Part shown: positions 1 through 64,000 of the stretch, piece after piece | How positions within the stretch are numbered: the first letter of the stretch is position 1 | Layout of the letters: every line of letters begins with the position of its first letter | Assembly: GCF_021233055.1 (NCBI RefSeq) | Contig: NZ_CP089538.1 | Coordinates: 4,170,501 to 4,234,500, forward strand | From: Spirosoma oryzicola | Lineage (GTDB): Bacteria; Bacteroidota; Bacteroidia; Cytophagales; Spirosomataceae | Length of the DNA stretch: 64,000 nt | Direction of reading: 5' to 3' | Made by a program: the position numbers and the translations under genes | The notes under the pieces: generated by a model | What the model saw: the letters and a program-made list of their open reading frames with translations, nothing else | What the model was told of the DNA's origin: nothing | Database searches by the model: none

Positions 1-1
1 C

Positions 2-1153
2 GCTCTGGGCAACTTTAAAGCATTCGCCATAGCGATTACGCAGGACCCGGCGATGCTTCGTTTCCTGAACGGCAATCAGAATGTAGTTGGGAAAGCAAAC
101 GAAAACTACGCCCGCGAGCTACAGGAGCTGTTTACCATCGGTCGTAACGGTGGCTATACCGAAGATGACGTTCGCGCAGCGGCCAAGGTGCTGACGGGTT
201 GGGTCGATACCGGCTACCGCGATGCCACGAATGCCACATTCAGCAGTACGTTTCAGCCAAACCGGCACGACACAACCGCCAAATCCTTTTCGACTACTTA
301 CCGGAATACCGTTATCAAAGGAAGATCAGGCGCAAACGCAGGGCTGGATGAGCTGAACGATCTGCTTGACATGATTCTGCTCAATGCCGAAACACCCCGG
401 TACATCTGCCGTCGGCTTTATCGCTGGTTTGTCAACTCGGACATTACACCGACCATCGAAACCAATGTTATTCAACCGTTGGGCGATCTGTTCAGGAAAA
501 ATAATTTCGAGATCAAACCCGTATTGCGGACCCTGTTTCAAAGCCAGCATTTCTTTGACGAAAGCATCCGGGGGGCTATTATCAAATCGCCGACCGACCT
601 GGTTGTGGGAACGCTGCGTTTTTGGGGTGTGCCAGTTCCTGACCCAAAACAGGCGATAACGACCTTTTATCAGGTAGGTAATTATGCATACGCTCGGCTT
701 AAAGAGCAGCAACAGGACCTTCTCGATCCACCGAACGTTTTCGGCTGGACAGCTTACTATCAGACCGGCTACTACCAGCAATGGATCAACTCGACAACGC
801 TGGGCTTGCGGGGTAGTTTCAGCGATACATTGACAACAGGTAATTTGAAACTAGCGGGCAAGCCCGTCATTGATGTGCTCGCTTATGCCAAATCGCTGTC
901 GGACCCAACCATTGCGGGTAAACTGGTCGATGACATGACCACGCATTTACTGGCGGTTTCGCTTTCTCAGGCTCAGAAAGATTTTCTGACGGACACAGTT
1001 CTGCTCAGTTCGATTCCTCGCTACGAATGGACGGGCGAATGGAACGATTACGTCCGAAACCCGAACGATACGGCTAAGAAACAGGCCGTTCAACTGAAGC
1101 TAACGAATCTGCTCCAGTACATTTTTCGCATGGCCGAGTATCAGATTGCCTGA
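2..1153 (+). CDS. DUF1800 family protein (5' end outside window)
   Basis: The reading frame is open from base 2, so the gene begins upstream of the window and only about 383 C-terminal residues are present. The block with NENYARELQELFTIG and YTEDDVRAAAKVLTGW is the signature of DUF1800 proteins, followed by the usual RFWGVPVPD and DPPNVFGW regions. In Bacteroidota these proteins are normally encoded directly upstream of a DUF1501 protein and are thought to be exported; the biochemical role is unknown. The DUF1501 gene here starts 72 bases downstream on the same strand, so the two are probably co-transcribed. Confidence 0.88.
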   Translation, partial: ALGNFKAFAIAITQDPAMLRFLNGNQNVVGKANENYARELQELFTIGRNGGYTEDDVRAAAKVLTGWVDTGYRDATNATFSSTFQPNRHDTTAKSFSTTYRNTVIKGRSGANAGLDELNDLLDMILLNAETPRYICRRLYRWFVNSDITPTIETNVIQPLGDLFRKNNFEIKPVLRTLFQSQHFFDESIRGAIIKSPTDLVVGTLRFWGVPVPDPKQAITTFYQVGNYAYARLKEQQQDLLDPPNVFGWTAYYQTGYYQQWINSTTLGLRGSFSDTLTTGNLKLAGKPVIDVLAYAKSLSDPTIAGKLVDDMTTHLLAVSLSQAQKDFLTDTVLLSSIPRYEWTGEWNDYVRNPNDTAKKQAVQLKLTNLLQYIFRMAEYQIA

Positions 1154-1225
1154 TAGCCTATCGAACTCAGAACTCTCTACCGGCTTTTTGCCGCATCTAC
1201 GCTAACTCATCCTACTCTGAATCGA

Positions 1226-2791
1226 ATGAAACGTCGTCATTTTTTGCAGCATGCCGCTTCGTCGCTGCTCCTGCCGGTTTTGATCGATGGCTATGGAGCA
1301 AAAGCATTTGCCAAGCCGTCCTCGTTTATACGGTCAATGATCAGTCTGGCTAGTCAGACCGACCGGGTACTGGTGATCATTCAGCTTCAGGGTGGTAACG
1401 ATGGGTTGAACACCGTTATTCCGCTCGATCAGATGAGTGTGTATTCGTCATCGTCGTTTCGCGGCAACATTGCCATTCCCGAAGGGAAGGCGCTAAAGCT
1501 AAAAAACTATGCAGGCACGGGGCTGCATCCGGCCATGAGCGGTATGCAGCAGCTCTTCAACGATGGCAGACTGAGCATCATTCAGGGCGTGTCGTACCCT
1601 ACCCCTAACTTTTCGCATTTTCGGGCGAGCGATATCTGGATGACCGCCGTCGATTCCAATCAGACAGCTACGTCGGGCTGGACGGGCCGTTACCTCAATA
1701 GTCGGTACCCGAATTTTCCGGAGGCCTATCCATCCAAAGCCATGCCCGACCCACCGGCTATCCAGATCGGCTACGTCACAGCAACAACCTTACTTGGTCC
1801 AAGCAATTCGATGGCGCTGGTACTCCAAGACCCTGATACGTTTGCCCGGCTGGTGGGCGAGCGCCCGAACAGCCCATCCGGTAGCGAGTCAGGCTACGCT
1901 GGTCAACAGCTTGATTATATCCGCCAACAGCAGGCAAGTTCGGTTAGCTACGCCAGCCAAATCAAGAATGCCGCTGGAAAAGGAAAGAATCTAGCGACTT
2001 ACCCGACCGGCAATTCATTAAGCGATCAGCTGAAGATCGTGGCGCGGTTAATCAGCGGAGGATTACAAACCAAAGTTTATTACGTTACCCTGGGCGGCTT
2101 CGATACGCACGCCAGTCAGGTCGATGCCAACGACACCACCACAGGCACGCACGCCAAATTGCTAAAAACCCTGTCCGATGCAATCCTGGCGTTTCAGACG
2201 GATCTGGAAAAGCTGAACGTTGAAGACCGAGTCGTTGGCATAACGTTTTCGGAGTTTGGTCGCCGGGCTATGTCAAACGGCAGTCGCGGTACCGATCACG
2301 GAACGTCGGCTCCTATGTTTGTGTTCGGTACCGCCATTCGAACGCCAATGATCGGTAAAAACCCGAACCTGAGCGATTTGGACAACAACAACTTGAAAAT
2401 GCAAACGGATTTTCGGCAAGTCTACGCGGCTATTCTGACGGACTGGTTTGGCACTGACAATGCTACGGAAACGGCCACGCTATTCCGGGACTTTTCGGTT
2501 TCTCCGATCTTCCGATCCTCCAGTACCGCCGTCGATACAAGTCCGCAAACCGTAAACCTGTATCCAAACCCGGCATCAGCAGATGTGACCCTGGAAGCCG
2601 ATAATATCAGTAAAGGCTTACAAACAATCGCATTGACAGACGTTCAGGGCCGTTTGCAATTACTCAACCCAACCCTGGTGATGCCGAACAGTGTCCACTT
2701 CGATGTGAGTACGCTAGCCGCCGGAAGCTACGTAGTCCAGGTTGCCACCGAACGGGGTACGTTGACCAAACGACTGATCATCGCTCGCTAA
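1226..2791 (+). CDS. DUF1501 family protein with T9SS type A sorting domain
   Basis: A 521-residue exported protein. It opens with MKRRHFLQHAASS, a twin-arginine-like signal sequence, then carries DUF1501 landmarks: GGNDGLNTVIP near residue 57, TPNFSHFRASDIW near 130, GGFDTHASQ near 290 and FSEFGRR followed by TDHGTSAPMFVFG near 345-380. DUF1501 belongs to the alkaline phosphatase/sulfatase-like fold, but no substrate is known. The last 75 residues form a beta-rich tail starting NLYPNPAS and ending KRLIIAR, typical of a T9SS type A sorting signal, so the product should be secreted or surface-attached. It pairs with the upstream DUF1800 gene. Confidence 0.88.
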   Translation: MKRRHFLQHAASSLLLPVLIDGYGAKAFAKPSSFIRSMISLASQTDRVLVIIQLQGGNDGLNTVIPLDQMSVYSSSSFRGNIAIPEGKALKLKNYAGTGLHPAMSGMQQLFNDGRLSIIQGVSYPTPNFSHFRASDIWMTAVDSNQTATSGWTGRYLNSRYPNFPEAYPSKAMPDPPAIQIGYVTATTLLGPSNSMALVLQDPDTFARLVGERPNSPSGSESGYAGQQLDYIRQQQASSVSYASQIKNAAGKGKNLATYPTGNSLSDQLKIVARLISGGLQTKVYYVTLGGFDTHASQVDANDTTTGTHAKLLKTLSDAILAFQTDLEKLNVEDRVVGITFSEFGRRAMSNGSRGTDHGTSAPMFVFGTAIRTPMIGKNPNLSDLDNNNLKMQTDFRQVYAAILTDWFGTDNATETATLFRDFSVSPIFRSSSTAVDTSPQTVNLYPNPASADVTLEADNISKGLQTIALTDVQGRLQLLNPTLVMPNSVHFDVSTLAAGSYVVQVATERGTLTKRLIIAR

Positions 2792-2814
2792 GCCGTTGGA
2801 AGCACCGAATTTGA

Positions 2815-2853
2815 AGCCTGTTCCCTGCTTCTGGTAATGGCACGGAACAGGCT
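2815..2853. terminator. Inverted repeat between convergent genes
   Basis: AGCCTGTTCC at 2815-2824 is matched by GGAACAGGCT at 2844-2853. It sits between the convergent DUF1501 and LEA-like genes. There is no good T-run on either side, so termination is inferred from position and stem only. Confidence 0.5.
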
Positions 2854-2858
2854 GACGA

Positions 2859-3770
2859 TTATTTGAGTTTCTTTAGATCATCCAGCGTTCCTCGGACGGT
2901 GGCCATCATCTTGCTGTTTTTAAACATCGGATTATCGCTTTTGTCGGCAATCTTACAACTGAAGTTAACCAGATAGGGCGTGTCCTTTTTGTCAAAAAGC
3001 ATCTTCGGCAGCACGCTTAGCGTCTTACCCGGCTTGGAGGTTACGGGAAACACGACGGGCGTGGTAGCCTGGGCTTTAATGACAACAGGCTCCGGCTGAT
3101 AGCCATCGGCAATCTGTTTCCCATCAATCATGACGGTATAACGCGTATCCGTGAAATTGATCGGAAACTTATTTTTATTGGTTATGCTCACTTTAGCGGC
3201 TACGTCCATCCGCTTCAACCCAAACTTTCCGAGGTCAATATCGTCGATTTTGATTTTTGGAATGTATACCGTCGGTAATCGCCGTTCCATCGTTGCAGCA
3301 AAAGTTTTCTCGCCGACGATGGGTACATCAAGCACAAAGCTGGACCGGACTTTATACGTTGTACTATCGATTCCTTTTTCCTCCAGCGTTTTCAGCACTC
3401 CCACCAATTTCTTGTTCAGCATTTTAACCGGCATCATAACCACGGTACTATCCCCGGACTTAACCTCAATTGGTTTTTTGTAGGAGTCGGCAATCACGGG
3501 CGTATTGGCAATGTAAACCGTGTAATCAAGCTGGTGCGCCTTAAAGCCTACGGGCAATGGATTGTCGATCAGCATGTACATGTTCATGGTGATGGCATCG
3601 TCGCTGATGTCCGTTATATCAAATCGGCTAAGCTCTATGCGAGGTTTAAGGGTGTTGTCATAAGGGCCGTTTTCAGCGGCAGCATTGCTTTTAAGTCTAC
3701 TGTACCAGATATAGGCACCGGCTGCACCGATCAGCAACAGGGCCAGGGCAATAATCCATCCTTTTTTCAT
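2859..3770 (-). CDS. LEA type 2-like (WHy domain) membrane-anchored protein
   Basis: 303 residues. The N-terminus is one membrane segment (GWIIALALLLIGAAGAYIWY), so the rest is probably periplasmic. Two similar beta-sandwich segments follow, each opening with a hydrophobic-proline pattern (NMYMLIDNPLPVGFKAH near 63 and KVSITNKNKFPINFTDT near 193). This fits tandem water-stress/LEA14-like (WHy) domains. No catalytic motif is visible and the function is unknown in bacteria. It is a single gene, convergent with the DUF1501 gene and divergent from the DUF1080 gene. Confidence 0.7.
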   Translation of the reverse strand: MKKGWIIALALLLIGAAGAYIWYSRLKSNAAAENGPYDNTLKPRIELSRFDITDISDDAITMNMYMLIDNPLPVGFKAHQLDYTVYIANTPVIADSYKKPIEVKSGDSTVVMMPVKMLNKKLVGVLKTLEEKGIDSTTYKVRSSFVLDVPIVGEKTFAATMERRLPTVYIPKIKIDDIDLGKFGLKRMDVAAKVSITNKNKFPINFTDTRYTVMIDGKQIADGYQPEPVVIKAQATTPVVFPVTSKPGKTLSVLPKMLFDKKDTPYLVNFSCKIADKSDNPMFKNSKMMATVRGTLDDLKKLK

Positions 3771-3959
3771 AACGTGTCGCGCGTATTGTAAGAAGACGTA
3801 ACGACGTGCTTATAAGGACTGTTTGAATTAAATAGCCTAGTTCACGACTTGCCCCTCATGACTGCTTTGTCATACAAGCTACTCATCTTTTTTGCCCGGC
3901 AAAGAGTATAGATTGATCTTTTTATTCTTAACCAGATACCAAACTCTACTCGCTGTCAC

Positions 3960-4598
3960 ATGAGAAAATTTTCGATCATTCTGGCTCTTGCACTAGCTGG
4001 GCTGTTCATGAATCTAACGGTTCGACCAAGCGCCGACGGCTGGGTCAGCATTTTTGATGGGAAGACCCTTAACGGCTGGAAGGTTACCGAGGAAAGCCCC
4101 AGTACGTTCAGTGTTCAGGACGGCGCCATTGTGGTTGCGGGTCCCCGCGCTCACTTATTCTACGAAGGTCCCGTCGGCAACCACAATTTCAAGAATTTTG
4201 AGTGGAAAGCTCAGGTTAAAACAATGCCCGGTTCTAACTCAGGCATGTTTATTCACACAGCTTACCAACCATCAGGCTGGCCTTCACAAGGCTACGAAAT
4301 TCAGGTGAATCAGACGCATACCGACTGGCGCAAAACGGGTAGCGTTTATGGCCTTCAAGATGTGAAACAGGTTTTTGTGAAAGACGATGAATGGTATACC
4401 GAGCACATCATCGTACAAGGCAAAAAAGTAACCATCAAACTCAACGACAAAACGATCAATGAGTACATGGAACCTGACAGCGTTAGCCAGGGTAAGTCTA
4501 TGAAAAAACTAAGCAGTGGTACGGTTGCGCTGCAAGGACACGACCCAAAAAGCAAAGTGTACTTCAAAGACATCCAGCTGAAAGTTTTGCCAGATTAG
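3960..4598 (+). CDS. Secreted DUF1080 (3-keto-disaccharide hydrolase-like) protein
   Basis: 212 residues with a signal peptide (MRKFSIILALALAGLFMN) and one DUF1080 domain. Diagnostic stretches are WVSIFDGKTLNGW at about 28, SGMFIHTAY near 96 and GYEIQVNQTH near 112, ending with the usual GTVALQGHD and KVYFKDIQLK. The fold is a concanavalin/LamG-like beta-sandwich. Some family members hydrolyse 3-keto-glycosides, but that cannot be judged for this copy. The gene stands alone, with a hairpin terminator 22 bases after the stop. Confidence 0.85.
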   Translation: MRKFSIILALALAGLFMNLTVRPSADGWVSIFDGKTLNGWKVTEESPSTFSVQDGAIVVAGPRAHLFYEGPVGNHNFKNFEWKAQVKTMPGSNSGMFIHTAYQPSGWPSQGYEIQVNQTHTDWRKTGSVYGLQDVKQVFVKDDEWYTEHIIVQGKKVTIKLNDKTINEYMEPDSVSQGKSMKKLSSGTVALQGHDPKSKVYFKDIQLKVLPD

Positions 4599-4620
4599 TT
4601 TGTATTGACGTCGGAATACG

Positions 4621-4660
4621 CAAACGGGCCAGTAGGGAAGCTTCCTTATTGGCCCGTTTG
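4621..4660 (+). terminator. Intrinsic terminator after the DUF1080 gene
   Basis: CAAACGGGCCA (4621-4631) pairs with TGGCCCGTTTG (4650-4660), and the loop contains the self-complementary AGGAAGCTTCCT. It is followed by CTTGTTG, a poor T-run. Confidence 0.65.
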
Positions 4661-4929
4661 CTTGTTGTACCTCTTTCCTATTCTCTACTCTTGGTTTGAC
4701 CAGCGGAGTATACGCTACAGGTTGTCATCGCGCACATGGATTCTAAGCACATAATAAGCAGCGTATTCGTTAACCATTTCTTTCTATTTAGTGCGTGGGC
4801 AAATTGTTTTCCTCGCTGCTTACACGGCTTATTTTTTTCAAAAGGGCAAACAGGAAATTAGTAATCATTCGCTGGCAAAACTATCGCTGCCTTTTTGAGT
4901 TGTAATTGCATACAATTCATTACAACATT
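4661..4929. other. Intergenic stretch with no gene
   Basis: AT-rich spacer between the DUF1080 terminator and the small gene at 4930. I see no supported ORF or RNA. Confidence 0.4.
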
Positions 4930-5292
4930 ATGAAGCATTTTGAAACCCTGACTGAAGCAATGGAGGACCTGCGTAGCCGTGGTTATACGCACGAATTCGC
5001 TCCTAAAAAAGACTTTCTGGTCGAACAGAGCACCGAGACAAAATTACGTGGTGAAGAATTCGACGTTGATGAATTTCACCGCTTCGAAGGCACATCAGAT
5101 CCCGGCGACGAAATGACGCTGTACGCTATCACCACGAATGGTGGCCTGAAAGGCGTGTTTGTCTCGGCACAGGGAACCTACTCAAATGAGGTATCATCCG
5201 AATTGATGGCGAAATTCAACATAACCGACCGCCGGGAAGTAAATACAGCCGGTTCGGTGGAGCCGCTGCCTCATTTGCCAGCCAGCGAATAA
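4930..5292 (+). CDS. Small conserved Bacteroidota protein, unknown function
   Basis: 120 residues starting MKHFETLTEAMEDL. An ATG 24 bases upstream is in frame but adds only a non-conserved-looking stub (MHTIHYNI), so the inner start is preferred. The protein is acidic, with a mixed alpha/beta pattern and the phrase EFHRFEGTSDPGDEMTLYAI. Proteins of this kind in Bacteroidota are often labelled phosphoribosylpyrophosphate synthetase, but no PRPP-synthetase motif is present and that label should not be trusted. It lies just upstream of queA in the same direction. Confidence 0.65.
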   Translation: MKHFETLTEAMEDLRSRGYTHEFAPKKDFLVEQSTETKLRGEEFDVDEFHRFEGTSDPGDEMTLYAITTNGGLKGVFVSAQGTYSNEVSSELMAKFNITDRREVNTAGSVEPLPHLPASE

Positions 5293-5355
5293 TATTTTTC
5301 ATTCATATTTGCAAGAAAACAACCCGGAACGTGTTAAATTTTCCGGGTTTTGCAC

Positions 5356-5363
5356 TATATTTG
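5356..5363 (+). promoter_or_regulatory. Bacteroidota-type -7 box upstream of queA
   Basis: TATATTTG matches the phylum consensus TAnnTTTG exactly. It lies 45 bases before the queA start codon, giving a leader of about 40 bases. No clear TTTG-type -33 box is seen. Confidence 0.5.
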
Positions 5364-5408
5364 CGGCCTTTACACAAAACGCGCTGTTCTTTTCCGTACT
5401 GATACGCC

Positions 5409-6452
5409 ATGAAGTTATCCGAATTCAAATTTGATTTGCCCGACAGTTTAATTGCTAAATACCCAGTTGAACGGGGTGAGTCACGGTTAATGGTTGTTGA
5501 CCGTAAAACCAAAACAATTGAGCACAAGCAGTTTTCGGATATGTTAAGCTATTTCGGCGACGGCGACGTGATGGTTATCAACAACACGAAAGTATTTCCG
5601 GCAAGATTATACGGTAATAAAGAAAAAACCGGGGCTAAAATCGAGGTTTTTCTGCTGCGCGAACTCAACCGCGAAATGAAGCTTTGGGACGTACTGGTCG
5701 ATCCAGCCCGAAAAATTCGCGTTGGCAACAAACTTTATTTTGGCGACAGTGACCTCGTGGCCGAAGTAATCGACAATACAACCTCTCGTGGGCGGACCAT
5801 CCGGTTCCTGTTTGACGGTAGCCACGAAGAGTTCATGAAAGCGGTGGATGAACTGGGCGAAACGCCCCTGCCGCGCGAAATCAAACGCGAAGCGGAACTT
5901 ACTGACCGTGACCTTTACCAGACAGTTTTTGCTCAGCATGTGGGCGCTGTAGCCGCTCCAACGGCGGGTCTGCACTTTACCCGTGCCATGATGAAGCGTA
6001 TGGAGATTAAAGGCATTCATTTTGCGCCTATCACGCTTCACGTTGGGTTGGGAACATTCCGTCAGGTAGACGTTGAGGACCTGACCAAGCACAAAACCGA
6101 TTCCGAAAATTACCGCATTCCAGAGGATGCCGCTCAGATCGTCAATACCGCTCTCGACGGGGGCAAACGTGTGTGCGCTATCGGGACAACGTCGTTGAAA
6201 GCAATTGAATCATCCGTATCTGCCAACAGCCGGCTGAAACCGGTGGAAGGCTGGACTGACAAGTTTATTTTCCCCCCGTACGATTTCAAAATAGCCAATT
6301 CGCTGCTGACCAGTCTGCACCTGCCTGAGTCGATCCTGATCATGATGACGAGCGCTTTTGGTGGGCATGAGCTAATCCGTCACGCGTACGAAGTAGCTAT
6401 CAAAGAAAAGTATCGTTTCTTTAGCTACGGCGACGCCATGCTGATTCTGTAA
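5409..6452 (+). CDS. queA: S-adenosylmethionine:tRNA ribosyltransferase-isomerase
   Basis: 347 residues, the usual length for QueA. The enzyme transfers and isomerises the ribosyl group of SAM onto 7-aminomethyl-7-deazaguanine in tRNA, giving epoxyqueuosine in the cytoplasm. Family marks: [21 protein letters not shown] at the N-terminus, [17 protein letters not shown] near 57, PLPREIKRE near 150, [22 protein letters not shown] near 170-190, [10 protein letters not shown] near 212, and TTSLKAIES near 265. A -7 box lies upstream and a strong terminator downstream, so it may be its own transcription unit. Confidence 0.96.
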
Positions 6453-6491
6453 GCCGATTGTTTATTGAGTCGTTCATTGATATGTATTTCT

Positions 6492-6515
6492 GAGGGGCTT
6501 TACGGCCCCTCTTTT
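6492..6515 (+). terminator. Intrinsic terminator after queA
   Basis: GAGGGGC (6492-6498) pairs with GCCCCTC (6505-6511), followed by TTTT. It ends a few bases before the ispD start. Confidence 0.75.
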
Positions 6516-6519
6516 CGTT

Positions 6520-7191
6520 ATGGTTCAATCGTTTAGTGAGTCTCGCTTTGCCATCATCGTTGCGGGCGGTAGTGGCAGTCGGATGAAATCGGACGTTCCG
6601 AAGCAGTTTCTGTTGTTAGGTGGTAAATCCATTCTTCAACGCACGGTCGAGCAATTTCTCGCTGTGTTGCCCGCTTCACATATCAGGCTGGTGCTGCCCG
6701 CCCGCGATCAGCTTATATGGACCAGCCTGTGCGATCAACACAATTTTCACTGCGACGTTCAGCTCGTTACGGGCGGAGCGACGCGGTTTCAATCCGTACG
6801 AAATGGCCTGAATGCGGTTTCAGCCGCCGAAGGGCTGGTGGCGGTTCATGATGGGGTCCGCCCGTTTATTACACCTGACATTATCAACCATAGCTTTGAA
6901 ACAGCCGCCCGAACGGGATCTGCTGTCACCTGCGTACCCGTGAAGGATTCGGTACGCCTTGTCTCTTCGGATGGTAGTAGCCAGGCCGTTGACCGCAGCC
7001 AGTACCGATTGGTACAAACACCCCAGACATTCAGACTAGATTTGTTTCGACAAGCGTTTACGGTTGATGAACAGCCATTTTTTACAGACTGCGCCAGCGT
7101 CATGGAATACGCCGGATTTCCGATTACGCTCATTGAAGGTTCTTACGAGAACATCAAAATTACGACGCCGGACGATCTGAAAGGGTTTTGA
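6520..7191 (+). CDS. ispD: 2-C-methyl-D-erythritol 4-phosphate cytidylyltransferase
   Basis: 223 residues, standard for IspD, which makes CDP-methylerythritol from CTP and MEP in the non-mevalonate isoprenoid pathway. The nucleotide-binding loop is clear (IIVAGGSGSRMKSDVPKQF, residues 12-30), as are VHDGVRPF near 109, CVPVKDSVR near 140, QTPQTFR near 165, and the C-terminal EGSYENIKITTPDDL. meaB follows after 30 bases on the same strand and may be co-transcribed. The terminator just upstream makes read-through from queA unlikely. Confidence 0.95.
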   Translation: MVQSFSESRFAIIVAGGSGSRMKSDVPKQFLLLGGKSILQRTVEQFLAVLPASHIRLVLPARDQLIWTSLCDQHNFHCDVQLVTGGATRFQSVRNGLNAVSAAEGLVAVHDGVRPFITPDIINHSFETAARTGSAVTCVPVKDSVRLVSSDGSSQAVDRSQYRLVQTPQTFRLDLFRQAFTVDEQPFFTDCASVMEYAGFPITLIEGSYENIKITTPDDLKGF

Positions 7192-7221
7192 CTTGGACTC
7201 AACCAGAACCACTGAAAAATT

Positions 7222-8208
7222 ATGCGTAACCGACTTACTCCCGATCAGTACGCAAACGGTATTCTGGCTGGAAATCGGTTCCTGCTGAGTCGAGCGATCA
7301 CGCTAATCGAAAGCCGACGGTCCGACGACCAGCAGTTGGCTCAGCAAGTCCTGACGGCTGTTCTAACGCAGACAAACAACTCCCCGGCTAAACCATCCCT
7401 TCGCATTGGTATTACAGGCGTACCGGGTGTTGGTAAAAGCACGTTCATCGAAACGCTGGGCAAGTACCTGACCAGTCAGGGACACCAATTGGCTGTACTA
7501 GCCGTTGACCCAACCAGCCAACGGTCGGGTGGCAGTTTATTAGGCGATAAAACGCGTATGGAAACGCTTTCGCTAGACCCTAAGGCTTACATTCGTCCGT
7601 CGCCAGCGGGCGCATCGCTGGGCGGTGTGGCGCATCGTACGCGGGAAACAATGCTTCTCTGCGAAGCAGCTGGTTTTGATATTGTTCTGATCGAGACAGT
7701 CGGCGTGGGTCAATCGGAAACGGTTGTTCACGGTATGGTCGATTTTTTTCTGCTGCTGATGCTGGCCGGAGCGGGCGACGAACTTCAGGGTATGAAACGA
7801 GGCATCATGGAGTTAGCCGATATGCTGGCTATTACGAAGGCGGACGGCGTTAATACTGCGGCTGCTCAGCAGGCACAGGTCGATTATCAGAATGCGCTAC
7901 ACCTTTTCCCTCCTACCGGCACCGGTTGGTTTCCACCCGTATTGACCTGCTCAGCCGTAACGGGCGCGGGGATTGATGACCTATGGCGGGCTATTCTCGG
8001 CCATCAGCGGCTAACCACAGCGAGCGGGCATCACAAACAACGCAGACAGGAGCAGCAACTAGCCTGGTTTCGCGCTTTACTGCAACAAACGTTGGATCAC
8101 CGTTTTTACGCTCAGTCGGGTATGCGCGAACGACTCACGACTATCGAAGCACAGGTAAGAGCAGGTACACTACTCCCTGGTTCGGCAGTACGGGAACTGC
8201 TTGGCTAA
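7222..8208 (+). CDS. meaB: Methylmalonyl-CoA mutase-associated GTPase (G3E family)
   Basis: 328 residues. MeaB is the GTPase chaperone that protects and reloads adenosylcobalamin on methylmalonyl-CoA mutase. The Walker A loop GVPGVGKST is at residues 66-74, followed by AVDPTSQRSGGSLLGDKTRM, RPSPAGASLGGVA, the Walker B-like DIVLIETVGVGQSE and the base-specificity motif ITKADG. The start leaves the normal N-terminal helical region. Its 3' end overlaps by four bases the end of the leftward glycosyltransferase gene. No mutase gene is in the window. Confidence 0.94.
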   Translation: MRNRLTPDQYANGILAGNRFLLSRAITLIESRRSDDQQLAQQVLTAVLTQTNNSPAKPSLRIGITGVPGVGKSTFIETLGKYLTSQGHQLAVLAVDPTSQRSGGSLLGDKTRMETLSLDPKAYIRPSPAGASLGGVAHRTRETMLLCEAAGFDIVLIETVGVGQSETVVHGMVDFFLLLMLAGAGDELQGMKRGIMELADMLAITKADGVNTAAAQQAQVDYQNALHLFPPTGTGWFPPVLTCSAVTGAGIDDLWRAILGHQRLTTASGHHKQRRQEQQLAWFRALLQQTLDHRFYAQSGMRERLTTIEAQVRAGTLLPGSAVRELLG

Positions 8209-9878
8209 TCAGCACTCAGGAAACGGACTAGCTTAGCCGGATGCTTGTTGAACAAGCAAATGGTATCAATTGTCTCGTACCGTTCTCCTTGCAAGCTGGC
8301 AGAATCGGCAATGTAATAGGCATTCGGTAGTTTACGGTTTGTTTTTCGCAAAATCTCACCCCTCAGAGCAGTGATATGAAACGAATTTACGTCGGCGGCT
8401 CCGCTGCTGTTGTAAATTGTTTCGCGGTAGCTATAGAGGGGGCTACCCATCGTTTTACGGGCAATACGCTCCGATTCATTCTTGTAAAACTGCCGCGAGG
8501 CTAATCTGCCTGGTAACGTAATCCAGTTAATCCCAATGCGAACAACAACCATTACCAGCAACATACGGGCAAGTCGATTAGTTGTGTCCTGCCAGAGCCA
8601 CCACGTACTAATGGCTAATAACATAAAAATCAGTGTAACCTTCCAAGTGATACCCTCGACAATGCTGGTTTTCGGATGAAACAACGCTACCCAGCACCCA
8701 GCGGTAACGATCATTGCCGATCCCAGCCAAATGCGCTCGACCCATTTACGATCCATTTGAGTGGGTTCGCTCTGTTCGTAGTAGCAGTACGCGAGTACTG
8801 TGAATAAAAGTGGCAGTAAACCGATCAGGTAACGAGCGTACACTTGGGGTGACGACCAATACACAACTACGTTTGCCAGAAACACAACTGTATTAAACGC
8901 AATAAAAGGCTCCTGTCGTAGACGCTTGATGTTTCCTCGCCGAAACAGCAGAATGAGTAATAACAAGTATGGAACAAAATGATAAATCATTTCGAACGGA
9001 AATGTCAACAAGTGCAATAGCGTCTCTCCCACGCCAAATGTTACAACGGTCCGTTTAGCGCTTTCATCGAACAAAACACTGGCTACGCTGGTCAGCGGAA
9101 TGTGATTTCGGCTAAAATATGCAGCATAATAGCAACCCGTTATCAATAGGAATAAGCCTATACCGACAAAGTGAGCAGGGTGAAACAGCCGTCGAAACTG
9201 TCGGGTATAGATGAACCAGCTCAACAGCGTTAAACCTTGAAATACCACGGCTGGTAGCCCTTTTGTCAGAAAGCCAAGCGCAGTTAAAGCGTAGGTACTC
9301 AAAAAAAGAGCCCAGTACTTTTGCCGACGATCAAAATGGTAAACGAGCATCATGGCTAGATAGGTGAGCCACGCAAAAGGAAAATCAATGGAGCTCCAGA
9401 GCGAGTCGTAAATCAACACCCGACCATTGGTTAAAACCATCATGGCCACGACAAAGGCTACCATCGTCGCCTTGTCGGCACGGACCGGTATGTATCGACG
9501 GACGAAGCTAAACACCGTTACGCCGAGCAGCAGTATAGAAACAACCATCGGCAATCGCAGCGTAAACGACGAGTAATTATCGAAAAACCGGTAAAACAAT
9601 ACGATAAACCAGTTGTAAAGTGGTGGTTTATTAAAGTACAGTTCTCCGTTGAGCGTCGGTGTGATGTAATCACCCGAAAGCATCATTTCAATAGCAACTA
9701 ATGCCCGGCGTGGTTCATCTGAACTGGTATCAAGCGGTAAATAACCCAAATGCGACACCAACGCGACTAACAAAAGACCCAGTGTTAGAGCGGGCCAGCC
9801 AATCAGATAGCTCAGCCAGGATCGATTGGTTACCGAAAATTGATTCAAAATAACATGTTGTCTATAGTTTAGACACAA
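8205..9878 (-). CDS. ArnT/PMT-like membrane glycosyltransferase (GT39/GT83-like)
   Basis: 557 residues with about a dozen hydrophobic segments. The first periplasmic loop holds DTSSDEPRRALVAIEMM and GDYITPTLNGELYFNKPPLYNWF, the acidic-dipeptide plus KPPLYxW pattern of ArnT and PMT family enzymes. These use a polyprenyl-phosphate sugar to modify lipid A or proteins on the outer face of the inner membrane. The acceptor is unknown. The C-terminal 100 residues are soluble-looking, as in this family. It is a lone gene whose end touches meaB. Confidence 0.85.
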   Translation of the reverse strand: MCLNYRQHVILNQFSVTNRSWLSYLIGWPALTLGLLLVALVSHLGYLPLDTSSDEPRRALVAIEMMLSGDYITPTLNGELYFNKPPLYNWFIVLFYRFFDNYSSFTLRLPMVVSILLLGVTVFSFVRRYIPVRADKATMVAFVVAMMVLTNGRVLIYDSLWSSIDFPFAWLTYLAMMLVYHFDRRQKYWALFLSTYALTALGFLTKGLPAVVFQGLTLLSWFIYTRQFRRLFHPAHFVGIGLFLLITGCYYAAYFSRNHIPLTSVASVLFDESAKRTVVTFGVGETLLHLLTFPFEMIYHFVPYLLLLILLFRRGNIKRLRQEPFIAFNTVVFLANVVVYWSSPQVYARYLIGLLPLLFTVLAYCYYEQSEPTQMDRKWVERIWLGSAMIVTAGCWVALFHPKTSIVEGITWKVTLIFMLLAISTWWLWQDTTNRLARMLLVMVVVRIGINWITLPGRLASRQFYKNESERIARKTMGSPLYSYRETIYNSSGAADVNSFHITALRGEILRKTNRKLPNAYYIADSASLQGERYETIDTICLFNKHPAKLVRFLSAD

Positions 9879-9883
9879 AAAAA

Positions 9884-9902
9884 GGCGAACCGATGGTTCG
9901 CC
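9884..9902 (-). terminator. Terminator of the 152-residue acidic protein gene
   Basis: GGCGAACC (9884-9891) pairs with GGTTCGCC (9895-9902). On the minus strand it is followed by a run of seven T, which fits termination of the leftward gene ending at 9927. Confidence 0.75.
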
Positions 9903-9926
9903 CTACATTTTCTCGAAAATTAATTC

Positions 9927-10385
9927 CTACGAATTACCAAGCGTCCGGTCTGGTTCATCTTTTTGGGTGACGGGAATTTGACCTTCCAGCGTACTCCGAT
10001 TCCAATCAGCGTCAGCTACTTTTTCAGATTCTGACAAACCAGCCTGATTTATTGGTTGCTGATAGGCCGTCATTGGGTTATTCTCGTCTGTAGATGCATC
10101 ATCGGCATCCGGCGACAGTGGAGGCTGCCCCCATGAAGCGCGCTTTGATTCTTCGATATCAGCATCCGACGGACCATCACCCTCAGTGGACGCCCGTGCT
10201 TCGGCTTCCTGAATATCACCGGGTACATCAGTATCACGGCTCGATGCTACCCGAGATGGCAGATCGTTTTCCAGGTTTTTATCGTTTAATTGAGCCAACT
10301 CTGGAGCAATGCCCATTGTGCTGTGCATTTGTTGGGCAGCATATGACTCTGTACTTTCTTTCCGACTATTGCTACTTACGCTCAT
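9927..10385 (-). CDS. Acidic disordered protein A, unknown function
   Basis: 152 residues, rich in D, E, S, N, Q and P, with no long hydrophobic stretch and no signal peptide. It should be a soluble, intrinsically disordered protein. It lies about 80 bases downstream of a second protein of the same character (10466-10984, same strand), suggesting a related pair. I recognise no domain. Stress or desiccation protection is a guess from composition only. The ORF is supported by length, a good terminator and the reciprocal neighbour. Confidence 0.6.
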   Translation of the reverse strand: MSVSSNSRKESTESYAAQQMHSTMGIAPELAQLNDKNLENDLPSRVASSRDTDVPGDIQEAEARASTEGDGPSDADIEESKRASWGQPPLSPDADDASTDENNPMTAYQQPINQAGLSESEKVADADWNRSTLEGQIPVTQKDEPDRTLGNS

Positions 10386-10465
10386 AACGTTGTTGTTTAT
10401 AAAGTTGATTGTGAATGCTCACATGATGTACGAAAGCATTGTATATTAAGCATTTATCGATCTAC

Positions 10466-10984
10466 TCAGTATTCGGGCTGATTGTTCAGGTCCGTACCCG
10501 TCTGAGCAATATCATCCTCAGAGTTCTCTTCGGAGTTGTCCTCAGTTTCTTCCTGCTCATTGTCGTTCTGCTCTTTGGCCTGCTCCTGCGCTTTGGGAAC
10601 GCCTACCTGATCAGCAGATGCATAATCGTCTGGTCCATGCGTTGTAACGTCAACCATAGCCGTATTCGTCAAGGCTTTATCATTTGCGGCATTACTGGCT
10701 CCTTCGTCCGTTACTTCCATAGTGCTATTATCCATATCACCCATGCGAAGCACACCGTTTTTACCATCCATATCAGTACTGGCAACACCACGGTTGTTGC
10801 GGCCATCCTGGCCACCTCTGATTTGTACGCTATCAAGCCCGTTGGCAGAATCTTCTATTTCATCTCGGTTCCTGTTATCCTGTACACGCATGTCAACGTC
10901 AGCATCGTCAGTACCGAGTGGTCCTTCGGTTCGACCATTAATTTGCGCGTCGTCTCGCTTTACTTCTTTTGAGTCATCTTCCAT
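10466..10984 (-). CDS. Acidic disordered protein B, unknown function
   Basis: 172 residues, very rich in D, E, N and Q, beginning MEDDSKEVKRDDAQ and ending with an EEEEN-type acidic tail, without hydrophobic segments or cysteines. Composition matches the neighbouring 152-residue protein, so the two may be diverged paralogues, although I cannot align them convincingly by eye. The antisense frame is also open for 177 codons but encodes an implausible I/V/F-rich sequence. Role unknown. Confidence 0.55.
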   Translation of the reverse strand: MEDDSKEVKRDDAQINGRTEGPLGTDDADVDMRVQDNRNRDEIEDSANGLDSVQIRGGQDGRNNRGVASTDMDGKNGVLRMGDMDNSTMEVTDEGASNAANDKALTNTAMVDVTTHGPDDYASADQVGVPKAQEQAKEQNDNEQEETEDNSEENSEDDIAQTGTDLNNQPEY

Positions 10985-11410
10985 GGCGTTGAGTGCTTAT
11001 TATAGATAGAATAACTGGCGTTTTTACAAAAAGTTTAAGTCTATTTTGACCAGACATTTCTTTATTCATCCCGATAATCTTCTCAGCCTATCTCAGTACG
11101 AATTGAATTATATCAATAGCAAATAGGGCTTCAGCCGGAGCCATAGTCACCGTCGCCGATTAATAAATACGTAAATTCTAGATCTCTAATAGGCTTATTA
11201 AATCATATGATATATTGGTATAATTATATCGTATCGAGTCATTCTGCCCATCGCACGACAAGCCACCTTTTTATTTATTGGACGGTATGCAAACCTATTC
11301 TTCCTAGGGATTTCCTTTGTATATGGTTTCTAGTCCTTTATGGAAAAGAAAGCGTACAGAGTCTTTGATGAGAAATAATTTAATAGTTGGATAAAGCGTA
11401 ATGCAGAAAA
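10985..11410. other. Gene-free AT-rich stretch
   Basis: About 425 bases without a credible gene. The only notable signal is one copy of the intergenic motif TTGGATAAAGCGTAnTGCA at 11387-11405, directly before a terminator hairpin. Confidence 0.4.
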
Positions 11411-11438
11411 TGGGTCGACATTGTTGACCCATTTTTTT
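11411..11438 (+). terminator. Strong rightward terminator with no obvious gene upstream
   Basis: TGGGTC (11411-11416) pairs with GACCCA (11426-11431), with extra inner pairs, and is followed by a T-run to 11438. No rightward gene precedes it. It may end a small RNA that includes the GGATAAAGCG motif, or act as an insulator after the leftward susD operon. Confidence 0.6.
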
Positions 11439-11453
11439 TGTACAAAAAGAAAA

Positions 11454-11467
11454 GGGGCCATAGCCCC
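11454..11467 (-). terminator. Terminator of the susC-susD operon
   Basis: GGGGC (11454-11458) pairs with GCCCC (11463-11467), and the minus strand continues with TTTTCTTTTT. It lies 29 bases after the susD stop. Confidence 0.7.
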
Positions 11468-11495
11468 CTTCCTAAATTAACGATTCTGAGTACGA

Positions 11496-12980
11496 TTATT
11501 TATCCCACCAAACACGCGAACTCGTTTTATCGCCATTGGTCAATTTACCAATAGCCGCGTTATAAGCTGCCGTGTTGAGCGTAGGCTCCGTGTTTGGATA
11601 GCCATACCGACGTGGTATCTGCTTGCTCTCATTTACTGCGTAGGGTGTAGGTTTCAGATCTGGGTAACCTGTACGACGCCATTCTATCCACGCTTCTGTA
11701 CCATTTGGGTAAAGAGCAATCCAACGCTGATCCCCAATCTTAGCCAAGAAATCGGTTGTAGTTGGGGCTACTTTTGCACTGGTCGTGTAAGCAGCAAACT
11801 TAGTAGCATCATATACACCATATTGTTGCCAAGAAGCCTGAATAGCGGCATTGTACGCCGTCGTTGCATCATCTGTAATCCATCCACGCACGGCCGCTTC
11901 AGCTTTGGCAAACAACATCTGCGATGCTGTGATAATGTAGCCAGGCTGCGTCTTAGCCAGGATTTTTGTACCAGGTGACGAAAACTCATTAGCGCCTGTA
12001 TACTGAATCAACAGGTTACGATTCAGACCATAAGGCAATCCAGCGTAGCTGCCCGATGGCGTTGGTGCAGCGTAAACCGGCAGACGCGGATCACTCAGAT
12101 CTTTCAGCTTATTAACCAGTACATCACTAACTGCGTAGTCATTCCGACCATCAAACAGTGCGTTGTCTGGGTTGCGGAACTGGTTTGCATCCGTAAACTG
12201 CACTAATGCGTTATCGGTGTTGGTGCTAATGTACCCAGCAGCATCCGTATAGGCTGCCGTAAACTCGGTTTTGGCCGTAGTTGGGTCTACCTTAACAATA
12301 CGAAGCGCCATCAGCATCCGCATGGAGTTGGCAAACTTTTTCCATTTGGCGGCACTACCACTGAAGATAATATCACCACTCGCAGTTGTACCGCTGTCAA
12401 ACTGAGCAGATGCTTCTTTTAACTCCTTGAAAAGATCCGCGTATATTGATTGCTGCGAATCATAGGTCACCTGTGTTTCCTGCTTCAGCGCATTGAAGTA
12501 TGGAATATCACCCCAACGGTCCGTTGTTACCCAGAACATGTATGCTTTCAGGATACGAGCGATAGCCAGCTGGTTGTTATTCGAGCCGAACTGGGCAACG
12601 TATGCTTTTGTAGCCGGGTCAGAATTGTAATTAATGATCGTTTGCAGATCCTGCAACGTAACGGCATAATAGCGGCTCCAGTCGGAAAACGTTGTTGAAT
12701 AGAGCGAGTTTTCCGGATACTGCGTCTGCGACCAATACTGCGCGAACAACCGTGGTTCAGGCGCCAAACTTGTTAAACGTCCAGCAACACCGTCAAGCAA
12801 AGCACCCGTTGCGGTTGTAGGTGGAACCCCCGTAATAGCTTCCGTCAGCAGAGCCGACGTAACCGGTGTAGAAGCAGCGTTCGGTGTCACGTTCTCGCTA
12901 CCAAAATCACTGCAACTGGTCATGAAACCCAGGCATGTAAGTAAACTGAGTGCCAGAACTTTATTTTTTATCGTTGTCAT
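11496..12980 (-). CDS. SusD/RagB-like outer-membrane lipoprotein
   Basis: 494 residues with a lipoprotein signal (FMTSC, Cys23). Helical TPR-like segments such as RILKAYMFWVTTDRWGDIPYF near 145 and the C-terminal TEAWIEWRRTGYPDLKP with a final SSRVWWDK are typical of the SusD-like_2 group. SusD proteins form a lid on the SusC channel and capture nutrients at the cell surface. The gene follows susC by 51 bases on the same strand, the normal order. No glycoside hydrolase is inside the pair, so the substrate cannot be deduced. Confidence 0.93.
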   Translation of the reverse strand: MTTIKNKVLALSLLTCLGFMTSCSDFGSENVTPNAASTPVTSALLTEAITGVPPTTATGALLDGVAGRLTSLAPEPRLFAQYWSQTQYPENSLYSTTFSDWSRYYAVTLQDLQTIINYNSDPATKAYVAQFGSNNNQLAIARILKAYMFWVTTDRWGDIPYFNALKQETQVTYDSQQSIYADLFKELKEASAQFDSGTTASGDIIFSGSAAKWKKFANSMRMLMALRIVKVDPTTAKTEFTAAYTDAAGYISTNTDNALVQFTDANQFRNPDNALFDGRNDYAVSDVLVNKLKDLSDPRLPVYAAPTPSGSYAGLPYGLNRNLLIQYTGANEFSSPGTKILAKTQPGYIITASQMLFAKAEAAVRGWITDDATTAYNAAIQASWQQYGVYDATKFAAYTTSAKVAPTTTDFLAKIGDQRWIALYPNGTEAWIEWRRTGYPDLKPTPYAVNESKQIPRRYGYPNTEPTLNTAAYNAAIGKLTNGDKTSSRVWWDK

Positions 12981-13031
12981 TTGAAAGCTAATGGCTAGTC
13001 TGCGCTGACCCGTAGGCCAGCGCAGTTTGTT

Positions 13032-16000
13032 TTAGAGACCTAAACGGATATTGAAACCAAGCGAACGGGTACCAGGCTGCTGACCGTTCTCACCAAACCG
13101 TTGCGACAATTCAGACGGATCGATGTTACGGTTCGTTGCGTAAATCAACCAAGGGTTACGAGCTACAACTGCCAGGTTAATGCTTTGCACGAACTTGTTG
13201 GCTTTGATGGGCAGACGGTAACCAATGCTTACTTCACGCAGTTTAACGTAAGAAGCGTCAAATACTGACTGGTCGATAATCGAGTTGTTACCAAACTGGT
13301 GGTAGTAATCGTAAGCGGCAACATACGTATCAACGGCTTCTCCGTTTGCATTTACCCCTTTTACATGCACACCACCACCCTGAGCTACGTCGTCACGAAC
13401 ATTCTTTCCTTTGTCGTTGGTAGCCGCTGTTTCAGCGTACAGACCCGAGTAAGTTCCCCAGAAGTTCGACAACGAGAAATATTTACCACCTTTCTGGTAA
13501 TCGATGCTGAAGGCAAGGGTTAGATCCTTGTAGCGCAGGTTGTTCACGAAACCACCCGTAAACGAAGGCAGAACAGAGCCGAAATACTGGTTCGTAGCAA
13601 ACTGATACGTACCATCTGCATTCACCACAGGCTGACCATCTTTGTAAACGATACCATTACCACGCAACTGCCCCCAACGGTTATTACCACCATTATCAAC
13701 ACCTGTCGAGTGAATGATATACGCAAAGTTAAACGCATCGTTTGTGTTATACGATTGAGCCGTCTGGCCAAACGGCGTAGCCGACGTTGCCTGGATGGAA
13801 TTTACACCCGGCGCCAGGCTGATGATACGTGATGTATTCACGGCAAAGTTCAGCGTCATGTCCCAGTTGAAATCCTTACCAACAACGGGTTTTCCGTCCA
13901 GCTGAAGTTCAATACCATCCCGCTCAATTCGACCAGCGTTAATTACCTTTTGCGTAAAACCACTGACCGACGTTACATCAACGTTCAAGATTTCGTTGAT
14001 CTTGTTCTCGTGATAGTACGTGAACGCTAAGCCAACGCGGCTTTTCAGGAACCGTAAATCAACACCTGCTTCGTAGGCTGACGATAACGATGGAATAATT
14101 CCAGCGTTCGGCAACAAGTTAGGCGTTGTCATCAAGCTGTTGGTACCGTTGTACTTGGCCTGATCGACAGCGTAGTTCAACGAAAGCTGGTACGGGTTCA
14201 AATCGGAACCAACCTGCGCCCAGCTACCCCGCAATTTACCAAACGATAGAAAGGGCAGAGACTCACGAGTAAGTTCAGAGAATACAAAGCTACCGCCCAC
14301 CGATGGGTAGAAATAGGAGTTGTTGTTAGCGGGTAACGCGGAACTCCAGTCATTACGGCCCGTTACTTCCAGATACACCAAACTACGCCATCCCAACGAA
14401 GCCCGTCCATATACACTACGGACCGTTTTGCGATACCGGTTATTGGTTTGCGTAAATGCCTGCAACGAGTTACCAATCGTGAATAGATCAGGTACGAACA
14501 ATCCGCCGTTTGTTGACAGCGTAACCGTCGTAAACGTATTGTCCCGAATATTTCCCCCTACGTTAGCGCTTAAATCAAAATCGCCAAAGCGGTTGTCATA
14601 AGTAGTCAAGAACTCGTAGTTATCTTCCCGGTCAAGCGTCTGACCTGTTTGATAGGTAGCCTTCTGACCCGTTTGAGCACCACTGGTTTCAATAATTGTC
14701 GGCGTTTTGTTCTCATTATTCGAGTTACGCTGATTTCGGCGTAACCAGCCCTGAGCCCGGAAATGGTCGTTGAACTTATAGGTCAAGTTCACATCTCCAA
14801 ACAAACGATCTCGGTTAGCTACGTTGTTGATGTTGTCCTGATAAGAGTACCAGTTGTACCAATAGTTGCCCTTATTGAACGTAGTCGAGTTAAAATTGGT
14901 CGTAGACGTTGGATTTGTATGGTTCCAGCTAGCCAGCGCTCCAATAGGCGTTCTGAGGTCACGTAGCTCCTTGATGATGCCCATGTCCAGATCACGATGG
15001 AACCACTGGTTGAAGGAACCAGCTCCTGAATAGTTACCGTATCCGTCGTTGAAGTCACCCTGTAGACGCTCCGTTGTAAAGTTCAGGTTGACACCTGCTG
15101 TCAAGTGTTGCCCTAAATCGAACGTGCTTGATGCGGTGATGTAGTTACGTCTCAACGCAGTGTTTGGTATCACCCCCGTCTGATCAAGATTCGTATACGA
15201 CAAGCGCAGGTTATAGCCTGTGCCACCACCTCTCAGGCTAATGCTGTTATTAAACGTTCTACCCGTATTGTAGTACTGACGAACGTTGTTGGGCTGAGCC
15301 GTATAGTTCGCTGTCTTGAACGAGTATGGGCTATTAGGATACCACGCGTACCAGGGGATATATTCGCCACCATCAATGCGTGGCCCCCAGGATGCATCAT
15401 CTGAATAATCATGGTACCGCTTTCCGTCAAGTGCCTTCCACTCTACTGGGTTACCCGAAGCCCAGGTGTAGGTACGCCATTCGGGCTCGCCACCGCCACC
15501 GTATTCATTTTGGTATTTCGGGATGATGTTAACCTGCTCAAACGTCGTTGTACTGTTGATGTCAACCCCGATTCCCTTACGATTCAGCCCTTTCTTGGTT
15601 GTAATGACAATAACCCCTGCGTCGCCACGCTGGCCGTACAGTGCCGTTGCGTTCGGTCCTTTAAGAACGGATACATTCTCAATATCATCCGAGTTGATGT
15701 CCAACGATCCAGGTGTACCACTATCGCTTGATAATGGTGTACCATCGATTACATACAATGGGTTTTTATCGACCAATGAAGCCGCTCCGCGAATACGCAC
15801 GACCGCTCCTGATCCAAGCTTTGCACCTGCCTGGCTAAGCACCTGTAAACCTGCCACTTTACCAGCTAACGCATTACCCGCGTCGGGCTGACGAGTAACA
15901 GTCAGGTTTTCGGCATTGACCTGCTGGGTGGCAAACGAAATCGACTTAGCATCCCGCTTAATGCCCAGCGCTGTTACCACCACTTCCTGGAGTTGGGCGG

Positions 16001-16292
16001 CATCAGATACCATACTTACGTTGATAGTAGACTGATTGCCTACTTTAACCTCTTGTGTGATGAAGCCGATGAAGCTGAAAACCAGCGTCGACCCCGCTGG
16101 TGCATTGAGTTGATAATCACCGCTTGCGTTTGTGCTGGTTCCGCGCGATGTTCCTTTGATGGCAACGTTTACACCAGGTAGCTGAGAGCCATCTTCTGTT
16201 GACGTAACCTTACCGGTGACAGCTATGTCCTGAGCCAGCAACGGTAAACTGAGAAAGCACAGCATGAGCTGTGCAATTAGAAGTTTTCTCAT
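13032..16292 (-). CDS. SusC/RagA-like TonB-dependent outer-membrane transporter
   Basis: 1086 residues. Order of parts: signal peptide to about residue 20 (LLAQ), a carboxypeptidase-regulatory-like domain (VTGKVTSTEDGSQLPGVNVAIKGT), a TonB-box region around LQEVVVTALGIKRD, the plug domain (VRIRGAASLVDKNPLYVIDG), then a long beta-barrel ending QQPGTRSLGFNIRLGL. It imports a large nutrient with its SusD partner, powered by TonB. There is no N-terminal STN domain, so no evidence of anti-sigma signalling. About 500 bases of AT-rich DNA upstream probably hold the promoter. Confidence 0.95.
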   Translation of the reverse strand: MRKLLIAQLMLCFLSLPLLAQDIAVTGKVTSTEDGSQLPGVNVAIKGTSRGTSTNASGDYQLNAPAGSTLVFSFIGFITQEVKVGNQSTINVSMVSDAAQLQEVVVTALGIKRDAKSISFATQQVNAENLTVTRQPDAGNALAGKVAGLQVLSQAGAKLGSGAVVRIRGAASLVDKNPLYVIDGTPLSSDSGTPGSLDINSDDIENVSVLKGPNATALYGQRGDAGVIVITTKKGLNRKGIGVDINSTTTFEQVNIIPKYQNEYGGGGEPEWRTYTWASGNPVEWKALDGKRYHDYSDDASWGPRIDGGEYIPWYAWYPNSPYSFKTANYTAQPNNVRQYYNTGRTFNNSISLRGGGTGYNLRLSYTNLDQTGVIPNTALRRNYITASSTFDLGQHLTAGVNLNFTTERLQGDFNDGYGNYSGAGSFNQWFHRDLDMGIIKELRDLRTPIGALASWNHTNPTSTTNFNSTTFNKGNYWYNWYSYQDNINNVANRDRLFGDVNLTYKFNDHFRAQGWLRRNQRNSNNENKTPTIIETSGAQTGQKATYQTGQTLDREDNYEFLTTYDNRFGDFDLSANVGGNIRDNTFTTVTLSTNGGLFVPDLFTIGNSLQAFTQTNNRYRKTVRSVYGRASLGWRSLVYLEVTGRNDWSSALPANNNSYFYPSVGGSFVFSELTRESLPFLSFGKLRGSWAQVGSDLNPYQLSLNYAVDQAKYNGTNSLMTTPNLLPNAGIIPSLSSAYEAGVDLRFLKSRVGLAFTYYHENKINEILNVDVTSVSGFTQKVINAGRIERDGIELQLDGKPVVGKDFNWDMTLNFAVNTSRIISLAPGVNSIQATSATPFGQTAQSYNTNDAFNFAYIIHSTGVDNGGNNRWGQLRGNGIVYKDGQPVVNADGTYQFATNQYFGSVLPSFTGGFVNNLRYKDLTLAFSIDYQKGGKYFSLSNFWGTYSGLYAETAATNDKGKNVRDDVAQGGGVHVKGVNANGEAVDTYVAAYDYYHQFGNNSIIDQSVFDASYVKLREVSIGYRLPIKANKFVQSINLAVVARNPWLIYATNRNIDPSELSQRFGENGQQPGTRSLGFNIRLGL

Positions 16293-16718
16293 AAAGTGAA
16301 ATAGTCTAGGTTAATATTGGGTTTACACAGAAACCCGTATCAAAATTGTACAAAAATTATCACACAACAAAATTTTGCGCTGCATTTATTCCACAGAATA
16401 AAATCTATGGCATAACTGATTCTTTACTACATTTCTTCATTGATTTGCTAATATTCTGATAATCAATTCTTAATATTTACATTAAAAAGAGATTAAAAAT
16501 AAGGATCTCAGTAACCATTTGTAGTACAATAAATAATTCTGATATTTAAATGCTATTAATTCTTTCGCCTTTTGTTTATCCTGATTCCTGACGGAAATTG
16601 GATTAGTTATATTTACCTAGTAAACTATAGGAAGTATGTACTAGCTACTATTGACAGCAATAGTCGACTACTTTATTAATCGGCGACGAAGTGTTTTCTA
16701 TAAGCGTATGATAAAGAA
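16293..16718. promoter_or_regulatory. Long AT-rich upstream region of susC
   Basis: Roughly 425 bases without a credible ORF, strongly AT-rich, between susC and the GH130 terminator. It must carry the susC promoter, but I find no exact TAnnTTTG box on the minus strand. Confidence 0.4.
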
Positions 16719-16719
16719 A

Positions 16720-16763
16720 AAGTGCCCTGGCAACAACCAATTTTAGTTATTGCCAGGGCACTT
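16720..16763 (-). terminator. Terminator of the GT4-GH130 gene pair
   Basis: AAGTGCCCTGGCAA (16720-16733) pairs over 14 bases with TTGCCAGGGCACTT (16750-16763). On the minus strand it is followed by TTTCTTTATC, fitting the end of the leftward transcript. Confidence 0.8.
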
Positions 16764-16790
16764 CTTGTGAATGCGTACTTTACAGTCGTT

Positions 16791-18284
16791 CTAGGAAACA
16801 GCTTCCTGCGAATTTGCTAGTTGCGGGGTAGCCGACCCAACCAATTCAGCCAATAATTCGTCGACGTTGACCGTAGCAAAGCTACTTGCATAATCAGACA
16901 TGGCGTATGGAATGATTAATTCACGTCCGTTGATAAGCCCTCCGCAGCTATAGACTACGTTTGGCACATACCCTTCTCGTTCGTTTTCGTCGGGACTTAA
17001 TATAGGCTCGCTGGTCCGACCAATGACTTTGCTAGGATCGTTAAGGTCAAGCAGAAAAGCGCCTACGGCATACTTTCGCATTGGCCCAACGCCGTGACTA
17101 AGTACCAACCATCCGGCTTCGGTTTCAATTGGCGATCCGCAGTTACCCAACTGAACGTACTCCCAATTGTATGTCGGTTTTAAGATCAGCTCTTTTGTCT
17201 GCCAAAAATACAGGTCGTCGGAATACATCAGATAGATGTTCTCGCCATCCTGCCGGGAAATCATGGCGTACTTCCCTCCTATCTTACGAGGGAATAAAGC
17301 CATCCCCTTGTTTGACACCTCCGCTCCGTTTAACGTGCTGATGCTAAAATGGGTGAAGTCTTTGGTTTCCAGCAATTGAGGGAAAGTCACTCGTCCATTG
17401 TAAGCGGTATAAGTAGCGTAGTACGTTACTTCACCATCATCGTCTGTAAACCGGACGAAACGAGCATCTTCAATCCCATTGGTTTCGTTGGGTGAAGTAG
17501 GGAAGATACAGCGCTCATCCAAACTCTGATCTTCCTCAAAATGAATTTCGTAGTTCGATTTCGCCAGAGCCAGCAAACCACTGGCAATGGTTTCATACTC
17601 GGCGTTGTAGCGATACTGGGCCGTAACCCGCTTCACCTGGCTTTCGAGTTCAGAAAGACTAAACTCGTCACCAAGCCCTGCCATCATTTTTTCCTGAATA
17701 CTATTTTCGAGTCGTAACTCATATAGCTTTCGTTCGAACTGGGCGCGGTTGAACCGGTGGTTGGATACAATTTCGGGCGACGTAACATACCGGGAAGGTT
17801 TGCGTAACACAATTTTACCTTCCTCGTCAATGTAACCCATTCGAAAGGATATTGACGAGACATGCCCTTCCCCGGTTGCCCGAAGACTTAGTATAAATCG
17901 CTTATAACCAGGTGGTACATTACTTTGATCCGGGTGCCAGATCATGGATGGGTTAAACAAAGCCGCTGATTCCAGCGAATACTCCATCGTGAAGTAAGCG
18001 CCCAACAGTAGTTTGCGCTCAAGAGTCAATGGCTCATCGGTCAGCAACTGGGGCTTGATCTGTTCGAACCGCTGCAATAAAAAACGTTCCAGTTTGTAAT
18101 GCCGTCCGCCAAATTCCCGGATTACTTCGTCCAGTTTTTGGGCGGCTTCGTCATCGGTCATACTGCCTACGCGGGCGATAATTTTTAAGGTGCGGGTCGT
18201 GCTGCCCAAATCGAACGCGCGAAACAAAACACGGGTAGGATCGGGACGAAGCACAATGCCGGTACGGGTGGCTTTTATACTCAT
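16791..18284 (-). CDS. Glycoside hydrolase family 130 protein (mannoside phosphorylase-like)
   Basis: 497 residues from the MSIKATRTG start; the longer frame adds eight unlikely residues. GH130 enzymes phosphorolyse or hydrolyse beta-mannosides with a five-bladed propeller. Typical stretches are NGIEDARFVRF, RKIGGKYAMISRQDG, LGNCGSPIETEAGWLVLSHGVG and the C-terminal SCGGLINGRELIIPYAMSDYASSFATV. There is no signal peptide, so it acts in the cytoplasm. The neighbour upstream is a GT4 glycosyltransferase, suggesting joint work on a mannose-containing oligosaccharide. Exact linkage unknown. Confidence 0.88.
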   Translation of the reverse strand: MSIKATRTGIVLRPDPTRVLFRAFDLGSTTRTLKIIARVGSMTDDEAAQKLDEVIREFGGRHYKLERFLLQRFEQIKPQLLTDEPLTLERKLLLGAYFTMEYSLESAALFNPSMIWHPDQSNVPPGYKRFILSLRATGEGHVSSISFRMGYIDEEGKIVLRKPSRYVTSPEIVSNHRFNRAQFERKLYELRLENSIQEKMMAGLGDEFSLSELESQVKRVTAQYRYNAEYETIASGLLALAKSNYEIHFEEDQSLDERCIFPTSPNETNGIEDARFVRFTDDDGEVTYYATYTAYNGRVTFPQLLETKDFTHFSISTLNGAEVSNKGMALFPRKIGGKYAMISRQDGENIYLMYSDDLYFWQTKELILKPTYNWEYVQLGNCGSPIETEAGWLVLSHGVGPMRKYAVGAFLLDLNDPSKVIGRTSEPILSPDENEREGYVPNVVYSCGGLINGRELIIPYAMSDYASSFATVNVDELLAELVGSATPQLANSQEAVS

Positions 18285-18377
18285 GTATTTTAAGTTACTG
18301 AATAGCAAAATCGTTGAACAACTGAATTTAGGCTATTTTGCTTAAATCCAATTATTCAACGATCTAATTAATCAATA

Positions 18378-20717
18378 TTATCCGTTGACCAGTGATGAAA
18401 TAGTTACGTCAACTGATTTTGTGGCTGTACGTCTTTTCTGAGTGTTGTATAAGTCCGCCAAAGCCAAGAGATACGATAGCGTCGATTCCGCACCCTGGTT
18501 CTGATTCACGCGGTCGATGTGCAATCCATCACGGCAACCGCCGGTCTGCTGATCATAAATCGACAGTCCCAAATCGTTCAAACCGGTGAACCACTTGAAG
18601 ATCCGGATGGCAGTCCGATGCCATTGGTCGTCGCCGGTTAGTTCAAAAGCTGCCAGACAGGCGGCAACAGTACTCTGCGCTTCCAGTGGCTGCTGGTCAA
18701 AATAAGCACGGGTCTGGCCTTTTGTATAAAATCCGTTGGAGCCAATTGGCTGAAAATGTCCCCGTTCTGAAGTTTGTAGGTTGGTCAGCCAGCGCAACGA
18801 ACGCAAGCCTATCTCTACTAACCGTTCTTCGCCGGAGCGGATCATCACATGAGCAAGTACCGCGTTATCATACGATAAGGTATTTTCAAACCAAGGCCAG
18901 TCTGGTGTTGCCGTTTCGGTATACCGGAATGCCAGTTTATCAAGCAATTGCCGCTGAATTTTCTTGGCCAAACGGTCATCATTAAAACATTTCTGATACT
19001 CGTAGATACCCAGTAAGGCAAAGGCCCAGGCTCTCGGCGAAGTCATCTCAGCGATACTGGGAAGCACTTTTTCCATCAGACTCATTGCCCAGGTGATCGT
19101 GTTTCGGTCCGTTGACCGGCCAATACACACGCCCAGCGCCCATATGGTCCGCCCTGTACTATCGTCAGAGCCTACATCCTCCAGCCAGCGACGGTCGTAG
19201 CTCATGAAGTTGCGGAACCGCCGGTGATCTTCCGTGTAGGCGTGATTCAAGAACGCGCAGTAATTGTCAGCCGCCTGACTTAATGTACGGTCGCCTAAGC
19301 CCGCTTCCTGAACCATGATGGACAAGATAAGTGCCCGCGCGTTGTCGTCGGTGCAATAACCTTCTTCGTAGTATGGCAAATGATAACGGGCGTGCTGAAC
19401 AATACCAGTCGAGTCGGTCAAGCGGAATAAGTGATCAAGCCGAAGTGTCGGAAGTTTGAAGGCAGCACTACCGTTCCCACCCATATCATACGGCGTTTGG
19501 TTATTGATAGTGCTCATACGCTCCTGACGAGCTTGGGCAAACGATCTGGCATACTCCTGAATAGCCCGCTCCCAGATCATGTCACGACCCATCATGTAAG
19601 CCTTTTTCCGCATGGCATGACGCGCTGGTTCGTCGGCGAGCAAATTAATGATCTGGTCGGCAATTGCTTCCGAATCGCCGAAAGGCACAAGCGTACCCCG
19701 CCCCTCCGCCAGCAACTCCTCTGCATGCCAGTAGGGAGTCGATACAACCGCTTTGCCACAGCCAAAGGCGTACGATAGCGTTCCAGACGTTATCTGAGCC
19801 GGATTCAGATAGGGTGTAATGTAAATATCGGCTGCGCCAAGGTATTCTAGAAGATCGTCCAGTTCGACAAATTCATTGTAGAAACGCACGTTCTCGCTAA
19901 CGCCACAGTCTTCTGCCAATTTTACCAGACTATCTCGATACGCTTCCCCTTCGTGGCGGATCAGGTGCGGATGCGTCGCACCGAGTACCATATACACTAC
20001 GTTCGGGAACCGCTCTACAATCCGTGGCAGAGCGCGGATTACATTTTCGAGACCCTTATTTGGCGACAATAAGCCAAAAGTAAGTAACGTCTGTTTTCCT
20101 TCCATACCGAAACGATCCTTGTAGAAATGAGGATCGACAAACGGCATATCGGGAATACCATGTGGCACCAGATCTATTTTTTCTTCCGGTACTTCGTAAA
20201 TATTGATCAGAAAATCGCGGCCTTTCTCTGACATGCAGATTACTCGCGACGAGAGGTCCGCAATACTCTTAAGAACTAGTAACTGTTCTTCATTCGGATT
20301 TTTAAGAATGGTATGGAATGTTGTCACAACGGGCATTGTGAGGTTCCGGAGCAATGTCAATATGTAACTACCAGCTGGACCGCCAAAAATTCCGTACTCA
20401 TGTTGCAAGCAAACCACTTCTGTATCCTTCGAATTCAAGAATTCGGCGGCTTTACGATACGCTTCCTGATCATGCTGATAGAAATCGTAGCGAACCTCGC
20501 TTGGGTAATCATACCCATCAAGCGTATCATTCACGGAAACAACCATTGCCCGCGAATCGGGAATGAATGTATTGTACGATTTGTATAAATCAGATGTAAA
20601 CGTAGCAATACCACACTGACGAGGAAGATAATCGCCAATGAATGCTACATTTTTAGGATTGTGCGCCCATATCGTTGAGTCGTTTCTATGCGTTGTCATA
20701 GCCGTTAGGAATGTCAT
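18378..20717 (-). CDS. GT4 glycosyltransferase fused to an alpha/alpha-toroid domain
   Basis: 779 residues. Residues about 20-400 form a GT-B glycosyltransferase of family GT4: NVAFIGDYLPRQCGIATFT at the N-terminus, TFGLLSPNKGLENVI for the donor half, and YITPYLNPAQITSGTLSYAFGCGKAVVSTPYWHAEE containing the donor-site region. Residues about 430-750 are helical with repeated tryptophan-rich segments (YCTDDNARALIL, WPWFENTLSYDNAVLAH) like an alpha/alpha-toroid glycosidase. An alternative start six codons later is equally possible. The pairing with GH130 93 bases downstream suggests mannoside metabolism. Confidence 0.82.
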   Translation of the reverse strand: MTFLTAMTTHRNDSTIWAHNPKNVAFIGDYLPRQCGIATFTSDLYKSYNTFIPDSRAMVVSVNDTLDGYDYPSEVRYDFYQHDQEAYRKAAEFLNSKDTEVVCLQHEYGIFGGPAGSYILTLLRNLTMPVVTTFHTILKNPNEEQLLVLKSIADLSSRVICMSEKGRDFLINIYEVPEEKIDLVPHGIPDMPFVDPHFYKDRFGMEGKQTLLTFGLLSPNKGLENVIRALPRIVERFPNVVYMVLGATHPHLIRHEGEAYRDSLVKLAEDCGVSENVRFYNEFVELDDLLEYLGAADIYITPYLNPAQITSGTLSYAFGCGKAVVSTPYWHAEELLAEGRGTLVPFGDSEAIADQIINLLADEPARHAMRKKAYMMGRDMIWERAIQEYARSFAQARQERMSTINNQTPYDMGGNGSAAFKLPTLRLDHLFRLTDSTGIVQHARYHLPYYEEGYCTDDNARALILSIMVQEAGLGDRTLSQAADNYCAFLNHAYTEDHRRFRNFMSYDRRWLEDVGSDDSTGRTIWALGVCIGRSTDRNTITWAMSLMEKVLPSIAEMTSPRAWAFALLGIYEYQKCFNDDRLAKKIQRQLLDKLAFRYTETATPDWPWFENTLSYDNAVLAHVMIRSGEERLVEIGLRSLRWLTNLQTSERGHFQPIGSNGFYTKGQTRAYFDQQPLEAQSTVAACLAAFELTGDDQWHRTAIRIFKWFTGLNDLGLSIYDQQTGGCRDGLHIDRVNQNQGAESTLSYLLALADLYNTQKRRTATKSVDVTISSLVNG

Positions 20718-21046
20718 TAAGACCGGATTGTAAACTTAGAAAGTCTACTCAGCTTACAGTCTGTGTTTTTAGTAAAATAGACTTATGTAGGCTTTTGTTT
20801 AACTCTTCCAGACTTTTTTGACTTTACAGAACGCAGATGCTGCTTGCAAAGAAATATTACACTATAAAATATAATTTTTACAACACCGACTTACTAATTA
20901 ATATGAATTCATGAAGAGGGTTTATTACTTAAATTGTTCACTACCTCTACTGCTAATTACTCTGCCATTTTCTGTAGCAACGCTCATCAGTTAGACTTTT
21001 ACTTTCGGCTCAAAGCCTAGTTGATGAGCGTTGCTTTATGGCGGGG
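20718..21046. other. Intergenic stretch with a 13-bp inverted repeat
   Basis: No gene. GCAACGCTCATCA (20977-20989) pairs with TGATGAGCGTTGC (21022-21034) around a 32-base loop, followed by a short T-run. It could terminate a rightward transcript, or the leftward gene ending at 21047. Confidence 0.5.
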
Positions 21047-21382
21047 TTATGAACGGGGTGCTAACTTTATATAGGCAGGTTGTATTGACTCGTATTTACC
21101 CGTGTAGCCAAGATGAGGCTGGAACTCATAGTACGTCAATTCAATATCTTCAATTTCGGTAAAGCGAAAGATCTGCCAACGCTCGTCATTCTCCTTATAC
21201 AATGTTGGAATGACATCCCGGCAAAAACCGTATAAGCTTGGCACCTGCGTTTCTTTATGCAGGCCCGCCATATAAGGTTCAATCGTTCGCCATATGCTAT
21301 TGTGCTTGATTTGAATAACCCGTTGGTCTGTTATAGCGATACCGATAAGTTTGAGAAAATCGTTTTGTATCTGTGGATTCAT
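21047..21382 (-). CDS. Small unknown protein
   Basis: 111 residues from the MNPQIQNDFLKLIGI start; the frame is open 33 codons further upstream but that part looks non-coding. It contains RVIQIKHNSIWRTIEPYMAGLHKE and TYYEFQPHLGYTGKYESIQPAYI. It is soluble with no motif I can name, and one of a scatter of small genes in the AT-rich, gene-poor stretch. The start is the most uncertain part. Confidence 0.5.
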   Translation of the reverse strand: MNPQIQNDFLKLIGIAITDQRVIQIKHNSIWRTIEPYMAGLHKETQVPSLYGFCRDVIPTLYKENDERWQIFRFTEIEDIELTYYEFQPHLGYTGKYESIQPAYIKLAPRS

Positions 21383-22039
21383 GGTTTGGGTGGTTAGTAG
21401 TTTCAAAGAATACACGTTGAAATACTGACTATTGTAATTCAACCCTATACCATATAATATGCCAAACCTGCTGATACCCAACGATTTTTTCCTTTTTTAT
21501 TTCACCATATTACCAAATTAAACATATGATTAATTCATTCAATCAACCAATTAAAATCGCCGTATCAACTGGTAACATGTGCTCTTTGATCATTCTATTT
21601 TAGCAACTTTATTAATGTAACTGAATTTACATATTTTGTATAATAATTTTTTAGTTGTTAAAGACCTACATTAAATATAGATCAAAATTTTGCGAAGTGT
21701 CCTCTTAGCTAATTTCGTGCTAAACCTGTCTACAATCCCTTGAAAACAATTATATGTGCAACTATTTTTATCAAAATCCATCTATTGGTAACACTCGATA
21801 AGCATTATAACCTGTTACCTTATACGCCTGATGAATAACTTGATTCATCAGGCGTATATGTATAGATCCTCCCCAAAGCTCACTTTCTGGGAAGTCGGCG
21901 CTTAAGGTTCAATCTTTCCAGACACCAAAATTCGTCTTTAGGAAAGTGGTTGTATTGGCAATGTAATTGTCAAATTCAACAATAGCCGCATAGCAATAGC
22001 ACTTGGTCGCTTACTGAGAAATTTTACCTGGGCCCCGGC
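21383..22039. repeat. AT-rich spacer with a perfect 16-bp inverted repeat
   Basis: About 650 bases without a credible gene. A perfect hairpin of 16 bp is present at 21821-21836 and 21843-21858 around the six-base loop AACTTG. There is no T-run on the plus strand, so it is not a standard terminator. Confidence 0.6.
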
Positions 22040-22483
22040 CTAGCCTTCGACTTCTTCGGCTTCAAAATAGCGCTCTGCCAGCTTAACAACCATATCCGGC
22101 CGCAACGGCTTGTGCAAAAAATCGACGATAGCATTATCAGACAAAGCGCGTTGGTGGTCATCCGGATTCAGCGAAGTAGTTAGCATAACCACAATAACCT
22201 TGGCTTTGTAGGCCTTGTCCAGCTTGTGATACAATTCCATGAAATCCCAGCCTGTCAGACCAGGCATATTGATATCCAGGAAAATGATGCCTGGTCTGGG
22301 TATGTGATGGGTTCCTTCGTAATCACCGGAGACCGTCAAAAACGCCAGGGCTTCTTCAACGTTGGTTATTGCTTTAACATTTACTCCTATATCCGCCCTT
22401 TCTACCGCCTTCGACTGAGCCAGGTTAATGAACCGGTCATCGTCAACGAGGAGCACACAATCAAGATTCTTAAACTTTTTCAT
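22040..22483 (-). CDS. CheY-like response regulator (receiver domain only)
   Basis: 147 residues, one receiver domain. The acidic pocket is LLVDDD at 11-16, the phospho-acceptor is Asp70 in FLDINMPG, then MLTTS near 117 and Lys in FLHKPLRP near 130. There is no output domain, as in the single-domain regulators that pair with PAS or phytochrome histidine kinases. It lies 9 bases downstream of the kinase gene, so the two should form one operon and a phosphorelay. The output target is unknown. Confidence 0.9.
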   Translation of the reverse strand: MKKFKNLDCVLLVDDDRFINLAQSKAVERADIGVNVKAITNVEEALAFLTVSGDYEGTHHIPRPGIIFLDINMPGLTGWDFMELYHKLDKAYKAKVIVVMLTTSLNPDDHQRALSDNAIVDFLHKPLRPDMVVKLAERYFEAEEVEG

Positions 22484-22492
22484 GCTAGCTAA

Positions 22493-23599
22493 TTAGTGTG
22501 ACTGAAGATCGACGTTCGGAATGGTAAAAAAGAACGTACTTCCCTCGCCAGGTTTCGACTCAACCGTTATTTCTCCGCCGTGCATTTCTACAATTTTTTT
22601 GCAGTGAGCCAGTCCGATACCATTGCCATCGTAGGTATCCCGACCATGCAGACGACGGAAGATTAAAAATATTTTATCCTTGAAGGCGGGATTGATCCCG
22701 ATACCGTTGTCACGTACGGCAAACTTCCAGAAGCGATCAGCTCTTTCGGCTGAAATACTGATTTGAGGAGCGGTGTCTAGTTTTCTAAACTTAATGGCAT
22801 TACCAATCAAGTTTTGAAATAACTGCCGTAACTCAACAGGATAGGCGGCAAGGGTAGGTAAATCAGCACATTGAATTTCAGCGCCGGACAAGGCGATGTT
22901 AGTCGCCAGATCTTTCACGAGTGTACCAACCAGTTGGTGACAGTCAACTGTTGACAGGTATTTCTCTTTACCTAACCGCGCGTAATCCAACAAGCCCTTT
23001 ATCAGATCGCGCATACGCTCAGTGCTCTGATTGATCACATCGAGGTACATCGCTGCCGTTTCGTCAAGTTGCGGGGCGTATTCATGCTGCAACAACTCGA
23101 CGAAATTATTAACGTTAAGAAGCGGCTCCTGCAAATCGTGCGAAGCGATATAGACAAACTGTTCCAGCTCCTTATTGCGCGTCTCCAGTTCCTGTAGATG
23201 CTTTTTGATCGTTCTTTCGGACTGCGTACGCTCGGTTAGATCACGTGTGATTTTAGCAAATCCAGTAACCTCTCCGCTTTCGTCGTGAACCGCCGTTATG
23301 GTAATATCTCCCCAAAATCTACTTCCGTCTTTGCGAATTCTCCACCCTTCATGACAAGCGCTACCAGTAGTCGACGCTTCATTCAGTAGACGGGTAGGCA
23401 GATCTAACTGGCGGTCTGTGTCGGAGTAAAATGTTCTAAAATTCTTACCTATGATTTCCCCAGCAAGATATCCTTTGATTTTCTCAGCTCCTTTATTCCA
23501 TGTTTCAACGTTTCCCTCCTTGTCCAGCAGAATAATAGCGTGATCTTCTATTTCTTCCACCATTCTTAATAATCGGAGCTGGGGCACGCTAATAGTCAT
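22493..23599 (-). CDS. PAS-domain sensor histidine kinase
   Basis: 368 residues, cytoplasmic with no membrane segment. A PAS domain spans about 12-122 (IILLDKEGNVETWNKGAEKI, then KITRDLTERTQSE), a short coiled coil leads to HisKA with the phospho-accepting His154 in ASHDLQEPL, and the ATPase domain has NAIKFRK, DNGIGI and GNGIGLAHCKKIVEMHGG (N, G1 and G2 boxes). It signals to the response regulator just downstream. The absence of membrane helices suggests an intracellular signal bound by PAS. Confidence 0.92.
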   Translation of the reverse strand: MTISVPQLRLLRMVEEIEDHAIILLDKEGNVETWNKGAEKIKGYLAGEIIGKNFRTFYSDTDRQLDLPTRLLNEASTTGSACHEGWRIRKDGSRFWGDITITAVHDESGEVTGFAKITRDLTERTQSERTIKKHLQELETRNKELEQFVYIASHDLQEPLLNVNNFVELLQHEYAPQLDETAAMYLDVINQSTERMRDLIKGLLDYARLGKEKYLSTVDCHQLVGTLVKDLATNIALSGAEIQCADLPTLAAYPVELRQLFQNLIGNAIKFRKLDTAPQISISAERADRFWKFAVRDNGIGINPAFKDKIFLIFRRLHGRDTYDGNGIGLAHCKKIVEMHGGEITVESKPGEGSTFFFTIPNVDLQSH

Positions 23600-24568
23600 A
23601 TATGTTAGTTTTTAGCTAAGAGTACATTTACTTATCTGTCATCTACTTCTATACCGTTGAGAAACAAATGTAAATCAAATGTACCCACTAATGAATAATT
23701 TCTCATATCTGAAAATACTTATTTACCCACGGGTACATTGACTAACATATAGGTAAGCTCTACTATGTATAGCTTTTTTATCGAGTAGGCCACAGGCTCA
23801 GCCTGCTATATAGGCTGATGTAAGCACAAACCATCCATTTGTGATTGAAACTGGTAATACGACTCTACTGGGTTACTGATTGACTGTCAGTTCGAAATAG
23901 CTTCGAATTGTATTTCAGCAATTAGCGTTAAGTCAGTGAAGAAGTGATGTGATATTTACAGACAATGCTATCTAAAGAGCACTATTAAGGGCTACCTACA
24001 AAAAAGGATACGATGAATGCTAAAACGCCCGGTCAAGATATCTTGGCCGGGCATTCTTGATTCATTCAATCGCAGACAATCAGTAGACGCCGTTGCTGTC
24101 CGAGACGACTTTCTTAATTAGAAATTGGATAAAGCGCACTTTCCTTGCAGGCTACCATATAAAACTTTATCAATAACATATTGTTTAACCTATCTCAAAT
24201 CATGTAAACTTATTTACTAAGAGGTATAAAATTGACATGTGAATGAGAACAGAACGTACTCATACCGATTAGTAAATGATTCTTCAAAAACCACAAATAC
24301 AGTGTTACTTTTAACGTAATAATAATTGGATAAAGCGTATTGCACTTAGGCAAGCTCTACTTTGCGGGGCTTGCTTACTTATTACAGCCTGTCACAACGA
24401 ACTTTACATATATACGTTCGGTTAAGATTCTTAGATCTTGACTACACAAAAAAAGCCTGACTCGAACTAAGTCAGGCTTTTTTTATTGTACATCTGATAG
24501 TAGATAACAAGCGATTGCATAAACAGACATACCCATTTGAACCGTTGTCAGTTACGTAAGATAATCTA
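23600..24568. other. Gene-poor stretch with hairpins and two copies of the GGATAAAGCG motif
   Basis: Nearly 970 bases without a credible gene. It holds a near-perfect 26-base palindrome at 24027-24052 (one T/G mismatch), copies of TTGGATAAAGCG at 24125 and 24326, a GGCAAGC/GGCTTGC hairpin after the second copy, and a terminator at 24448-24484. Confidence 0.5.
24448..24484. terminator. Bidirectional intrinsic terminator
   Basis: GCCTGACT (24455-24462) pairs with AGTCAGGC (24470-24477), flanked by seven A on the left and seven T on the right, so it can work both ways. It would stop the leftward gene ending at 24569. Confidence 0.8.
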
Positions 24569-24808
24569 CTAGCTTGGCTTGTTCAGTGCTTCTTTCCATT
24601 CCTGCTGTAGTTCGCTTAAACAAGATCCTGACACTTGTTCAGCTAAGTCATGATTCAATTGGACTAACCCATTATTCACAGGACACATGGTGTCCAATTG
24701 ACTAATCAACCGGATAAGCTGTAACTGCTCATCTGGATCGATTAGATGAATGAATTTTGCCGCATAACTGAATGCATAGCGTTCTAATGCGTTACTTAAT
24801 GAGAGCAT
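24569..24808 (-). CDS. Small unknown helical protein
   Basis: 79 residues, predicted mostly helical, with the stretches LERYAFSYAAKFIHLIDPDEQLQLIRLI and CLSELQQEWKEALNKP. No known domain and no membrane segment. A terminator lies 85 bases downstream. It may belong with the similar small helical gene at 24918, since both are soluble and leftward. Confidence 0.45.
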   Translation of the reverse strand: MLSLSNALERYAFSYAAKFIHLIDPDEQLQLIRLISQLDTMCPVNNGLVQLNHDLAEQVSGSCLSELQQEWKEALNKPS

Positions 24809-24917
24809 AATATCTCTTACAACTTATCAGAGTAAACAATCTGACTACATAACGAAATAGAGAATCATTAAGTTACTTAATAATACCTAATATTAACAAA
24901 TTTCATTCTCAATAACT

Positions 24918-25334
24918 CTAAAGATTAAGCCGCTTTTTAATGTCGAGGCACCATTGAAGTACGGTTTGTGTATCCTCAATTATCATCAGTGCTTGCTGGG
25001 CAATGCTTGTTTCTTCTTCGGTAGTCACCAAATCCTTTCTTAACTCGTCTAATCCGGAAACGATTTTATTTTTAAGTTGAACAAGCTCGATCAGTTGAAC
25101 CCTATTCTCATCATCTACTAAATCGCTACGAGAATGAAAATCTGTCTGCTCGTCAATAGCTTTTTGTAGTAATGTGTTCCAATGACGAAGTTGATTGATG
25201 GCTTCCATCCAATCGCCAAGTACCCCTGAAAGGGGCTGACTGGTAGAGTAATCAGTAGCTTTGTTAATGCGCTTAGTCATGAAGTTTTTCCGGGTAGATA
25301 GTCTCTCTTCAACAAAAGATGTATTAATACTCAC
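24918..25334 (-). CDS. Small unknown helical protein
   Basis: 138 residues, or about 120 if translation starts at the internal MTKRINKATDY. Residues 45-135 are amphipathic helices (INQLRHWNTLLQKAIDE, VQLKNKIVSGLDELRKDL), suggesting a coiled-coil or helical-bundle protein. No recognised domain. It lies in the gene-poor region 110 bases from the 79-residue gene and in the same direction. Confidence 0.45.
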   Translation of the reverse strand: MSINTSFVEERLSTRKNFMTKRINKATDYSTSQPLSGVLGDWMEAINQLRHWNTLLQKAIDEQTDFHSRSDLVDDENRVQLIELVQLKNKIVSGLDELRKDLVTTEEETSIAQQALMIIEDTQTVLQWCLDIKKRLNL

Positions 25335-25771
25335 TCAATAGCAAATAACAACATCCATTACGGCAATTCATACAAGCTCACCTTGTAGTAAGGTACTTAC
25401 GCTGATACCCGGATCAGGGATCTTTAGCTTAGTAATAATCTGTATAATTTTTCATATCTATCTGCTTACTGACTGCTAGTTAGCTCAGCTTTTATAGTAT
25501 TTCATCGATTAAATATGCGCTCACTGGGCTCACTATTGGCGATCTCCTATTTGCTCGAGCAAATACATAAACTTTATCGGGTAGCCCTTGGCCAATTTGA
25601 TGAAGAGTCCAAGAATAGCCCTAGTTGAGAACCAGTCTGCCAAGTACCTCTGTTCATTGGGCAGAAGGGTGTAGAGACAAGTAAGCCCGAATGTATAGTG
25701 CTTGGACTTATTGACGATGAACAAACCTCTTTATAGACTGCGGTAACTAGTCTCTAATACAGCCATTTAAC
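25335..25771. other. Gene-poor stretch
   Basis: AT-rich and without a supported gene. A leftward 63-codon frame at 25533-25724 has no recognisable motif and is not called. Confidence 0.4.
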
Positions 25772-25823
25772 GGATAAAGCGCAACCATGATACACTTACG
25801 GGTATCATGGTTGCGCTTTATCC
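25772..25823. repeat. Perfect 22-bp inverted repeat with an 8-base loop
   Basis: Arms at 25772-25793 and 25802-25823 are perfectly complementary. The outer part of each arm is GGATAAAGCG, the motif also found at 11387, 24125 and 24326. No T-run follows, so a plain terminator is unlikely. A small palindromic repeat family or a structured RNA are the alternatives. Confidence 0.8.
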
Positions 25824-26070
25824 TATTTAATTTCCGATTTGATCGTTATTCATCAACAGCCTGTCAGTGTTGCTCTATCATGTTCTTGTATGCGGGCCTA
25901 TTTTAGAAGATCACTACGACCAGCGACCCGTCATCTGGATGAGAAACAAAATGTATTAACAGATAAGGCTATTGCTTTCTAGAAGTATCCATTAGGGCTT
26001 ACACGTAAATAGGGGGTTTTCCCCGGAACGAAACGGGCGTATACCCGTAATGTTCGGCAAAAGTAGCTTG

Positions 26071-26078
26071 TACCTTTG
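26071..26078 (+). promoter_or_regulatory. Host-type -7 box close to a small ORF
   Basis: TACCTTTG matches TAnnTTTG exactly and ends 6 bases before the ATG at 26085. Just upstream are two small hairpins, GGGGGTTTTCCCC and ACGGGCGTATACCCGT. Confidence 0.45.
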
Positions 26079-26084
26079 CCTACG

Positions 26085-26255
26085 ATGAATAACCCCCTGC
26101 CCTCCAATAATGATGCCAACCTTCATCTGTTTAGAGAACAGTTGGCAGCTTATATACGCAGCGTTCAGGCGCGTAACCGACGCAGTAAATCAGTTATGCA
26201 GGCAACACAGCGGCTTGTCAAGCAACTACAGCTTCCACCGATACTATCTTGTTAA
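26085..26255 (+). CDS. 56-residue basic peptide, unknown
   Basis: MNNPLPSNNDANLHLF followed by a basic amphipathic helix (IRSVQARNRRSKSVMQATQRLVKQLQ). An exact -7 promoter box lies directly upstream. It is 80 bases before the LytTR gene on the same strand, so it could be a leader or partner peptide of that regulator. Support is limited to codon plausibility, the promoter and position. Confidence 0.4.
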   Translation: MNNPLPSNNDANLHLFREQLAAYIRSVQARNRRSKSVMQATQRLVKQLQLPPILSC

Positions 26256-26335
26256 AGAGAACTAGTAAAGCGCCGGATTAGCATAGTCCGGAGTTTTCTC
26301 TTGAAAATACTATTAGCCCTGCTTTTCATCACGTA

Positions 26336-26725
26336 ATGTCTGTAGCCTTCAAAAGTTCCGACGACTTGCCTAACCCTTCACTGCTTCGCATCTATACGAA
26401 AGCAAAAGGGTCTCATTGGGTAACTACCGACAATTTGGTCTATCTAGAGGCTATTGCTAACTATACTTGGTTGCGTTGGGCGGACAGTGCCCCAACCCTT
26501 TCTCCCCATACCCTTAAGGTATTTGTCAACCAGTTACCACTTGCTGATTTTGTTCGCATCCATCGGCGCTATCTGGTTAATCGGCAATTTATATTTCAAA
26601 TAGAAGTAGGATTAGACGGAGCTGTTGCTCACTTAAAGTCAGGATTAAGTCTGCCTGTTTCGCGTCGTAAGCTCGTGTCTTTGCGTCGGCAATTAATAGG
26701 CATTCCACTCATTAAAAAAGAGTGA
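26336..26725 (+). CDS. Standalone LytTR DNA-binding protein
   Basis: 129 residues. Nearly the whole protein is one LytTR domain: WVTTDNLVYLEAIANYTWLRW, then FVNQLPLADFVRIHRRYLVNRQFI and SLPVSRRKLVSLRRQL. LytTR domains bind DNA through beta-strands, usually as the output of a response regulator. Here there is no receiver domain, which is common in Bacteroidota. It probably acts as a small transcription factor. The 56-residue ORF upstream may be in the same transcript. Target genes are unknown. Confidence 0.85.
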   Translation: MSVAFKSSDDLPNPSLLRIYTKAKGSHWVTTDNLVYLEAIANYTWLRWADSAPTLSPHTLKVFVNQLPLADFVRIHRRYLVNRQFIFQIEVGLDGAVAHLKSGLSLPVSRRKLVSLRRQLIGIPLIKKE

Positions 26726-27186
26726 CCGATAGCGCACAACTTAGTACTATTTTATACTACGTACAGCTACTGCGATAAACCGAGCTTATGCCTATTATGA
26801 GCTAACATACCTACATCTGGCTCCTCAGAATTATTGAATCAGTAAAGTGCGTTCTTCCCTCCGATCGTGGCCGATTTATATAATCGTGATGGTATTATAA
26901 GCAAAATGACACTACTTTCATTTTCAGCTAGTTGGAAACGAAACGCCCCCCGTCTTTAAGGGTATGGTTCATTCATACCATGTGCGGTGAAATACGTTTT
27001 GCTAAGAAGTTTGGGACTCAATGTCTTTGTAACTAAAAGTTTGACTACAATCTAGGTTTCAAACTTAGTCGTAAGCTAATTCCTAAAACGCATAAAAGCT
27101 CGTCTTGCCAATAGTTACCGTTTTGAAGAAGGTTTTGGTCAGAAGGCCGTCTAAAAATCGTCTAGCTGCTGTACCGTTTTTTACAC
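26726..27186. other. Intergenic stretch with no gene seen
   Basis: About 460 bases between the LytTR gene and the terminator of the T9SS fragment, with no credible ORF and no clear repeat. Confidence 0.4.
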
Positions 27187-27222
27187 AAAAAAAGCCCGTC
27201 AGCGGTAAGGCTGACCGGGCTT
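27187..27222 (-). terminator. Terminator of the T9SS fragment gene
   Basis: A GC-rich stem (GCCCG..CAGC with CTGACCGGGC, one bulged base) is followed on the minus strand by TTTTTTTGTG. Confidence 0.75.
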
Positions 27223-27248
27223 ATCAGTAAAATAAACTTTTGACTACG

Positions 27249-27833
27249 CTATGGCCGCACGAGCTTGATCTGCTGGCGCTGGGTTGCTGTACGCACATCC
27301 AGTAAGAGGATGCCTTGCGCGTTACCTAGCGGTAGGCTTACCCGGTCTGTAGAAGCTGCCTCCTTAATGCTCTGGCCATGCAGGGTCTGGCCCTGTAAGT
27401 CAACTAATTTCAGTTGCACCGTCTGACCGCTTACCACGCTAATCTCTACCTCCGCCGATTGGCCGACGACCGGGTTGCCCAGCACCTTCACCATTAGCAA
27501 CGAGCCTGCTTCCGGCACTGCTTCACGGGCATTACCGCTACCCGTAGGTTCAGTGCCGTAGAAGATCACTCCGTTCTGATAAGCCGTAACTCGGGCGTTG
27601 AGCGTGAAGCTGCTATTGTTGATATACGAGTAGTCGTCGCTCTGCACAAACCGGCTGTAGTCCTGCTTGGTAGCAGTAGCAGGCTGAAGCGGGAAAAAGA
27701 ACGTAAAGAACGCGTCATAAAGTGAACCGTAAATTAGTTGGATAATACGAAAAGGAAATCCGCATCGTAGATTGTGGACGGGGCGGACAACTACCGGCCC
27801 GGGGCCACTTGAGTGTGTCAGTCGCGGGGGCAA
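27249..27833 (-). pseudogene. C-terminal fragment of a T9SS-sorted surface protein
   Basis: The frame encodes 194 residues. From about residue 50 (LQPATATKQDYSRFVQSDD) it reads as the C-terminal part of a large secreted protein, with a T9SS type A tail (VVSGQTVQLKLVDLQGQTLHGQS...LLLDVRTATQRQQIKLVRP). The first 45 residues are unlike any secreted domain, have no signal peptide and look like translated junk. So the gene has lost its 5' part, and translation, if any, starts artificially. The break near 27.69 kb may mark an insertion or deletion joint next to the prophage. The terminator downstream is intact. Confidence 0.65.
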
Positions 27834-27935
27834 ATTTAGCCTAATCCCTTCAGATAGAGGTTCCCCATTTCACCCAACATGTAAAAAAATGAACATTTGT
27901 GTGGACTACTAAGAACTTTGTCTCTCTAAATGCGC

Positions 27936-27980
27936 TGGCAGCAGCCTACCTAAAGTTTTACTTTAAGCAGGCTGCTGCCA
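27936..27980. repeat. Large hairpin with 12-bp and 6-bp stems
   Basis: TGGCAGCAGCCT (27936-27947) pairs with AGGCTGCTGCCA (27969-27980), and inside, TAAAGT pairs with ACTTTA. No gene ends here, so its role is unclear. Confidence 0.6.
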
Positions 27981-28015
27981 GAACATAGTTTGGCGAGACT
28001 ATTTCAACAAAAAAA

Positions 28016-28047
28016 TTACCCGACTTCAAGCGGAGCCGGGCGGTTTT
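28016..28047. terminator. Terminator-like hairpin, T-runs on both sides
   Basis: CCCGAC and GCCGGG pair with one mismatch, with seven A before and six T after. It could end the leftward remnant at 28152-28324. Confidence 0.5.
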
Positions 28048-28151
28048 TTATCACACGTATTGAGTCAAGATTCGGTAATGAATGTGCTATCACGACAAGT
28101 TTACCGACGCACTTGGTCAACCCTTAACCTGTTGACTAAGTGCGATGGTAA

Positions 28152-28324
28152 TCACCGCTTTCTGACGTTATCGGGTGAGACCATTTTCACGCCTTCCCTA
28201 GCATCATCCGAGCGAACCGTGATCCGCCCGCCGTCGGTCCAGCGAATCACAGTCGCGTAGTAAGTATTACGGTTGTAGCCCCAACCATGCGAATTACGAC
28301 AACCCCGTCACCGGGCCAAAGCAT
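28152..28324 (-). pseudogene. Small broken gene with a frameshift
   Basis: Minus-strand translation gives MLWPGDGVVVIRMVG from the ATG at 28324, then a stop. In the frame one base off, the sequence continues WGYNRNTYYATVIRWTDGG and later KMVSPDNVRKR to a stop at 28152. Both halves look like one small beta-rich protein of about 57 residues split by a single-base change near 28285. I see no standard slippery heptamer, so a decayed gene is likelier than programmed frameshifting. No family recognised. It sits at the probable left edge of the prophage. Confidence 0.45.
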
Positions 28325-28538
28325 AGAATCTTTTATTGTACCGCAACAAACACCGTGTTTAGAACTAACGCATTGTTACGGATACATACCGTCTATTGAA
28401 TCAGTCAAGGCGATGTCACGATTGAATTCAGCGAGTGATGGCCTTAGGGGGTTTCGTTTGCTAAATAGCCAGTGAGTGCGCGTGAAGTGAAGCATTTTAT
28501 CAGGACTCAAAACAGTATTGCAACGCCTGATAATAAAG
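28325..28538. other. Possible left prophage boundary region
   Basis: No credible gene. This stretch lies between the decayed host-side sequences and the phage immunity operon. I could not identify an attachment core or a tRNA gene here. Confidence 0.3.
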
Positions 28539-28573
28539 AAGCGTAACGATCAAATAAAAAGACCGTTACGCTT
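28539..28573 (-). terminator. Terminator of the phage immunity operon
   Basis: AAGCGTAACG (28539-28548) pairs with CGTTACGCTT (28564-28573), and the minus strand continues CTTCTTTATTA. It lies 74 bases after the repressor stop. Confidence 0.6.
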
Positions 28574-28646
28574 ATAATCAGCAGAGAGGAAGGGATTGTA
28601 AACCCCTCAACAAGTACACTCATAATGAACCAGTTAACCTCGTAGG

Positions 28647-29171
28647 TTAACGGGATGCCACCGACTTTGCTACCTGCTGGATAGAAGGAAAAAGAAATTC
28701 TGACTGCATATTCCATTTGACGGATTTAGCGTATGTCCGAATATCTTTCTCAAAATCACCAGTGATAGTGAAAAGCGGTTCTGCAGTGGCATCCTCAGAC
28801 TTTCCCACTAATAGTGCATCGATAGTTCGTTGATAACCTTCTATCTGACGGTCTTTAGCTTCAAGCAATCTAATGAACCTTTCTTCGAGCTTTTCCAGAT
28901 ATTGTTTTATATATCCATCTGACTCGACCGACTGTTCTTTATCCCTAAAAATATTACCTTCTCCATTCATAAGCCAATTTGGGTTGACGTTTGGGTATAC
29001 TCTTAAAATAGTTTCCAAGACGTCAAAACCCGGTTTATTTTTTTCATCTACTATATAGTTTATAGTAGTTGACGATTTGCCAATAGATTTGGCAAAAGAA
29101 TTATTAGACATCTTCAACTCACTTATGAGAGCGGCAAAGCGTTGCCCGACTGTTTGCTGCTTATTTTCCAT
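28647..29171 (-). CDS. XRE-family phage repressor
   Basis: 174 residues. The helix-turn-helix domain covers about 7-65: RFAALISELKMSNNSFAKSIGKSSTTINYIV, then FDVLETILRVYPNVNPNWLMNGEG, the signature of Bacteroidota phage-type repressors. A helical stretch (LEERFIRLLEAKDRQIEGYQRTIDALL) should give dimerisation. There is no LexA-type peptidase domain, so induction must differ from lambda. It starts inside the last codons of the upstream 144-residue gene (11-base overlap), so the two are translated from one leftward transcript. It probably binds the AT-rich dyad at 29635-29693. Confidence 0.82.
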   Translation of the reverse strand: MENKQQTVGQRFAALISELKMSNNSFAKSIGKSSTTINYIVDEKNKPGFDVLETILRVYPNVNPNWLMNGEGNIFRDKEQSVESDGYIKQYLEKLEERFIRLLEAKDRQIEGYQRTIDALLVGKSEDATAEPLFTITGDFEKDIRTYAKSVKWNMQSEFLFPSIQQVAKSVASR

Positions 29172-29595
29172 GTGCTTCCATAGTTTGTAAAAATTGGTAA
29201 ATGTCTTTTGTCATAACTACATCACTCGGAGACCCGTCTGTAAACCCTCTTATCATTTCGTCTTTCCATTCAACTCCTTCATCATATACATAAGCATACA
29301 TAGCAGCACGAAAGCAACCAAAGCGATAATTATTATCGTCAATGCTCACTACAATTTTCTTCTTTAAAGAAACTATGGTTGACATCAACTCATAAAGTTG
29401 AACACTATTTAGTGGCCGAGATACTTGGCATTCTTTCTTACTGACTAGAGAAAAAGTGTCATCCTCTTTTGAAAGAAATTCGAGAACACTTGACGATTTT
29501 GGTGTACTACCGATGCTAAATGTGACCAGCAAAGGCGGCAAACGATCAAGAATTCTCTTTAATTCAACTGATCTTTCCTTACCAAATCCTACCAT
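29161..29595 (-). CDS. Immunity-operon protein, unknown function
   Basis: 144 residues, first gene of the leftward immunity operon, overlapping the repressor start by 11 bases. It is soluble, with FGKERSVELKRILDRLPPLLVTFSIGSTPKSSS and a C-terminal SDVVMTKDIYQFLQTMEAHGK. No domain recognised. Tight coupling to the repressor suggests a role in lysogeny control or superinfection immunity, by position only. Base composition is AT-rich like the repressor. Confidence 0.6.
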   Translation of the reverse strand: MVGFGKERSVELKRILDRLPPLLVTFSIGSTPKSSSVLEFLSKEDDTFSLVSKKECQVSRPLNSVQLYELMSTIVSLKKKIVVSIDDNNYRFGCFRAAMYAYVYDEGVEWKDEMIRGFTDGSPSDVVMTKDIYQFLQTMEAHGK

Positions 29596-29769
29596 TATAC
29601 ATTTGATTATTAGTCATTTATATAAAATCTTCAAAATATTAAAAAATATCTTAGAGAATTTGTGTTAATAATTAAAAGATATATTCTAATATTGAGCACG
29701 ATTTCAATACGAACCTAGCAATTCTACATCAATTCTCACAACAAGTGGTTAACAACTTTGTAAACGGTC
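29596..29769. promoter_or_regulatory. Divergent immunity/early control region with a dyad operator candidate
   Basis: A very AT-rich gap between the leftward immunity operon and the rightward early gene. Two 18-base arms at 29635-29652 and 29676-29693 are inverted copies with 16 of 18 matches, a good candidate repressor operator. CAACTTTG at 29753-29760 (7 of 8 to TAnnTTTG) could be the -7 box of the rightward early promoter, ending 9 bases before the ATG. Confidence 0.55.
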
Positions 29770-30015
29770 ATGCGCTTTCTAGCTGAAAAAACAATCAAAC
29801 AATGGGAAGACGGCTCAATACCAAGACGAGCCAAAGGAGAACTCATAAAGAAGTTTCACGAGGGTTTTGGCTACACCCCTACCTCTAACACGTTTGCTGA
29901 ACTGATTGCTAAGAAACAACAACCTACTCCAGATCAGGACAAATACTTAACTGATACTATTCTGGAGTACTGGAATTTTTACAATGACGTTGCAGAGCCC
30001 ACTGACACCCAGTAA
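29770..30015 (+). CDS. First rightward early gene, unknown
   Basis: 81 residues: MRFLAEKTIKQWEDGSIPRRAKGELIKKFHEGFGYTP, then a polar tail. Its position facing the repressor matches early control proteins such as Cro or a Rha-like regulator. A single helix-turn-helix could fit in residues 5-40, but I cannot assign one with confidence. A possible -7 box lies directly upstream. Confidence 0.5.
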   Translation: MRFLAEKTIKQWEDGSIPRRAKGELIKKFHEGFGYTPTSNTFAELIAKKQQPTPDQDKYLTDTILEYWNFYNDVAEPTDTQ

Positions 30016-30088
30016 TCTCAAAACTGCTCTATATTATGTTCACTACACTACTCAATTCATCCGGTTCACGCTCTAATCGTTCAGCCCT

Positions 30089-30481
30089 ATGATACGCGAA
30101 ACGATTAGAATGAGACTCGCCAAAGCCGTCCTACCAGGAGTATGCAGAATGCGCCATTTTCGCAATCGGCTCAAGCCCGCTGATGGCTTCGAGCAACTCC
30201 TATCACGGTACTATATGAATGTTTCTGAATTCCATTTCTTAACTGATGGCGAACTGCAGCAGCTGCCAGTCAAGATCAGGTTTAAAATTATTGAAGCGGC
30301 TGACCTGAGCATCCAAGAAAACGAACAACTGCTCACTACACTCAAGCAGACCAACGTTCAGGACCACAGCCTTGCTAGCGAAACCGTTCGGCTGAAGGCG
30401 TTAAAATTGAGAGTATGGTTAACCCTGTTCCGTAAGTTTCGGGGCTTGATCAAGCTGGCTTCTAACACATCACTAGCATGA
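30089..30481 (+). CDS. Early phage protein, unknown
   Basis: 130 residues, basic at the N-terminus and helical afterwards (FHFLTDGELQQLPVKIRFKIIEAADLSIQENEQLL, then LRVWLTLFRKFRGLIKLA). Its stop overlaps the next start in an ATGA arrangement, so the pair is translationally coupled. No domain recognised. The true start could lie further in. Confidence 0.55.
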   Translation: MIRETIRMRLAKAVLPGVCRMRHFRNRLKPADGFEQLLSRYYMNVSEFHFLTDGELQQLPVKIRFKIIEAADLSIQENEQLLTTLKQTNVQDHSLASETVRLKALKLRVWLTLFRKFRGLIKLASNTSLA

Positions 30482-30819
30482 GCCAGTCAACGCTTGAGAC
30501 CCTGCAAGACACGCTCTTTCGCGGCCTGGAGGGCAACCACCATCTGCAACGCATGGCCCTGGCCTCGATAGCCAGCAAAGCAGCCATGACCAACGTAGGA
30601 CCGCTCGACTTTCTTAAAGAGCAGTTTTACCAACTCTTTCGGGCTGAATTAGCAGCCACTCCAGCACCAGAGCCAGCGGTGATCGAACCAGCCGTCATCA
30701 GCTGCCCTAAATGTGAGCGGGTGTTCAAATCGCAGACGGCTCTCAATGGGCATGGTGTTGCCCGATGCACCGGCAAACAGCCTCAAAATTCCAGTCCTGT
30801 GAGCACTGGGCTCAGCTGA
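30478..30819 (+). CDS. Early phage protein with a C-terminal zinc finger
   Basis: 113 residues. The C-terminal part holds a CxxC-x12-H-x4-C motif (Cys76, Cys79, His92, Cys97, in CPKCERVFKSQTALNGHGVARC-like order), a C2H2/C2HC-type zinc finger joined to a helical N-terminal half by a proline-rich linker. Such fingers bind nucleic acid or protein. It is coupled to the upstream gene by a 4-base overlap. A transcription or replication regulator role is inferred. Confidence 0.65.
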   Translation: MSQSTLETLQDTLFRGLEGNHHLQRMALASIASKAAMTNVGPLDFLKEQFYQLFRAELAATPAPEPAVIEPAVISCPKCERVFKSQTALNGHGVARCTGKQPQNSSPVSTGLS

Positions 30820-30861
30820 GCACCTTTGCAACCCTACAATGGTAGGCTGATAGCATAGTTT

Positions 30862-30962
30862 TTTGGAGTAGCTCAATGATAGAGCCTCTGGTGTTGATAG
30901 CCCACCGTCGTACTTAGCCGCTATACATCAGAGAGATGCAGGTTCGAGTCCTGCCGCCAAAG
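30862..30962 (+). tRNA. tRNA-like element with an expanded anticodon arm
   Basis: A cloverleaf can be drawn: acceptor TTTGGAG (30862-30868) with CGCCAAA (30955-30961), 6 of 7 pairs; D arm GCTC-AATGATA-GAGC (30871-30885); a perfect T arm GCAGG-TTCGAGT-CCTGC (30938-30954); discriminator G30962, then CA. In place of a normal 17-base anticodon arm there is an extended hairpin: eight pairs (30886-30893 with 30926-30933), an internal loop, five more pairs (30897-30901 with 30920-30924) and an 18-base loop. So no anticodon can be read. A terminator follows at once. It may be a tRNA with an insertion, a tRNA mimic, or a decayed gene. Confidence 0.6.
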
Positions 30963-30963
30963 C

Positions 30964-30990
30964 AAACCAGGTGGGAAGAACTGGTTTTTT
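30964..30990 (+). terminator. Terminator directly after the tRNA-like element
   Basis: AAACCAG (30964-30970) pairs with CTGGTTT (30981-30987), with T to 30990. Confidence 0.75.
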
Positions 30991-31010
30991 AAGGGTAAGG
31001 TAGTGCAGGT

Positions 31011-31038
31011 TTGCCGACTAGCGATGGCTAGTCGGCAA
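31011..31038. repeat. Perfect 12-bp hairpin with GATG loop
   Basis: TTGCCGACTAGC (31011-31022) pairs with GCTAGTCGGCAA (31027-31038). There is no T-run, so it is more likely a protein site or RNA structure than a terminator. Confidence 0.6.
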
Positions 31039-31100
31039 CTTAAACCCCCTATGCCCTAACATTCCCACCAGGCAAGTGGCTGATGTGCACATCACCACTA

Positions 31101-31345
31101 CTGATCTAGGCGTATAGACATATACGTTAGCAGATCGGGCCAAGTTTTCGCTGTCAGATTGGCAGTGAAGCCGGTTTTTTCGAAAACAGCCCAAAAAGGC
31201 TGACTGGTAGAGTATTGCCCAAAACTTATTTTTTTTCCCCGCAGCTTTCTATAGATATTTTTATAGAGTTGAGACTATAAATCGGTAAATCGGTAGATCG
31301 ATGGAAGGTCGTATATACTCTAAAAACCTATAGAAAGCGCGAAAA
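31101..31345. promoter_or_regulatory. Repeat-rich control region, possible origin
   Basis: Within 245 bases there are a CGTATA/TATACG hairpin with flanking GATCT/AGATC (31104-31135), an 11-base inverted repeat GCTTTCTATAG/CTATAGAAAGC (31244-31254 and 31328-31338), and between its arms three 8-base direct repeats of the AAATCGGT type (about 31279-31302) in AT-rich DNA. This resembles an iteron-type origin or a multi-operator promoter for the gene at 31360. Confidence 0.4.
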
Positions 31346-31359
31346 ATGAAAATTTCGTC

Positions 31360-32160
31360 ATGCAACGCGCAAATTCCCCGACCCCTGGCTCAGCCTGCAA
31401 AAGTGACCCGCAGCAATCCCTGTTTAAGTTCTTTCTCTATTTCCATGAGACAACCGACGAATACCGCAGCAAAGGCGGTAAACCCTGGGTCTGGTATTCG
31501 TTCGACAAGCCCGAAGAGCGGGCCATGTTTCCCGATGGCTTACCGCGCGATCTACGCACCATCTTTGGTGACCTGCTTTACAAATCCTACCGCTGGCCTG
31601 ATCTGTATGCATTCCTGAGAGATTGTCACCCCGTCTGGCAGACCGGCACCGATGGCTCATCACTGCTTAATTTGTATATGTCCGAAAAGGCAGGCGCACA
31701 GCTGCAAGAGATTGCGGCCAAGTACGAGGAAACCATCACCTATCTAATGCAGCAGGTTAACGTTCCTTTATGGCGAATCAATTACAAGGCAAACACCCGC
31801 ACCGTACCTGGCTTTTCACCGATGCGCAAACGGACTACCGACTATTATGGCATTAAATGCTTCAAGAAAAATGCAGCCGTTAGTGCCTGGTTCAGCACCC
31901 GCAAACTCAAAATGGTGAAGGTCTTCGACAATCGCTGCTACCACGTCGACAACCACTTCACCGACATTGGCCCTGAAGAATACCCGATGCCACTGACGGG
32001 CACCATTCCCCCGATCACGCCAACCCTAGCGGCACCGGCTCTGAGCAATTTGCCCCCTCAACCGACCTGGCCACAAATCCCACCAGTCACTACCAGCACC
32101 GCTGGCCGCATCAACAAACCTGTTTCAGTCGGCTCAATTCTGTCTCATTTTCCTAAATAA
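31360..32160 (+). CDS. Phage protein, unknown (possibly replication-related)
   Basis: 266 residues. Residues 20-215 look like a folded alpha/beta domain rich in W, Y and F (LFKFFLYFHETTDEY, WVWYSFDKPEERAMFPDGLPRDLRTIFGDLLYKSYRWPDL), followed by a proline/threonine-rich flexible tail. I recognise no family. It is first after the repeat-rich control region, the usual place for an origin-binding or replication gene, but no catalytic motif supports this. The start at 31360 is the first ATG in frame. Confidence 0.6.
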   Translation: MQRANSPTPGSACKSDPQQSLFKFFLYFHETTDEYRSKGGKPWVWYSFDKPEERAMFPDGLPRDLRTIFGDLLYKSYRWPDLYAFLRDCHPVWQTGTDGSSLLNLYMSEKAGAQLQEIAAKYEETITYLMQQVNVPLWRINYKANTRTVPGFSPMRKRTTDYYGIKCFKKNAAVSAWFSTRKLKMVKVFDNRCYHVDNHFTDIGPEEYPMPLTGTIPPITPTLAAPALSNLPPQPTWPQIPPVTTSTAGRINKPVSVGSILSHFPK

Positions 32161-32168
32161 TAGACGGT

Positions 32169-32621
32169 ATGCAGATCGAACTCTTTGCGCTACCTGATCC
32201 CGCACCAGTCGAAAAGCCAAAACGTAAACGGGCTAAACGGGCTATTATCGAACCTGTCAGCCTGGGCAAGTACAGCTTTGACACCTGGGTGAGTTACCCG
32301 GCTCGTGCCGTCAACGCTGAAGATGGTTTGCGCATTGAGTTTTCGGTCCCTGTGCACAGTGATCTGCTGGAAGCCGTCAACAACCCCGAAAAGACCGAGA
32401 TCGTCTGCAAATATCGGGTGCGGGCGGGCTTCAAATGGGGTGGTTTAGGCCGACGTGCCGACGTACGTATTGAGGCTCATCTGACGCAAGGGCCAAAAGG
32501 CGGGCTTTACCTGCACTGTAAAAACGTGGAGATTCTGAACCCGGTACCAATCAAGGGCGAACCCCTACCCAGTTTCCTCAAGAAGATGCAAAAAAGTATG
32601 CAGGAGCCATGCAAAAGCTAA
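32169..32621 (+). CDS. Phage protein, unknown
   Basis: 150 residues. A basic lysine/arginine patch near the N-terminus (KPKRKRAKRA, residues 17-26) precedes a beta-rich domain (KYSFDTWVSYPARAV, TEIVCKYRVRAGFKWGG, LYLHCKNVEILN). The basic tail suggests nucleic-acid binding. It lies 8 bases after the previous stop and overlaps the next gene start by 13 bases, so it is clearly part of one early operon. Confidence 0.6.
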   Translation: MQIELFALPDPAPVEKPKRKRAKRAIIEPVSLGKYSFDTWVSYPARAVNAEDGLRIEFSVPVHSDLLEAVNNPEKTEIVCKYRVRAGFKWGGLGRRADVRIEAHLTQGPKGGLYLHCKNVEILNPVPIKGEPLPSFLKKMQKSMQEPCKS

Positions 32622-32959
32622 AGTTGAAACTAACGGCCAATGAGATGAAAGTGATTTTCACATTCTGCACCGACGCTCAGGTGCGCATAGGCGTACCCCA
32701 ATATCGACAGCAAGGCAGTTTGACCAGCATCATTCTGGCTGAGCACTATGAGCGCAGCCGAAGCCACTGGCTCAGATGGTCTGGTCGACCAGTCAACAAA
32801 GAGTTTTCCTACTCGATGCCTATTTCACTGGCCTTTGCCCTGCACACTGAGCTGCATCTAAACGCCTGGTTATCAGACATTCAGAGGCTACTTGACAAAC
32901 TCAATCAAGCCTTAGTCAATGCCCATGTTCAACCCCAAACCTTAGAGTACCATGATTAA
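32609..32959 (+). CDS. Phage protein, unknown
   Basis: 116 residues, basic at the N-terminus (MQKLKLKLTANEMKVIFTF), predicted helical. Starts inside the end of the upstream gene, and its own end overlaps the start of the small membrane gene at 32952, all in one operon. No domain recognised. Confidence 0.55.
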   Translation: MQKLKLKLTANEMKVIFTFCTDAQVRIGVPQYRQQGSLTSIILAEHYERSRSHWLRWSGRPVNKEFSYSMPISLAFALHTELHLNAWLSDIQRLLDKLNQALVNAHVQPQTLEYHD

Positions 32960-33110
32960 TTTTTTACTGATGCCCTTCTATCTACTGGCCGCACTCGCAG
33001 CTGCTGCCATTCTGGTGCTAGGCATCGTTTTCTCGGCCATGATGGCCCCCATTTTTGAAATCTGTATTAAAACAAATCCCCCTAAATTCTATGAGTACAA
33101 CAAACAATAA
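32952..33110 (+). CDS. Small single-pass membrane protein
   Basis: 52 residues: MINFLLMPFYLLAALAAAAILVLGIVFSAMM forms one long membrane helix, with a short polar tail EICIKTNPPKFYEYNKQ. It overlaps both neighbours (8 bases upstream, 20 bases with the MSTTNNKR gene start), consistent with translational coupling in the early operon. Function unknown. Confidence 0.5.
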   Translation: MINFLLMPFYLLAALAAAAILVLGIVFSAMMAPIFEICIKTNPPKFYEYNKQ

Positions 33111-33579
33111 ACGCACTGAGACGGCCATCGAAACCGCTGAAGAAATGGCTGAGAAACAACTGGTGGCTAATATTCTGCACCACATCGGTTTTATGCTGAT
33201 TGCCAAATCACCGTTCCGAACGAAGGTGCAGCAGGATGCTGAAGGGTACAAAACAGCCTTCTTATCAAGTCGAAGCAAGGAAGACCGCAAGCCATTTGTG
33301 CAGACCCGAGACATCATTTTTAAAATGGTTGAACTGCTGGTCAAAAGTCCCGACCGCACCACGCTCGGCAAGATGACTGCCTACTTGAAAACCCTGCAGG
33401 AAGATCGGGTTGTATTCGTGGCTGATCCTGAGATTGACGTTCGCCAGAAGCTGGCTGATTATCTCAAGCAAGAGTTTGACGTTACTGTGCAGGCCGAGCA
33501 GCTTGATAACCTGATCAATATTGCCTACGGCCTGACCACCGAAGATGACCAGAATTTAGACGAAACATCTGACGAATAG
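33091..33579 (+). CDS. Phage protein, unknown
   Basis: 162 residues from MSTTNNKRTETAIETAEE; a longer in-frame start at 33055 lies deep inside the small membrane gene and is less likely. Acidic and helical, with KSPFRTKVQQDAEGYKTAFLSSRSKEDRKPF and a C-terminal acidic tail. No domain recognised. Followed by the next gene after 2 bases. Confidence 0.6.
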   Translation: MSTTNNKRTETAIETAEEMAEKQLVANILHHIGFMLIAKSPFRTKVQQDAEGYKTAFLSSRSKEDRKPFVQTRDIIFKMVELLVKSPDRTTLGKMTAYLKTLQEDRVVFVADPEIDVRQKLADYLKQEFDVTVQAEQLDNLINIAYGLTTEDDQNLDETSDE

Positions 33580-33581
33580 CT

Positions 33582-33884
33582 ATGACCGACAAAGACGAAA
33601 TCCGAGTAGCGTTCGTAGAAATGAGGCTATTTCGACAGCACCTAAAAGAAGGGTATGGTGAAGAAGGCTATAAAGAACAGCTGCAAATGTTTACCAATGA
33701 ATTGCGGAAACTTGAGCGGCCACCAGGTGTCAACTATATCGAAGCGGCCACTATTGTGCAGCAACGCATCGAGCAGAATCCAGAGCTACGACAAGAAGCC
33801 AAAGAGATTGGCTGCGCCATGTACTATTTAGCTGCCGTCGAGCTCATGGGCGAAGACAAGTTCATTGAATGGATGCTAAATTAA
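33582..33884 (+). CDS. Phage protein, unknown
   Basis: 100 residues, helical and acidic (EEGYKEQLQMFTNELRKLERPPGVNYIEAATIVQQRIEQNPELRQEAKEIG in two helices). Last gene of the early operon; a long inverted repeat follows 4 bases later and separates it from the convergent AlbA_2 gene. No domain recognised. Confidence 0.6.
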   Translation: MTDKDEIRVAFVEMRLFRQHLKEGYGEEGYKEQLQMFTNELRKLERPPGVNYIEAATIVQQRIEQNPELRQEAKEIGCAMYYLAAVELMGEDKFIEWMLN

Positions 33885-33887
33885 CAT

Positions 33888-33942
33888 TTAAATATGCACA
33901 AGCAATTTTGTGCTTAACCTCACCTAGCTTGTGCATATTTAA
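33888..33942. terminator. Perfect 16-bp inverted repeat between convergent genes
   Basis: Arms 33888-33903 and 33927-33942 are perfectly complementary around a 23-base spacer. The right arm lies within the 3' end of the leftward AlbA_2 gene, so it may terminate both transcripts. Confidence 0.6.
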
Positions 33943-34996
33943 GTATTGAATTAAACCTCTCTTGTTCAGAGCCCTCCCATTCTTCATGGTAAAATTGATT
34001 TAAGCTTACTGGCATTAAATCCATTACTCTTTTAATATTCACATCTTCTCTTAGAAGAAGGTCTTTGTTGTTAAAAGCATTTACGAGCTCTATCTCGTAA
34101 GTACTTTTTTTAGGTGGGGATATTTTCCCACCACCAGTTATTGACAGTGTAATTGAATTATCCTTGTCACACCAATTGTAATAATCTTCTATTGGGATGT
34201 GAATGACTTCTCTTCTAACTAATGGCAAATTATAAGTTAAGGCAGTAATCGAAGGTATATTATATATATGTAGCTGATTATCTATTCTAGCTTTCCCCTT
34301 GTTTATGAACCCTCCTCTATTGATTGTTAACATGTAATAAGGTTCATATTCATGTAAAAACTTTGACGAATTAATCAAAAAGCATGTAATCGCTATGTTA
34401 ACTGACCTAATATTTAGCTCTTTTTCTAAGTTTATAAATCCGTCTAAACGTAAGAAGACGTTCAAATCTGGGTATTTTATTTGCTTGAATAAAGCTTCAA
34501 TAATATAGTGTGGAGCAACTTTTGTTTGACCATCTAGACGAATATAGTATATATCATCGAACTGGTGCGGTTTTGTTTCGCTTTCAGGAACTTCTATAAG
34601 ATATACGTACCTACCTGGATCAACTTCGACTTTACAAACCTGAATCGGTGCAGCAAAGGGCTTAATACGATTAGAAATCTTATTGATAAAGTCATCTTTT
34701 GAGTAGAGTTTCTCTACTGGTGAAAGATCGCCTATAAATACTTTTTGTCCAGTAGCATTTTTAATGCCTTTTGGAGCTCCCCATATCAATAGCCCTCCGT
34801 TTGAATTTAAAAAACTACAAATCGTTCTTAATACTCCGTTCTCTTTATGTTTTATGTCGCCTTCATGCTGGAAGAACGACTTATACTCAAGTGATAATGA
34901 TTCATCACGTTCTCGAGAGAAATATGACCTAATATCATCAGCGTCAATACTATCCATTGGCTTTCCAAACTGATCCTGAGTAAAAGAATGAGTCAT
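33920..34996 (-). CDS. AlbA_2/Schlafen-like domain protein, phage cargo gene
   Basis: 358 residues. Residues 30-165 match the AlbA_2 domain (divergent AAA_4, Schlafen-related): SLEYKSFFQHEGDIKHKENGVLRTICSFLNSNGGLLIWGAPKGI, and later PHQFDDIYYIRLDGQTKVAPHYI. The rest is beta-rich and unknown. It is AT-rich and faces left between rightward phage genes, so it looks like a moron acquired separately. AlbA_2 proteins occur as regulators and in phage-defence islands; a role in excluding other phages is inference. Start could also be at the second Met (residue 14). Confidence 0.7.
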   Translation of the reverse strand: MTHSFTQDQFGKPMDSIDADDIRSYFSRERDESLSLEYKSFFQHEGDIKHKENGVLRTICSFLNSNGGLLIWGAPKGIKNATGQKVFIGDLSPVEKLYSKDDFINKISNRIKPFAAPIQVCKVEVDPGRYVYLIEVPESETKPHQFDDIYYIRLDGQTKVAPHYIIEALFKQIKYPDLNVFLRLDGFINLEKELNIRSVNIAITCFLINSSKFLHEYEPYYMLTINRGGFINKGKARIDNQLHIYNIPSITALTYNLPLVRREVIHIPIEDYYNWCDKDNSITLSITGGGKISPPKKSTYEIELVNAFNNKDLLLREDVNIKRVMDLMPVSLNQFYHEEWEGSEQERFNSILKYAQAR

Positions 34997-35035
34997 TAGA
35001 GATAAGGTTTAAGATTATCAAATATAGGAATCCTT

Positions 35036-35070
35036 GTCCTTTAATGTAGGCCATTACTCATTGACTTTTG
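35036..35070 (+). promoter_or_regulatory. Phage promoter P1 (endolysin)
   Basis: GTCCTT box at 35036 and -7 box GACTTTTG at 35063-35070, start-to-start 27 bases. The ATG is 25 bases after the -7 box. Member of a seven-site family. Confidence 0.65.
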
Positions 35071-35095
35071 GTCTGTCAATCAAAATAACAGGCCA

Positions 35096-35542
35096 ATGGC
35101 ATCGCGTTCAATCGAAGATTTGCACCCCGCTCTTGCTTATGCATTCGGTAAAGCAGAAGCACAGTACACCCTTCTTTATCCAGAAGCACCTAAACCAATT
35201 CTGACCAGCACCTACCGCTCGAATGAAGAGCAGCTCAAGCTCTACAATCAGCCCACCGACCGCAAAGACAACGACGGTGATGGCAAGATTGATGAGGCTG
35301 ATGAGAAGGTGACCAATGCAAAGCCCGGCCAGTCGGCTCACAACTTCAGCCCATCGCTGGCGTTTGATGTCGCTTTCCAGGATAAGGCAGGAAAACTTGA
35401 TTGGAGCACCCTGCACTTCCAACGCTTCGCCAAACTGGTTCTGCAGACCGTTGGCATCACCTGGGGTGGTAATTTCAAATCACTCATCGATCTGCCTCAC
35501 TTCGAGCTCACCGACTGGGCAAAACGCGCAGCCAAAAAGTAG
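35096..35542 (+). CDS. M15-family peptidase, endolysin-like, with EF-hand-type loop
   Basis: 148 residues without a signal peptide, as in classic endolysins. M15 (VanY/VanX-like) zinc ligands are visible: His82 in QSAHNF, Asp91 in LAFDV and His135 in LPHFEL. It should cleave a peptide bond in peptidoglycan stems. Residues 58-69 (DNDGDGKIDEAD) fit a 12-residue EF-hand calcium loop, inserted just before the first zinc ligand. The T5 endolysin is a known calcium-activated M15 peptidase, so similar control is plausible. It follows promoter P1 and opens the lysis cluster. Confidence 0.85.
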   Translation: MASRSIEDLHPALAYAFGKAEAQYTLLYPEAPKPILTSTYRSNEEQLKLYNQPTDRKDNDGDGKIDEADEKVTNAKPGQSAHNFSPSLAFDVAFQDKAGKLDWSTLHFQRFAKLVLQTVGITWGGNFKSLIDLPHFELTDWAKRAAKK

Positions 35543-35594
35543 CTGACTAACTAATCTCTTAGTTCAACGTAGCCGGCTAAATCAATTCCAGTCT

Positions 35595-35993
35595 ATGAAG
35601 TATCTCAACATCATTGCGCATTTTCTCCAGGGCACCTATGCCAAGTTTGGCACCAGTGCCAATCTGTTCAGAGAACTAACCGTCAGTGTGCTCACAGCGG
35701 TAGCGGTGGCCGTCCTGGTCGAACTGCTGACACCCGACACAGATTCAACTGCAGCAGAAGTGCGCGACCTGCTCAATGCGGCCATCGCCAACCAGCGTCA
35801 GGCTGATGAGATCAGAGCCAAACAGCAGGAATGGAAACTACAAGGCAAAATCGATTCACTCACTCTTGTACTAAAAAAACGCGATGAACAAGACTCTTTA
35901 CGGGCTAATGGTGGGTTTTCTACTTTGGATGCCATGCGCCAGATCAACAGCGCAATCAATAAAACCGGGCGCGGCCCGGCGAGGGGTAGATAG
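35595..35993 (+). CDS. Membrane protein with coiled coil, inner-spanin-like
   Basis: 132 residues. One membrane helix at about 30-46 (TVSVLTAVAVAVLVELL), then a long polar helix (LLNAAIANQRQADEIRAKQQEWKLQGKIDSL). The layout resembles an i-spanin (Rz-like), and the next gene starts inside it in another frame, as Rz1 does in Rz. There is no sequence motif for spanins, so the call rests on architecture and its place after the endolysin. Confidence 0.5.
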   Translation: MKYLNIIAHFLQGTYAKFGTSANLFRELTVSVLTAVAVAVLVELLTPDTDSTAAEVRDLLNAAIANQRQADEIRAKQQEWKLQGKIDSLTLVLKKRDEQDSLRANGGFSTLDAMRQINSAINKTGRGPARGR

Positions 35994-36300
35994 TGCAGCC
36001 GTTGCGGCTCAGTTTGTGGCCAACGCCAGACCCCTACTCGACAGCCTGACGGCTCTGCACTTTGCCAGGCTAAAGATTAGCTTTTTACAAGGCCAGGTCA
36101 AAGAACGCGAAAGCCAGCGCGATGACCTGGCGGGCCAGCTGAGTGAGTGCCATCAAAACACCGGCCAGCAGATCGGCCACCAGGTTGATGACAAACAGCA
36201 GATCGGCCAGCTGACGCAGCAGAAAAACAGTGGCCAGCTAAAGACCTGGCTACTAGGTGCGGCCCTGGCGTTGTCAATCTATCTGCACGTTGTCCGATGA
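35884..36300 (+). CDS. Exported coiled-coil protein overlapping the previous gene
   Basis: 138 residues, starting 110 bases before the end of the upstream gene in another frame. It has a signal-like N-terminus (MNKTLYGLMVGFLLWMPCARSTAQS), a coiled coil rich in Q (LQGQVKERESQRDDLAGQLSECHQ) and a C-terminal hydrophobic helix (TWLLGAALALSIYLHVV). The Cys before ARS is not a good lipobox, so it is not a standard Rz1 lipoprotein. Probably a lysis or spanin-type component. The overlap region codes in both frames. Confidence 0.55.
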   Translation: MNKTLYGLMVGFLLWMPCARSTAQSIKPGAARRGVDSAAVAAQFVANARPLLDSLTALHFARLKISFLQGQVKERESQRDDLAGQLSECHQNTGQQIGHQVDDKQQIGQLTQQKNSGQLKTWLLGAALALSIYLHVVR

Positions 36301-36542
36301 GCGTCACCGGCTCCTTACTCCAGGCACTCGCAGCCATTGGCATCGGCTTGCTGGTCGGGGCTGCAGTCGACTGGCTCAGGCTTCGAAGATGTCCTTTCAG
36401 TCGGTGCCTGAAGAGCGCAATTTTGGACTATGGGAAAAGTAAAGAGGACCATCAACCGCAGGACCATGTTTGCCGAGATTCACCAGGACACCCGCGAGAA
36501 CGGCAAACCACACGTCTTCAGTCTGAAGTATTGCAAGGTTGA
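36297..36542 (+). CDS. Possible small membrane protein (holin-like), uncertain
   Basis: Coupled to the upstream gene by an ATGA overlap. The first 28 residues form one membrane helix (LLQALAAIGIGLLVGAAVDWL); the remainder runs through phage promoter P2 and into the start of the next gene in another frame, and looks non-coding. It may be a small holin-like peptide or simply a chance frame. Confidence 0.35.
   Translation: MSVTGSLLQALAAIGIGLLVGAAVDWLRLRRCPFSRCLKSAILDYGKSKEDHQPQDHVCRDSPGHPRERQTTRLQSEVLQG
36391..36425 (+). promoter_or_regulatory. Phage promoter P2 (portal operon)
   Basis: GTCCTT at 36391 and CAATTTTG at 36418-36425, 27 bases start to start. The ATG at 36430 is only 4 bases after the -7 box, predicting a transcript with almost no leader. 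Confidence 0.65.
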
Positions 36543-36732
36543 TGCCACCGTTGGCGAAAAAGACCAGGTCTGCAAAAGCGTTCGCAACGCACCAGGTGCG
36601 GCCAAGTTTCGCCAGAACGTCAATCTCAACCACATTCTGCTGCTCCAGAACCTGGAGAATAACACCGTTTTTGAACTACACATTGACCTGCTGCTCGAAT
36701 ACAACGGCATGCGGATAAATCACCAGTACTGA
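36430..36732 (+). CDS. Phage protein before portal, unknown
   Basis: 100 residues, basic N-terminus (MGKVKRTINRRTMF) and a beta-rich body (HVFSLKYCKVDATVGEKDQVC, TVFELHIDLLLEYNGMRI). It starts directly at promoter P2 and ends on the portal start (one-base overlap), so it is the first gene of the portal transcript. No domain recognised. Confidence 0.65.
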   Translation: MGKVKRTINRRTMFAEIHQDTRENGKPHVFSLKYCKVDATVGEKDQVCKSVRNAPGAAKFRQNVNLNHILLLQNLENNTVFELHIDLLLEYNGMRINHQY

Positions 36733-38006
36733 TGGAGTGGATTACTGAACAAGTGGCTTTAGTCACTGGCCGAAACAAGACCGCAGCCATTCTGCAGCTG
36801 ACCGAATCAGCTGGCCGTGACCATGCCTATGGAACGGCCAGCATTTTTGGCGGCAATGGCCTGAGCCACGTACCCTGGGGCAATGCCGACAATCAGCCCA
36901 ACACGATGGGGGTGCTGATTCAAAAAAACAACCAGGTGCGCCCGCTGCTGGAGTCGAACCGCGACATGATCTACGGCACCGGCATCAGCTTTTTTAAGCG
37001 CAAATACGAGCAGAGCAAAGTGCAGCTGGAGCCCTATAGTGACAGCAAACTCGATGAATGGAAGCTAAAGACCCGGCTGGCCAACTACGCCATCGGGGCC
37101 ATCAACGAGCGGCTCACCAACGGCAACCACTTCACCCGCTTTCAGCTGGACTTGGACGGCTTGCCCCTGCTGGACATCATGGACTGCTACAGTTCGCGCA
37201 TCGACCAGAAAAGCACCAAGTTTAACAAGCAGTATCTGTTTAATCCGTATTTCGGTGATCTGAGCTACTACCGGCCCAAAGACTCCGAGCCTTTACCCGG
37301 CTTCAATTTTGCCAATCCTGAAGCCAACATTGTCAGCGTCTTTCACTCTAGAGAGCATATGTCGGGCAACCCCCACTATGCCTATCCAAGCTGGTGGGGT
37401 GCAGCCGACTGGATTGAACTAGCCAACCTGATCCCCATTTTTCACAAGAGCGGGATCACCAACGGCTATAACATCAAGTACCTGGTGCGCGTCCCCAAAG
37501 ATTACTTCGATACCGAGGGCGGCAAGTCGGTACCCGTCGACAAGATTCGCCAGCGGTGGTCTGAGTTTTCCGACAACCTATCGAACTGGATGGCAGGCAC
37601 CAAGAACGTCAACAAGTCGCTCATCTTAAAATACATGCGCGGTGAAGACGGCAAAGCACAGGATGCCATCGACGTGGTCCCGCTCAAAAATGAGATGTCG
37701 GACGATGCCTACTCGAAGGTTTGGGAGATGGCCAACGTTTCTATTGCCAATGCCGCTGGCATCCTGCCCACCCTGGGCGGGGTCAATCCAGGCAAGGGCA
37801 ATGACTCGGGCTCACAGATTAGAGTCATGGCCGAGTTTCAGCAGCATTTCAGAACGCCCGTTCACCATCAGATACTGCTGGAGCCGGTTCAGTACGGGCT
37901 CAAGATCATGGGTTACAAAGACATTGTGCCCTCTTTCTCGGGCGTTCAGATTACTACGCTTGACGTTAACCCGACCGGCTCACAGGCGGTCATCAACCAC
38001 AACTAG
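36732..38006 (+). CDS. Phage portal protein
   Basis: 424 residues, typical size for a portal. The pattern GTASIFGGNGLSHVPWGNADNQPNTMGVLIQKNNQVRPLLESNRDMIYGTGISFF near the N-terminus, the long central helices, and the C-terminal AGILPTLGGVNPGKGNDSGSQIRVMAEFQQHFRTPVHHQILLEPV fit the portal fold. The portal ring is the DNA entry channel at one capsid vertex. It is followed after 2 bases by an adaptor-like gene. Family membership is by overall pattern, so subfamily is not assigned. Confidence 0.75.
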   Translation: MEWITEQVALVTGRNKTAAILQLTESAGRDHAYGTASIFGGNGLSHVPWGNADNQPNTMGVLIQKNNQVRPLLESNRDMIYGTGISFFKRKYEQSKVQLEPYSDSKLDEWKLKTRLANYAIGAINERLTNGNHFTRFQLDLDGLPLLDIMDCYSSRIDQKSTKFNKQYLFNPYFGDLSYYRPKDSEPLPGFNFANPEANIVSVFHSREHMSGNPHYAYPSWWGAADWIELANLIPIFHKSGITNGYNIKYLVRVPKDYFDTEGGKSVPVDKIRQRWSEFSDNLSNWMAGTKNVNKSLILKYMRGEDGKAQDAIDVVPLKNEMSDDAYSKVWEMANVSIANAAGILPTLGGVNPGKGNDSGSQIRVMAEFQQHFRTPVHHQILLEPVQYGLKIMGYKDIVPSFSGVQITTLDVNPTGSQAVINHN

Positions 38007-38008
38007 CC

Positions 38009-38971
38009 ATGCTCAACCAGGAGATTTTAAAAGCGCAGCTGGGCTCGTTGCAGGCGTCGATGAAGTTTGAGCAGATTCAGGGTTTCTGTTTGCATGCCGA
38101 ACGCTGGTTCAGAGACGAGATCGGGCCAGAGCTCTTCGCTTACCTTAAAACGCTTAATGCGGCAACGGTCGACAACCGGGAACTGCTCAGGCTGACGCAT
38201 AGCTGCCTGGCCTGGTATGCCTACACGCTGGCCTTTCCGCACCAGAAATTTCGGGTGGGTGATCTGGGCATGATGAAAAACAGTGCGCAGAACACGGTGG
38301 CGGTCACCAAGTGGGAATACGTCGACACGCGCGATGCCAACCTGTCGATGCTGGATTTGTCGCTTGAATACTTCTGGCGTGAACTGGAGATTCAGAAGCC
38401 AGAAGCCTGGACAGCTTCAGCGGCCTTCAAACTGCGCAACAAGTACTTTCTGCGCTCAGCCGCTGAGCTCGGCCAGCTGCTACCGATTGCGGGCCGCAAC
38501 TACCGTTTCTTTCAGAAGCTCATCACCCACATTGAAGACGTGGAGAATGAGCAGATTCGACCGGCCCTGACGCCAGCGGTCTTTGCTGATTTGAAAAGCA
38601 AATGGCAGAACCCGCAGGCAACTTTGAGCTTTGACGAAGAAATGCTCATCAGTCTGATTCGAAAAGCCCTGGCCTACCTGGCCGTTTACCAGGCGTGGCC
38701 CTATTTGCCGCTCGACATCAACGAAGATGGCATTTCCGAAAAACGCTCCAAGAGCGGTATCAACGAAGGGGTGGCCCCTGACGGCAACCTGCGCGAACGC
38801 ATGCAACAGCAGCTAAATCTGGACGGTGAGAAGAAGCTGGCCAACGTGCGCAGTTATCTTGATGAGACGGCCACCCCGATTCTGTTTGCTTCATACTATC
38901 AGAAGTACCTGACACCAGGCACCGAGTATGAGCCGGACGATTTTACCGACAAACCTCATGTAATCCTTTAA
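38009..38971 (+). CDS. Head-tail adaptor-like virion protein (possibly DUF6712)
   Basis: 320 residues, almost all helical, with two aromatic-rich segments (FEQIQGFCLHAERWFRDEIGPELFAYL, YFWRELEIQKPEAWTASAAF). This resembles the DUF6712-type proteins beside portal genes in Bacteroidota phages, thought to be head-completion or adaptor proteins. The assignment rests on memory of that group and on position directly after portal, so it is tentative. Confidence 0.5.
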   Translation: MLNQEILKAQLGSLQASMKFEQIQGFCLHAERWFRDEIGPELFAYLKTLNAATVDNRELLRLTHSCLAWYAYTLAFPHQKFRVGDLGMMKNSAQNTVAVTKWEYVDTRDANLSMLDLSLEYFWRELEIQKPEAWTASAAFKLRNKYFLRSAAELGQLLPIAGRNYRFFQKLITHIEDVENEQIRPALTPAVFADLKSKWQNPQATLSFDEEMLISLIRKALAYLAVYQAWPYLPLDINEDGISEKRSKSGINEGVAPDGNLRERMQQQLNLDGEKKLANVRSYLDETATPILFASYYQKYLTPGTEYEPDDFTDKPHVIL

Positions 38972-38985
38972 ACAATCCATAAATC

Positions 38986-39180
38986 ATGTTACCAGCAAGC
39001 AACCCACAAGAAGACAAAGTAAGCACCGACGAAGCGGCTCAGGAAATTATGAACCACCTGAGCGAAAGCGGCTACGACCTGAGCGATAAAGTGGCCATCA
39101 GCCGGGCGTTTCGTAAGCTGCTGCGCACCGAGGGTGAAGAAGCGCAGAAGACATTGACCAACCTTTTAGACACGTTGTAA
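38986..39180 (+). CDS. Small acidic phage protein, unknown
   Basis: 64 residues, helical, charged (STDEAAQEIMNHLSESGYDLSDKVAISRAFRKLLRTEGEE). Between the adaptor and a membrane-protein gene, with 3 bases to the next start. Function unknown. Confidence 0.55.
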   Translation: MLPASNPQEDKVSTDEAAQEIMNHLSESGYDLSDKVAISRAFRKLLRTEGEEAQKTLTNLLDTL

Positions 39181-39183
39181 TTA

Positions 39184-39900
39184 ATGGATTTCAAACGCAA
39201 AAAAGCGGATGACCAGCGGGCTGCCAGTGAGCAGCCTGCTGGCAACGAGGGAAACGGATTGCCAACGGATGCTATGCTTAAACAGATGGCAGCAGCGGCC
39301 TGGTCAGCGACAGCAAACAATGATCCTGAAGCAGTCAACGAACCCGCACCAAAGTCGGTGATCACAGTAGTTGATCGAGCCACTGGCCAGGTAATCGGAG
39401 AAAGCGAACCCCTACCGATCTACGAACCAGAACCAGCACTAAAATCGGGATTCTTAGCCCGCGTACTGGCCAGCCTGGTTCGATGGCTGAACCAGTCCCG
39501 CTACCTGCTGAGCCTGTACGGTGGGCTGGCCGTTGCCTTTGTGGCTTTCTACGCCCTGGCTGATTATACCGCTTATACCACCGCTGAGCAGCGGCCTGGT
39601 CAGCTGATCTTTTCCAACACGATGACTCAGCTTTGGACGGCCTGTTTCCGGCTTGTCTTTATCCTGGGGGCCAGCCTGGCACTGCTGCGTTTGTTCTGGC
39701 CTGAGTTGTTCCGCTTTTTCAGACCCGACAACCAAAACGGGTCCAGCCTGGATGGGCCAGACATGATGACCACCATCAAACACGAGTTAACGTCCTACCA
39801 ACGGTTATGCGTCTTCTTGTTAGCCTTCTTTGGGCTCTGTCTTTTGTTTATAGCCCTGCTGCTGGTCAATCTACCGCAGACAGTAAGCGTCGGTCGGTAG
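39184..39900 (+). CDS. Phage membrane protein, unknown
   Basis: 238 residues. The N-terminal 95 residues are charged and soluble; three hydrophobic segments follow (LLSLYGGLAVAFVAFYALADY, LWTACFRLVFILGASLALL, LCVFLLAFFGLCLLFIALLLV). The gene end overlaps the next gene by 94 bases in another frame. It may act with the exported wall enzyme that follows, but no family is recognised. Confidence 0.6.
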   Translation: MDFKRKKADDQRAASEQPAGNEGNGLPTDAMLKQMAAAAWSATANNDPEAVNEPAPKSVITVVDRATGQVIGESEPLPIYEPEPALKSGFLARVLASLVRWLNQSRYLLSLYGGLAVAFVAFYALADYTAYTTAEQRPGQLIFSNTMTQLWTACFRLVFILGASLALLRLFWPELFRFFRPDNQNGSSLDGPDMMTTIKHELTSYQRLCVFLLAFFGLCLLFIALLLVNLPQTVSVGR

Positions 39901-40370
39901 TCGACCAGCGCAAAGCCGTCACCCAGGCTGCAGTTCGCTACGTGGGTGTTAAGGAAGAGGGCCAGAACCGGGGGCCAGTCTACACCCTGTTTATGAAGCC
40001 TTATGGCTACGGACCCGGCACGATGTATTGCGGGCTGTTCTGCCATCACGTCTTTGTTACGGCCAGCGTCAAACACGGGGTCAAAGGGCCAGCCATTGCC
40101 GCCAACTGGTCACTACCCGCCAGCGTCATCGTCTGGCGCAACAACCGGCCCATAAACGGGCGGGTGCCGCTGGCGGGTGATCTGGCCTTGTTTCGCTTTA
40201 AAAGCAAGCGCATCAATCACGTCGAAGTAATTGTCAACTGGCCGAGCAATGAAAACTACTGCTGGGTGATCGGGGGCAACACCTCCAACCCCAACGGATC
40301 GGGTGAAGGCGTCTTTTTGAAGCAGCGACTAAAAAGCGAAATGATCGTTGTCAGCCGCATCACTTTTTAA
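39807..40370 (+). CDS. Exported CHAP/NlpC-P60-like peptidoglycan hydrolase
   Basis: 187 residues with a signal peptide (MRLLVSLLWALSFVYSPAAG). The catalytic pattern is a Cys-His pair: Cys75 in GTMYCGLFC and the His in RINHVEVIV, followed by GGNTSNPNGSGEGVF, the usual ending of phage CHAP-type amidases. It should hydrolyse peptidoglycan from the periplasm. The first 94 bases lie inside the upstream membrane gene. It is a second wall-degrading enzyme next to the M15 and glucosaminidase genes. Confidence 0.78.
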   Translation: MRLLVSLLWALSFVYSPAAGQSTADSKRRSVVDQRKAVTQAAVRYVGVKEEGQNRGPVYTLFMKPYGYGPGTMYCGLFCHHVFVTASVKHGVKGPAIAANWSLPASVIVWRNNRPINGRVPLAGDLALFRFKSKRINHVEVIVNWPSNENYCWVIGGNTSNPNGSGEGVFLKQRLKSEMIVVSRITF

Positions 40371-40380
40371 ACCGTAACGT

Positions 40381-40815
40381 ATGAAACAACCCATTCACCT
40401 TTATGTGCTGGCGGGCCTGCTGGTGGGCCTGCTGGCTCTGGTGGCCGCTCGGCCCTGGGGCCAGCTTAATGATGCCGTTGGCATTGAGTCGGTAGCCGAT
40501 TCGATTCGGGCCGACACGCTCTCACGGGCCGAAACCGATAGCCTGATTATCGATACGGAAGCGGTAACGATGACCTTACCCAACGCCATCAGCGACAGTC
40601 TGAGCTACAGCTTTGAAGCCCGTAAAAAGAAAAAAGCCTATCTGGAGGAACAGAACGCCCTGCTGCAAAAGGAAAACCAGCAGCTTGAAACCAAGCTCAA
40701 CAAAAAGCGGCAATCACTGATGCAGAATCTGGTGTCACTCCAGGAGGTTGAGCAGCTGCTGGTCAAGCAGAACGGCTCAGCCAGTAAAATCGTGACCAGT
40801 CCCGAAAACCCCTGA
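40381..40815 (+). CDS. Membrane-anchored coiled-coil protein
   Basis: 144 residues. One N-terminal membrane helix (LYVLAGLLVGLLALVAARPW), then a polar segment and a coiled coil (KKKAYLEEQNALLQKENQQLETKLNKKRQSLMQNL). The architecture again suits a spanin-type protein crossing the periplasm. It lies between two wall hydrolases. No sequence family recognised. Confidence 0.55.
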   Translation: MKQPIHLYVLAGLLVGLLALVAARPWGQLNDAVGIESVADSIRADTLSRAETDSLIIDTEAVTMTLPNAISDSLSYSFEARKKKKAYLEEQNALLQKENQQLETKLNKKRQSLMQNLVSLQEVEQLLVKQNGSASKIVTSPENP

Positions 40816-40877
40816 CGGCCCCAACGAAGAGCAGGCGGGCTGAGCGATTAGTCCGACGTTGGGGCGATCCTGTTCGA

Positions 40878-41225
40878 ATGATCACCGAGACCGAGCTGCT
40901 TTACCCTGAAACAGCGGTCGCCATTGCAGTGCTGGAGACGGGAAACTTTAGCTCACGGCACATGATGAAAACCCACAACTGGTTTGGATTCCGACGCAAC
41001 AGCCGGGGCTATCAAAAGTGCGTTCGCAAGGGCTACGGTGAGTATGCCAGCGCACAAATGATGATGGCCGATTACCAGGCTTGGGAATACGACATTTGCA
41101 CCAAAAATGGCCTGACCGATGAGCGGGCGTTCCGTCGATGGATTGTCAAGCACTACGCTGAAGACCCGGCATATAGTACCAAGCTGAGCACCTCACTGGC
41201 CGAAGTAAATCGCACCTGGCGATAA
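40878..41225 (+). CDS. Glucosaminidase-family wall hydrolase
   Basis: 115 residues matching the glucosaminidase fold: ETAVAIAVLETGNFSSRHMMKTHNWFGFRR with the catalytic Glu in LETG, YASAQMMMADYQAWEYDI, and AFRRWIVKHYAEDPAYSTKL. It should cut glycan strands. The frame is open with protein-like content (RAERLVRRWGDPVR) for about 28 codons upstream without ATG, GTG or TTG, so the true protein may be longer, from an unusual start or a start lost by mutation. A terminator follows 3 bases after the stop region. Confidence 0.8.
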   Translation: MITETELLYPETAVAIAVLETGNFSSRHMMKTHNWFGFRRNSRGYQKCVRKGYGEYASAQMMMADYQAWEYDICTKNGLTDERAFRRWIVKHYAEDPAYSTKLSTSLAEVNRTWR

Positions 41226-41230
41226 TAGAA

Positions 41231-41256
41231 AACCGTCCTTTAGGGGGCGGTTTTTT
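41231..41256 (+). terminator. Terminator after the glucosaminidase gene
   Basis: AACCGTCC (41231-41238) pairs with GGGCGGTT (41245-41252, including one G-T pair), followed by T to 41256. Confidence 0.8.
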
Positions 41257-41306
41257 GGTTTGTACTTGCTCACCATTTCACAAACCAAACACAAACTCTA
41301 TTTCTC

Positions 41307-41576
41307 ATGTCAAACCTGCAAGACGAGCTCAGCCTGACCGAGCGGCTGACGGCTCCCACGCCCAAACTCTTTCAGAAGATTCGCAACGGTGGCATCATCC
41401 TGGCCACGTTCGCAGCGGCCATCCTGAGCCTGGAGGCCAAAGGGGTGATCGTACCAAGCGGCATCGAAATGGTAGCCAGTGGCATTGCTACCGTCGCGGG
41501 CATCATTGGTGCCCTGGTGGCACAGTTCACCGTCAATCTGCCTGAGTACGAAATTAAGAAAGCTCTCAATTCCTAA
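41307..41576 (+). CDS. Holin-like two-helix membrane protein
   Basis: 89 residues with two hydrophobic segments (IILATFAAAILSLEA and MVASGIATVAGIIGALVAQFTV), a polar N-terminus and charged C-terminus. This fits a class II holin, which would form the membrane lesion that releases or activates lysis enzymes. It follows the wall-hydrolase group and ends on the start of the next gene (one-base overlap). Confidence 0.6.
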   Translation: MSNLQDELSLTERLTAPTPKLFQKIRNGGIILATFAAAILSLEAKGVIVPSGIEMVASGIATVAGIIGALVAQFTVNLPEYEIKKALNS

Positions 41577-42445
41577 TGCGCATCATCACCTTAGATGGCA
41601 TTGATTACGAGCTACCCGAAGCCTGGGACGAGGTAAACCAAGAACGACTACCTAATCTGATCGAGCTGGTTTACCTCACCCCGGAGTCGGGTCAAATGCA
41701 TCATGCTCTCATTCAGCTGGCTCTCAACATTCGCCCGCGCGTTTGGAAGAAGCTCCACAAAACCCATTTTTCACCCGATCTGCCCGACTCGGTACGCTAT
41801 GCGAATGCCGAAGTACTCGGCCAGCTGGTGGCCTGGCTGTCGTGGATGTGGCTCAAGCCGATGAACAAGCCACCCTTTGCGCAGCTGCAGGTTGATGGCC
41901 ATGCTTGGCTGCTGGCTGAGCCTGACTTTATGTCGATGTCATACGGTGAGCTCACTGATTTGTACATTCACCTGCAGGCGTTCGTTGAGCAGCTGGTGCC
42001 GGGTGAAGAGCGGCTCAATTACCTGGTGGCAACCGCTTGCCGACCCCGACCGAAACGGGGTTACACCCTGCAGCCTGGCTGGAACGGTGACCACCGCGAA
42101 GAGTACAACGAGTTTCTGGTGCGGGAGCGGGTGAAGCTGGCCGCTAAAATCGATTACCGTGACCGGCTGGCCGTCATGCTGTACGTGGCCGCTACCATCA
42201 AGAACCTGATGAACCGTTACGCGCTCTTTGAGAGCGAATCGACGAGCACCGCTTCAGATGCCCTGCCTGAAGCCTACTCAGGTCAGAGCTTTATCAAGAA
42301 CGCGCACCTGCTGGCCGAAAAAGGTATTTTCGGCAACCTCAAACAAACGCAGCAGGCCAACGTGCACGAAGTACTGCTTTTCCTGGAAGAACACCGCAAT
42401 GATTTACTCAAACAGCAAGCCGATGCAAACAAAGACAGCGACTAA
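41576..42445 (+). CDS. Phage protein, unknown (tail-assembly region)
   Basis: 289 residues, soluble, helical with many W and L (NVHEVLLFLEEHRNDLL at the C-terminus, LGQLVAWLSWMWLKPMNKPPF at about 82). No recognised domain. Its end overlaps the next gene by 23 bases. Position between the holin-like gene and tail proteins would suit a tail assembly chaperone, but I see no slippery site in the overlap. Confidence 0.6.
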   Translation: MRIITLDGIDYELPEAWDEVNQERLPNLIELVYLTPESGQMHHALIQLALNIRPRVWKKLHKTHFSPDLPDSVRYANAEVLGQLVAWLSWMWLKPMNKPPFAQLQVDGHAWLLAEPDFMSMSYGELTDLYIHLQAFVEQLVPGEERLNYLVATACRPRPKRGYTLQPGWNGDHREEYNEFLVRERVKLAAKIDYRDRLAVMLYVAATIKNLMNRYALFESESTSTASDALPEAYSGQSFIKNAHLLAEKGIFGNLKQTQQANVHEVLLFLEEHRNDLLKQQADANKDSD

Positions 42446-42905
42446 TATTTTTTGGCAGTACTTTAGAAGCGTATCAGAGAACACTGAGAATGTGCTCAGC
42501 GTCAGCCAGAGCAACGGGGAACGCATGGAGCGGCTGCTTGCGGCATCGGTCAACGAGCCGATTTACCCGGCTGTGTTTGCCATGCGGCCCAAATACAAAC
42601 CCTTCGACAACGGGGCTGACCAGTACTCTATTTTCTTTGAGGCCGTCTTTTACGTCTTTTGCCAGAGCGAACAAGGCAACCAGGAAAGTGAAGACATGGC
42701 ATTTGACCAGGCTGAAGCCATCTCGCTGGCCATCCTGCAGCAGTTCAAGCTCGACCATCAGACCACCGAGGGGGTTGACTTTGATTACAACACCGCACAC
42801 TTGGAGCCCGTCACCATGATGACGCTCGATTCAACCGCGGGCTACGAAGTAAAACTCAAAATCGGACTGGTCGCTAATGACCTGTTTCGAAACGATAACC
42901 GATAA
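42423..42905 (+). CDS. Phage virion-region protein, unknown
   Basis: 160 residues from the ATG at 42423. The frame is open for 65 codons upstream, but that part is an arginine/serine-rich antiframe of the previous gene. The body is acidic alpha/beta (PIYPAVFAMRPKYKPFDNGADQYSIFFEAVFYVF). Size and position would fit a tail-terminator or joining protein; no motif proves it. Confidence 0.6.
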   Translation: MQTKTATNIFWQYFRSVSENTENVLSVSQSNGERMERLLAASVNEPIYPAVFAMRPKYKPFDNGADQYSIFFEAVFYVFCQSEQGNQESEDMAFDQAEAISLAILQQFKLDHQTTEGVDFDYNTAHLEPVTMMTLDSTAGYEVKLKIGLVANDLFRNDNR

Positions 42906-42910
42906 CCTGT

Positions 42911-43126
42911 ATGCTGCGCAAAAAACTACTCTTCTGGCTTACCTGGCTGCTACTGGGGCCGCTGGCCATGCTGTATTTCTGTTTCATGGCACTGTTCACG
43001 GGCCGCTTTCGCTCGATTGGCTTAAAAACAAGCCTGGTACGTCAACAGGTTTGGCAGAAGCATGTGCTGGAGAAACCCGTCAAGCGACTCACCGTCGACC
43101 GTTACGGCAAAAAGCGTTTCTCGTAG
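42911..43126 (+). CDS. Small membrane protein, unknown
   Basis: 71 residues. The first 30 residues form a membrane segment (LLFWLTWLLLGPLAMLYFCFMALF), followed by a basic tail (VRQQVWQKHVLEKPVKRL). It starts 5 bases after the previous stop. An overlapping frame at 42877 is less plausible. Function unknown. Confidence 0.5.
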   Translation: MLRKKLLFWLTWLLLGPLAMLYFCFMALFTGRFRSIGLKTSLVRQQVWQKHVLEKPVKRLTVDRYGKKRFS

Positions 43127-43128
43127 CT

Positions 43129-43163
43129 GTCCTTTTGGCCGTTGGTGCGCCAGGCAATCTTTG
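43129..43163 (+). promoter_or_regulatory. Phage promoter P3 (tail protein operon)
   Basis: GTCCTT at 43129 and AATCTTTG at 43156-43163, 27 bases start to start. The ATG at 43181 is 17 bases after the -7 box. Confidence 0.6.
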
Positions 43164-43180
43164 GTAAAATACTTTTTGCC

Positions 43181-45226
43181 ATGATCGACGCGCTGGCCAC
43201 CAATCTGGTCTTTCTACCCCTTCATTTTTCCCGCAACCGGCTCGATGTTGTCATTGACCCGGCTGACACCACGCTCACCGACCGCAGCAGCCTGCGCTAT
43301 GCCCTGACGCTGCTGGTCCCCACTTTCCCCCAAAGCAGCGAGTTTACCAAGCTCACCACCCTGATCGGCAGGGAGCGGCCACCCCAAATCAGTGGCGGTC
43401 TGGAGCGGTTCGACGGGGCTCAATTCCGCATTGACGAAGTGCTCGACGGCTTTCTTGAAACACAGAAACCGGCTTTCAATCAGACGGCCATGAGCATCGT
43501 ACCCACCATGACCATGCCCTACTGCCTGCGCGAAACCGTCACCGGAGGCAAACCAGCGGTAAGCACTGAACTAACCCGGCCTAAAGAATGGATTTTCAAA
43601 GGCGGGCTGACCAACGAAGATTTTGCCGGATGGGCTGACCGTTTCTTCAACACCTACCTGCGCGATACCCGCCAGTTCTTAACCTGGCAACCCCTGGCAA
43701 AATCGGTCTCGCTCTACCAGCCCGAATATTTGTATTTTCTGCTGAACTGCTCACCCGTTCCGGCCATCATCAAACGACGCATTCAGGTGACCTACCCCGA
43801 TGGCCGCTCGGACGTGCGAACGCTCGACACGCTCAGCGGGGCATCGCTCAATCAGGTGGTTTGTGTTCCGGCTGGCATGTACCCCAACGGCCTGGGCTAC
43901 GACGTGGCCAGCTATGACGTATGGCTCAGTGACGGCAATGATAACCGCATTTCCCAGGTGCGCACTTTTCGGGTCGACAGTCGGGAACAAGAGCAGGAAC
44001 GGTTTATCCTTTTTGAGAACTCACTAGGGGGCTTCGACACGCTGCGCATTACTGGCCAGGCCACTGAGGCCACCAGCGTGCGACGGGTATCGGTGGAGAT
44101 TGACGAGACGGCATCGACGGCCATCGACGTGGCGCAGGTGCGCATCATTCAGGCAGAAGGTGATCACAGCCTGAGCGTCTCGACGGGCTACTTTACCCGC
44201 CAGGCCAGTGCCTGGGCTCGGTACATGGACGAACTGCTGTTCAGTAAAGCCATCTACCTGGTCACCGACAAAGGCCAGGTGCCGCTGCTACTAACCACCA
44301 GCGAACTGCTCACCCACGAAGACAATGCCGACCTGATTGCCCGCACCCTTAGTTTCAAAAAAGCGAAGGTTGAGCAGAACTTCAGTTTGTTGCCCATTTC
44401 CAGTGCGCAGGCGGGTCGGCCAACGGCCTGGCGGGGTATTGGCTTTCGCCAGGTGCTGGATAGTTACGGCAAGCGCACCGGCCTGGGGGCTCCGATCCGG
44501 CTGCGCAAGTACTACACCGATGACGGCACCGACGTGAAGCCCATCACGGAGAAGCCCAACGCGGTGGGCAATGCCGACTTCATCACCCCTACCCCTGTAC
44601 CGGGCGTTGTAGCGGGCTCGACGCCCTACGGCAATGCGGCCATCAGCCGAACCGGCAGATTCAACCGCAGCACCTGCCCATCGGGCCAGCAGGGCGGGCC
44701 AGCCACTATCAGCGTTGGGGCGGGCAAGTACGGGGGCGAAGACCAGGCCGATGCCAACGCCAGGGCTGAAGCCGAATTTGCCAGTCTGGACACGCAAGCC
44801 TATGCCGACGCCAATGGCAGCTGCGCGATGTCGGAAAATTACACCTGGAACGTGCCCGCGAATCAATTCCACATTCGCTTTAGTAACCCGGCAGCTGCAG
44901 CGATCTATCACAACGACGGGCTAAACGGACCCGCTGACATGGGCAACACCCAAAGTCTGCAAGGCCAGGCGGGTCAATTTGTCTACCTGGCTGGTAGTAA
45001 TGATCTGAACTTTCCGGCTGCAGACGCCAACTGGCTGCTCTATAGCCTGGGTAGTCCGTATGCCAATAAGCGGCTGACGCTCTACAAAAACGGGGTGCTG
45101 CTCAGGACTCAGGACTTTACCCACAACAAAGACGGCTATGAACTTTTGAGCCTGGTGGGGGCAGACGGCACCGGACCGGCACCGGCATCGGGTGAGTTGT
45201 ACTACGTAAAATTTGAAGATCGATGA
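43181..45226 (+). CDS. Large tail protein with DUF5977 domain
   Basis: 681 residues from the ATG at 43181; a TTG 39 bases upstream is in frame but overlaps promoter P3. The N-terminal 400 residues are beta-rich with a repeated Y/L pattern. Residues about 490-560 match DUF5977: AAISRTGRFNRSTCPSG with ADANARAEAEFASLDTQAYADANGSC. In Bacteroidota phages this domain is found in tail or baseplate proteins. The next gene overlaps it by 4 bases. Confidence 0.72.
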   Translation: MIDALATNLVFLPLHFSRNRLDVVIDPADTTLTDRSSLRYALTLLVPTFPQSSEFTKLTTLIGRERPPQISGGLERFDGAQFRIDEVLDGFLETQKPAFNQTAMSIVPTMTMPYCLRETVTGGKPAVSTELTRPKEWIFKGGLTNEDFAGWADRFFNTYLRDTRQFLTWQPLAKSVSLYQPEYLYFLLNCSPVPAIIKRRIQVTYPDGRSDVRTLDTLSGASLNQVVCVPAGMYPNGLGYDVASYDVWLSDGNDNRISQVRTFRVDSREQEQERFILFENSLGGFDTLRITGQATEATSVRRVSVEIDETASTAIDVAQVRIIQAEGDHSLSVSTGYFTRQASAWARYMDELLFSKAIYLVTDKGQVPLLLTTSELLTHEDNADLIARTLSFKKAKVEQNFSLLPISSAQAGRPTAWRGIGFRQVLDSYGKRTGLGAPIRLRKYYTDDGTDVKPITEKPNAVGNADFITPTPVPGVVAGSTPYGNAAISRTGRFNRSTCPSGQQGGPATISVGAGKYGGEDQADANARAEAEFASLDTQAYADANGSCAMSENYTWNVPANQFHIRFSNPAAAAIYHNDGLNGPADMGNTQSLQGQAGQFVYLAGSNDLNFPAADANWLLYSLGSPYANKRLTLYKNGVLLRTQDFTHNKDGYELLSLVGADGTGPAPASGELYYVKFEDR

Positions 45227-46611
45227 GCTTAGACATTCGCATTGACGGCCAATCGGTCGAATTGACCGCGGGCAGCAGCCTGGATATGAATTTGGTCACC
45301 CCGCATTTTGACTATGCCAAGATTCCCGGATCGACGGCTAACCTGCCCGCGTTCCCGCTCAGCAGGCGCAACCAGCAAATCTTTGGATACTGGGAGCAGC
45401 CGCAAGTTGGGGGCATTTTGCAACGTCGACGCTTTGAGCAGTACTGGGGCGGGCATTTGATCCGAGAAGCCATGTATGTGCTGACCGAGGCAGGGCCAGC
45501 GGGTTATGTGGGCCAGATGGCCGAACCCCTGGGTGAATTTTTTGGTGACTGGCAAAACGAGCTGCTCACCGAGCTCGACTTTGGATCGTTACCGCTGGCG
45601 GGGCTGCTCAATGCCGAGATCAAATCGGACGGCATGACGGCGGCTGCATTTCCTCTGATTCGCAACCCCGACTTCTACGGCACCAACGGGCCAGCGGTTA
45701 ATTACAACGGCAAGGTAAACGACCCGTCAGGCACCGGGCCGCAAACGCCCATGATTCTGCTAACCTGGCTATTGAAAAAAATCAGCCAGGCTACCGGCAC
45801 CACCATCGACGGTGATTTTGTGAATCATCCGGTTTATTCCAAACTGCTGTTCTACAATACCAGGGCACTCGACGGGGCCACCAGCATCACCATCAACCGG
45901 CACTTACCCACCCTGACGGTCACGGAGCTCTTACTGGAGATCCGCAAGCTGTTCAACCTGCGCTTTGATTTCAACTTCGCTGACCGTCGGCTCACAATCG
46001 GTTTCTGGCAGGATTCCATCACCAAAGCAGCCGTTGTCGACTGGAGCGCGAAAGCGGTCGGTAGAGCGGTCAAAACACCAGAGGTCAACACCCGGCTGCA
46101 GCTGGGCTACGACTTGGATTCGAACGATGGATTGATGAAGGACAAGCCCGCTATTATGGCCGATTACCTGACGCCAGGCAACAGCCCCAATTTTTCGCCC
46201 CTCAAGAGCCGTTTTTCAACGCTGATGACCGATGACATCACCGGACGTACAAAAGTGTCTCAGATCGGAATTACGGCCCAATTCAGCCAACTGGGCAACA
46301 CCTTCACCCCGCGACTCTTATTTTGGAACGGCATTGTAGCAGGTGAGCCGGATGCATCACCCGAAAAAGGCGACTTTTCCCTGTACTGGAATGAGGCAGA
46401 CGGACTCTATCAAAACCACTGGCGCGAGCTCGAAGCCATGCGGCAAACCCAGTTTTACGCCAAACAATCGCTCAACCTGACTGAGACAGACCTAGCGGGG
46501 CTGAAGTGGCACCAGAAGGTGCACATCAATGGCGTCGACTATTTTGTGCTCAGCGTGAACGTAAGCCTACCTATTAGCAAGCCCGCTGAGTGCTTACTGG
46601 TAGCTGTATAA
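45223..46611 (+). CDS. Tail or baseplate protein, unknown family
   Basis: 462 residues, coupled to the previous gene by a 4-base overlap. Beta-rich at the start (IRIDGQSVELTAGSSLDMNLVTPHFDYAKIPGSTANLPAFPLS), with WGGHLIREAMYVL and a DFNFADRRLTIGFWQDSITK segment. The pattern is that of baseplate hub-type proteins found between tail proteins and tape measure in Bacteroidota siphophages. No catalytic motif. Last gene before an AT-rich cargo gene. Confidence 0.65.
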   Translation: MSLDIRIDGQSVELTAGSSLDMNLVTPHFDYAKIPGSTANLPAFPLSRRNQQIFGYWEQPQVGGILQRRRFEQYWGGHLIREAMYVLTEAGPAGYVGQMAEPLGEFFGDWQNELLTELDFGSLPLAGLLNAEIKSDGMTAAAFPLIRNPDFYGTNGPAVNYNGKVNDPSGTGPQTPMILLTWLLKKISQATGTTIDGDFVNHPVYSKLLFYNTRALDGATSITINRHLPTLTVTELLLEIRKLFNLRFDFNFADRRLTIGFWQDSITKAAVVDWSAKAVGRAVKTPEVNTRLQLGYDLDSNDGLMKDKPAIMADYLTPGNSPNFSPLKSRFSTLMTDDITGRTKVSQIGITAQFSQLGNTFTPRLLFWNGIVAGEPDASPEKGDFSLYWNEADGLYQNHWRELEAMRQTQFYAKQSLNLTETDLAGLKWHQKVHINGVDYFVLSVNVSLPISKPAECLLVAV

Positions 46612-46693
46612 GGCGAAAGTTAGTAGACGGTAATCTTCAGCAATATTTTGATACATAGATTGTAGGCCTTTCTCACACAATTTATCCGCTAAT
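46612..46693. other. AT-rich junction upstream of the AbiC-like cargo gene
   Basis: A short AT-rich leader with no phage GTCCTT box. It probably carries its own promoter, but no exact TAnnTTTG box is visible. Confidence 0.4.
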
Positions 46694-47308
46694 ATGACAA
46701 AAGGATTTTTTCTGGCCGTATCAGTGATCGCAACATTGGTTTTAGGACTTACTTTTTACTTGTATTACCAAAAATTTTACGCATGTGGTTTAGGTTTATC
46801 TAATAGCCGTGAAACTTGGGGACAATTTGGCGACTACGTTGGTGGAGTTTCCAACCCAATCTTATCCTTCATTACTTTACTTCTTACAGGTTATATAGCT
46901 TTCAAGGTTGCACAATCAGAGGAAGAAAAAGAAAATCGAGAAGTGAGACGTCACCTTTTCGATTTACAGTTTTCTGAGTTCAAAAATGTACTTGACATAA
47001 TGGGGCGGATAAACGGGGTGCCTGATCTTGCACAAAGAGAAGCCGTTTCTGTTTTGTATGTAGCAGAAATGGGCTTAATATCGTTTGCCTCGAGTAATAA
47101 TTTCCTATTTCCGTTTTTAAATACGGAAGGCAATGTCTATGAAATTCTTATAGAAAGAGTAAGGGCAATAAGAAAGATTTATATAGAGCAGGAAGGGCCA
47201 GATGTTGTATTAACCCCTGAGCTAGATCAAGCGATCAATGCTTATTGGGCCGCTTCTACTGCTGTTAGAATTCATATGCAGGATTTTCTTCAGAGTCATT
47301 TAAGATAA
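46694..47308 (+). CDS. AbiC-like (PutAbiC) membrane protein, phage cargo gene
   Basis: 204 residues. Two membrane helices at the N-terminus (FFLAVSVIATLVLGLTFYLYY and LSFITLLLTGYIAF) flank RETWGQFGDYVGGVSNPI, the hallmark of putative phage abortive infection (PutAbiC) proteins; a cytoplasmic helical domain follows. It is AT-rich, has its own terminator and is inserted between tail genes, the arrangement of a moron. A role in abortive infection or superinfection exclusion is inferred from the family name, not shown. Confidence 0.72.
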   Translation: MTKGFFLAVSVIATLVLGLTFYLYYQKFYACGLGLSNSRETWGQFGDYVGGVSNPILSFITLLLTGYIAFKVAQSEEEKENREVRRHLFDLQFSEFKNVLDIMGRINGVPDLAQREAVSVLYVAEMGLISFASSNNFLFPFLNTEGNVYEILIERVRAIRKIYIEQEGPDVVLTPELDQAINAYWAASTAVRIHMQDFLQSHLR

Positions 47309-47323
47309 ATCAATATCATTCAC

Positions 47324-47355
47324 AAAAAAACCAATCTAGCTAGATTGGTTTTTTT
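47324..47355 (+). terminator. Terminator after the AbiC-like gene
   Basis: A perfect palindrome CCAATCTAG/CTAGATTGG (47331-47348) flanked by seven A and seven T. It works in both directions and directly precedes promoter P4. Confidence 0.85.
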
Positions 47356-47357
47356 GT

Positions 47358-47392
47358 GTCCTTCCAGCTTGCCAAATGCCTGTTCACTTTCG
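47358..47392 (+). promoter_or_regulatory. Phage promoter P4 (tape measure operon)
   Basis: GTCCTT at 47358 and CACTTTCG at 47385-47392, 27 bases start to start, right after a terminator. The preferred ATG at 47397 is 4 bases after the -7 box. Confidence 0.65.
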
Positions 47393-47396
47393 TAGC

Positions 47397-47978
47397 ATGG
47401 CAGAATCAGGCAGCTATTCAGGCGGCATGCGCGGGGACGCGCGGGCCACCTGGCTCACCACCAACCGCGATGCAGCAAAGGTACTCGACGGCTATACCAT
47501 CAAGGCGGTTGAGCTCTTCAAACAACGTATTCAGCAGGCGGGTCTCGTGCTCACCCAGGACATGCTCAACTCCTTTCGAGTCTTCGCGGCTGAAGAAGGA
47601 GAGGGTTTTGTGCAGGCCCGCATTCAGATGTCGGCACTGGTCCGCATTGCCGACATGCAAAACCTTAATTATCCCCGTACCCCACCACTGGCGGCATTAG
47701 AGCGATTTGTCGAGCTCACTGGCCTGGGCAAGTTTGCCAGAATACCCGGCTACCCGACTGCGCACCTGGTGCGGCCCGCATCCGACACGGCAGCCATCGA
47801 GCGCATTGCCTGGGGCATCAAGGTCAACCGCATGCATTACCCCAACGTTAAGCGGGGTTATCGGGGCGTCTATTCCGACCCCTTGCTGAAGGACGTTCTG
47901 CCCTACCTGTTCAAAGACCTTTTCGAAGCAGCCCAACTGACGGCCATGCGCGGTTTCAAACTCCTTTTTAACGACTAA
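47397..47978 (+). CDS. Phage tail-region protein upstream of tape measure
   Basis: 193 residues from MAESGSYSGGM. An in-frame ATG at 47376 lies inside promoter P4 and is rejected. Helical N-terminal half (TIKAVELFKQRIQQAGLVLTQDMLNSF), then a basic RVNRMHYPNVKRGYRGVY region. Placed just before the tape measure gene, it may be a tail completion or chaperone protein, but no domain is recognised. Confidence 0.65.
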   Translation: MAESGSYSGGMRGDARATWLTTNRDAAKVLDGYTIKAVELFKQRIQQAGLVLTQDMLNSFRVFAAEEGEGFVQARIQMSALVRIADMQNLNYPRTPPLAALERFVELTGLGKFARIPGYPTAHLVRPASDTAAIERIAWGIKVNRMHYPNVKRGYRGVYSDPLLKDVLPYLFKDLFEAAQLTAMRGFKLLFND

Positions 47979-47979
47979 T

Positions 47980-50900
47980 ATGGCTATCAATTTAAACGAA
48001 ACAGCCACACTCACCCTGAAGGGCAACACCCGAGACTTCGACAACGAACTGCTCCAGCTGAACACCAAAGCCAAACAACTCAAAGACACCCTGAAGGAGA
48101 TTGAGAAAAGTGGCGGCAAAGGGGGGGAAGAATGGAAGAAGTACAAAAACGAACTGGCCGCAGTCAACACCGAAACGGCCAAAGTCCGTAAAGAAGTTGA
48201 TTTAACGCAGCTCAGCTACAGCCAGCTAAAAACGCTGGTCGGTCAGCTCAACAAAGACCTGTCTAAACTCAAGCCAGGCACCGACGAATTCAACGCAGCC
48301 GCCAAACGGCTGGCCGAGGCTGAAAAGCAGTTCAAAGCGGTGGGCAAACAAATCGACGACATCAAAAAGCAGTCGGACGATTTGGGCAAACCCACCATGT
48401 GGCAAAAGATCACCAGCGGGGTGGGTACGGTGCAAAAAGCCTTTCAGGCGTTCATTGCCCTGCAGATCATCGGCTACATCGTTGACATCGGCAAGGCCAT
48501 TTTTGAGACAACGGCCAAGTTCGAAAAGTACGAAAAAACGCTCACCACGGCTCTGGGCTCCGAGAAGCAGGCTAAAGAATCGATGGCCGCTCTCAAAAAG
48601 CTCGGTGCCGAGACGGCCTTCACCGTCGATGAGCTCACCGAAGGGTACGTCAAAATGGTCAACCGGGGCATGCGACCGTCTCAGAAAGAGATGGTGGCCC
48701 TGACGGACCTGGCCGCATCGCAGGGCAAATCGTTTGATCAGCTGGTTGAAGCGGCCCTCGATGCCCAAACGGGCGAATTCGAGCGACTGAAAGAGTTCGG
48801 CATTCGGGCCAGCAAGGCGGGTGATACCATGTCGTTTTCCTTCAAAGGGGCGGGTCTGGAGGTCAAACGGTTTGGCGATGAATTTCAGGTTGTCGACAAA
48901 GCCAACGGCAAAGTGGTCGAATCCTTCAAAAGCCAGGACGATGCGATTCAAAACGTCATGGTCCGCTATGGCCAGATGAACGGGGTGGGCGGCCAGAACG
49001 CTAAAATGATGGAAACCCTGGGCGGTATGTCTTCCAATCTGGAAGACAATTTTGACTCGCTCAAAGTCGAACTGGGCGAAAAATTACGGCCTGTTTTCGT
49101 GTTAGTGCTGCAGTCGCTGTCGGGCGGCATTACCGTCATTAGGGGGCTGGTGAACGTTATTTCAACGGCCATCACCGGGGTCATTGCCTGGAACAAGACC
49201 CTGTTCGATTTCTTTATCAGTTCGGGCGGGGTATTTAAAAATATGGGCCTGGCCATCAAAGAGTTTTTGTCGGGCAACTTCGATGCGGCCTCCAAATACT
49301 GGGATCAGACCAAACTGGCGGGTCAGAAAGTCATCGATGGGGTCAAAGCCAATGCCAAGCAGGGAGCCGATAGCATCGTTGCCATTTGGACCGATAAGTC
49401 AGCAGGCCAGAAAGCGGAATTTGCCGGTAAGGACCAGGGCCAGAAATTTCAGGGCGGGCTATCCAAAGAACAGGAAAAAGCCATCAAAGATCGGGAGAAA
49501 GCCGCTGAAAAAGCCGCCAAGAAAGCCGAGGCCGACCACCAAAAGCACCTGCAGGAGGTACAGAAAGCCAATGAGAAAGCCCTGGAAGAACTGGCCAAGC
49601 TGGAAACCGAAGCCCACATTGCGGGCATCAAAGACGAGATGCAGCGCGAGTTTGCCAAGCTGCAGGCCAAGCGCGATCTGGCCGCTGAGGAAATCATGCG
49701 GGGCATTCAGGATGAGAAAATCAAGAACCAGCAGATTGCCAACCTGGACAAAAAACTGCAGGAAGACATCACCCGCGTGGCGGGCGAGTTTGCCGAGAAA
49801 AAGCGCAAGAAAGCCGAAGAAGAAGAAACCAAGCGGCTGGCGGTTGAAAAACTGATTATCGACCAGCAGCAGAAGGCCGAGAACGCCCTGTTCGACTGGC
49901 GCGAATTGAAGGCCAAAGGCAATGCCGCTGAACTAACCCGAATTCACAAAGAGCGGTCGGACGCGCAGCTACGACTCACCATCGACAAGCTCGATGCCGA
50001 AGAAGCGGCTGAGAAAGCCAAAGCCGCTAAAGAAGCCACCACCACTGAGCAGAAAGAGCAGGCCATCACCGCCATTGAAGGCCGCTTTCATAATGAGCGG
50101 CAGCTGGCCGAAAAGAAGCATGCCGATGAAATTGCCAAGATTGACAAAGAGCTCCAGGAAAAGAAAAAGGAGAACTGGGGCCATGCCTCCAGTGCGTTTA
50201 CCTCGCTCTTAAAAGGTGATCTGAGCGGCTTTGTCGAGCATGCCGACAAACTGGTGCAGGGCAATAAATCAGCCTGGCAGAAGAAGCTGCAAGATGACAT
50301 GGCGGGCTTTGAAGCCGCTGCACAGATGGCCACCGCAGCCGTTGGGTTTCTCAATCAGCTTGCACAAAAGAAAGCGGAAGCGGCCATTGCAGCCGCCAAA
50401 AAAGAGCGCGATGAAAAAGTTGCCCTGCTCAATGATCAGCTGGCGATTGAGAAAGCGGCTCAGGATGCTGCTGAGTTTGAAAAGCAGAAAGTCACCCAGG
50501 AGTCGAACGACAAGATTTCTGCGATCAAATCCGCAACGCAGGCGACCATTTCCAGTCTTGAACAGCAGTATCGGCAACTGTCGAGCAGTGAAGAAAAGAA
50601 AAAGCTCGATGAGCAGCTGTCAGGCTACAAAGAGAATGCCGATGGCAAGAAAGAAGCGGCTAAAGACACCGCTCAAGCCGCTATCGAAGCCGCTCAGGAC
50701 GAAGCCAAGCAAAGCATCGATGCCGCTCAGCGAACCGAGAAAGAAGCCATCAAGTCGGCTACCAACGAGAAGAACGAAAAAATTGATGCCGCTGAGGCCA
50801 CCCGCGATGCCGAGGTTGCGGCCATCAATAAGCGAAAGGACATCGACCAGGCCACCCGCCAGCAGCTGCTGAGCGAAGCCAAAGCCGCTTTCGAGACGGC

Positions 50901-53544
50901 CAAAAAGCAGGCCACCGACGAAGCAGAGCACAAGATCGATGCGGCCAAAGACACGGCCAAAGCGCAGACCGAACTGGCGAAGGACACGGCCAAGACCAAA
51001 ATCGAACTGGCCAAAGATGAGCAGGATGCCGAGCTCAAGGCCATCGAAGCGGTGCAGAAAGGCGATGAAAAAGCAGCTAAAGAAATCCTGGCCAAAGCCA
51101 AAGAAGATCAGAAAGAAAAGATCAGGCTGGCCAAAGAAGAAGCTGACAAAAAAATCGAAGAAGCCGAGAAGGAAAAGCGGGAAAAGCTCAAGAAAGTCGA
51201 AGCCGAAAAGCAGACCCGGATTCAGAACCAGAAAGAGCTCAACCGAAGCATCGAGGCTGAAAACAAGAAAGCAGCGGCCACCGAAGCTGAGGCCAAGCGC
51301 AAAGCCTGGGAGGCTCAGAAAAAAGCCGACGTGGCATCGGCCCTGATTGCCGGAGCCCTGGCCACCATCAAAGCCCTGGCGTCGGGCTTTTTCCCGATCA
51401 ACCTGGTGTTTGCCGCGACCACTGCGGTGATGACCGGCATTCAGGTGGCCATGATCAAGAGCCAGCCAGCCCCCCAGTTTCGGCATGGGGGCTTTATTCC
51501 AAGCGGGGGCCGACACGGTTCGGAATACGGGCGGGGCGGCATTGCGCTCATCGACCGGGCTACGGGTCGGGACGTGGGCGAAATGGAAGGCGACGAGGCC
51601 ATCATCAGCCGGGAGCAGACAGCGGCCAACCTGCCGCTTATCAACGAGATGTTCCGCAATGCCCGCACCCCTGGCAAACGGGACCGGCCCGTTACGCTCA
51701 ATGACCGCAATGCGATGGGCAAACCAGCGGGCTTCAAAGACGGGGGCTTGTTTACAACGCCCTACTGGAAGCAGGAAATGCACCTCTTTGGCTCCAAGAA
51801 AGCCAAAAAAGCCGCTGAAGAAGCCCAACGCGAAGCCGAAGAAGCGGCTGCACAAGCGGCTGCTGATGCCGAAGCAGCTGCTGCCAGTGCGGGTGATTAC
51901 GGCTCGGACGATTATAGCAGTTTGGCAGGCTCAGCCGAGGCCAAAGCCGCTCAGGAGAAAGCCGAAAAGCAGGGTGAAGAGCAGCTCAAGCTGCTGGCCA
52001 AAATCGTGGACTCGGTCGACAAGATGAGCTCGGACCAGAAACTGCTCTTTGGCAATTTGGCTCTGGACATTCGCCAGGGCTTGAACTACCTGTCGAGCGA
52101 TACCATCAAAGGGCTGGAAGCCCTGCGCACCGGCCAGAGCGCATCGTTCGATAAGCTCAACACCACCCTGCGCAATGTCTTGCTCAGCATGGTGCTGACC
52201 CAGAACGCCAGCACCGATGAGCTGGTTGATGCCATCGTCAAAGGCATGAGCAGCCTGGAGACGCGCAGCACCAGCGAAAGCACCCGCATCATTGCGGCCA
52301 TCAAAGCGGCCAGCGAGAAAGCCAGTGGGGATATTACCAAAGCCATCGACACCAGCGGCAACAGCCAGCGGCTGCTGTTAGCGGGCATCTCGATCAAACT
52401 TGGTACCGGCTTTAGTGAGTCGACCGACGCAATGGTGAAGGCCATCGACACCAGCGGCAACAAGCTCCTACTCTCACTGATGGGACTCAACCAGACCACC
52501 AAAACCGGCCTGGAGAAAGTGCAGGACCAGGTCAAGCAGGATGCCATCAAACTGGCTAAAACCACCGAAGACGGCTTTGACAAGCTGCTCAAACGGGGTG
52601 ATAATAACCTGAATGATCTGACCGAGAATCTAGAGTTTTTATTCAACTCCCTGGGCAACCGGACCGAGAAGGTCATCAACACCAACGGGCTGGCCGAACG
52701 CCAGTCGCTGGACAAGTTGACCACCACCACCAAAACCGGCCTGGAGACGCTCAATAAAGATCAGACGAAGGCCATCGACAGCCTGAGCAAGAACGTGACC
52801 AAGTCAGTGGACGATTCGGCTAAAAGCACCAAAGACGCCCTGGAGAAGCTAGGCGATGCGGTAACGGACTCAATCGATGAGTTAAACAACGATCAGCAGC
52901 AGGCACTGACCAAATTAGGCGATGAAGTAACCGACGCGCTCAAAGACCTGAACACGGATCAGACCGAGGCACTGGATAAATTAAGCGATGCGGTCACCAA
53001 GTCACTCGATGAGCTCAGCCAGGACACCGACGATGCGCTCGACAGTTTGAGCAAGAACGTGACCAAGTCGGTTGACGATTCGGCCAAGAGCACCAAAGAG
53101 GCACTGGAGAAACTAAGCGATGCGGTAACCGATTCACTCGATGAGCTGAACAAAGACCAGCAGCAGGCACTGGGTAAACTAAGCAACGAGGTGACCGACT
53201 CGCTGGAGGTGCTCAATAAAGACCAGAAGCAGGCACTGGGCCAGCTGAGCGATGAGGTGACCGACTCGGTAGAATTGCTCAATAAGGACCAGAAGCAGGC
53301 ACTGGGTACTTTAGGCGATAAGACCGAAGCGGCTTTGAAAGACTCGGCCAACCGCACCACGAGCTCGGTCGACGGCTTATCGGTCGAGGTGCGCAGCCTG
53401 AAAGGTTCCATCAACTCAGTTGAGGGGGCCGTCTGGCAGGTACGGGGCGCGGTGAACGGGGTCGAGGGGGCGGTTTACGGAACCAACCAGGCGGGACGAT
53501 TAGATGCACTCATTGCCGGAATCAGCACCTTTGGGGGCAAATAA
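47980..53544 (+). CDS. Tape measure protein, 1854 residues, with 22-residue repeats
   Basis: The tape measure sets tail length and helps inject DNA. The N-terminal part (residues about 20-420) is a TP901-like tape measure domain: YEKTLTTALGSEKQ, AETAFTVDELTEGYVKM and MMETLGGMSSNLEDNFDSLKVELGEKLRP, with hydrophobic stretches. Residues 500-1130 are very charged coiled coil (EKAAKKAEADHQK, LAKDTAKTKIELAKDEQ) of LEA-like composition, followed by a hydrophobic patch near 1135-1165 and glycine-rich GGFIPSGGRHGSEYGRGG. Residues 1577-1796 contain ten tandem 22-residue repeats (66 bases each). At about 1.5 angstrom per residue the tail could be near 280 nm. Confidence 0.93.
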   Translation: MAINLNETATLTLKGNTRDFDNELLQLNTKAKQLKDTLKEIEKSGGKGGEEWKKYKNELAAVNTETAKVRKEVDLTQLSYSQLKTLVGQLNKDLSKLKPGTDEFNAAAKRLAEAEKQFKAVGKQIDDIKKQSDDLGKPTMWQKITSGVGTVQKAFQAFIALQIIGYIVDIGKAIFETTAKFEKYEKTLTTALGSEKQAKESMAALKKLGAETAFTVDELTEGYVKMVNRGMRPSQKEMVALTDLAASQGKSFDQLVEAALDAQTGEFERLKEFGIRASKAGDTMSFSFKGAGLEVKRFGDEFQVVDKANGKVVESFKSQDDAIQNVMVRYGQMNGVGGQNAKMMETLGGMSSNLEDNFDSLKVELGEKLRPVFVLVLQSLSGGITVIRGLVNVISTAITGVIAWNKTLFDFFISSGGVFKNMGLAIKEFLSGNFDAASKYWDQTKLAGQKVIDGVKANAKQGADSIVAIWTDKSAGQKAEFAGKDQGQKFQGGLSKEQEKAIKDREKAAEKAAKKAEADHQKHLQEVQKANEKALEELAKLETEAHIAGIKDEMQREFAKLQAKRDLAAEEIMRGIQDEKIKNQQIANLDKKLQEDITRVAGEFAEKKRKKAEEEETKRLAVEKLIIDQQQKAENALFDWRELKAKGNAAELTRIHKERSDAQLRLTIDKLDAEEAAEKAKAAKEATTTEQKEQAITAIEGRFHNERQLAEKKHADEIAKIDKELQEKKKENWGHASSAFTSLLKGDLSGFVEHADKLVQGNKSAWQKKLQDDMAGFEAAAQMATAAVGFLNQLAQKKAEAAIAAAKKERDEKVALLNDQLAIEKAAQDAAEFEKQKVTQESNDKISAIKSATQATISSLEQQYRQLSSSEEKKKLDEQLSGYKENADGKKEAAKDTAQAAIEAAQDEAKQSIDAAQRTEKEAIKSATNEKNEKIDAAEATRDAEVAAINKRKDIDQATRQQLLSEAKAAFETAKKQATDEAEHKIDAAKDTAKAQTELAKDTAKTKIELAKDEQDAELKAIEAVQKGDEKAAKEILAKAKEDQKEKIRLAKEEADKKIEEAEKEKREKLKKVEAEKQTRIQNQKELNRSIEAENKKAAATEAEAKRKAWEAQKKADVASALIAGALATIKALASGFFPINLVFAATTAVMTGIQVAMIKSQPAPQFRHGGFIPSGGRHGSEYGRGGIALIDRATGRDVGEMEGDEAIISREQTAANLPLINEMFRNARTPGKRDRPVTLNDRNAMGKPAGFKDGGLFTTPYWKQEMHLFGSKKAKKAAEEAQREAEEAAAQAAADAEAAAASAGDYGSDDYSSLAGSAEAKAAQEKAEKQGEEQLKLLAKIVDSVDKMSSDQKLLFGNLALDIRQGLNYLSSDTIKGLEALRTGQSASFDKLNTTLRNVLLSMVLTQNASTDELVDAIVKGMSSLETRSTSESTRIIAAIKAASEKASGDITKAIDTSGNSQRLLLAGISIKLGTGFSESTDAMVKAIDTSGNKLLLSLMGLNQTTKTGLEKVQDQVKQDAIKLAKTTEDGFDKLLKRGDNNLNDLTENLEFLFNSLGNRTEKVINTNGLAERQSLDKLTTTTKTGLETLNKDQTKAIDSLSKNVTKSVDDSAKSTKDALEKLGDAVTDSIDELNNDQQQALTKLGDEVTDALKDLNTDQTEALDKLSDAVTKSLDELSQDTDDALDSLSKNVTKSVDDSAKSTKEALEKLSDAVTDSLDELNKDQQQALGKLSNEVTDSLEVLNKDQKQALGQLSDEVTDSVELLNKDQKQALGTLGDKTEAALKDSANRTTSSVDGLSVEVRSLKGSINSVEGAVWQVRGAVNGVEGAVYGTNQAGRLDALIAGISTFGGK
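52708..53367 (+). repeat. Ten tandem 66-bp repeats in the tape measure gene
   Basis: Each repeat encodes 22 residues with core LxxLSDxVTxSLxxLNxDQxxA and starts in register from 52708 (the tenth at 53302 is exactly nine units later). Units 2-5 and 6-9 are similar pairwise, suggesting a duplicated four-unit block. Confidence 0.85.
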
Positions 53545-53682
53545 TCGGGCCAGTGAACGGAGAATGTTTAACACTAGCTTTATTGAGTATAAACATTTGG
53601 TGGAGAGTAATTATCTTTATGGTTGCCCTCCACCTGCGTTTATCATGTAGCTTTTACTGACCATTATTACCTTCAACATTAA
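53545..53682. promoter_or_regulatory. Gap with an inverted repeat and host-like -7 box
   Basis: AATGTTTA (53563-53570) is inverted as TAAACATT (53590-53597). AACATTTG (53592-53599) matches TAnnTTTG in 7 of 8 positions and could start the gene at 53683. Confidence 0.35.
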
Positions 53683-54165
53683 ATGCTCAAACGTCTAACG
53701 TTAACCGTACCAAAGTACTTAAAGAAGTTTTTAGAGGGTGAATTCGAAGCGCAGGCGGGCATCTTACACGTCGAAAAGTGGAGCGAGATCGGTTCATTGA
53801 TGAATTTGGTGTCTCGCTCCTATCCTTTCCCGATGAGCGTCGAGAAACCCAGTGGCACCACCGTCATCATCAGCTACTATTGCCGGGAGAAAAGTTACGA
53901 GGTACCACCCGACAAAATCCCAGGGTTGACCAGGCAGCTGGACGAGATTTTTCGGCGGTCGCTGATCTGCGAAGTGCGCAAAGTACACGAGTTAGCGGGG
54001 GGCAATTACGGTCCCTACGTGCGCACATTCCTGGAGCGATACGGCATCGAAGCCGACGTTGACGTTGACTTCGAGACCATGCGCAAGGTGTATCGGGACT
54101 ATTTAGCCCGCAATGGCCGAAAAAATGGAAAAAATTTATGCGTAAAAAGTCCGGTTTTGAACTAA
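53683..54165 (+). CDS. Unknown protein preceding 20-bp repeats
   Basis: 160 residues, basic and mixed alpha/beta (MLKRLTLTVPKYLKKFLEGEFEAQAG, SYEVPPDKIPGLTRQLDEIFRRSL, and a basic C-terminus VYRDYLARNGRKNGKN). Its last codons run through the first of four 20-base repeats. It may be a DNA-binding protein acting at these repeats. I recall similar proteins in Bacteroidota mobile elements, but cannot name a family. Confidence 0.6.
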   Translation: MLKRLTLTVPKYLKKFLEGEFEAQAGILHVEKWSEIGSLMNLVSRSYPFPMSVEKPSGTTVIISYYCREKSYEVPPDKIPGLTRQLDEIFRRSLICEVRKVHELAGGNYGPYVRTFLERYGIEADVDVDFETMRKVYRDYLARNGRKNGKNLCVKSPVLN

Positions 54166-54220
54166 AAAGTCCGGCTTTTACCTGAAATGTCCGGCTCGTG
54201 CGTAAAAAGTCCGGCAAAAA
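54143..54220. repeat. Four in-phase 20-bp iterons
   Basis: AAAAAGTCCGG occurs at 54144, 54164 and 54204, and the variant GAAATGTCCGG at 54184, so the spacing is exactly 20 bases, about two helix turns. It lies between the end of an ORF and a terminator, just upstream of promoter P5. Confidence 0.7.
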
Positions 54221-54222
54221 AA

Positions 54223-54251
54223 GGCTCTGGCGATGCGTCAGAGCCTTTTTT
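54223..54251 (+). terminator. Terminator after the iterons
   Basis: GGCTCTGGCG (54223-54232) pairs with CGTCAGAGCC (54236-54245), with a G-T pair, followed by T to 54251. Confidence 0.85.
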
Positions 54252-54275
54252 CATAAAAATCGGCTACGAAATTCA

Positions 54276-54310
54276 GTCCTTTTGGACGGGGTTTATGGGG
54301 TCTACTTTTG
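54276..54310 (+). promoter_or_regulatory. Phage promoter P5 (tail fibre operon)
   Basis: GTCCTT at 54276 and TACTTTTG at 54303-54310, a full match to TAnnTTTG, 27 bases start to start. The ATG at 54315 is 4 bases after the -7 box. Confidence 0.7.
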
Positions 54311-54314
54311 GGTT

Positions 54315-54881
54315 ATGACCATTACCGAACAAGTCTTTGGCCTGCAACCAGGTGAACCCAATGCGGGCTACGTTCGTGCCCTTTGGCTGCTACGTGCAGC
54401 CGACGTGCTGAACGTGCTCAGCCCGCAGGAGTTGCCCGTTGCGGGCCAGCCGCTGACGGTCAGCAAGGCGGGGCTGCTGGTGCGGACGGGGGCCATGCTG
54501 AGCCGCATCAAACCCATGACCAAGACGGCCACCTTTGAAGAGCCTGGCGACACCGAAGCAGCGGGCTCTGTCTACGCACCCCAGCTGCAGATACCCATGC
54601 CCAAACCATCACCGGCCTTCGATCAGTACTTGAGCCGGTACGCAGCCACCCGATGGGTGGTGTTTTGGGTCGACTACAACGGCCAGGGCTGGCTTGCCGG
54701 AGAGCCCGACAACGGCCTGCGCTTAACCACCAGCCGACTGCAGGGAGCCACCAACGGGCTGTTGCTAACGTTTACGGGTCGGAGTTACCACCCGGCCTGG
54801 CGGCTGGAAAGCACCGAGCCTGAAGTACTGTTTGTTAATTCCGCTTTTGATTTTGGTTTCAACCTTTCTTTTGATTCATAA
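54315..54881 (+). CDS. Tail-region protein, unknown
   Basis: 188 residues from MTITEQVFGLQPGEPN. The frame is open 39 codons upstream but runs through a terminator, so that part is not translated. Beta-rich at the C-terminus (WVVFWVDYNGQGWLAGEPDNGLRL, then TFTGRSYHPAWRLEST). It is the first gene of the fibre operon and may join the fibre to the tail tip. Confidence 0.6.
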   Translation: MTITEQVFGLQPGEPNAGYVRALWLLRAADVLNVLSPQELPVAGQPLTVSKAGLLVRTGAMLSRIKPMTKTATFEEPGDTEAAGSVYAPQLQIPMPKPSPAFDQYLSRYAATRWVVFWVDYNGQGWLAGEPDNGLRLTTSRLQGATNGLLLTFTGRSYHPAWRLESTEPEVLFVNSAFDFGFNLSFDS

Positions 54882-54883
54882 GT

Positions 54884-56065
54884 ATGCCTTTAGATTCCGC
54901 TCCAATTGAAAGCCAGATTGACGCGGCTTTCCCCGACAATGCCTCGCGCGAGATCAAGCCGTCAGGTATTCGGGTTTTCTTGAAAACGCTGGTGCGCTGG
55001 GTGCGCGATGCCGTCAATAATAATTTAGGCACCTGGAACAAAGTCAGCGACGGCCAGCCAGGCGGGGCCAACGGGGATAGCGTCTACCGACTGGGCAAGA
55101 CGATCTTTGGCCGCAACACCGAAGATGGCAGCGGGGCTACCCTGCAGGCCAACACGGCCAATTTTGGTTCACTCAATGGCCTGCCCGCAGGCCAGTACTT
55201 TGTTGTCACCAACCCGGCTGAGCCAAACGTACCGGCCACGCGGTTTTATGCGTTTGCCGAACTGCCAGCCGCAACGGGCGGCACCTACGACTTCATTGAC
55301 CTGACGCTTTGGGCCAAGCCCTGGGACGGTAGCTCAGGCGGGCATTTCGAGCTCAATCTATACGCGGCCAACCGGGGCGGCTTTCGCTTTCGCTATACGA
55401 CGGAAGGCGACATGGATAATGTCGGTATTGTGGCCTACCAGCAGGCCGATGGCCGCACCATTCTGTACGTGCAATCAGATAACGCATTTCGGGCCATTAC
55501 CCTGCGCGTCAACAGCCACGTTATGGCCGTCTGTTATAGCGCATTTACCCTGACGGCTAATCTGACCGGCTCGCTGGTGCTCAATACGCTCAATCCGACC
55601 AGTTACCGACCCCTGCAAGCCCTACGATCTCGTTTTACGACGTTCCCCGTCAGTAACTCAGACGGTGCCCTGCCCCCTGTACTCATCAGCGAAGCGGGGG
55701 CGGGTCATCTGAGTTTGGGGGCAAACTACGTCTCGGGGGCCAGTGACATGGCCTTTATTAGCTCCAACGTGGCGGGGTCGGGGTTTTCCTTCTGGCAGCT
55801 GCTCATTGAAAACGGATCGACCGTAAAAAAGCTACTGGCCTATTTGAATAATCGGGGATGGCTGGCTTTGGGCCTGAGCAATGCCACCTCGATGCTGCAC
55901 CTCAAAGCCGCCAACGGTTACCAGCAGTTACGTCTGGAAACCAAGTATACCCCCTATGGCCCTGGCGACCCCAACGGGGAAGTCGGCCAGGTGGCCTGGG
56001 ATGACACCTGGTTCTATCTCAAAACAGCAGCGGGCTGGCGTCGACTGCAGCTGCAATCCTGGTAA
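54884..56065 (+). CDS. Tail fibre-like protein
   Basis: 393 residues. The N-terminus (APIESQIDAAFPDNASREIKPSGIRVFLKTLVRWVRDAV) is the attachment-type helix common in Bacteroidota phage fibres; the rest is beta-rich, repeated in short GxxxG strand pairs, ending in GEVGQVAWDDTWFYLKTAAGWRRLQL, a pattern seen in collar and fibre tips. It follows the previous gene after 2 bases. Receptor specificity unknown. Confidence 0.72.
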   Translation: MPLDSAPIESQIDAAFPDNASREIKPSGIRVFLKTLVRWVRDAVNNNLGTWNKVSDGQPGGANGDSVYRLGKTIFGRNTEDGSGATLQANTANFGSLNGLPAGQYFVVTNPAEPNVPATRFYAFAELPAATGGTYDFIDLTLWAKPWDGSSGGHFELNLYAANRGGFRFRYTTEGDMDNVGIVAYQQADGRTILYVQSDNAFRAITLRVNSHVMAVCYSAFTLTANLTGSLVLNTLNPTSYRPLQALRSRFTTFPVSNSDGALPPVLISEAGAGHLSLGANYVSGASDMAFISSNVAGSGFSFWQLLIENGSTVKKLLAYLNNRGWLALGLSNATSMLHLKAANGYQQLRLETKYTPYGPGDPNGEVGQVAWDDTWFYLKTAAGWRRLQLQSW

Positions 56066-56104
56066 TTTTTATTTTATCTCTCAACCGTCTTTTTCTTTCT
56101 ACCA

Positions 56105-56551
56105 ATGGACACAATCAAAACCCCGATTTCAGTCGAACCCGTCACCAACTTCAGCCGCATTGCGCAGCACGAAAACTTTATTATCGGCCCTGATTTGAAC
56201 ATGGTGCAGCAGGTGCGCGTCATTACCGTCGACGCGAGTGGCCAGCCGCTCACCGAGCGCATTCAGGCTGATCCGACGCTGACCACCAACCAACAGCAGG
56301 CGGGCATGCAACGGTATGCCGACCAGATCATTACCCGCCAGACGATGGGGGCGTTTGTCGATGCAACCGGCCAGGTGGTAGCTGAAGGCACTGAGGGTGC
56401 CATGCCCCAACGCGACTACTTTCAGGGCATCACCCTGGGTGATCTCAAAAAGAAAGGGCTCACCGTCACCGACAGAACACCGTTTGCCTCGCTGCTATAT
56501 GCCCTGCTGACGAGTGAAATTCTCAACATCGACGCCCGCAGCGGATTATGA
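56105..56551 (+). CDS. Tail-region protein, unknown
   Basis: 148 residues, no membrane segment, with TIKTPISVEPVTNFSRIAQHENFIIGP and a C-terminal LTSEILNIDARSGL. The next gene overlaps its stop by 4 bases. Probably a fibre-associated or assembly protein. No family recognised. Confidence 0.55.
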   Translation: MDTIKTPISVEPVTNFSRIAQHENFIIGPDLNMVQQVRVITVDASGQPLTERIQADPTLTTNQQQAGMQRYADQIITRQTMGAFVDATGQVVAEGTEGAMPQRDYFQGITLGDLKKKGLTVTDRTPFASLLYALLTSEILNIDARSGL

Positions 56552-56931
56552 GCCAGCAGCCGATTGTCGTTCGCTACAAAGAAGACGACCCGAAGGCAGA
56601 TCGGTGGGTATTGGTCCAATCCGTTACGTTTATGACCAAAGCGGGCAAGGTGACGGTGCCTCGTGGCTATACGACCGACTTTGCCTCGGTGCCCATGCTG
56701 CTTTGGGGCTTTTTCCCGCCAATCGGGCGGCACAACCGGGCCACCCTGCTGCATGACTGGTGGTATGACAACCGGCTATTTGAAGAAGTCGTTGGCCAAA
56801 GACAAGCCAGGCGGCTGGCTGATGAGCAGCTGTACGAGCAGCTGAAGGCTGTTGAACCCCGCAAGCCCATTCGTAACTACTGCATGTACTTGGCTTGCCG
56901 CTGGTTCGGTCACCGCTGGTGGGTGAACTAA
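56548..56931 (+). CDS. DUF1353 family phage protein
   Basis: 127 residues. The pattern VTVPRGYTTDFASVPMLLW with PPIGRHNRATLLHDWWY is the DUF1353 signature, found near phage tail genes, often together with fibres. The conserved Thr-Asp and His-Asp residues hint at a hydrolase-like site, but no activity is established. Overlaps the preceding gene by 4 bases; a terminator follows. Confidence 0.85.
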   Translation: MSQQPIVVRYKEDDPKADRWVLVQSVTFMTKAGKVTVPRGYTTDFASVPMLLWGFFPPIGRHNRATLLHDWWYDNRLFEEVVGQRQARRLADEQLYEQLKAVEPRKPIRNYCMYLACRWFGHRWWVN

Positions 56932-56938
56932 GCCCGCT

Positions 56939-56970
56939 AAAAGGCTCCTGGATAACCGGGAGCCTTTTTT
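56939..56970 (+). terminator. Terminator after the DUF1353 gene
   Basis: AAAAGGCTCC pairs with GGAGCCTTTT (arms at 56939-56948 and 56959-56968, T to 56970). Promoter P6 starts 5 bases later. Confidence 0.85.
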
Positions 56971-56974
56971 GTGC

Positions 56975-57009
56975 GTCCTTTCGGGTGGCTGCAGGCTGAG
57001 CCAGTTTTG
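56975..57009 (+). promoter_or_regulatory. Phage promoter P6
   Basis: GTCCTT at 56975 and CAGTTTTG at 57002-57009, 27 bases start to start. The ATG at 57022 follows 12 bases after the -7 box. Confidence 0.65.
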
Positions 57010-57021
57010 CGTACCAATTTA

Positions 57022-57369
57022 ATGAATCAGCCTATGACTCAGCAGGATTTAACCGCACCCATCGACCGCGTCAAAGTCAGCAGGAGCGAACAGTTCGCCA
57101 GGGCGTACCAGGTCTTTTCCGATGAGACCACCGAGCAGGATTTGACCGACTACCGCTTCAGTGCCGAGCTCAGCAACAACCAGGGCATGCTGCTGGCCTT
57201 ATCCGAAACGTCGGGCATCAGCCGACCGGCTCTCAACAGCGTCGTGGTGACGCTGAACACCATCCGCATGGGTGAACTGGCAACGGGGGCTTACACGCTG
57301 CTGCTGTACGGGGTACGCGATGACGAGCGGGAAATTTTCGTGCAACTCTTAATGCAGGTCGAACCGTGA
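57022..57369 (+). CDS. Phage protein, unknown
   Basis: 115 residues from the ATG at 57022; a GTG at 56971 lies before promoter P6 and is rejected. Beta-rich with FSAELSNNQGMLLALSET and GAYTLLLYGVRDDEREIFVQLLMQ. Coupled to the next gene, whose GTG start overlaps its stop. Likely a small tail-fibre associated protein. Confidence 0.6.
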   Translation: MNQPMTQQDLTAPIDRVKVSRSEQFARAYQVFSDETTEQDLTDYRFSAELSNNQGMLLALSETSGISRPALNSVVVTLNTIRMGELATGAYTLLLYGVRDDEREIFVQLLMQVEP

Positions 57370-57581
57370 ACGTCATCAAAGTCATCCGACCAGCCCGCAA
57401 CGAGCCCGTGAAGCTCATTCGCACCGGACCCGTCACGGTGCAGCTGGTGCGCTCAGCGGTGCCACCCGTTCAGCTGATCAACCAGAAAGGCGTTGTCATT
57501 TTCGGGGGCAGCACCCAGGCCAGTCAGATCACCACCAAGACCGACTTTGCCGCTTTATACAATCTCAAAAAACAATTTTAA
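57366..57581 (+). CDS. Small phage protein, unknown
   Basis: 71 residues starting at GTG (57366), overlapping the previous stop by 4 bases. Contains VKLIRTGPVTVQLVRSAVPPVQLI, a short beta strand pattern. Likely a fibre accessory peptide; function unknown. Confidence 0.5.
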   Translation: MNVIKVIRPARNEPVKLIRTGPVTVQLVRSAVPPVQLINQKGVVIFGGSTQASQITTKTDFAALYNLKKQF

Positions 57582-57593
57582 TTTTTATAAACC

Positions 57594-58088
57594 ATGTTAG
57601 AACAGGAGTTAAAAGACTTAGTAGACCTACTCGCTGGCGATTACAAAGCCATCATTGGTATGATCGGCAATTTGAGTGCGTTACCTGCTGACATCACCAA
57701 AACCAGCCTGGTAGCTGCGCTGACCTCGCTCAATACCAAGATCGCCAATGCTGCGGGCATCAACGATGCAGTCAAAGCGGCAAACTCGACCTGGAGCTCG
57801 AACAAGATTCAGGGCAGCATCGATGCAGCTGTTGCGGCTCTGGTCAACGGGGCACCAGCGGCCCTGGACACCTTGAAAGAACTGGCTGATCAAATGGCCG
57901 CTGACGCCAGCGTACTTGACAGCATTGCGGTGGCCCTGGGCAAACGGGTGCGCGTCGATCAGGCGCAGACCTTTACGACGACCGAGCAGCAGCAGGCTAG
58001 AGACAACATCGGGGCGGCAAGCAAAGCCGACATCGGCAACCCGAGCTTTGATTTTGCGGCTTACTACACGCAGAAAAAATCAGCTTAA
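57594..58088 (+). CDS. Tail fibre protein
   Basis: 164 residues. The central stretch (VNGAPAALDTLKELADQMAAD, then SVLDSIAVALGKRVRVD) is widely shared by phage tail fibres, with QTFTTTEQQQARDNIGA, the fibre shaft motif. It should form part of the distal fibre and sits directly before the discoidin-type gene, with a one-base overlap. Confidence 0.82.
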   Translation: MLEQELKDLVDLLAGDYKAIIGMIGNLSALPADITKTSLVAALTSLNTKIANAAGINDAVKAANSTWSSNKIQGSIDAAVAALVNGAPAALDTLKELADQMAADASVLDSIAVALGKRVRVDQAQTFTTTEQQQARDNIGAASKADIGNPSFDFAAYYTQKKSA

Positions 58089-58864
58089 TGGCTTGGTACG
58101 ATCAACTCATTTCCGACCTAAAGGCGTTTGCCACTGCCGTGGTCACGGATGTCAACAGCCTGCGACCCCGGCTGTTACCCGCTGGTGGGACGGCTGGCCA
58201 GGTACTCGCTAAATCGAGCAGTACGGACTATGCTACCGGATGGGTAACGCCCGCCAGCGGTGGGGTGGCCTTCACGACGGTGTTTAATTACCCGGCTCTG
58301 GTGGCCCTGGGCACCCCGTCGACGCTCACCTTTGTGTTGGTCAGCCAGGACAATAAGACCAACACCTTTAACGCCAACTATCTGCTGTGGCCCAACGGGG
58401 TCAGACGGCTGCTGACCAGCACCTCGGACAATGCACCCATTGATTACAGCAGTATGGGCAGCGTTATTCACGATGGTGGCGGGGTGTTTTCGGGCGATAC
58501 CACCCGAACCCCTGACAAGGTCTTCGACGGCAACGCGCAGACCTTCTACGATGCGGCCAATGGGGATGCGGGCAAGTACGTCGGGCGCAACCTGGTAGCC
58601 CCTAAAACGCTCAACAAGATTAGCTTTATCCCCCGGCCTGACAGCTACTACGGCACCAAGATCAATACGGGTCAATTCCAGTATTCGACCGATGGGGCAA
58701 GCTGGACAACGGTTTACACCGTATCGGGGGTTGACAGTAACAACTACACTCAAACCTTCAGCTTCACCTTCGCGCCCGTCACGGCTCAGTACTGGCGGCT
58801 CTACTGGCCCGGTACCGAATCCTTTGGCAACGTGGCCGAGATTCAGCTGCTGTATTCCTACTAA
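58088..58864 (+). CDS. Tail fibre tip with F5/8-type C (discoidin-like) domain
   Basis: 258 residues. The N-terminus carries a short fibre motif (LPAGGTAGQVLAKSS). Residues about 130-258 look like an F5/8 type C (CBM32-like) domain: DKVFDGNAQTFYDA, LNKISFIPRPDSYY, FQYSTDGASWTTVYT and YWRLYWPGTESFGNVAEIQL. Such domains bind carbohydrates, so this is the best candidate for the receptor-binding protein of the phage. It follows the fibre gene with a one-base overlap. Confidence 0.75.
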   Translation: MAWYDQLISDLKAFATAVVTDVNSLRPRLLPAGGTAGQVLAKSSSTDYATGWVTPASGGVAFTTVFNYPALVALGTPSTLTFVLVSQDNKTNTFNANYLLWPNGVRRLLTSTSDNAPIDYSSMGSVIHDGGGVFSGDTTRTPDKVFDGNAQTFYDAANGDAGKYVGRNLVAPKTLNKISFIPRPDSYYGTKINTGQFQYSTDGASWTTVYTVSGVDSNNYTQTFSFTFAPVTAQYWRLYWPGTESFGNVAEIQLLYSY

Positions 58865-58873
58865 CCAACCAAG

Positions 58874-58905
58874 AGCCCGCCAGCCGTCAGCAGCGGGCTT
58901 TTTTT
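58874..58905 (+). terminator. Terminator after the fibre tip gene
   Basis: AGCCCGC (58874-58880) pairs with GCGGGCT (58893-58899), with T to 58905. Promoter P7 begins 2 bases later. Confidence 0.85.
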
Positions 58906-58906
58906 G

Positions 58907-58941
58907 GTCCTTTCCTGACGGTAGTTGCCTGCTGACTTTCG
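58907..58941 (+). promoter_or_regulatory. Phage promoter P7 (capsid operon)
   Basis: GTCCTT at 58907 and GACTTTCG at 58934-58941, 27 bases start to start. It shares TGCCTG at the same offset with P4. The ATG at 58965 is 23 bases after the -7 box. Confidence 0.65.
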
Positions 58942-58964
58942 TAGCGTAATAGACCATTACGGCA

Positions 58965-59831
58965 ATGTCTGTCAATCTGAATGGCATTTGGGCCATCTCC
59001 CATCTTCACGTTTCAACCGTCATGGCGGCTTTAGAGGCTAATCAATTCCGGCCTTACCTGACGGGTTACCCCGACGTACCGGCCACGGTGCTCGAAGCCT
59101 GCTCATCGCAGACCGACTACACCATTGAGGGCTACTGGGCCGACCGGCTCAGCATCGGCCAGGATGCGCAGGTGCCCGTCATTCCCGTCACTGGCATTCT
59201 AACCCGCAGTGATCTGTATGGCAATGTGTTTTCTACTGATTTTATCATTTCGATGCTCTACAACATCGCAGCTAATGATAAAAAGAAAGGGGTCATTCTG
59301 GACTTCAATACGGGCGGGGGCCAGGTAGCGGGCATTGCGGAGTTTGTGCAGGCGGTGCGGGCGGTGAAGGAAAAAAAGCCCGTCGTTTCCTCGGTTCAGT
59401 TCTGCGCATCAGCGGGCTACTGGGTGGGTAGCCAGGGCAGTGAGGTGCACATGAAGCCAGGCACCGTGAGCTCGGTCGGTTCCATCGGCACCATGTACAT
59501 GCACGTCAACCGGGCCAAAGCGATGGCACAAGCCGGTTTAGAGCCCGAAATTTTCCGCTCGACGGGCAGCATTCACAAGAACCGGCAAAACGACATTGAG
59601 CCGCTCGATGACGAAGCCAGAGCCGAAATTCAGAAAGGGCTCGATGCCTCCAACAAAGTCTTCAAAGCCGACGTGCGCATTGGACGGGGCACCAAGATCA
59701 AGTCAGACGATGTCTACACCGGCAAGCTCTACAATACGCAGGATTCCATCAAAGAAGGTCTGGCCGACAAGGTAGCCGACCTGCAAACTTCTTACCAACG
59801 AGTACTTCAATTATCTAAAAGCTATGCTTAA
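58965..59831 (+). CDS. S49 (SppA/ClpP-like) head maturation protease
   Basis: 288 residues. Family features: IPVTGILTRSDLYG near 68, ILDFNTGGGQVAGI near 108, and the catalytic-serine region QFCASAGYWVGSQGSEV near 148 with GTVSSVGSIGTM after it. S49 peptidases of phages cut scaffold and capsid precursors during head assembly. The next gene, a scaffold-like protein, overlaps by 8 bases and the capsid gene follows, so the order protease, scaffold, capsid is classical. Confidence 0.88.
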   Translation: MSVNLNGIWAISHLHVSTVMAALEANQFRPYLTGYPDVPATVLEACSSQTDYTIEGYWADRLSIGQDAQVPVIPVTGILTRSDLYGNVFSTDFIISMLYNIAANDKKKGVILDFNTGGGQVAGIAEFVQAVRAVKEKKPVVSSVQFCASAGYWVGSQGSEVHMKPGTVSSVGSIGTMYMHVNRAKAMAQAGLEPEIFRSTGSIHKNRQNDIEPLDDEARAEIQKGLDASNKVFKADVRIGRGTKIKSDDVYTGKLYNTQDSIKEGLADKVADLQTSYQRVLQLSKSYA

Positions 59832-60387
59832 AAACCCCGTATCGGGCAGCTTTCTAGCTACCCTATTGCCCTCCTTTGCGTTGTCGTTCCTGGCCAATGC
59901 TACGCAGGACGAAGTCATCAAAGCCGAACAGGAAGCGGCTGTCATCCATCAGAAGCTGCAGTCAGCGACGGTCAACCCGCCAACGGGCGAAGTACAGGGC
60001 GCACCGGCTCAGCCGACTGCAGCAGTGCCACCCGTCGCACCGGCTACCCCGACTGTGACCACGCCCGTAGCACCCGTCGCGCAGGGCACCATGCCGCTGG
60101 AGATTCCGGCTCCGATGGGTGATCTGGCGGGCCAACTAACGGCCATGACCACCCGAGCCACGACGGCTGAAGCCAGTGTCAACACGCTGACGGCTCAACT
60201 GACCAACACCACCAACGAGCTCGGCCAGTACAAAGCCTGGTACCAGAAAATGACCGGCCAGGGTACGGCCTTACCCGTAGCTGACGCCAGCAACCGTGGC
60301 CAGCAGGTAGACACCGAGCAGCCAACGCTGTCAGCGGCTTCAGCCAGCGTACTGGCGGCTTACCAGAACCGCAACCGCACCAAGTAA
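59824..60387 (+). CDS. Scaffold-like protein
   Basis: 187 residues. After an odd hydrophobic N-terminus (FLATLLPSFALSFLANA) come a coiled stretch (EVIKAEQEAAVIHQKLQ), a long P/A/V-rich linker, and a helical coil (TTRATTAEASVNTLTAQLTNTTNELGQYKAW). Low-complexity linker plus coiled coil just before the capsid gene fits a scaffold. Overlaps the protease by 8 bases. Confidence 0.65.
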   Translation: MLKNPVSGSFLATLLPSFALSFLANATQDEVIKAEQEAAVIHQKLQSATVNPPTGEVQGAPAQPTAAVPPVAPATPTVTTPVAPVAQGTMPLEIPAPMGDLAGQLTAMTTRATTAEASVNTLTAQLTNTTNELGQYKAWYQKMTGQGTALPVADASNRGQQVDTEQPTLSAASASVLAAYQNRNRTK

Positions 60388-60465
60388 ACGGCCAACAATG
60401 GCCCTATTTTTTTCAATCAGACAGCCGGGATGCCGGACCACTAACGCTAAAAAAAAGAGAGTACA
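60388..60465. terminator. Weak hairpin plus T-run before the capsid gene
   Basis: GGCC-AACAAT-GGCC followed by CTATTTTTTT. A short stem, so perhaps an attenuator between scaffold and capsid. Confidence 0.4.
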
Positions 60466-61449
60466 ATGAATGAAGCAATTGATTTTTCAAATTTTGGCAC
60501 CGACCTCATGCGGACGGTGCAGGACATGGGCGGCAACATTGTCCTGATCAACTCGACGTTGGACGGGGTGGCCTCGCTGCAAAATGACTTTTCGACCGAG
60601 ATCATTCGGGACAAAGGCTTACTGGTAAGTGCCGAAATCAAAGATGCCTTCAAAGCGGCCAGCGATAAATTCGAAGGGCAGAATGCGCTGGAGATTCGTT
60701 CGCGCAAAGCCGATTTCACCGAAGGTGACATTGATCTTGAGATCACTTTGGATCAAATCAAAAAGGCGTACCGCTCCTATTACGGCTGGATGCTGGAACC
60801 CACCCGCACCGAGTCTGAAGTGCGTGACAATCCGTTTGAGCTCTTCTTTATCCGGCAAATCATTCGTCAGCACTTCCAGTTTGCGCGGACCAAAACGGTT
60901 TGGAAAGGCGTCTACAACACGACCGCGAAAGGAGCCGAAAACATTGCCGATGGCTTTCTCAAGAAGTTTACCGCAGCTCGCGCGTCAACCGATGCCGCAG
61001 CTAAGATCAGTGCCAATCACGTCTTCGACGGGGAAGACCTGACCGATGACAATGCTTACGAGCAGATCAACGGTCTGGCGCAGCTGGTGGCCAGCACCCG
61101 CGAAGACATGCTGGCCATTCCGCTCAACTTCTATTTGTCCCAAGTGAGCTACGACAAGTACCGTCGTAATCGTCGCGCCCTGTTCCCCGAGCACGTTGGA
61201 CCGGCTGACAAGCCGACCACGCTCGACGATTACAGCCAGATCAGCTTTGTGATTGATCCGGGTCTTGCCGGTAAACAAACGATGGCCATTACGCCCAAAG
61301 ACAACCTCAAGTTCATTGCCAACGAGGCACCGGGCGTGTATCACATCAACATCGTCAAGCAGGTCAAGTCGTGGCAGATCAGCATTCGGGTGTCGATTGG
61401 CTTCGACTTCGCATCACCCGATCTGCTGTTCATTAACGACGCGGTTTAA
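60466..61449 (+). CDS. Major capsid protein
   Basis: 327 residues, starting MNEAIDFSNFGTDLMRTVQDMGGNIVLIN. It follows the protease and scaffold genes, and has an HK97-like size and pattern: a helical N-arm, long spine segments, and a beta-rich C-terminal end (MAITPKDNLKFIANEAPGVYHINIVKQVKSWQISIRV). It should build the icosahedral head. The family is inferred from pattern and gene order. Confidence 0.8.
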   Translation: MNEAIDFSNFGTDLMRTVQDMGGNIVLINSTLDGVASLQNDFSTEIIRDKGLLVSAEIKDAFKAASDKFEGQNALEIRSRKADFTEGDIDLEITLDQIKKAYRSYYGWMLEPTRTESEVRDNPFELFFIRQIIRQHFQFARTKTVWKGVYNTTAKGAENIADGFLKKFTAARASTDAAAKISANHVFDGEDLTDDNAYEQINGLAQLVASTREDMLAIPLNFYLSQVSYDKYRRNRRALFPEHVGPADKPTTLDDYSQISFVIDPGLAGKQTMAITPKDNLKFIANEAPGVYHINIVKQVKSWQISIRVSIGFDFASPDLLFINDAV

Positions 61450-61457
61450 TCCCTTTC

Positions 61458-61483
61458 CCCTGGCTGCTTCACGGTAGCCAGGG
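61458..61483 (+). terminator. Hairpin after the capsid gene
   Basis: CCCTGGCT (61458-61465) pairs with AGCCAGGG (61476-61483). The T-run comes about 15 bases later, so a weak terminator or attenuator is likelier. Confidence 0.5.
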
Positions 61484-61538
61484 CATTGCTCCAGTCTATT
61501 TTTTTCAGTTCACAAGTTTTTATCAGATAGCTAAACAG

Positions 61539-62240
61539 ATGAAGTTTTTCAAAGTGTTTTTGGGCTTAGCCCTTTTTGCAGTAGCGGCCCTGGTGGCCGA
61601 GCAGACCGGCAACGTGCTGGCAGGGATTGTCAGTATTCCGTTGCTGACGTATGGGTTTGAGGCATTGACCGGCCTTTCGCTCTTGAGTGGCCCGCTGGCC
61701 TTGTACGGGGCATTGTCTCCCATCAAACGGCCTGCGCAGGGTGAAGCCAACCCTGGCGGTGGTCGCAAATTGTGGCTCATCGGGGTTGATTCCATCGTTG
61801 GCGAATGGCCCAAAAAAGGCGACATCGTAGAGGGGGAAATTATCAACCCACCCGTACTGGTGGCAGGCCCACCGGCTGCAGTGTTCGTTGAAGTAGCCGT
61901 TTCGGATAACTCGCTCAAGATCGACCAGAACATGAAAGGCGCATCGGGCTATCAGTCCTGGGAGCAAATGATTGAAGTTAAGATTGCAGGCTTTGGTAAA
62001 GTGCAGGTGGCCGCTATCGAAAACCTGCTCAACCAGGAGGTAGTTGCCATCGAGCTCAGCAACGATGGTCAGCGCATTGTCATCGGTACGTCAATCAACG
62101 GCCAGCAGTTTGAGATCACCCACACATCGGGTGCCAAAGGCGGTGATCGTCGGGAATGGACGCTCAAATCAAAGCAGGACGGCTATATGCATGGCTACCT
62201 GCCGTTGAAAGACACAATTGTGATCCCTGGCGTTTCCTAG
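61539..62240 (+). CDS. Virion-region protein, possibly tube-like
   Basis: 233 residues. An N-terminal hydrophobic region (FFKVFLGLALFAVAALVAEQ, then LAGIVSIPLLTYG) precedes a soluble beta-rich domain (LWLIGVDSIVGEWPKKGDIVEGEI, FEITHTSGAKGGDRREWTL). The soluble half has the look of a tail tube or capsid decoration protein of Bacteroidota phages, but the hydrophobic start is unusual and the call is tentative. Located between the capsid gene and a terminator. Confidence 0.5.
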   Translation: MKFFKVFLGLALFAVAALVAEQTGNVLAGIVSIPLLTYGFEALTGLSLLSGPLALYGALSPIKRPAQGEANPGGGRKLWLIGVDSIVGEWPKKGDIVEGEIINPPVLVAGPPAAVFVEVAVSDNSLKIDQNMKGASGYQSWEQMIEVKIAGFGKVQVAAIENLLNQEVVAIELSNDGQRIVIGTSINGQQFEITHTSGAKGGDRREWTLKSKQDGYMHGYLPLKDTIVIPGVS

Positions 62241-62265
62241 TCTTTATTTTTTAACCGCTCAACCG

Positions 62266-62313
62266 GCTCCTGCTCCCGACGCGTCGGACCGTCACCGGGC
62301 AGGAGCTTTTTTT
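62266..62313 (+). terminator. Terminator with an inner palindrome
   Basis: GCTCCTGC (62266-62273) pairs with GCAGGAGC (62299-62306), and the loop contains the palindrome CCGACGCGTCGG. Seven T follow. No GTCCTT promoter is found after it. Confidence 0.8.
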
Positions 62314-62323
62314 CTGATTCGTT

Positions 62324-62509
62324 ATGGCAAAGTCAACCAAAAAAATCAAGCTGCTGTGTGCTCCAGACGTATCGTTTTCGATAGGTGATGAGAGTTTTCG
62401 GGCTGACGCCCTAACCGTGGAGCAGGCCGAAGCGGTCGCGGCTCAATATCCTGGCCAGTACCTGGAAGTAGTCGAAGACAAAGTCAAAGGGACCGAGACC
62501 GAGTCCTAA
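62324..62509 (+). CDS. Small phage protein, unknown
   Basis: 61 residues, lysine-rich start (MAKSTKKIKLLCAPD), then FSIGDESFRADALTVEQAEAVA and an acidic C-terminus. It begins 10 bases after a strong terminator, so it depends on read-through or an unseen promoter. No family recognised. Confidence 0.5.
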   Translation: MAKSTKKIKLLCAPDVSFSIGDESFRADALTVEQAEAVAAQYPGQYLEVVEDKVKGTETES

Positions 62510-62518
62510 ACCCGGTTT

Positions 62519-63061
62519 ATGGAAACCCTAGAACAGCTTAAAGCAAAAATTCGGACCATTTTAAACGATACCCCTTTTATCGTCATGCTAGACAAAAAAC
62601 AACTCAAAGCGGCCTATCAGCTGGCCCAAATGAATCATAGCTCTCAACAGACAGAAGACTCTGCAGCGGCTCTGGCAGCAGCTAAAGCCGCTTATGAAGC
62701 GGCTTTAGCGCAGGGTGACGCCATCAGCCCTGCGCCCGCAGCACCCACACCGACAAAGCCAGTGACACCGGCTAAACAGACTATGCAAAAAGCGGCTCCT
62801 AGAGTGGCTCCAGCAGCGTCAAAGCCAGCGACGCCAGCGGCTCCAAAGCCAGTGGTGCCCACTGCTCCAGCACCAGCGGCACCCGTAGTGACGGCCACCG
62901 AAACGATGGCCAACAACGATGACCAGACGCAAGCGGGTGATCAGGATGAGCTACAAGATGACCAGGCGCAAGCGGATGGCCAGGGTGATCAGCAGCCGAC
63001 CGAACAAACCAACCAGCCCACGGAGCCGGAAAAAAAAAGCGAACCGACGCCCGGCGAATAG
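62519..63061 (+). CDS. Alanine/proline-rich phage protein, low complexity
   Basis: 180 residues. After a helical 55-residue start (ETLEQLKAKIRTILNDTPFIVMLDKKQLKAAYQL) the protein is low complexity: A/P-rich from 60-125, then acidic Q/D/T-rich to the end. The helical start may be the functional part. Likely a virion accessory protein; no match is recognised. Confidence 0.5.
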   Translation: METLEQLKAKIRTILNDTPFIVMLDKKQLKAAYQLAQMNHSSQQTEDSAAALAAAKAAYEAALAQGDAISPAPAAPTPTKPVTPAKQTMQKAAPRVAPAASKPATPAAPKPVVPTAPAPAAPVVTATETMANNDDQTQAGDQDELQDDQAQADGQGDQQPTEQTNQPTEPEKKSEPTPGE

Positions 63062-63078
63062 TTAACAACCCGGTAGGC

Positions 63079-63513
63079 TTGGAAAAAGAGCAGCTGATGT
63101 TGAAGGCCGAAGACCTTCACCGTCGAGCTGCTCTTTTGTCTAATACGCTGGCTGACTTTGCCGATGATGACGTTGCTGGCCGCTTGCCGGTTGTCAAACA
63201 AATCATGCAGTTGCGCGAAGAGTGGAAAGACGTTCGCTTCGAGATCGAGACCGGCCAGCAGCGTCGCAAGCTGCCCGAGCCCAAACCCACGACCATACCC
63301 CTGGGCATGAGTGAAGCCGAGATCAAAGTTGAACTGGCCCGCACCCGCACCGGCATCTCCAAGAACAAACAAAAGCTCGAAGAGCAGCCCGACCACAAAA
63401 AAGCCGATGTCTGGCAAGCCGAGCTTGACCGGCTGATCGGTCTGCGCGAAGCTCTGGAAGCCGAGCTTGGTGAGCTAAAATACAAGCAAGAGCTAAAAAA
63501 TGAAGGGCTCTAA
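63079..63513 (+). CDS. Phage coiled-coil protein, unknown
   Basis: 144 residues with a TTG start at 63079, or 138 from the ATG at 63097. Strongly helical (MLKAEDLHRRAALLSNTLADFA, LREEWKDVRFEIETGQ, and TRTGISKNKQKLEEQ to the end). It sits directly before the small-terminase-like gene. No domain recognised. Confidence 0.55.
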   Translation: MEKEQLMLKAEDLHRRAALLSNTLADFADDDVAGRLPVVKQIMQLREEWKDVRFEIETGQQRRKLPEPKPTTIPLGMSEAEIKVELARTRTGISKNKQKLEEQPDHKKADVWQAELDRLIGLREALEAELGELKYKQELKNEGL

Positions 63514-63565
63514 AATTTGACGCTTTTTCTGGAATAGACCATTTTTTTCTCAATCGACAACCCCA

Positions 63566-64000
63566 ATGAGACAACACAATAAATACCTGGTCAAAGTGCA
63601 GGAAGAGTTGAGCGTCTATCAAAAGTACCTGCTCGATGACAAGACCGAACTGACACCGACCCAGTTTGAGACCTACGAAAAGATTGACACCGTTCGGGCC
63701 TGGCTACGCGCAGGGCACTCGGATCAGGACGTTTTGAGCATGCTTAAAAATACCCGCTCGATTCAGGATCGTCGGGCGCGTGAAATCCTGACGCTGGCCT
63801 ACGAGGTGTTTGCCGAGCTACGCCAGTCTAAGAACAAAGAAGGCGTCAAGTATATGTACGCTGAAATCTTTCGTAGTGCGGCTTTTGAAGCCAAGCAAAT
63901 GGGCGACCTGGTGTCGTTTGGCATCCTGATGGATAAAGCAGCCAAAATCGACGGTGCCTATGACAATCAGAAGGTAGTCGACAACGAGTCGAAGAAAAAA
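63566..64000 (+). CDS. Terminase small subunit-like protein (3' end outside window)
   Basis: 145 codons are inside the window and the frame stays open at the edge. After a helical N-terminus (QEELSVYQKYLLDDKTELTPTQFETYEKIDTVRAWL) come a possible helix-turn-helix (AGHSDQDVLSMLKNTRS) and a helical EVFAELRQSKNKEGVKYMYAEIF. A DNA-binding small subunit of the packaging motor is plausible given position and helical make-up. The large terminase would be expected to the right. Not proven by a motif. Confidence 0.5.
   Translation, partial: MRQHNKYLVKVQEELSVYQKYLLDDKTELTPTQFETYEKIDTVRAWLRAGHSDQDVLSMLKNTRSIQDRRAREILTLAYEVFAELRQSKNKEGVKYMYAEIFRSAAFEAKQMGDLVSFGILMDKAAKIDGAYDNQKVVDNESKKK

Follow-up and report, generated by a model that had tools for sequence, protein, structure and literature searches.

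The window (the whole stretch of Spirosoma oryzicola DNA that was analysed, 64,000 nucleotides) contains a prophage whose late strand carries seven copies of a two-part motif: a GTCCTT box and, at a fixed distance downstream, an octamer resembling the -7 element of Bacteroidota promoters (Table 1). The gene blocks headed by these sites are those for endolysin (a PHROGs match), portal (by similarity), tape measure (PHROGs), tail and head protease, with the terminase just past the window. A search of one stretch (27500-28700) for an attachment-site repeat was negative, and the head maturation protease, used as a query against genome contigs and viral contigs, gave no match.

Table 1. Prophage features in the window; site positions are counted from the first base of the GTCCTT box (position 0)
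Feature	Coordinates	Strand	Upstream box	-7 box	Gene start and remarks
Repressor-like gene of prophage	28647..29171	-			PHROGs and Pfam HTH matches
Small early gene, candidate box reader in this phage group	32609..32959	+			116 aa
Late promoter 1, predicted	35036..35070	+	GTCCTTT 35036-35042	GACTTTTG 35063-35070	Endolysin gene ATG 35096
Late promoter 2, predicted	36391..36432	+	GTCCTTT 36391-36397	CAATTTTG 36418-36425	ATG 36430, at position 39, predicted leaderless; heads portal block
Late promoter 3, predicted	43129..43163	+	GTCCTTT 43129-43135	AATCTTTG 43156-43163	ATG 43181
Late promoter 4, predicted	47358..47399	+	GTCCTTC 47358-47364	CACTTTCG 47385-47392	ATG 47397, at position 39, predicted leaderless; heads tape-measure block
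Late promoter 5, predicted	54276..54317	+	GTCCTTT 54276-54282	TACTTTTG 54303-54310	ATG 54315, at position 39, predicted leaderless
Late promoter 6, predicted	56975..57009	+	GTCCTTT 56975-56981	CAGTTTTG 57002-57009	ATG 57022
Late promoter 7, predicted	58907..58941	+	GTCCTTT 58907-58913	GACTTTCG 58934-58941	Head maturation protease ATG 58965

When the window sequence was re-read, the seven coordinates, the box and the octamers (positions 27-34) of the initial annotation were all recovered, position 28 being A and position 34 G at every site, and T at 31 and 32 proved equally constant. The upstream part, described as GTCCTTT, reads so at six of the seven sites and GTCCTTC at 47358; the further statement that a gene start follows each site is borne out by the refined ATGs of Table 1. 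GTCCTT occurs 20 times in the whole window (12 times on the + strand and eight on the -), and seven of these words have.A..TT[TC]G at position 27, all of them on the + strand between 35 and 59 kb (another + strand word inside the prophage, at 41235, is without the second box). The binomial probability of seven such pairs among 20 words is 1.4e-14, or 4.2e-13 when multiplied by 31 for the choice of spacing.

Among 19 related prophage regions, 13 contain GTCCTT/-7 sites, 55 in all and every one on the phage strand, and the spacing histogram shows all 55 at 21 bases against 0-2 at other spacings (prophages share descent, so these sites are not independent of one another). Most core prophages have five to seven separate sites, which precede lysis, portal, tail and protease genes; the site before endolysin has a homologous counterpart in relatives, whereas no homologue of promoter 6 (56975) is found among the 55. 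Ahead of homologues of the 54315 gene the exact pair is present at 19 of 30 loci within the host family, at a constant distance from box to ATG, and at one of 15 order-level loci outside it. Four of the six regions that have no GTCCTT sites have GTCCTA or GTCCTG instead, and two have neither; in sister phages the constant core of the box is GTCC, not TTT. This recurrence before homologous late genes, together with the nature of the blocks in the window, supports the original reading of the sites as a late regulon. An equal density of exact pairs in the host genome had been put forward as what would refute this, and 1.06 Mb of host sequence, taken as 53 pieces of 20 kb from a genome of 7.33 Mb, shows no excess: a single one of 316 GTCCTT words has the pair at the exact spacing, and the alternative spacings (14 to 29) have 0-2 each. 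On this sample a host regulon is rejected.

The earlier claim that the -7 part is of the host's consensus type and the upstream part is not holds up. Positions 28 (A), 31 and 32 (T) and 34 (G) are constant across the 55 sites (they were fixed by the search pattern), and position 33 is C or T in every case. The first base is mostly C or G (45/55), with T in only eight, so the initial T of TAnnTTTG is not matched. The TTT of GTCCTTT falls where the TTT of the usual -33 element TTTG would lie, and G follows it (position 7) at none of the seven window sites and at one of the 55 overall. In F. johnsoniae the G of the -7 element stands at -5 relative to the start, according to PMC6847099; this rule makes position 39 the predicted +1. 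Position 39, a column not used for selection, is A in 37 of the 55 sites, and where a gene could be assigned (50 sites) the ATG begins there in 14 and at positions 38-40 in 18. Since an ATG at the predicted start leaves no leader, the messages from those 14 sites should be leaderless.

The leader-type sites of relatives have a different peculiarity. In nine of 26 a strong hairpin precedes the gene and has the promoter inside its 5' arm, much as the late promoters of T4 gene e are nested in an inhibitory hairpin (PMC3014915); RNA from that promoter itself could not form such a hairpin. Unlike the T4 case, several of these hairpins run into runs of T and may be terminators, and at the window's own sites they are weak; the count of hairpin pairs that span the start, at least six in 22/26 leader sites and in 15/24 others, separates the two groups poorly.

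How might such promoters be read? From the sequence we infer, as the probable interpretation, that a temperate tailed phage uses the seven sites as its late promoters, served by the host's sigma factor together with, most likely, a phage protein. The -7 element (NANNTTYG) would be recognized by the host's primary sigma factor, and transcription would begin five bases beyond the end of the -7 box, at a position which at 36391, 47358 and 54276 is the A of the ATG. The GTCCTTT box would span roughly -39 to -33, the place at which sigma region 4 contacts a -33 element; a phage-encoded protein would most likely read it there and take over the region 4 contact, so that the late genes would be transcribed only after this protein had been made. 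This recalls the middle promoters of T4, at which MotA and AsiA appropriate sigma and a MotA box replaces the upstream element while the host's -10 type is kept (PMC6755090), and the substitution of a box for the upstream element is apparent here in sequence geometry alone. The two differ in host sigma, in the box and its place (about -36 here, -30 in T4), and in the genes served, which here are late rather than middle. The Bacteroidota primary-sigma promoters (TTTG, TAnnTTTG; PMC6847099) share the -7 element and the predicted distance to the start, but here GTCCTT at a fixed distance replaces TTTG and the -7 box mostly opens with C or G.

Named phages extend the picture, which we read as that of a late-promoter class in Bacteroidota phages. 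The GTCCTTT/-7 pair is present in Cellulophaga phage Ingeline_1 and two Porphyromonas phages, and Flavobacterium phage laban6-1 has a GTCACA box at unchanged distance; scans of Leef_1, 6H and FCL-2 returned no GTCCTT/-7 sites, and the 54315 protein had no match in named phages. Raw counts from three IMG/VR scans were uninformative, those of two being lower bounds; a second-site test, the only one to tell the scans apart, favours the promoter reading (26/120 against 1/77 and 0/120, among the matches listed), and an ATG test, also among the matches listed, separates them poorly (28/120 against 14/77 and 12/120). Besides the repressor, the sole early gene found in all nine core prophages whose early region is covered is that at 32609-32959, which is co-located with the GTCCTT class and is the best lead for the box-reading factor in this phage group, a possibility that we regard as doubtful. 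Its product seems to consist of two beta-alpha-alpha units, giving the impression of a tandem ribbon-helix-helix, although no such chain was among the matches listed; Pfam and PDB sequence searches gave no match and a fold search no clear one. The gene was not detected in Ingeline_1, Leef_1, 6H, laban6-1, FCL-2 or Porphyromonas phage027a, nor in 27 IMG/VR stretches (partial phages, most with at least two sites), and it is rejected as a single reader everywhere; profile alignment with proteins chosen from Ingeline_1 and phage027a was likewise negative. Of 295 genomes sampled at class level, 293 lacked a match; of the two matches, one carries four stops. A LuxR-like regulator of Flavobacteriia phages gave weak matches only (G005, E 0.0012; G006, E 0.01), and no protein common to all box-bearing phages was found.

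The last result, with the occurrence of the GTCCTTT geometry in phages of three Bacteroidota host classes, is what might be expected if the reader of the box were a host protein, either an alternative sigma factor or an activator, that the phages borrow. We consider this unlikely, as the pair is not in excess in 1.06 Mb of host DNA and the word found at this place differs between phages (GTCACA in laban6-1, GTCCTA in sister Spirosoma prophages); both points favour an activator that would be phage-encoded. Ordinary primary-sigma promoters, in which the box is an inherited -33 variant needing no extra factor, would account for the host-type -7 element and for TTT on the -33 position, but are improbable in view of the invariant box, the rigid distance (55 sites at 21), the lack of excess in host DNA and the GTCCTA, GTCCTG and GTCACA forms without TTT; the F. 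johnsoniae -33 motif, moreover, is hardly evident (PMC6847099), unlike this rigid box. A loading site for a late antiterminator of the lambda Q kind could answer the hairpins and T runs at some relatives' sites, yet it seems very improbable for an element whose distance to the -7 box fits contact at initiation and which occurs at several separate sites per phage rather than before one late operon. Chance or search artefact, conceivable insofar as the motif was chosen by eye at first and the later pattern derived from the same sites, can practically be dismissed given the corrected binomial value, the control spacings, the opposite strand, the host control, the independent prophages and a second prophage in the same genome.

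The timing of late genes in Bacteroidota phages seems little described, and our searches of open PubMed Central papers turned up a description of neither it nor the motif. Late promoters of the kind proposed would be a further example of host polymerase redirected by a phage, here with the divergent sigma of Bacteroidota. With so rigid and simple a motif, late operons and genuine start codons could be recognized in the sequence of such prophages, and looking for the protein that reads it becomes a direct test.

It is quite possible, at somewhat short of an even chance, that the sites belong to a widespread late-promoter class of temperate Bacteroidota phages, in which the arrangement of box, about 20 bases and host -7 element stays rigid and the box is swapped between phages jointly with the phage-encoded protein that reads it. 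The host's unusual RNA polymerase would then follow a separate late-gene code for each phage. The box words in the proposed exchange set are GTCCTT, GTCCTA, GTCCTG, GTCACA and 21-base repeats of GTCC[AC]A.

The initial annotation had described seven putative late promoters in this prophage, and their sequences prove to be as it wrote them. GTCCTT occurs 20 times in the window (12 times on the plus strand and eight on the minus), and in seven cases, all on the plus strand between 35 and 59 kb, the word is followed at +27 (counted from its G) by a -7 box,.A..TT[TC]G. The chance of seven such cases in 20 is 1.4e-14, or 4.2e-13 when corrected for 31 spacings. A further prophage GTCCTT, at 41235 (+), lacks the second box. 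Four extra fits appear when up to two mismatches in GTCCTTT are allowed: 30128 and 30794 (both overlapping early open reading frames), 63654 (-) and 14319 (-); we take all four to be due to chance. The annotation saw in the seven sites a regulon of the phage, to be checked against the density of such pairs in the host, and the pair is not enriched there: in a control sample drawn from part of one contig (53 stretches, each 20 kb long, together 1.06 Mb of the 7.33 Mb genome), one of 316 GTCCTT words had a -7 box at the exact spacing, and 0-2 had it at any one of the other spacings between 14 and 29.

Features of the window prophage, promoter-like sites in two named phages, and loci with hairpins
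Feature	Position or locus	Strand	Remark
Repressor-like gene	28647-29171	-	
Early genes	up to 33.9 kb		
Putative late promoters	35036, 36391, 43129, 47358, 54276, 56975, 58907	+	
Endolysin	35096		first of the late genes
Portal	36732		similarity to named portal proteins, 22-27% identity
Tape measure	47980		
Tail assembly chaperone and tail-fibre-like gene			in the late block
Head maturation protease	58965		
Terminase			just beyond the window end
Ingeline_1 site	33403		before protease
Ingeline_1 site	38833		before gp47
laban6-1 (L578) GTCACA sites	32736, 30994, 26973, 10121	-	before late genes
Loci with nested hairpin	L058, L067, L073, L076, L079, L088, L091, L092, L098		promoter in 5' arm

One phage protein has its named relatives in Spirosoma. 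A protein search of the genus with the window protease matched 35 of 36 genomes, many matches being weak; the regions around 18 matches were fetched and, with the window prophage, made up 19 regions for comparison. Thirteen of the 19 contain GTCCTT-N21-.A..TT.G, at 55 sites in total and always on the phage strand (the prophages are kin, so the sites are not independent). Every other spacing from 14 to 29 on that strand gave 0-2 pairs, and the opposite strand none at spacing 21. The genes behind the sites belong to the endolysin, 36430, 43181, 47397, 54315 and protease families (numbers are window ATG coordinates), with two more in relatives; no counterpart of the 57022 site was found among the relatives' sites in these regions. 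Six regions are without GTCCTT sites: in four of them (G032a, G032c, G027a and G002) GTCCTA or GTCCTG occurs with the spacing unchanged; G027c and G020 have none of the three words there. When the search word was loosened to GTCCT, there were 71 sites on the phage strand vs. one on the other, some of the 16 additional ones lying within genes. Since the spacers between the boxes have diverged, the sequence comparison suggests that selection keeps the pair in related prophages. Conservation extends to columns outside the search pattern: across the 55 sites there is T at position 6 and C or T at 7 (50 sites each), G at 13 (39), C or T at 30 (50) and at 33 (all 55), and A at 39 (37), while position 26 is never A and positions -6 to -4 are A or T in most. 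The window's own genome contains more related prophage genes at about 2.54-2.62 Mb of contig C1 (with proteases at 2583628 and 2540422), a stretch in which GTCCTTT, GTCCTAT and GTCCTAG boxes are present.

A member of the 54315 gene family was found in 45 of 200 genomes of the host family. The exact pair stands directly before the gene in 19 of the 30 loci returned, and of the 29 whose ATG is assigned, 25 have GTCC 38-43 bases ahead of it, the -7 box being off by one base in some of these. L125 and L131 are two further loci that fit; L120, L127 and L128 do not fit the single-box pattern. Among 15 loci of this gene family elsewhere in the order, one (L223) has the pair. An alternative to the single box is seen in L120 and L127 (prophages of G005 and G006), where GTCCAA occurs four times ahead of the gene in 21-base steps, and in L245 and L250, where GTCC occurs four times in 20-21-base steps; counted as GTCC[AC]A, the word occurs three or four times at these four loci.

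Among named phages, Cellulophaga phage Ingeline_1 (L258) has the -7 box behind two of eight GTCCTTT words (corrected chance 0.0077); its first box predicts a protease ATG at 33461, 45 bases in-frame upstream of the annotated 33506. The mutually related Porphyromonas phages phage027a and phage032a have the pair at three of seven and three of six words, the first of each directly ahead of the prohead protease. No GTCCTT-type pair was found in Flavobacterium phage laban6-1, where four of nine GTCACA words, on the late strand, have a -7 box equally far downstream and head holin, protease, gp34 and tape measure; no other spacing between 16 and 26 gave any. GTCACA emerged from a search of six phages for hexamers that recur ahead of -7 boxes, and its p-value understates that search. 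Scans of Leef_1, 6H and FCL-2 gave no such sites. In IMG/VR, 26 of 120 stretches with GTCCTTT-N20-TACTTTTG, among the matches listed, hold a second site on the same strand with the same spacing, compared with 1 of 77 for N22 and 0 of 120, again among the matches listed, for N18. An ATG 2-9 bases past the box separates the spacings less well (28/120 for N20, 14/77 for N22 and 12/120 for N18, the 120s being among the matches listed).

According to PMC6847099, promoters of Flavobacterium johnsoniae have the -7 element with its G at -5, and transcription starts 4-5 bases past the element, from which the predicted +1 here would be position 39. The ATG, at the 50 sites with an assigned gene, is at 39 in 14, at 38 in three, at 40 in one, at 42-47 in six and at 52-72 in 26. 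From these predicted starts we infer that about one-third of the late messages would be leaderless; in F. johnsoniae, as the same paper reports, 87% of the transcripts predicted have leaders longer than 10 bases. Nine of the 26 leader sites, each of them in a relative, have the -7 box and the start covered by a strong hairpin (z -3.8 to -6.9) that ends before the ATG, and mean z is -2.3 for leader sites vs. -0.7 for the 24 others. At the window leader sites that were folded, the effect is weak (z -2.2 at 35036, -1.3 at 43129 and -1.0 at 58907). Visual inspection also places the protease sites of both Porphyromonas phages inside an inverted repeat, whose arms are 11-12 bases long. RNA from a nested promoter itself would begin past the hairpin's 5' arm, and in T4 gene e such a hairpin silences read-through messages (as outlined in PMC3014915). 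A T run lies behind most of the nine stems, and terminators would fit these equally well as silencing of the gene e kind.

Because there is no host excess, and phage-specific words occupy one fixed place, the results point to a phage factor as the box reader. The small early gene 32609 (32609-32959) represents the sole early family besides the repressor in all nine core prophages whose early region lies in the fetched sequence; it also occurs in G019 (two sites) and in two regions that lack a GTCCTT site, G027a and G020. Across the host family, 22 of 28 GTCCTT-class loci vs. seven of 23 others have a homologue on their contig no more than 45 kb away (Fisher p 7.4e-4, with classes assigned by hand, kinship ignored and absence on draft contigs counted as absence), a table covering 51 of the 63 matches of the 54315-family search (12 were omitted as having no class or as partial or broken copies). 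The homologue is on the opposite strand in three GTCCTT-class cases. None was detected in named phages; 293 of 295 genomes sampled at class level likewise gave no match, as did six at order level (that of L223 included). The protein has no Pfam match over the curated cut-off, no PDB sequence match and no clear fold match. We put 32609 forward as a tentative, rather doubtful candidate for the box reader in this phage group.

T4 middle promoters, as summarized in PMC6755090, retain the -10 element and have a MotA box instead of the -35 element; by analogy, the GTCCTT promoter would likewise keep a host element and swap the upstream one. We file it among phage promoters retaining half of the host promoter, as a variant new to that group, and no description of it was found in openly licensed PubMed Central literature, judged mostly by titles and the beginnings of abstracts.

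Between the early and late genes of the window prophage is a gene with a Schlafen AlbA_2 domain (33920-34996, -), which is 64% identical to a gene of the G019 prophage and gave no match in PADLOC. An Rfam tRNA-like match (41.6 bits) at 30862-30962 (+) is absent from ARAGORN output. To the right of the terminase lies a gene for a Septu-type PtuA ATPase (L005:2206-3432, genome C1:4236606-4237832; PADLOC E 6.8e-124), apparently prophage cargo.
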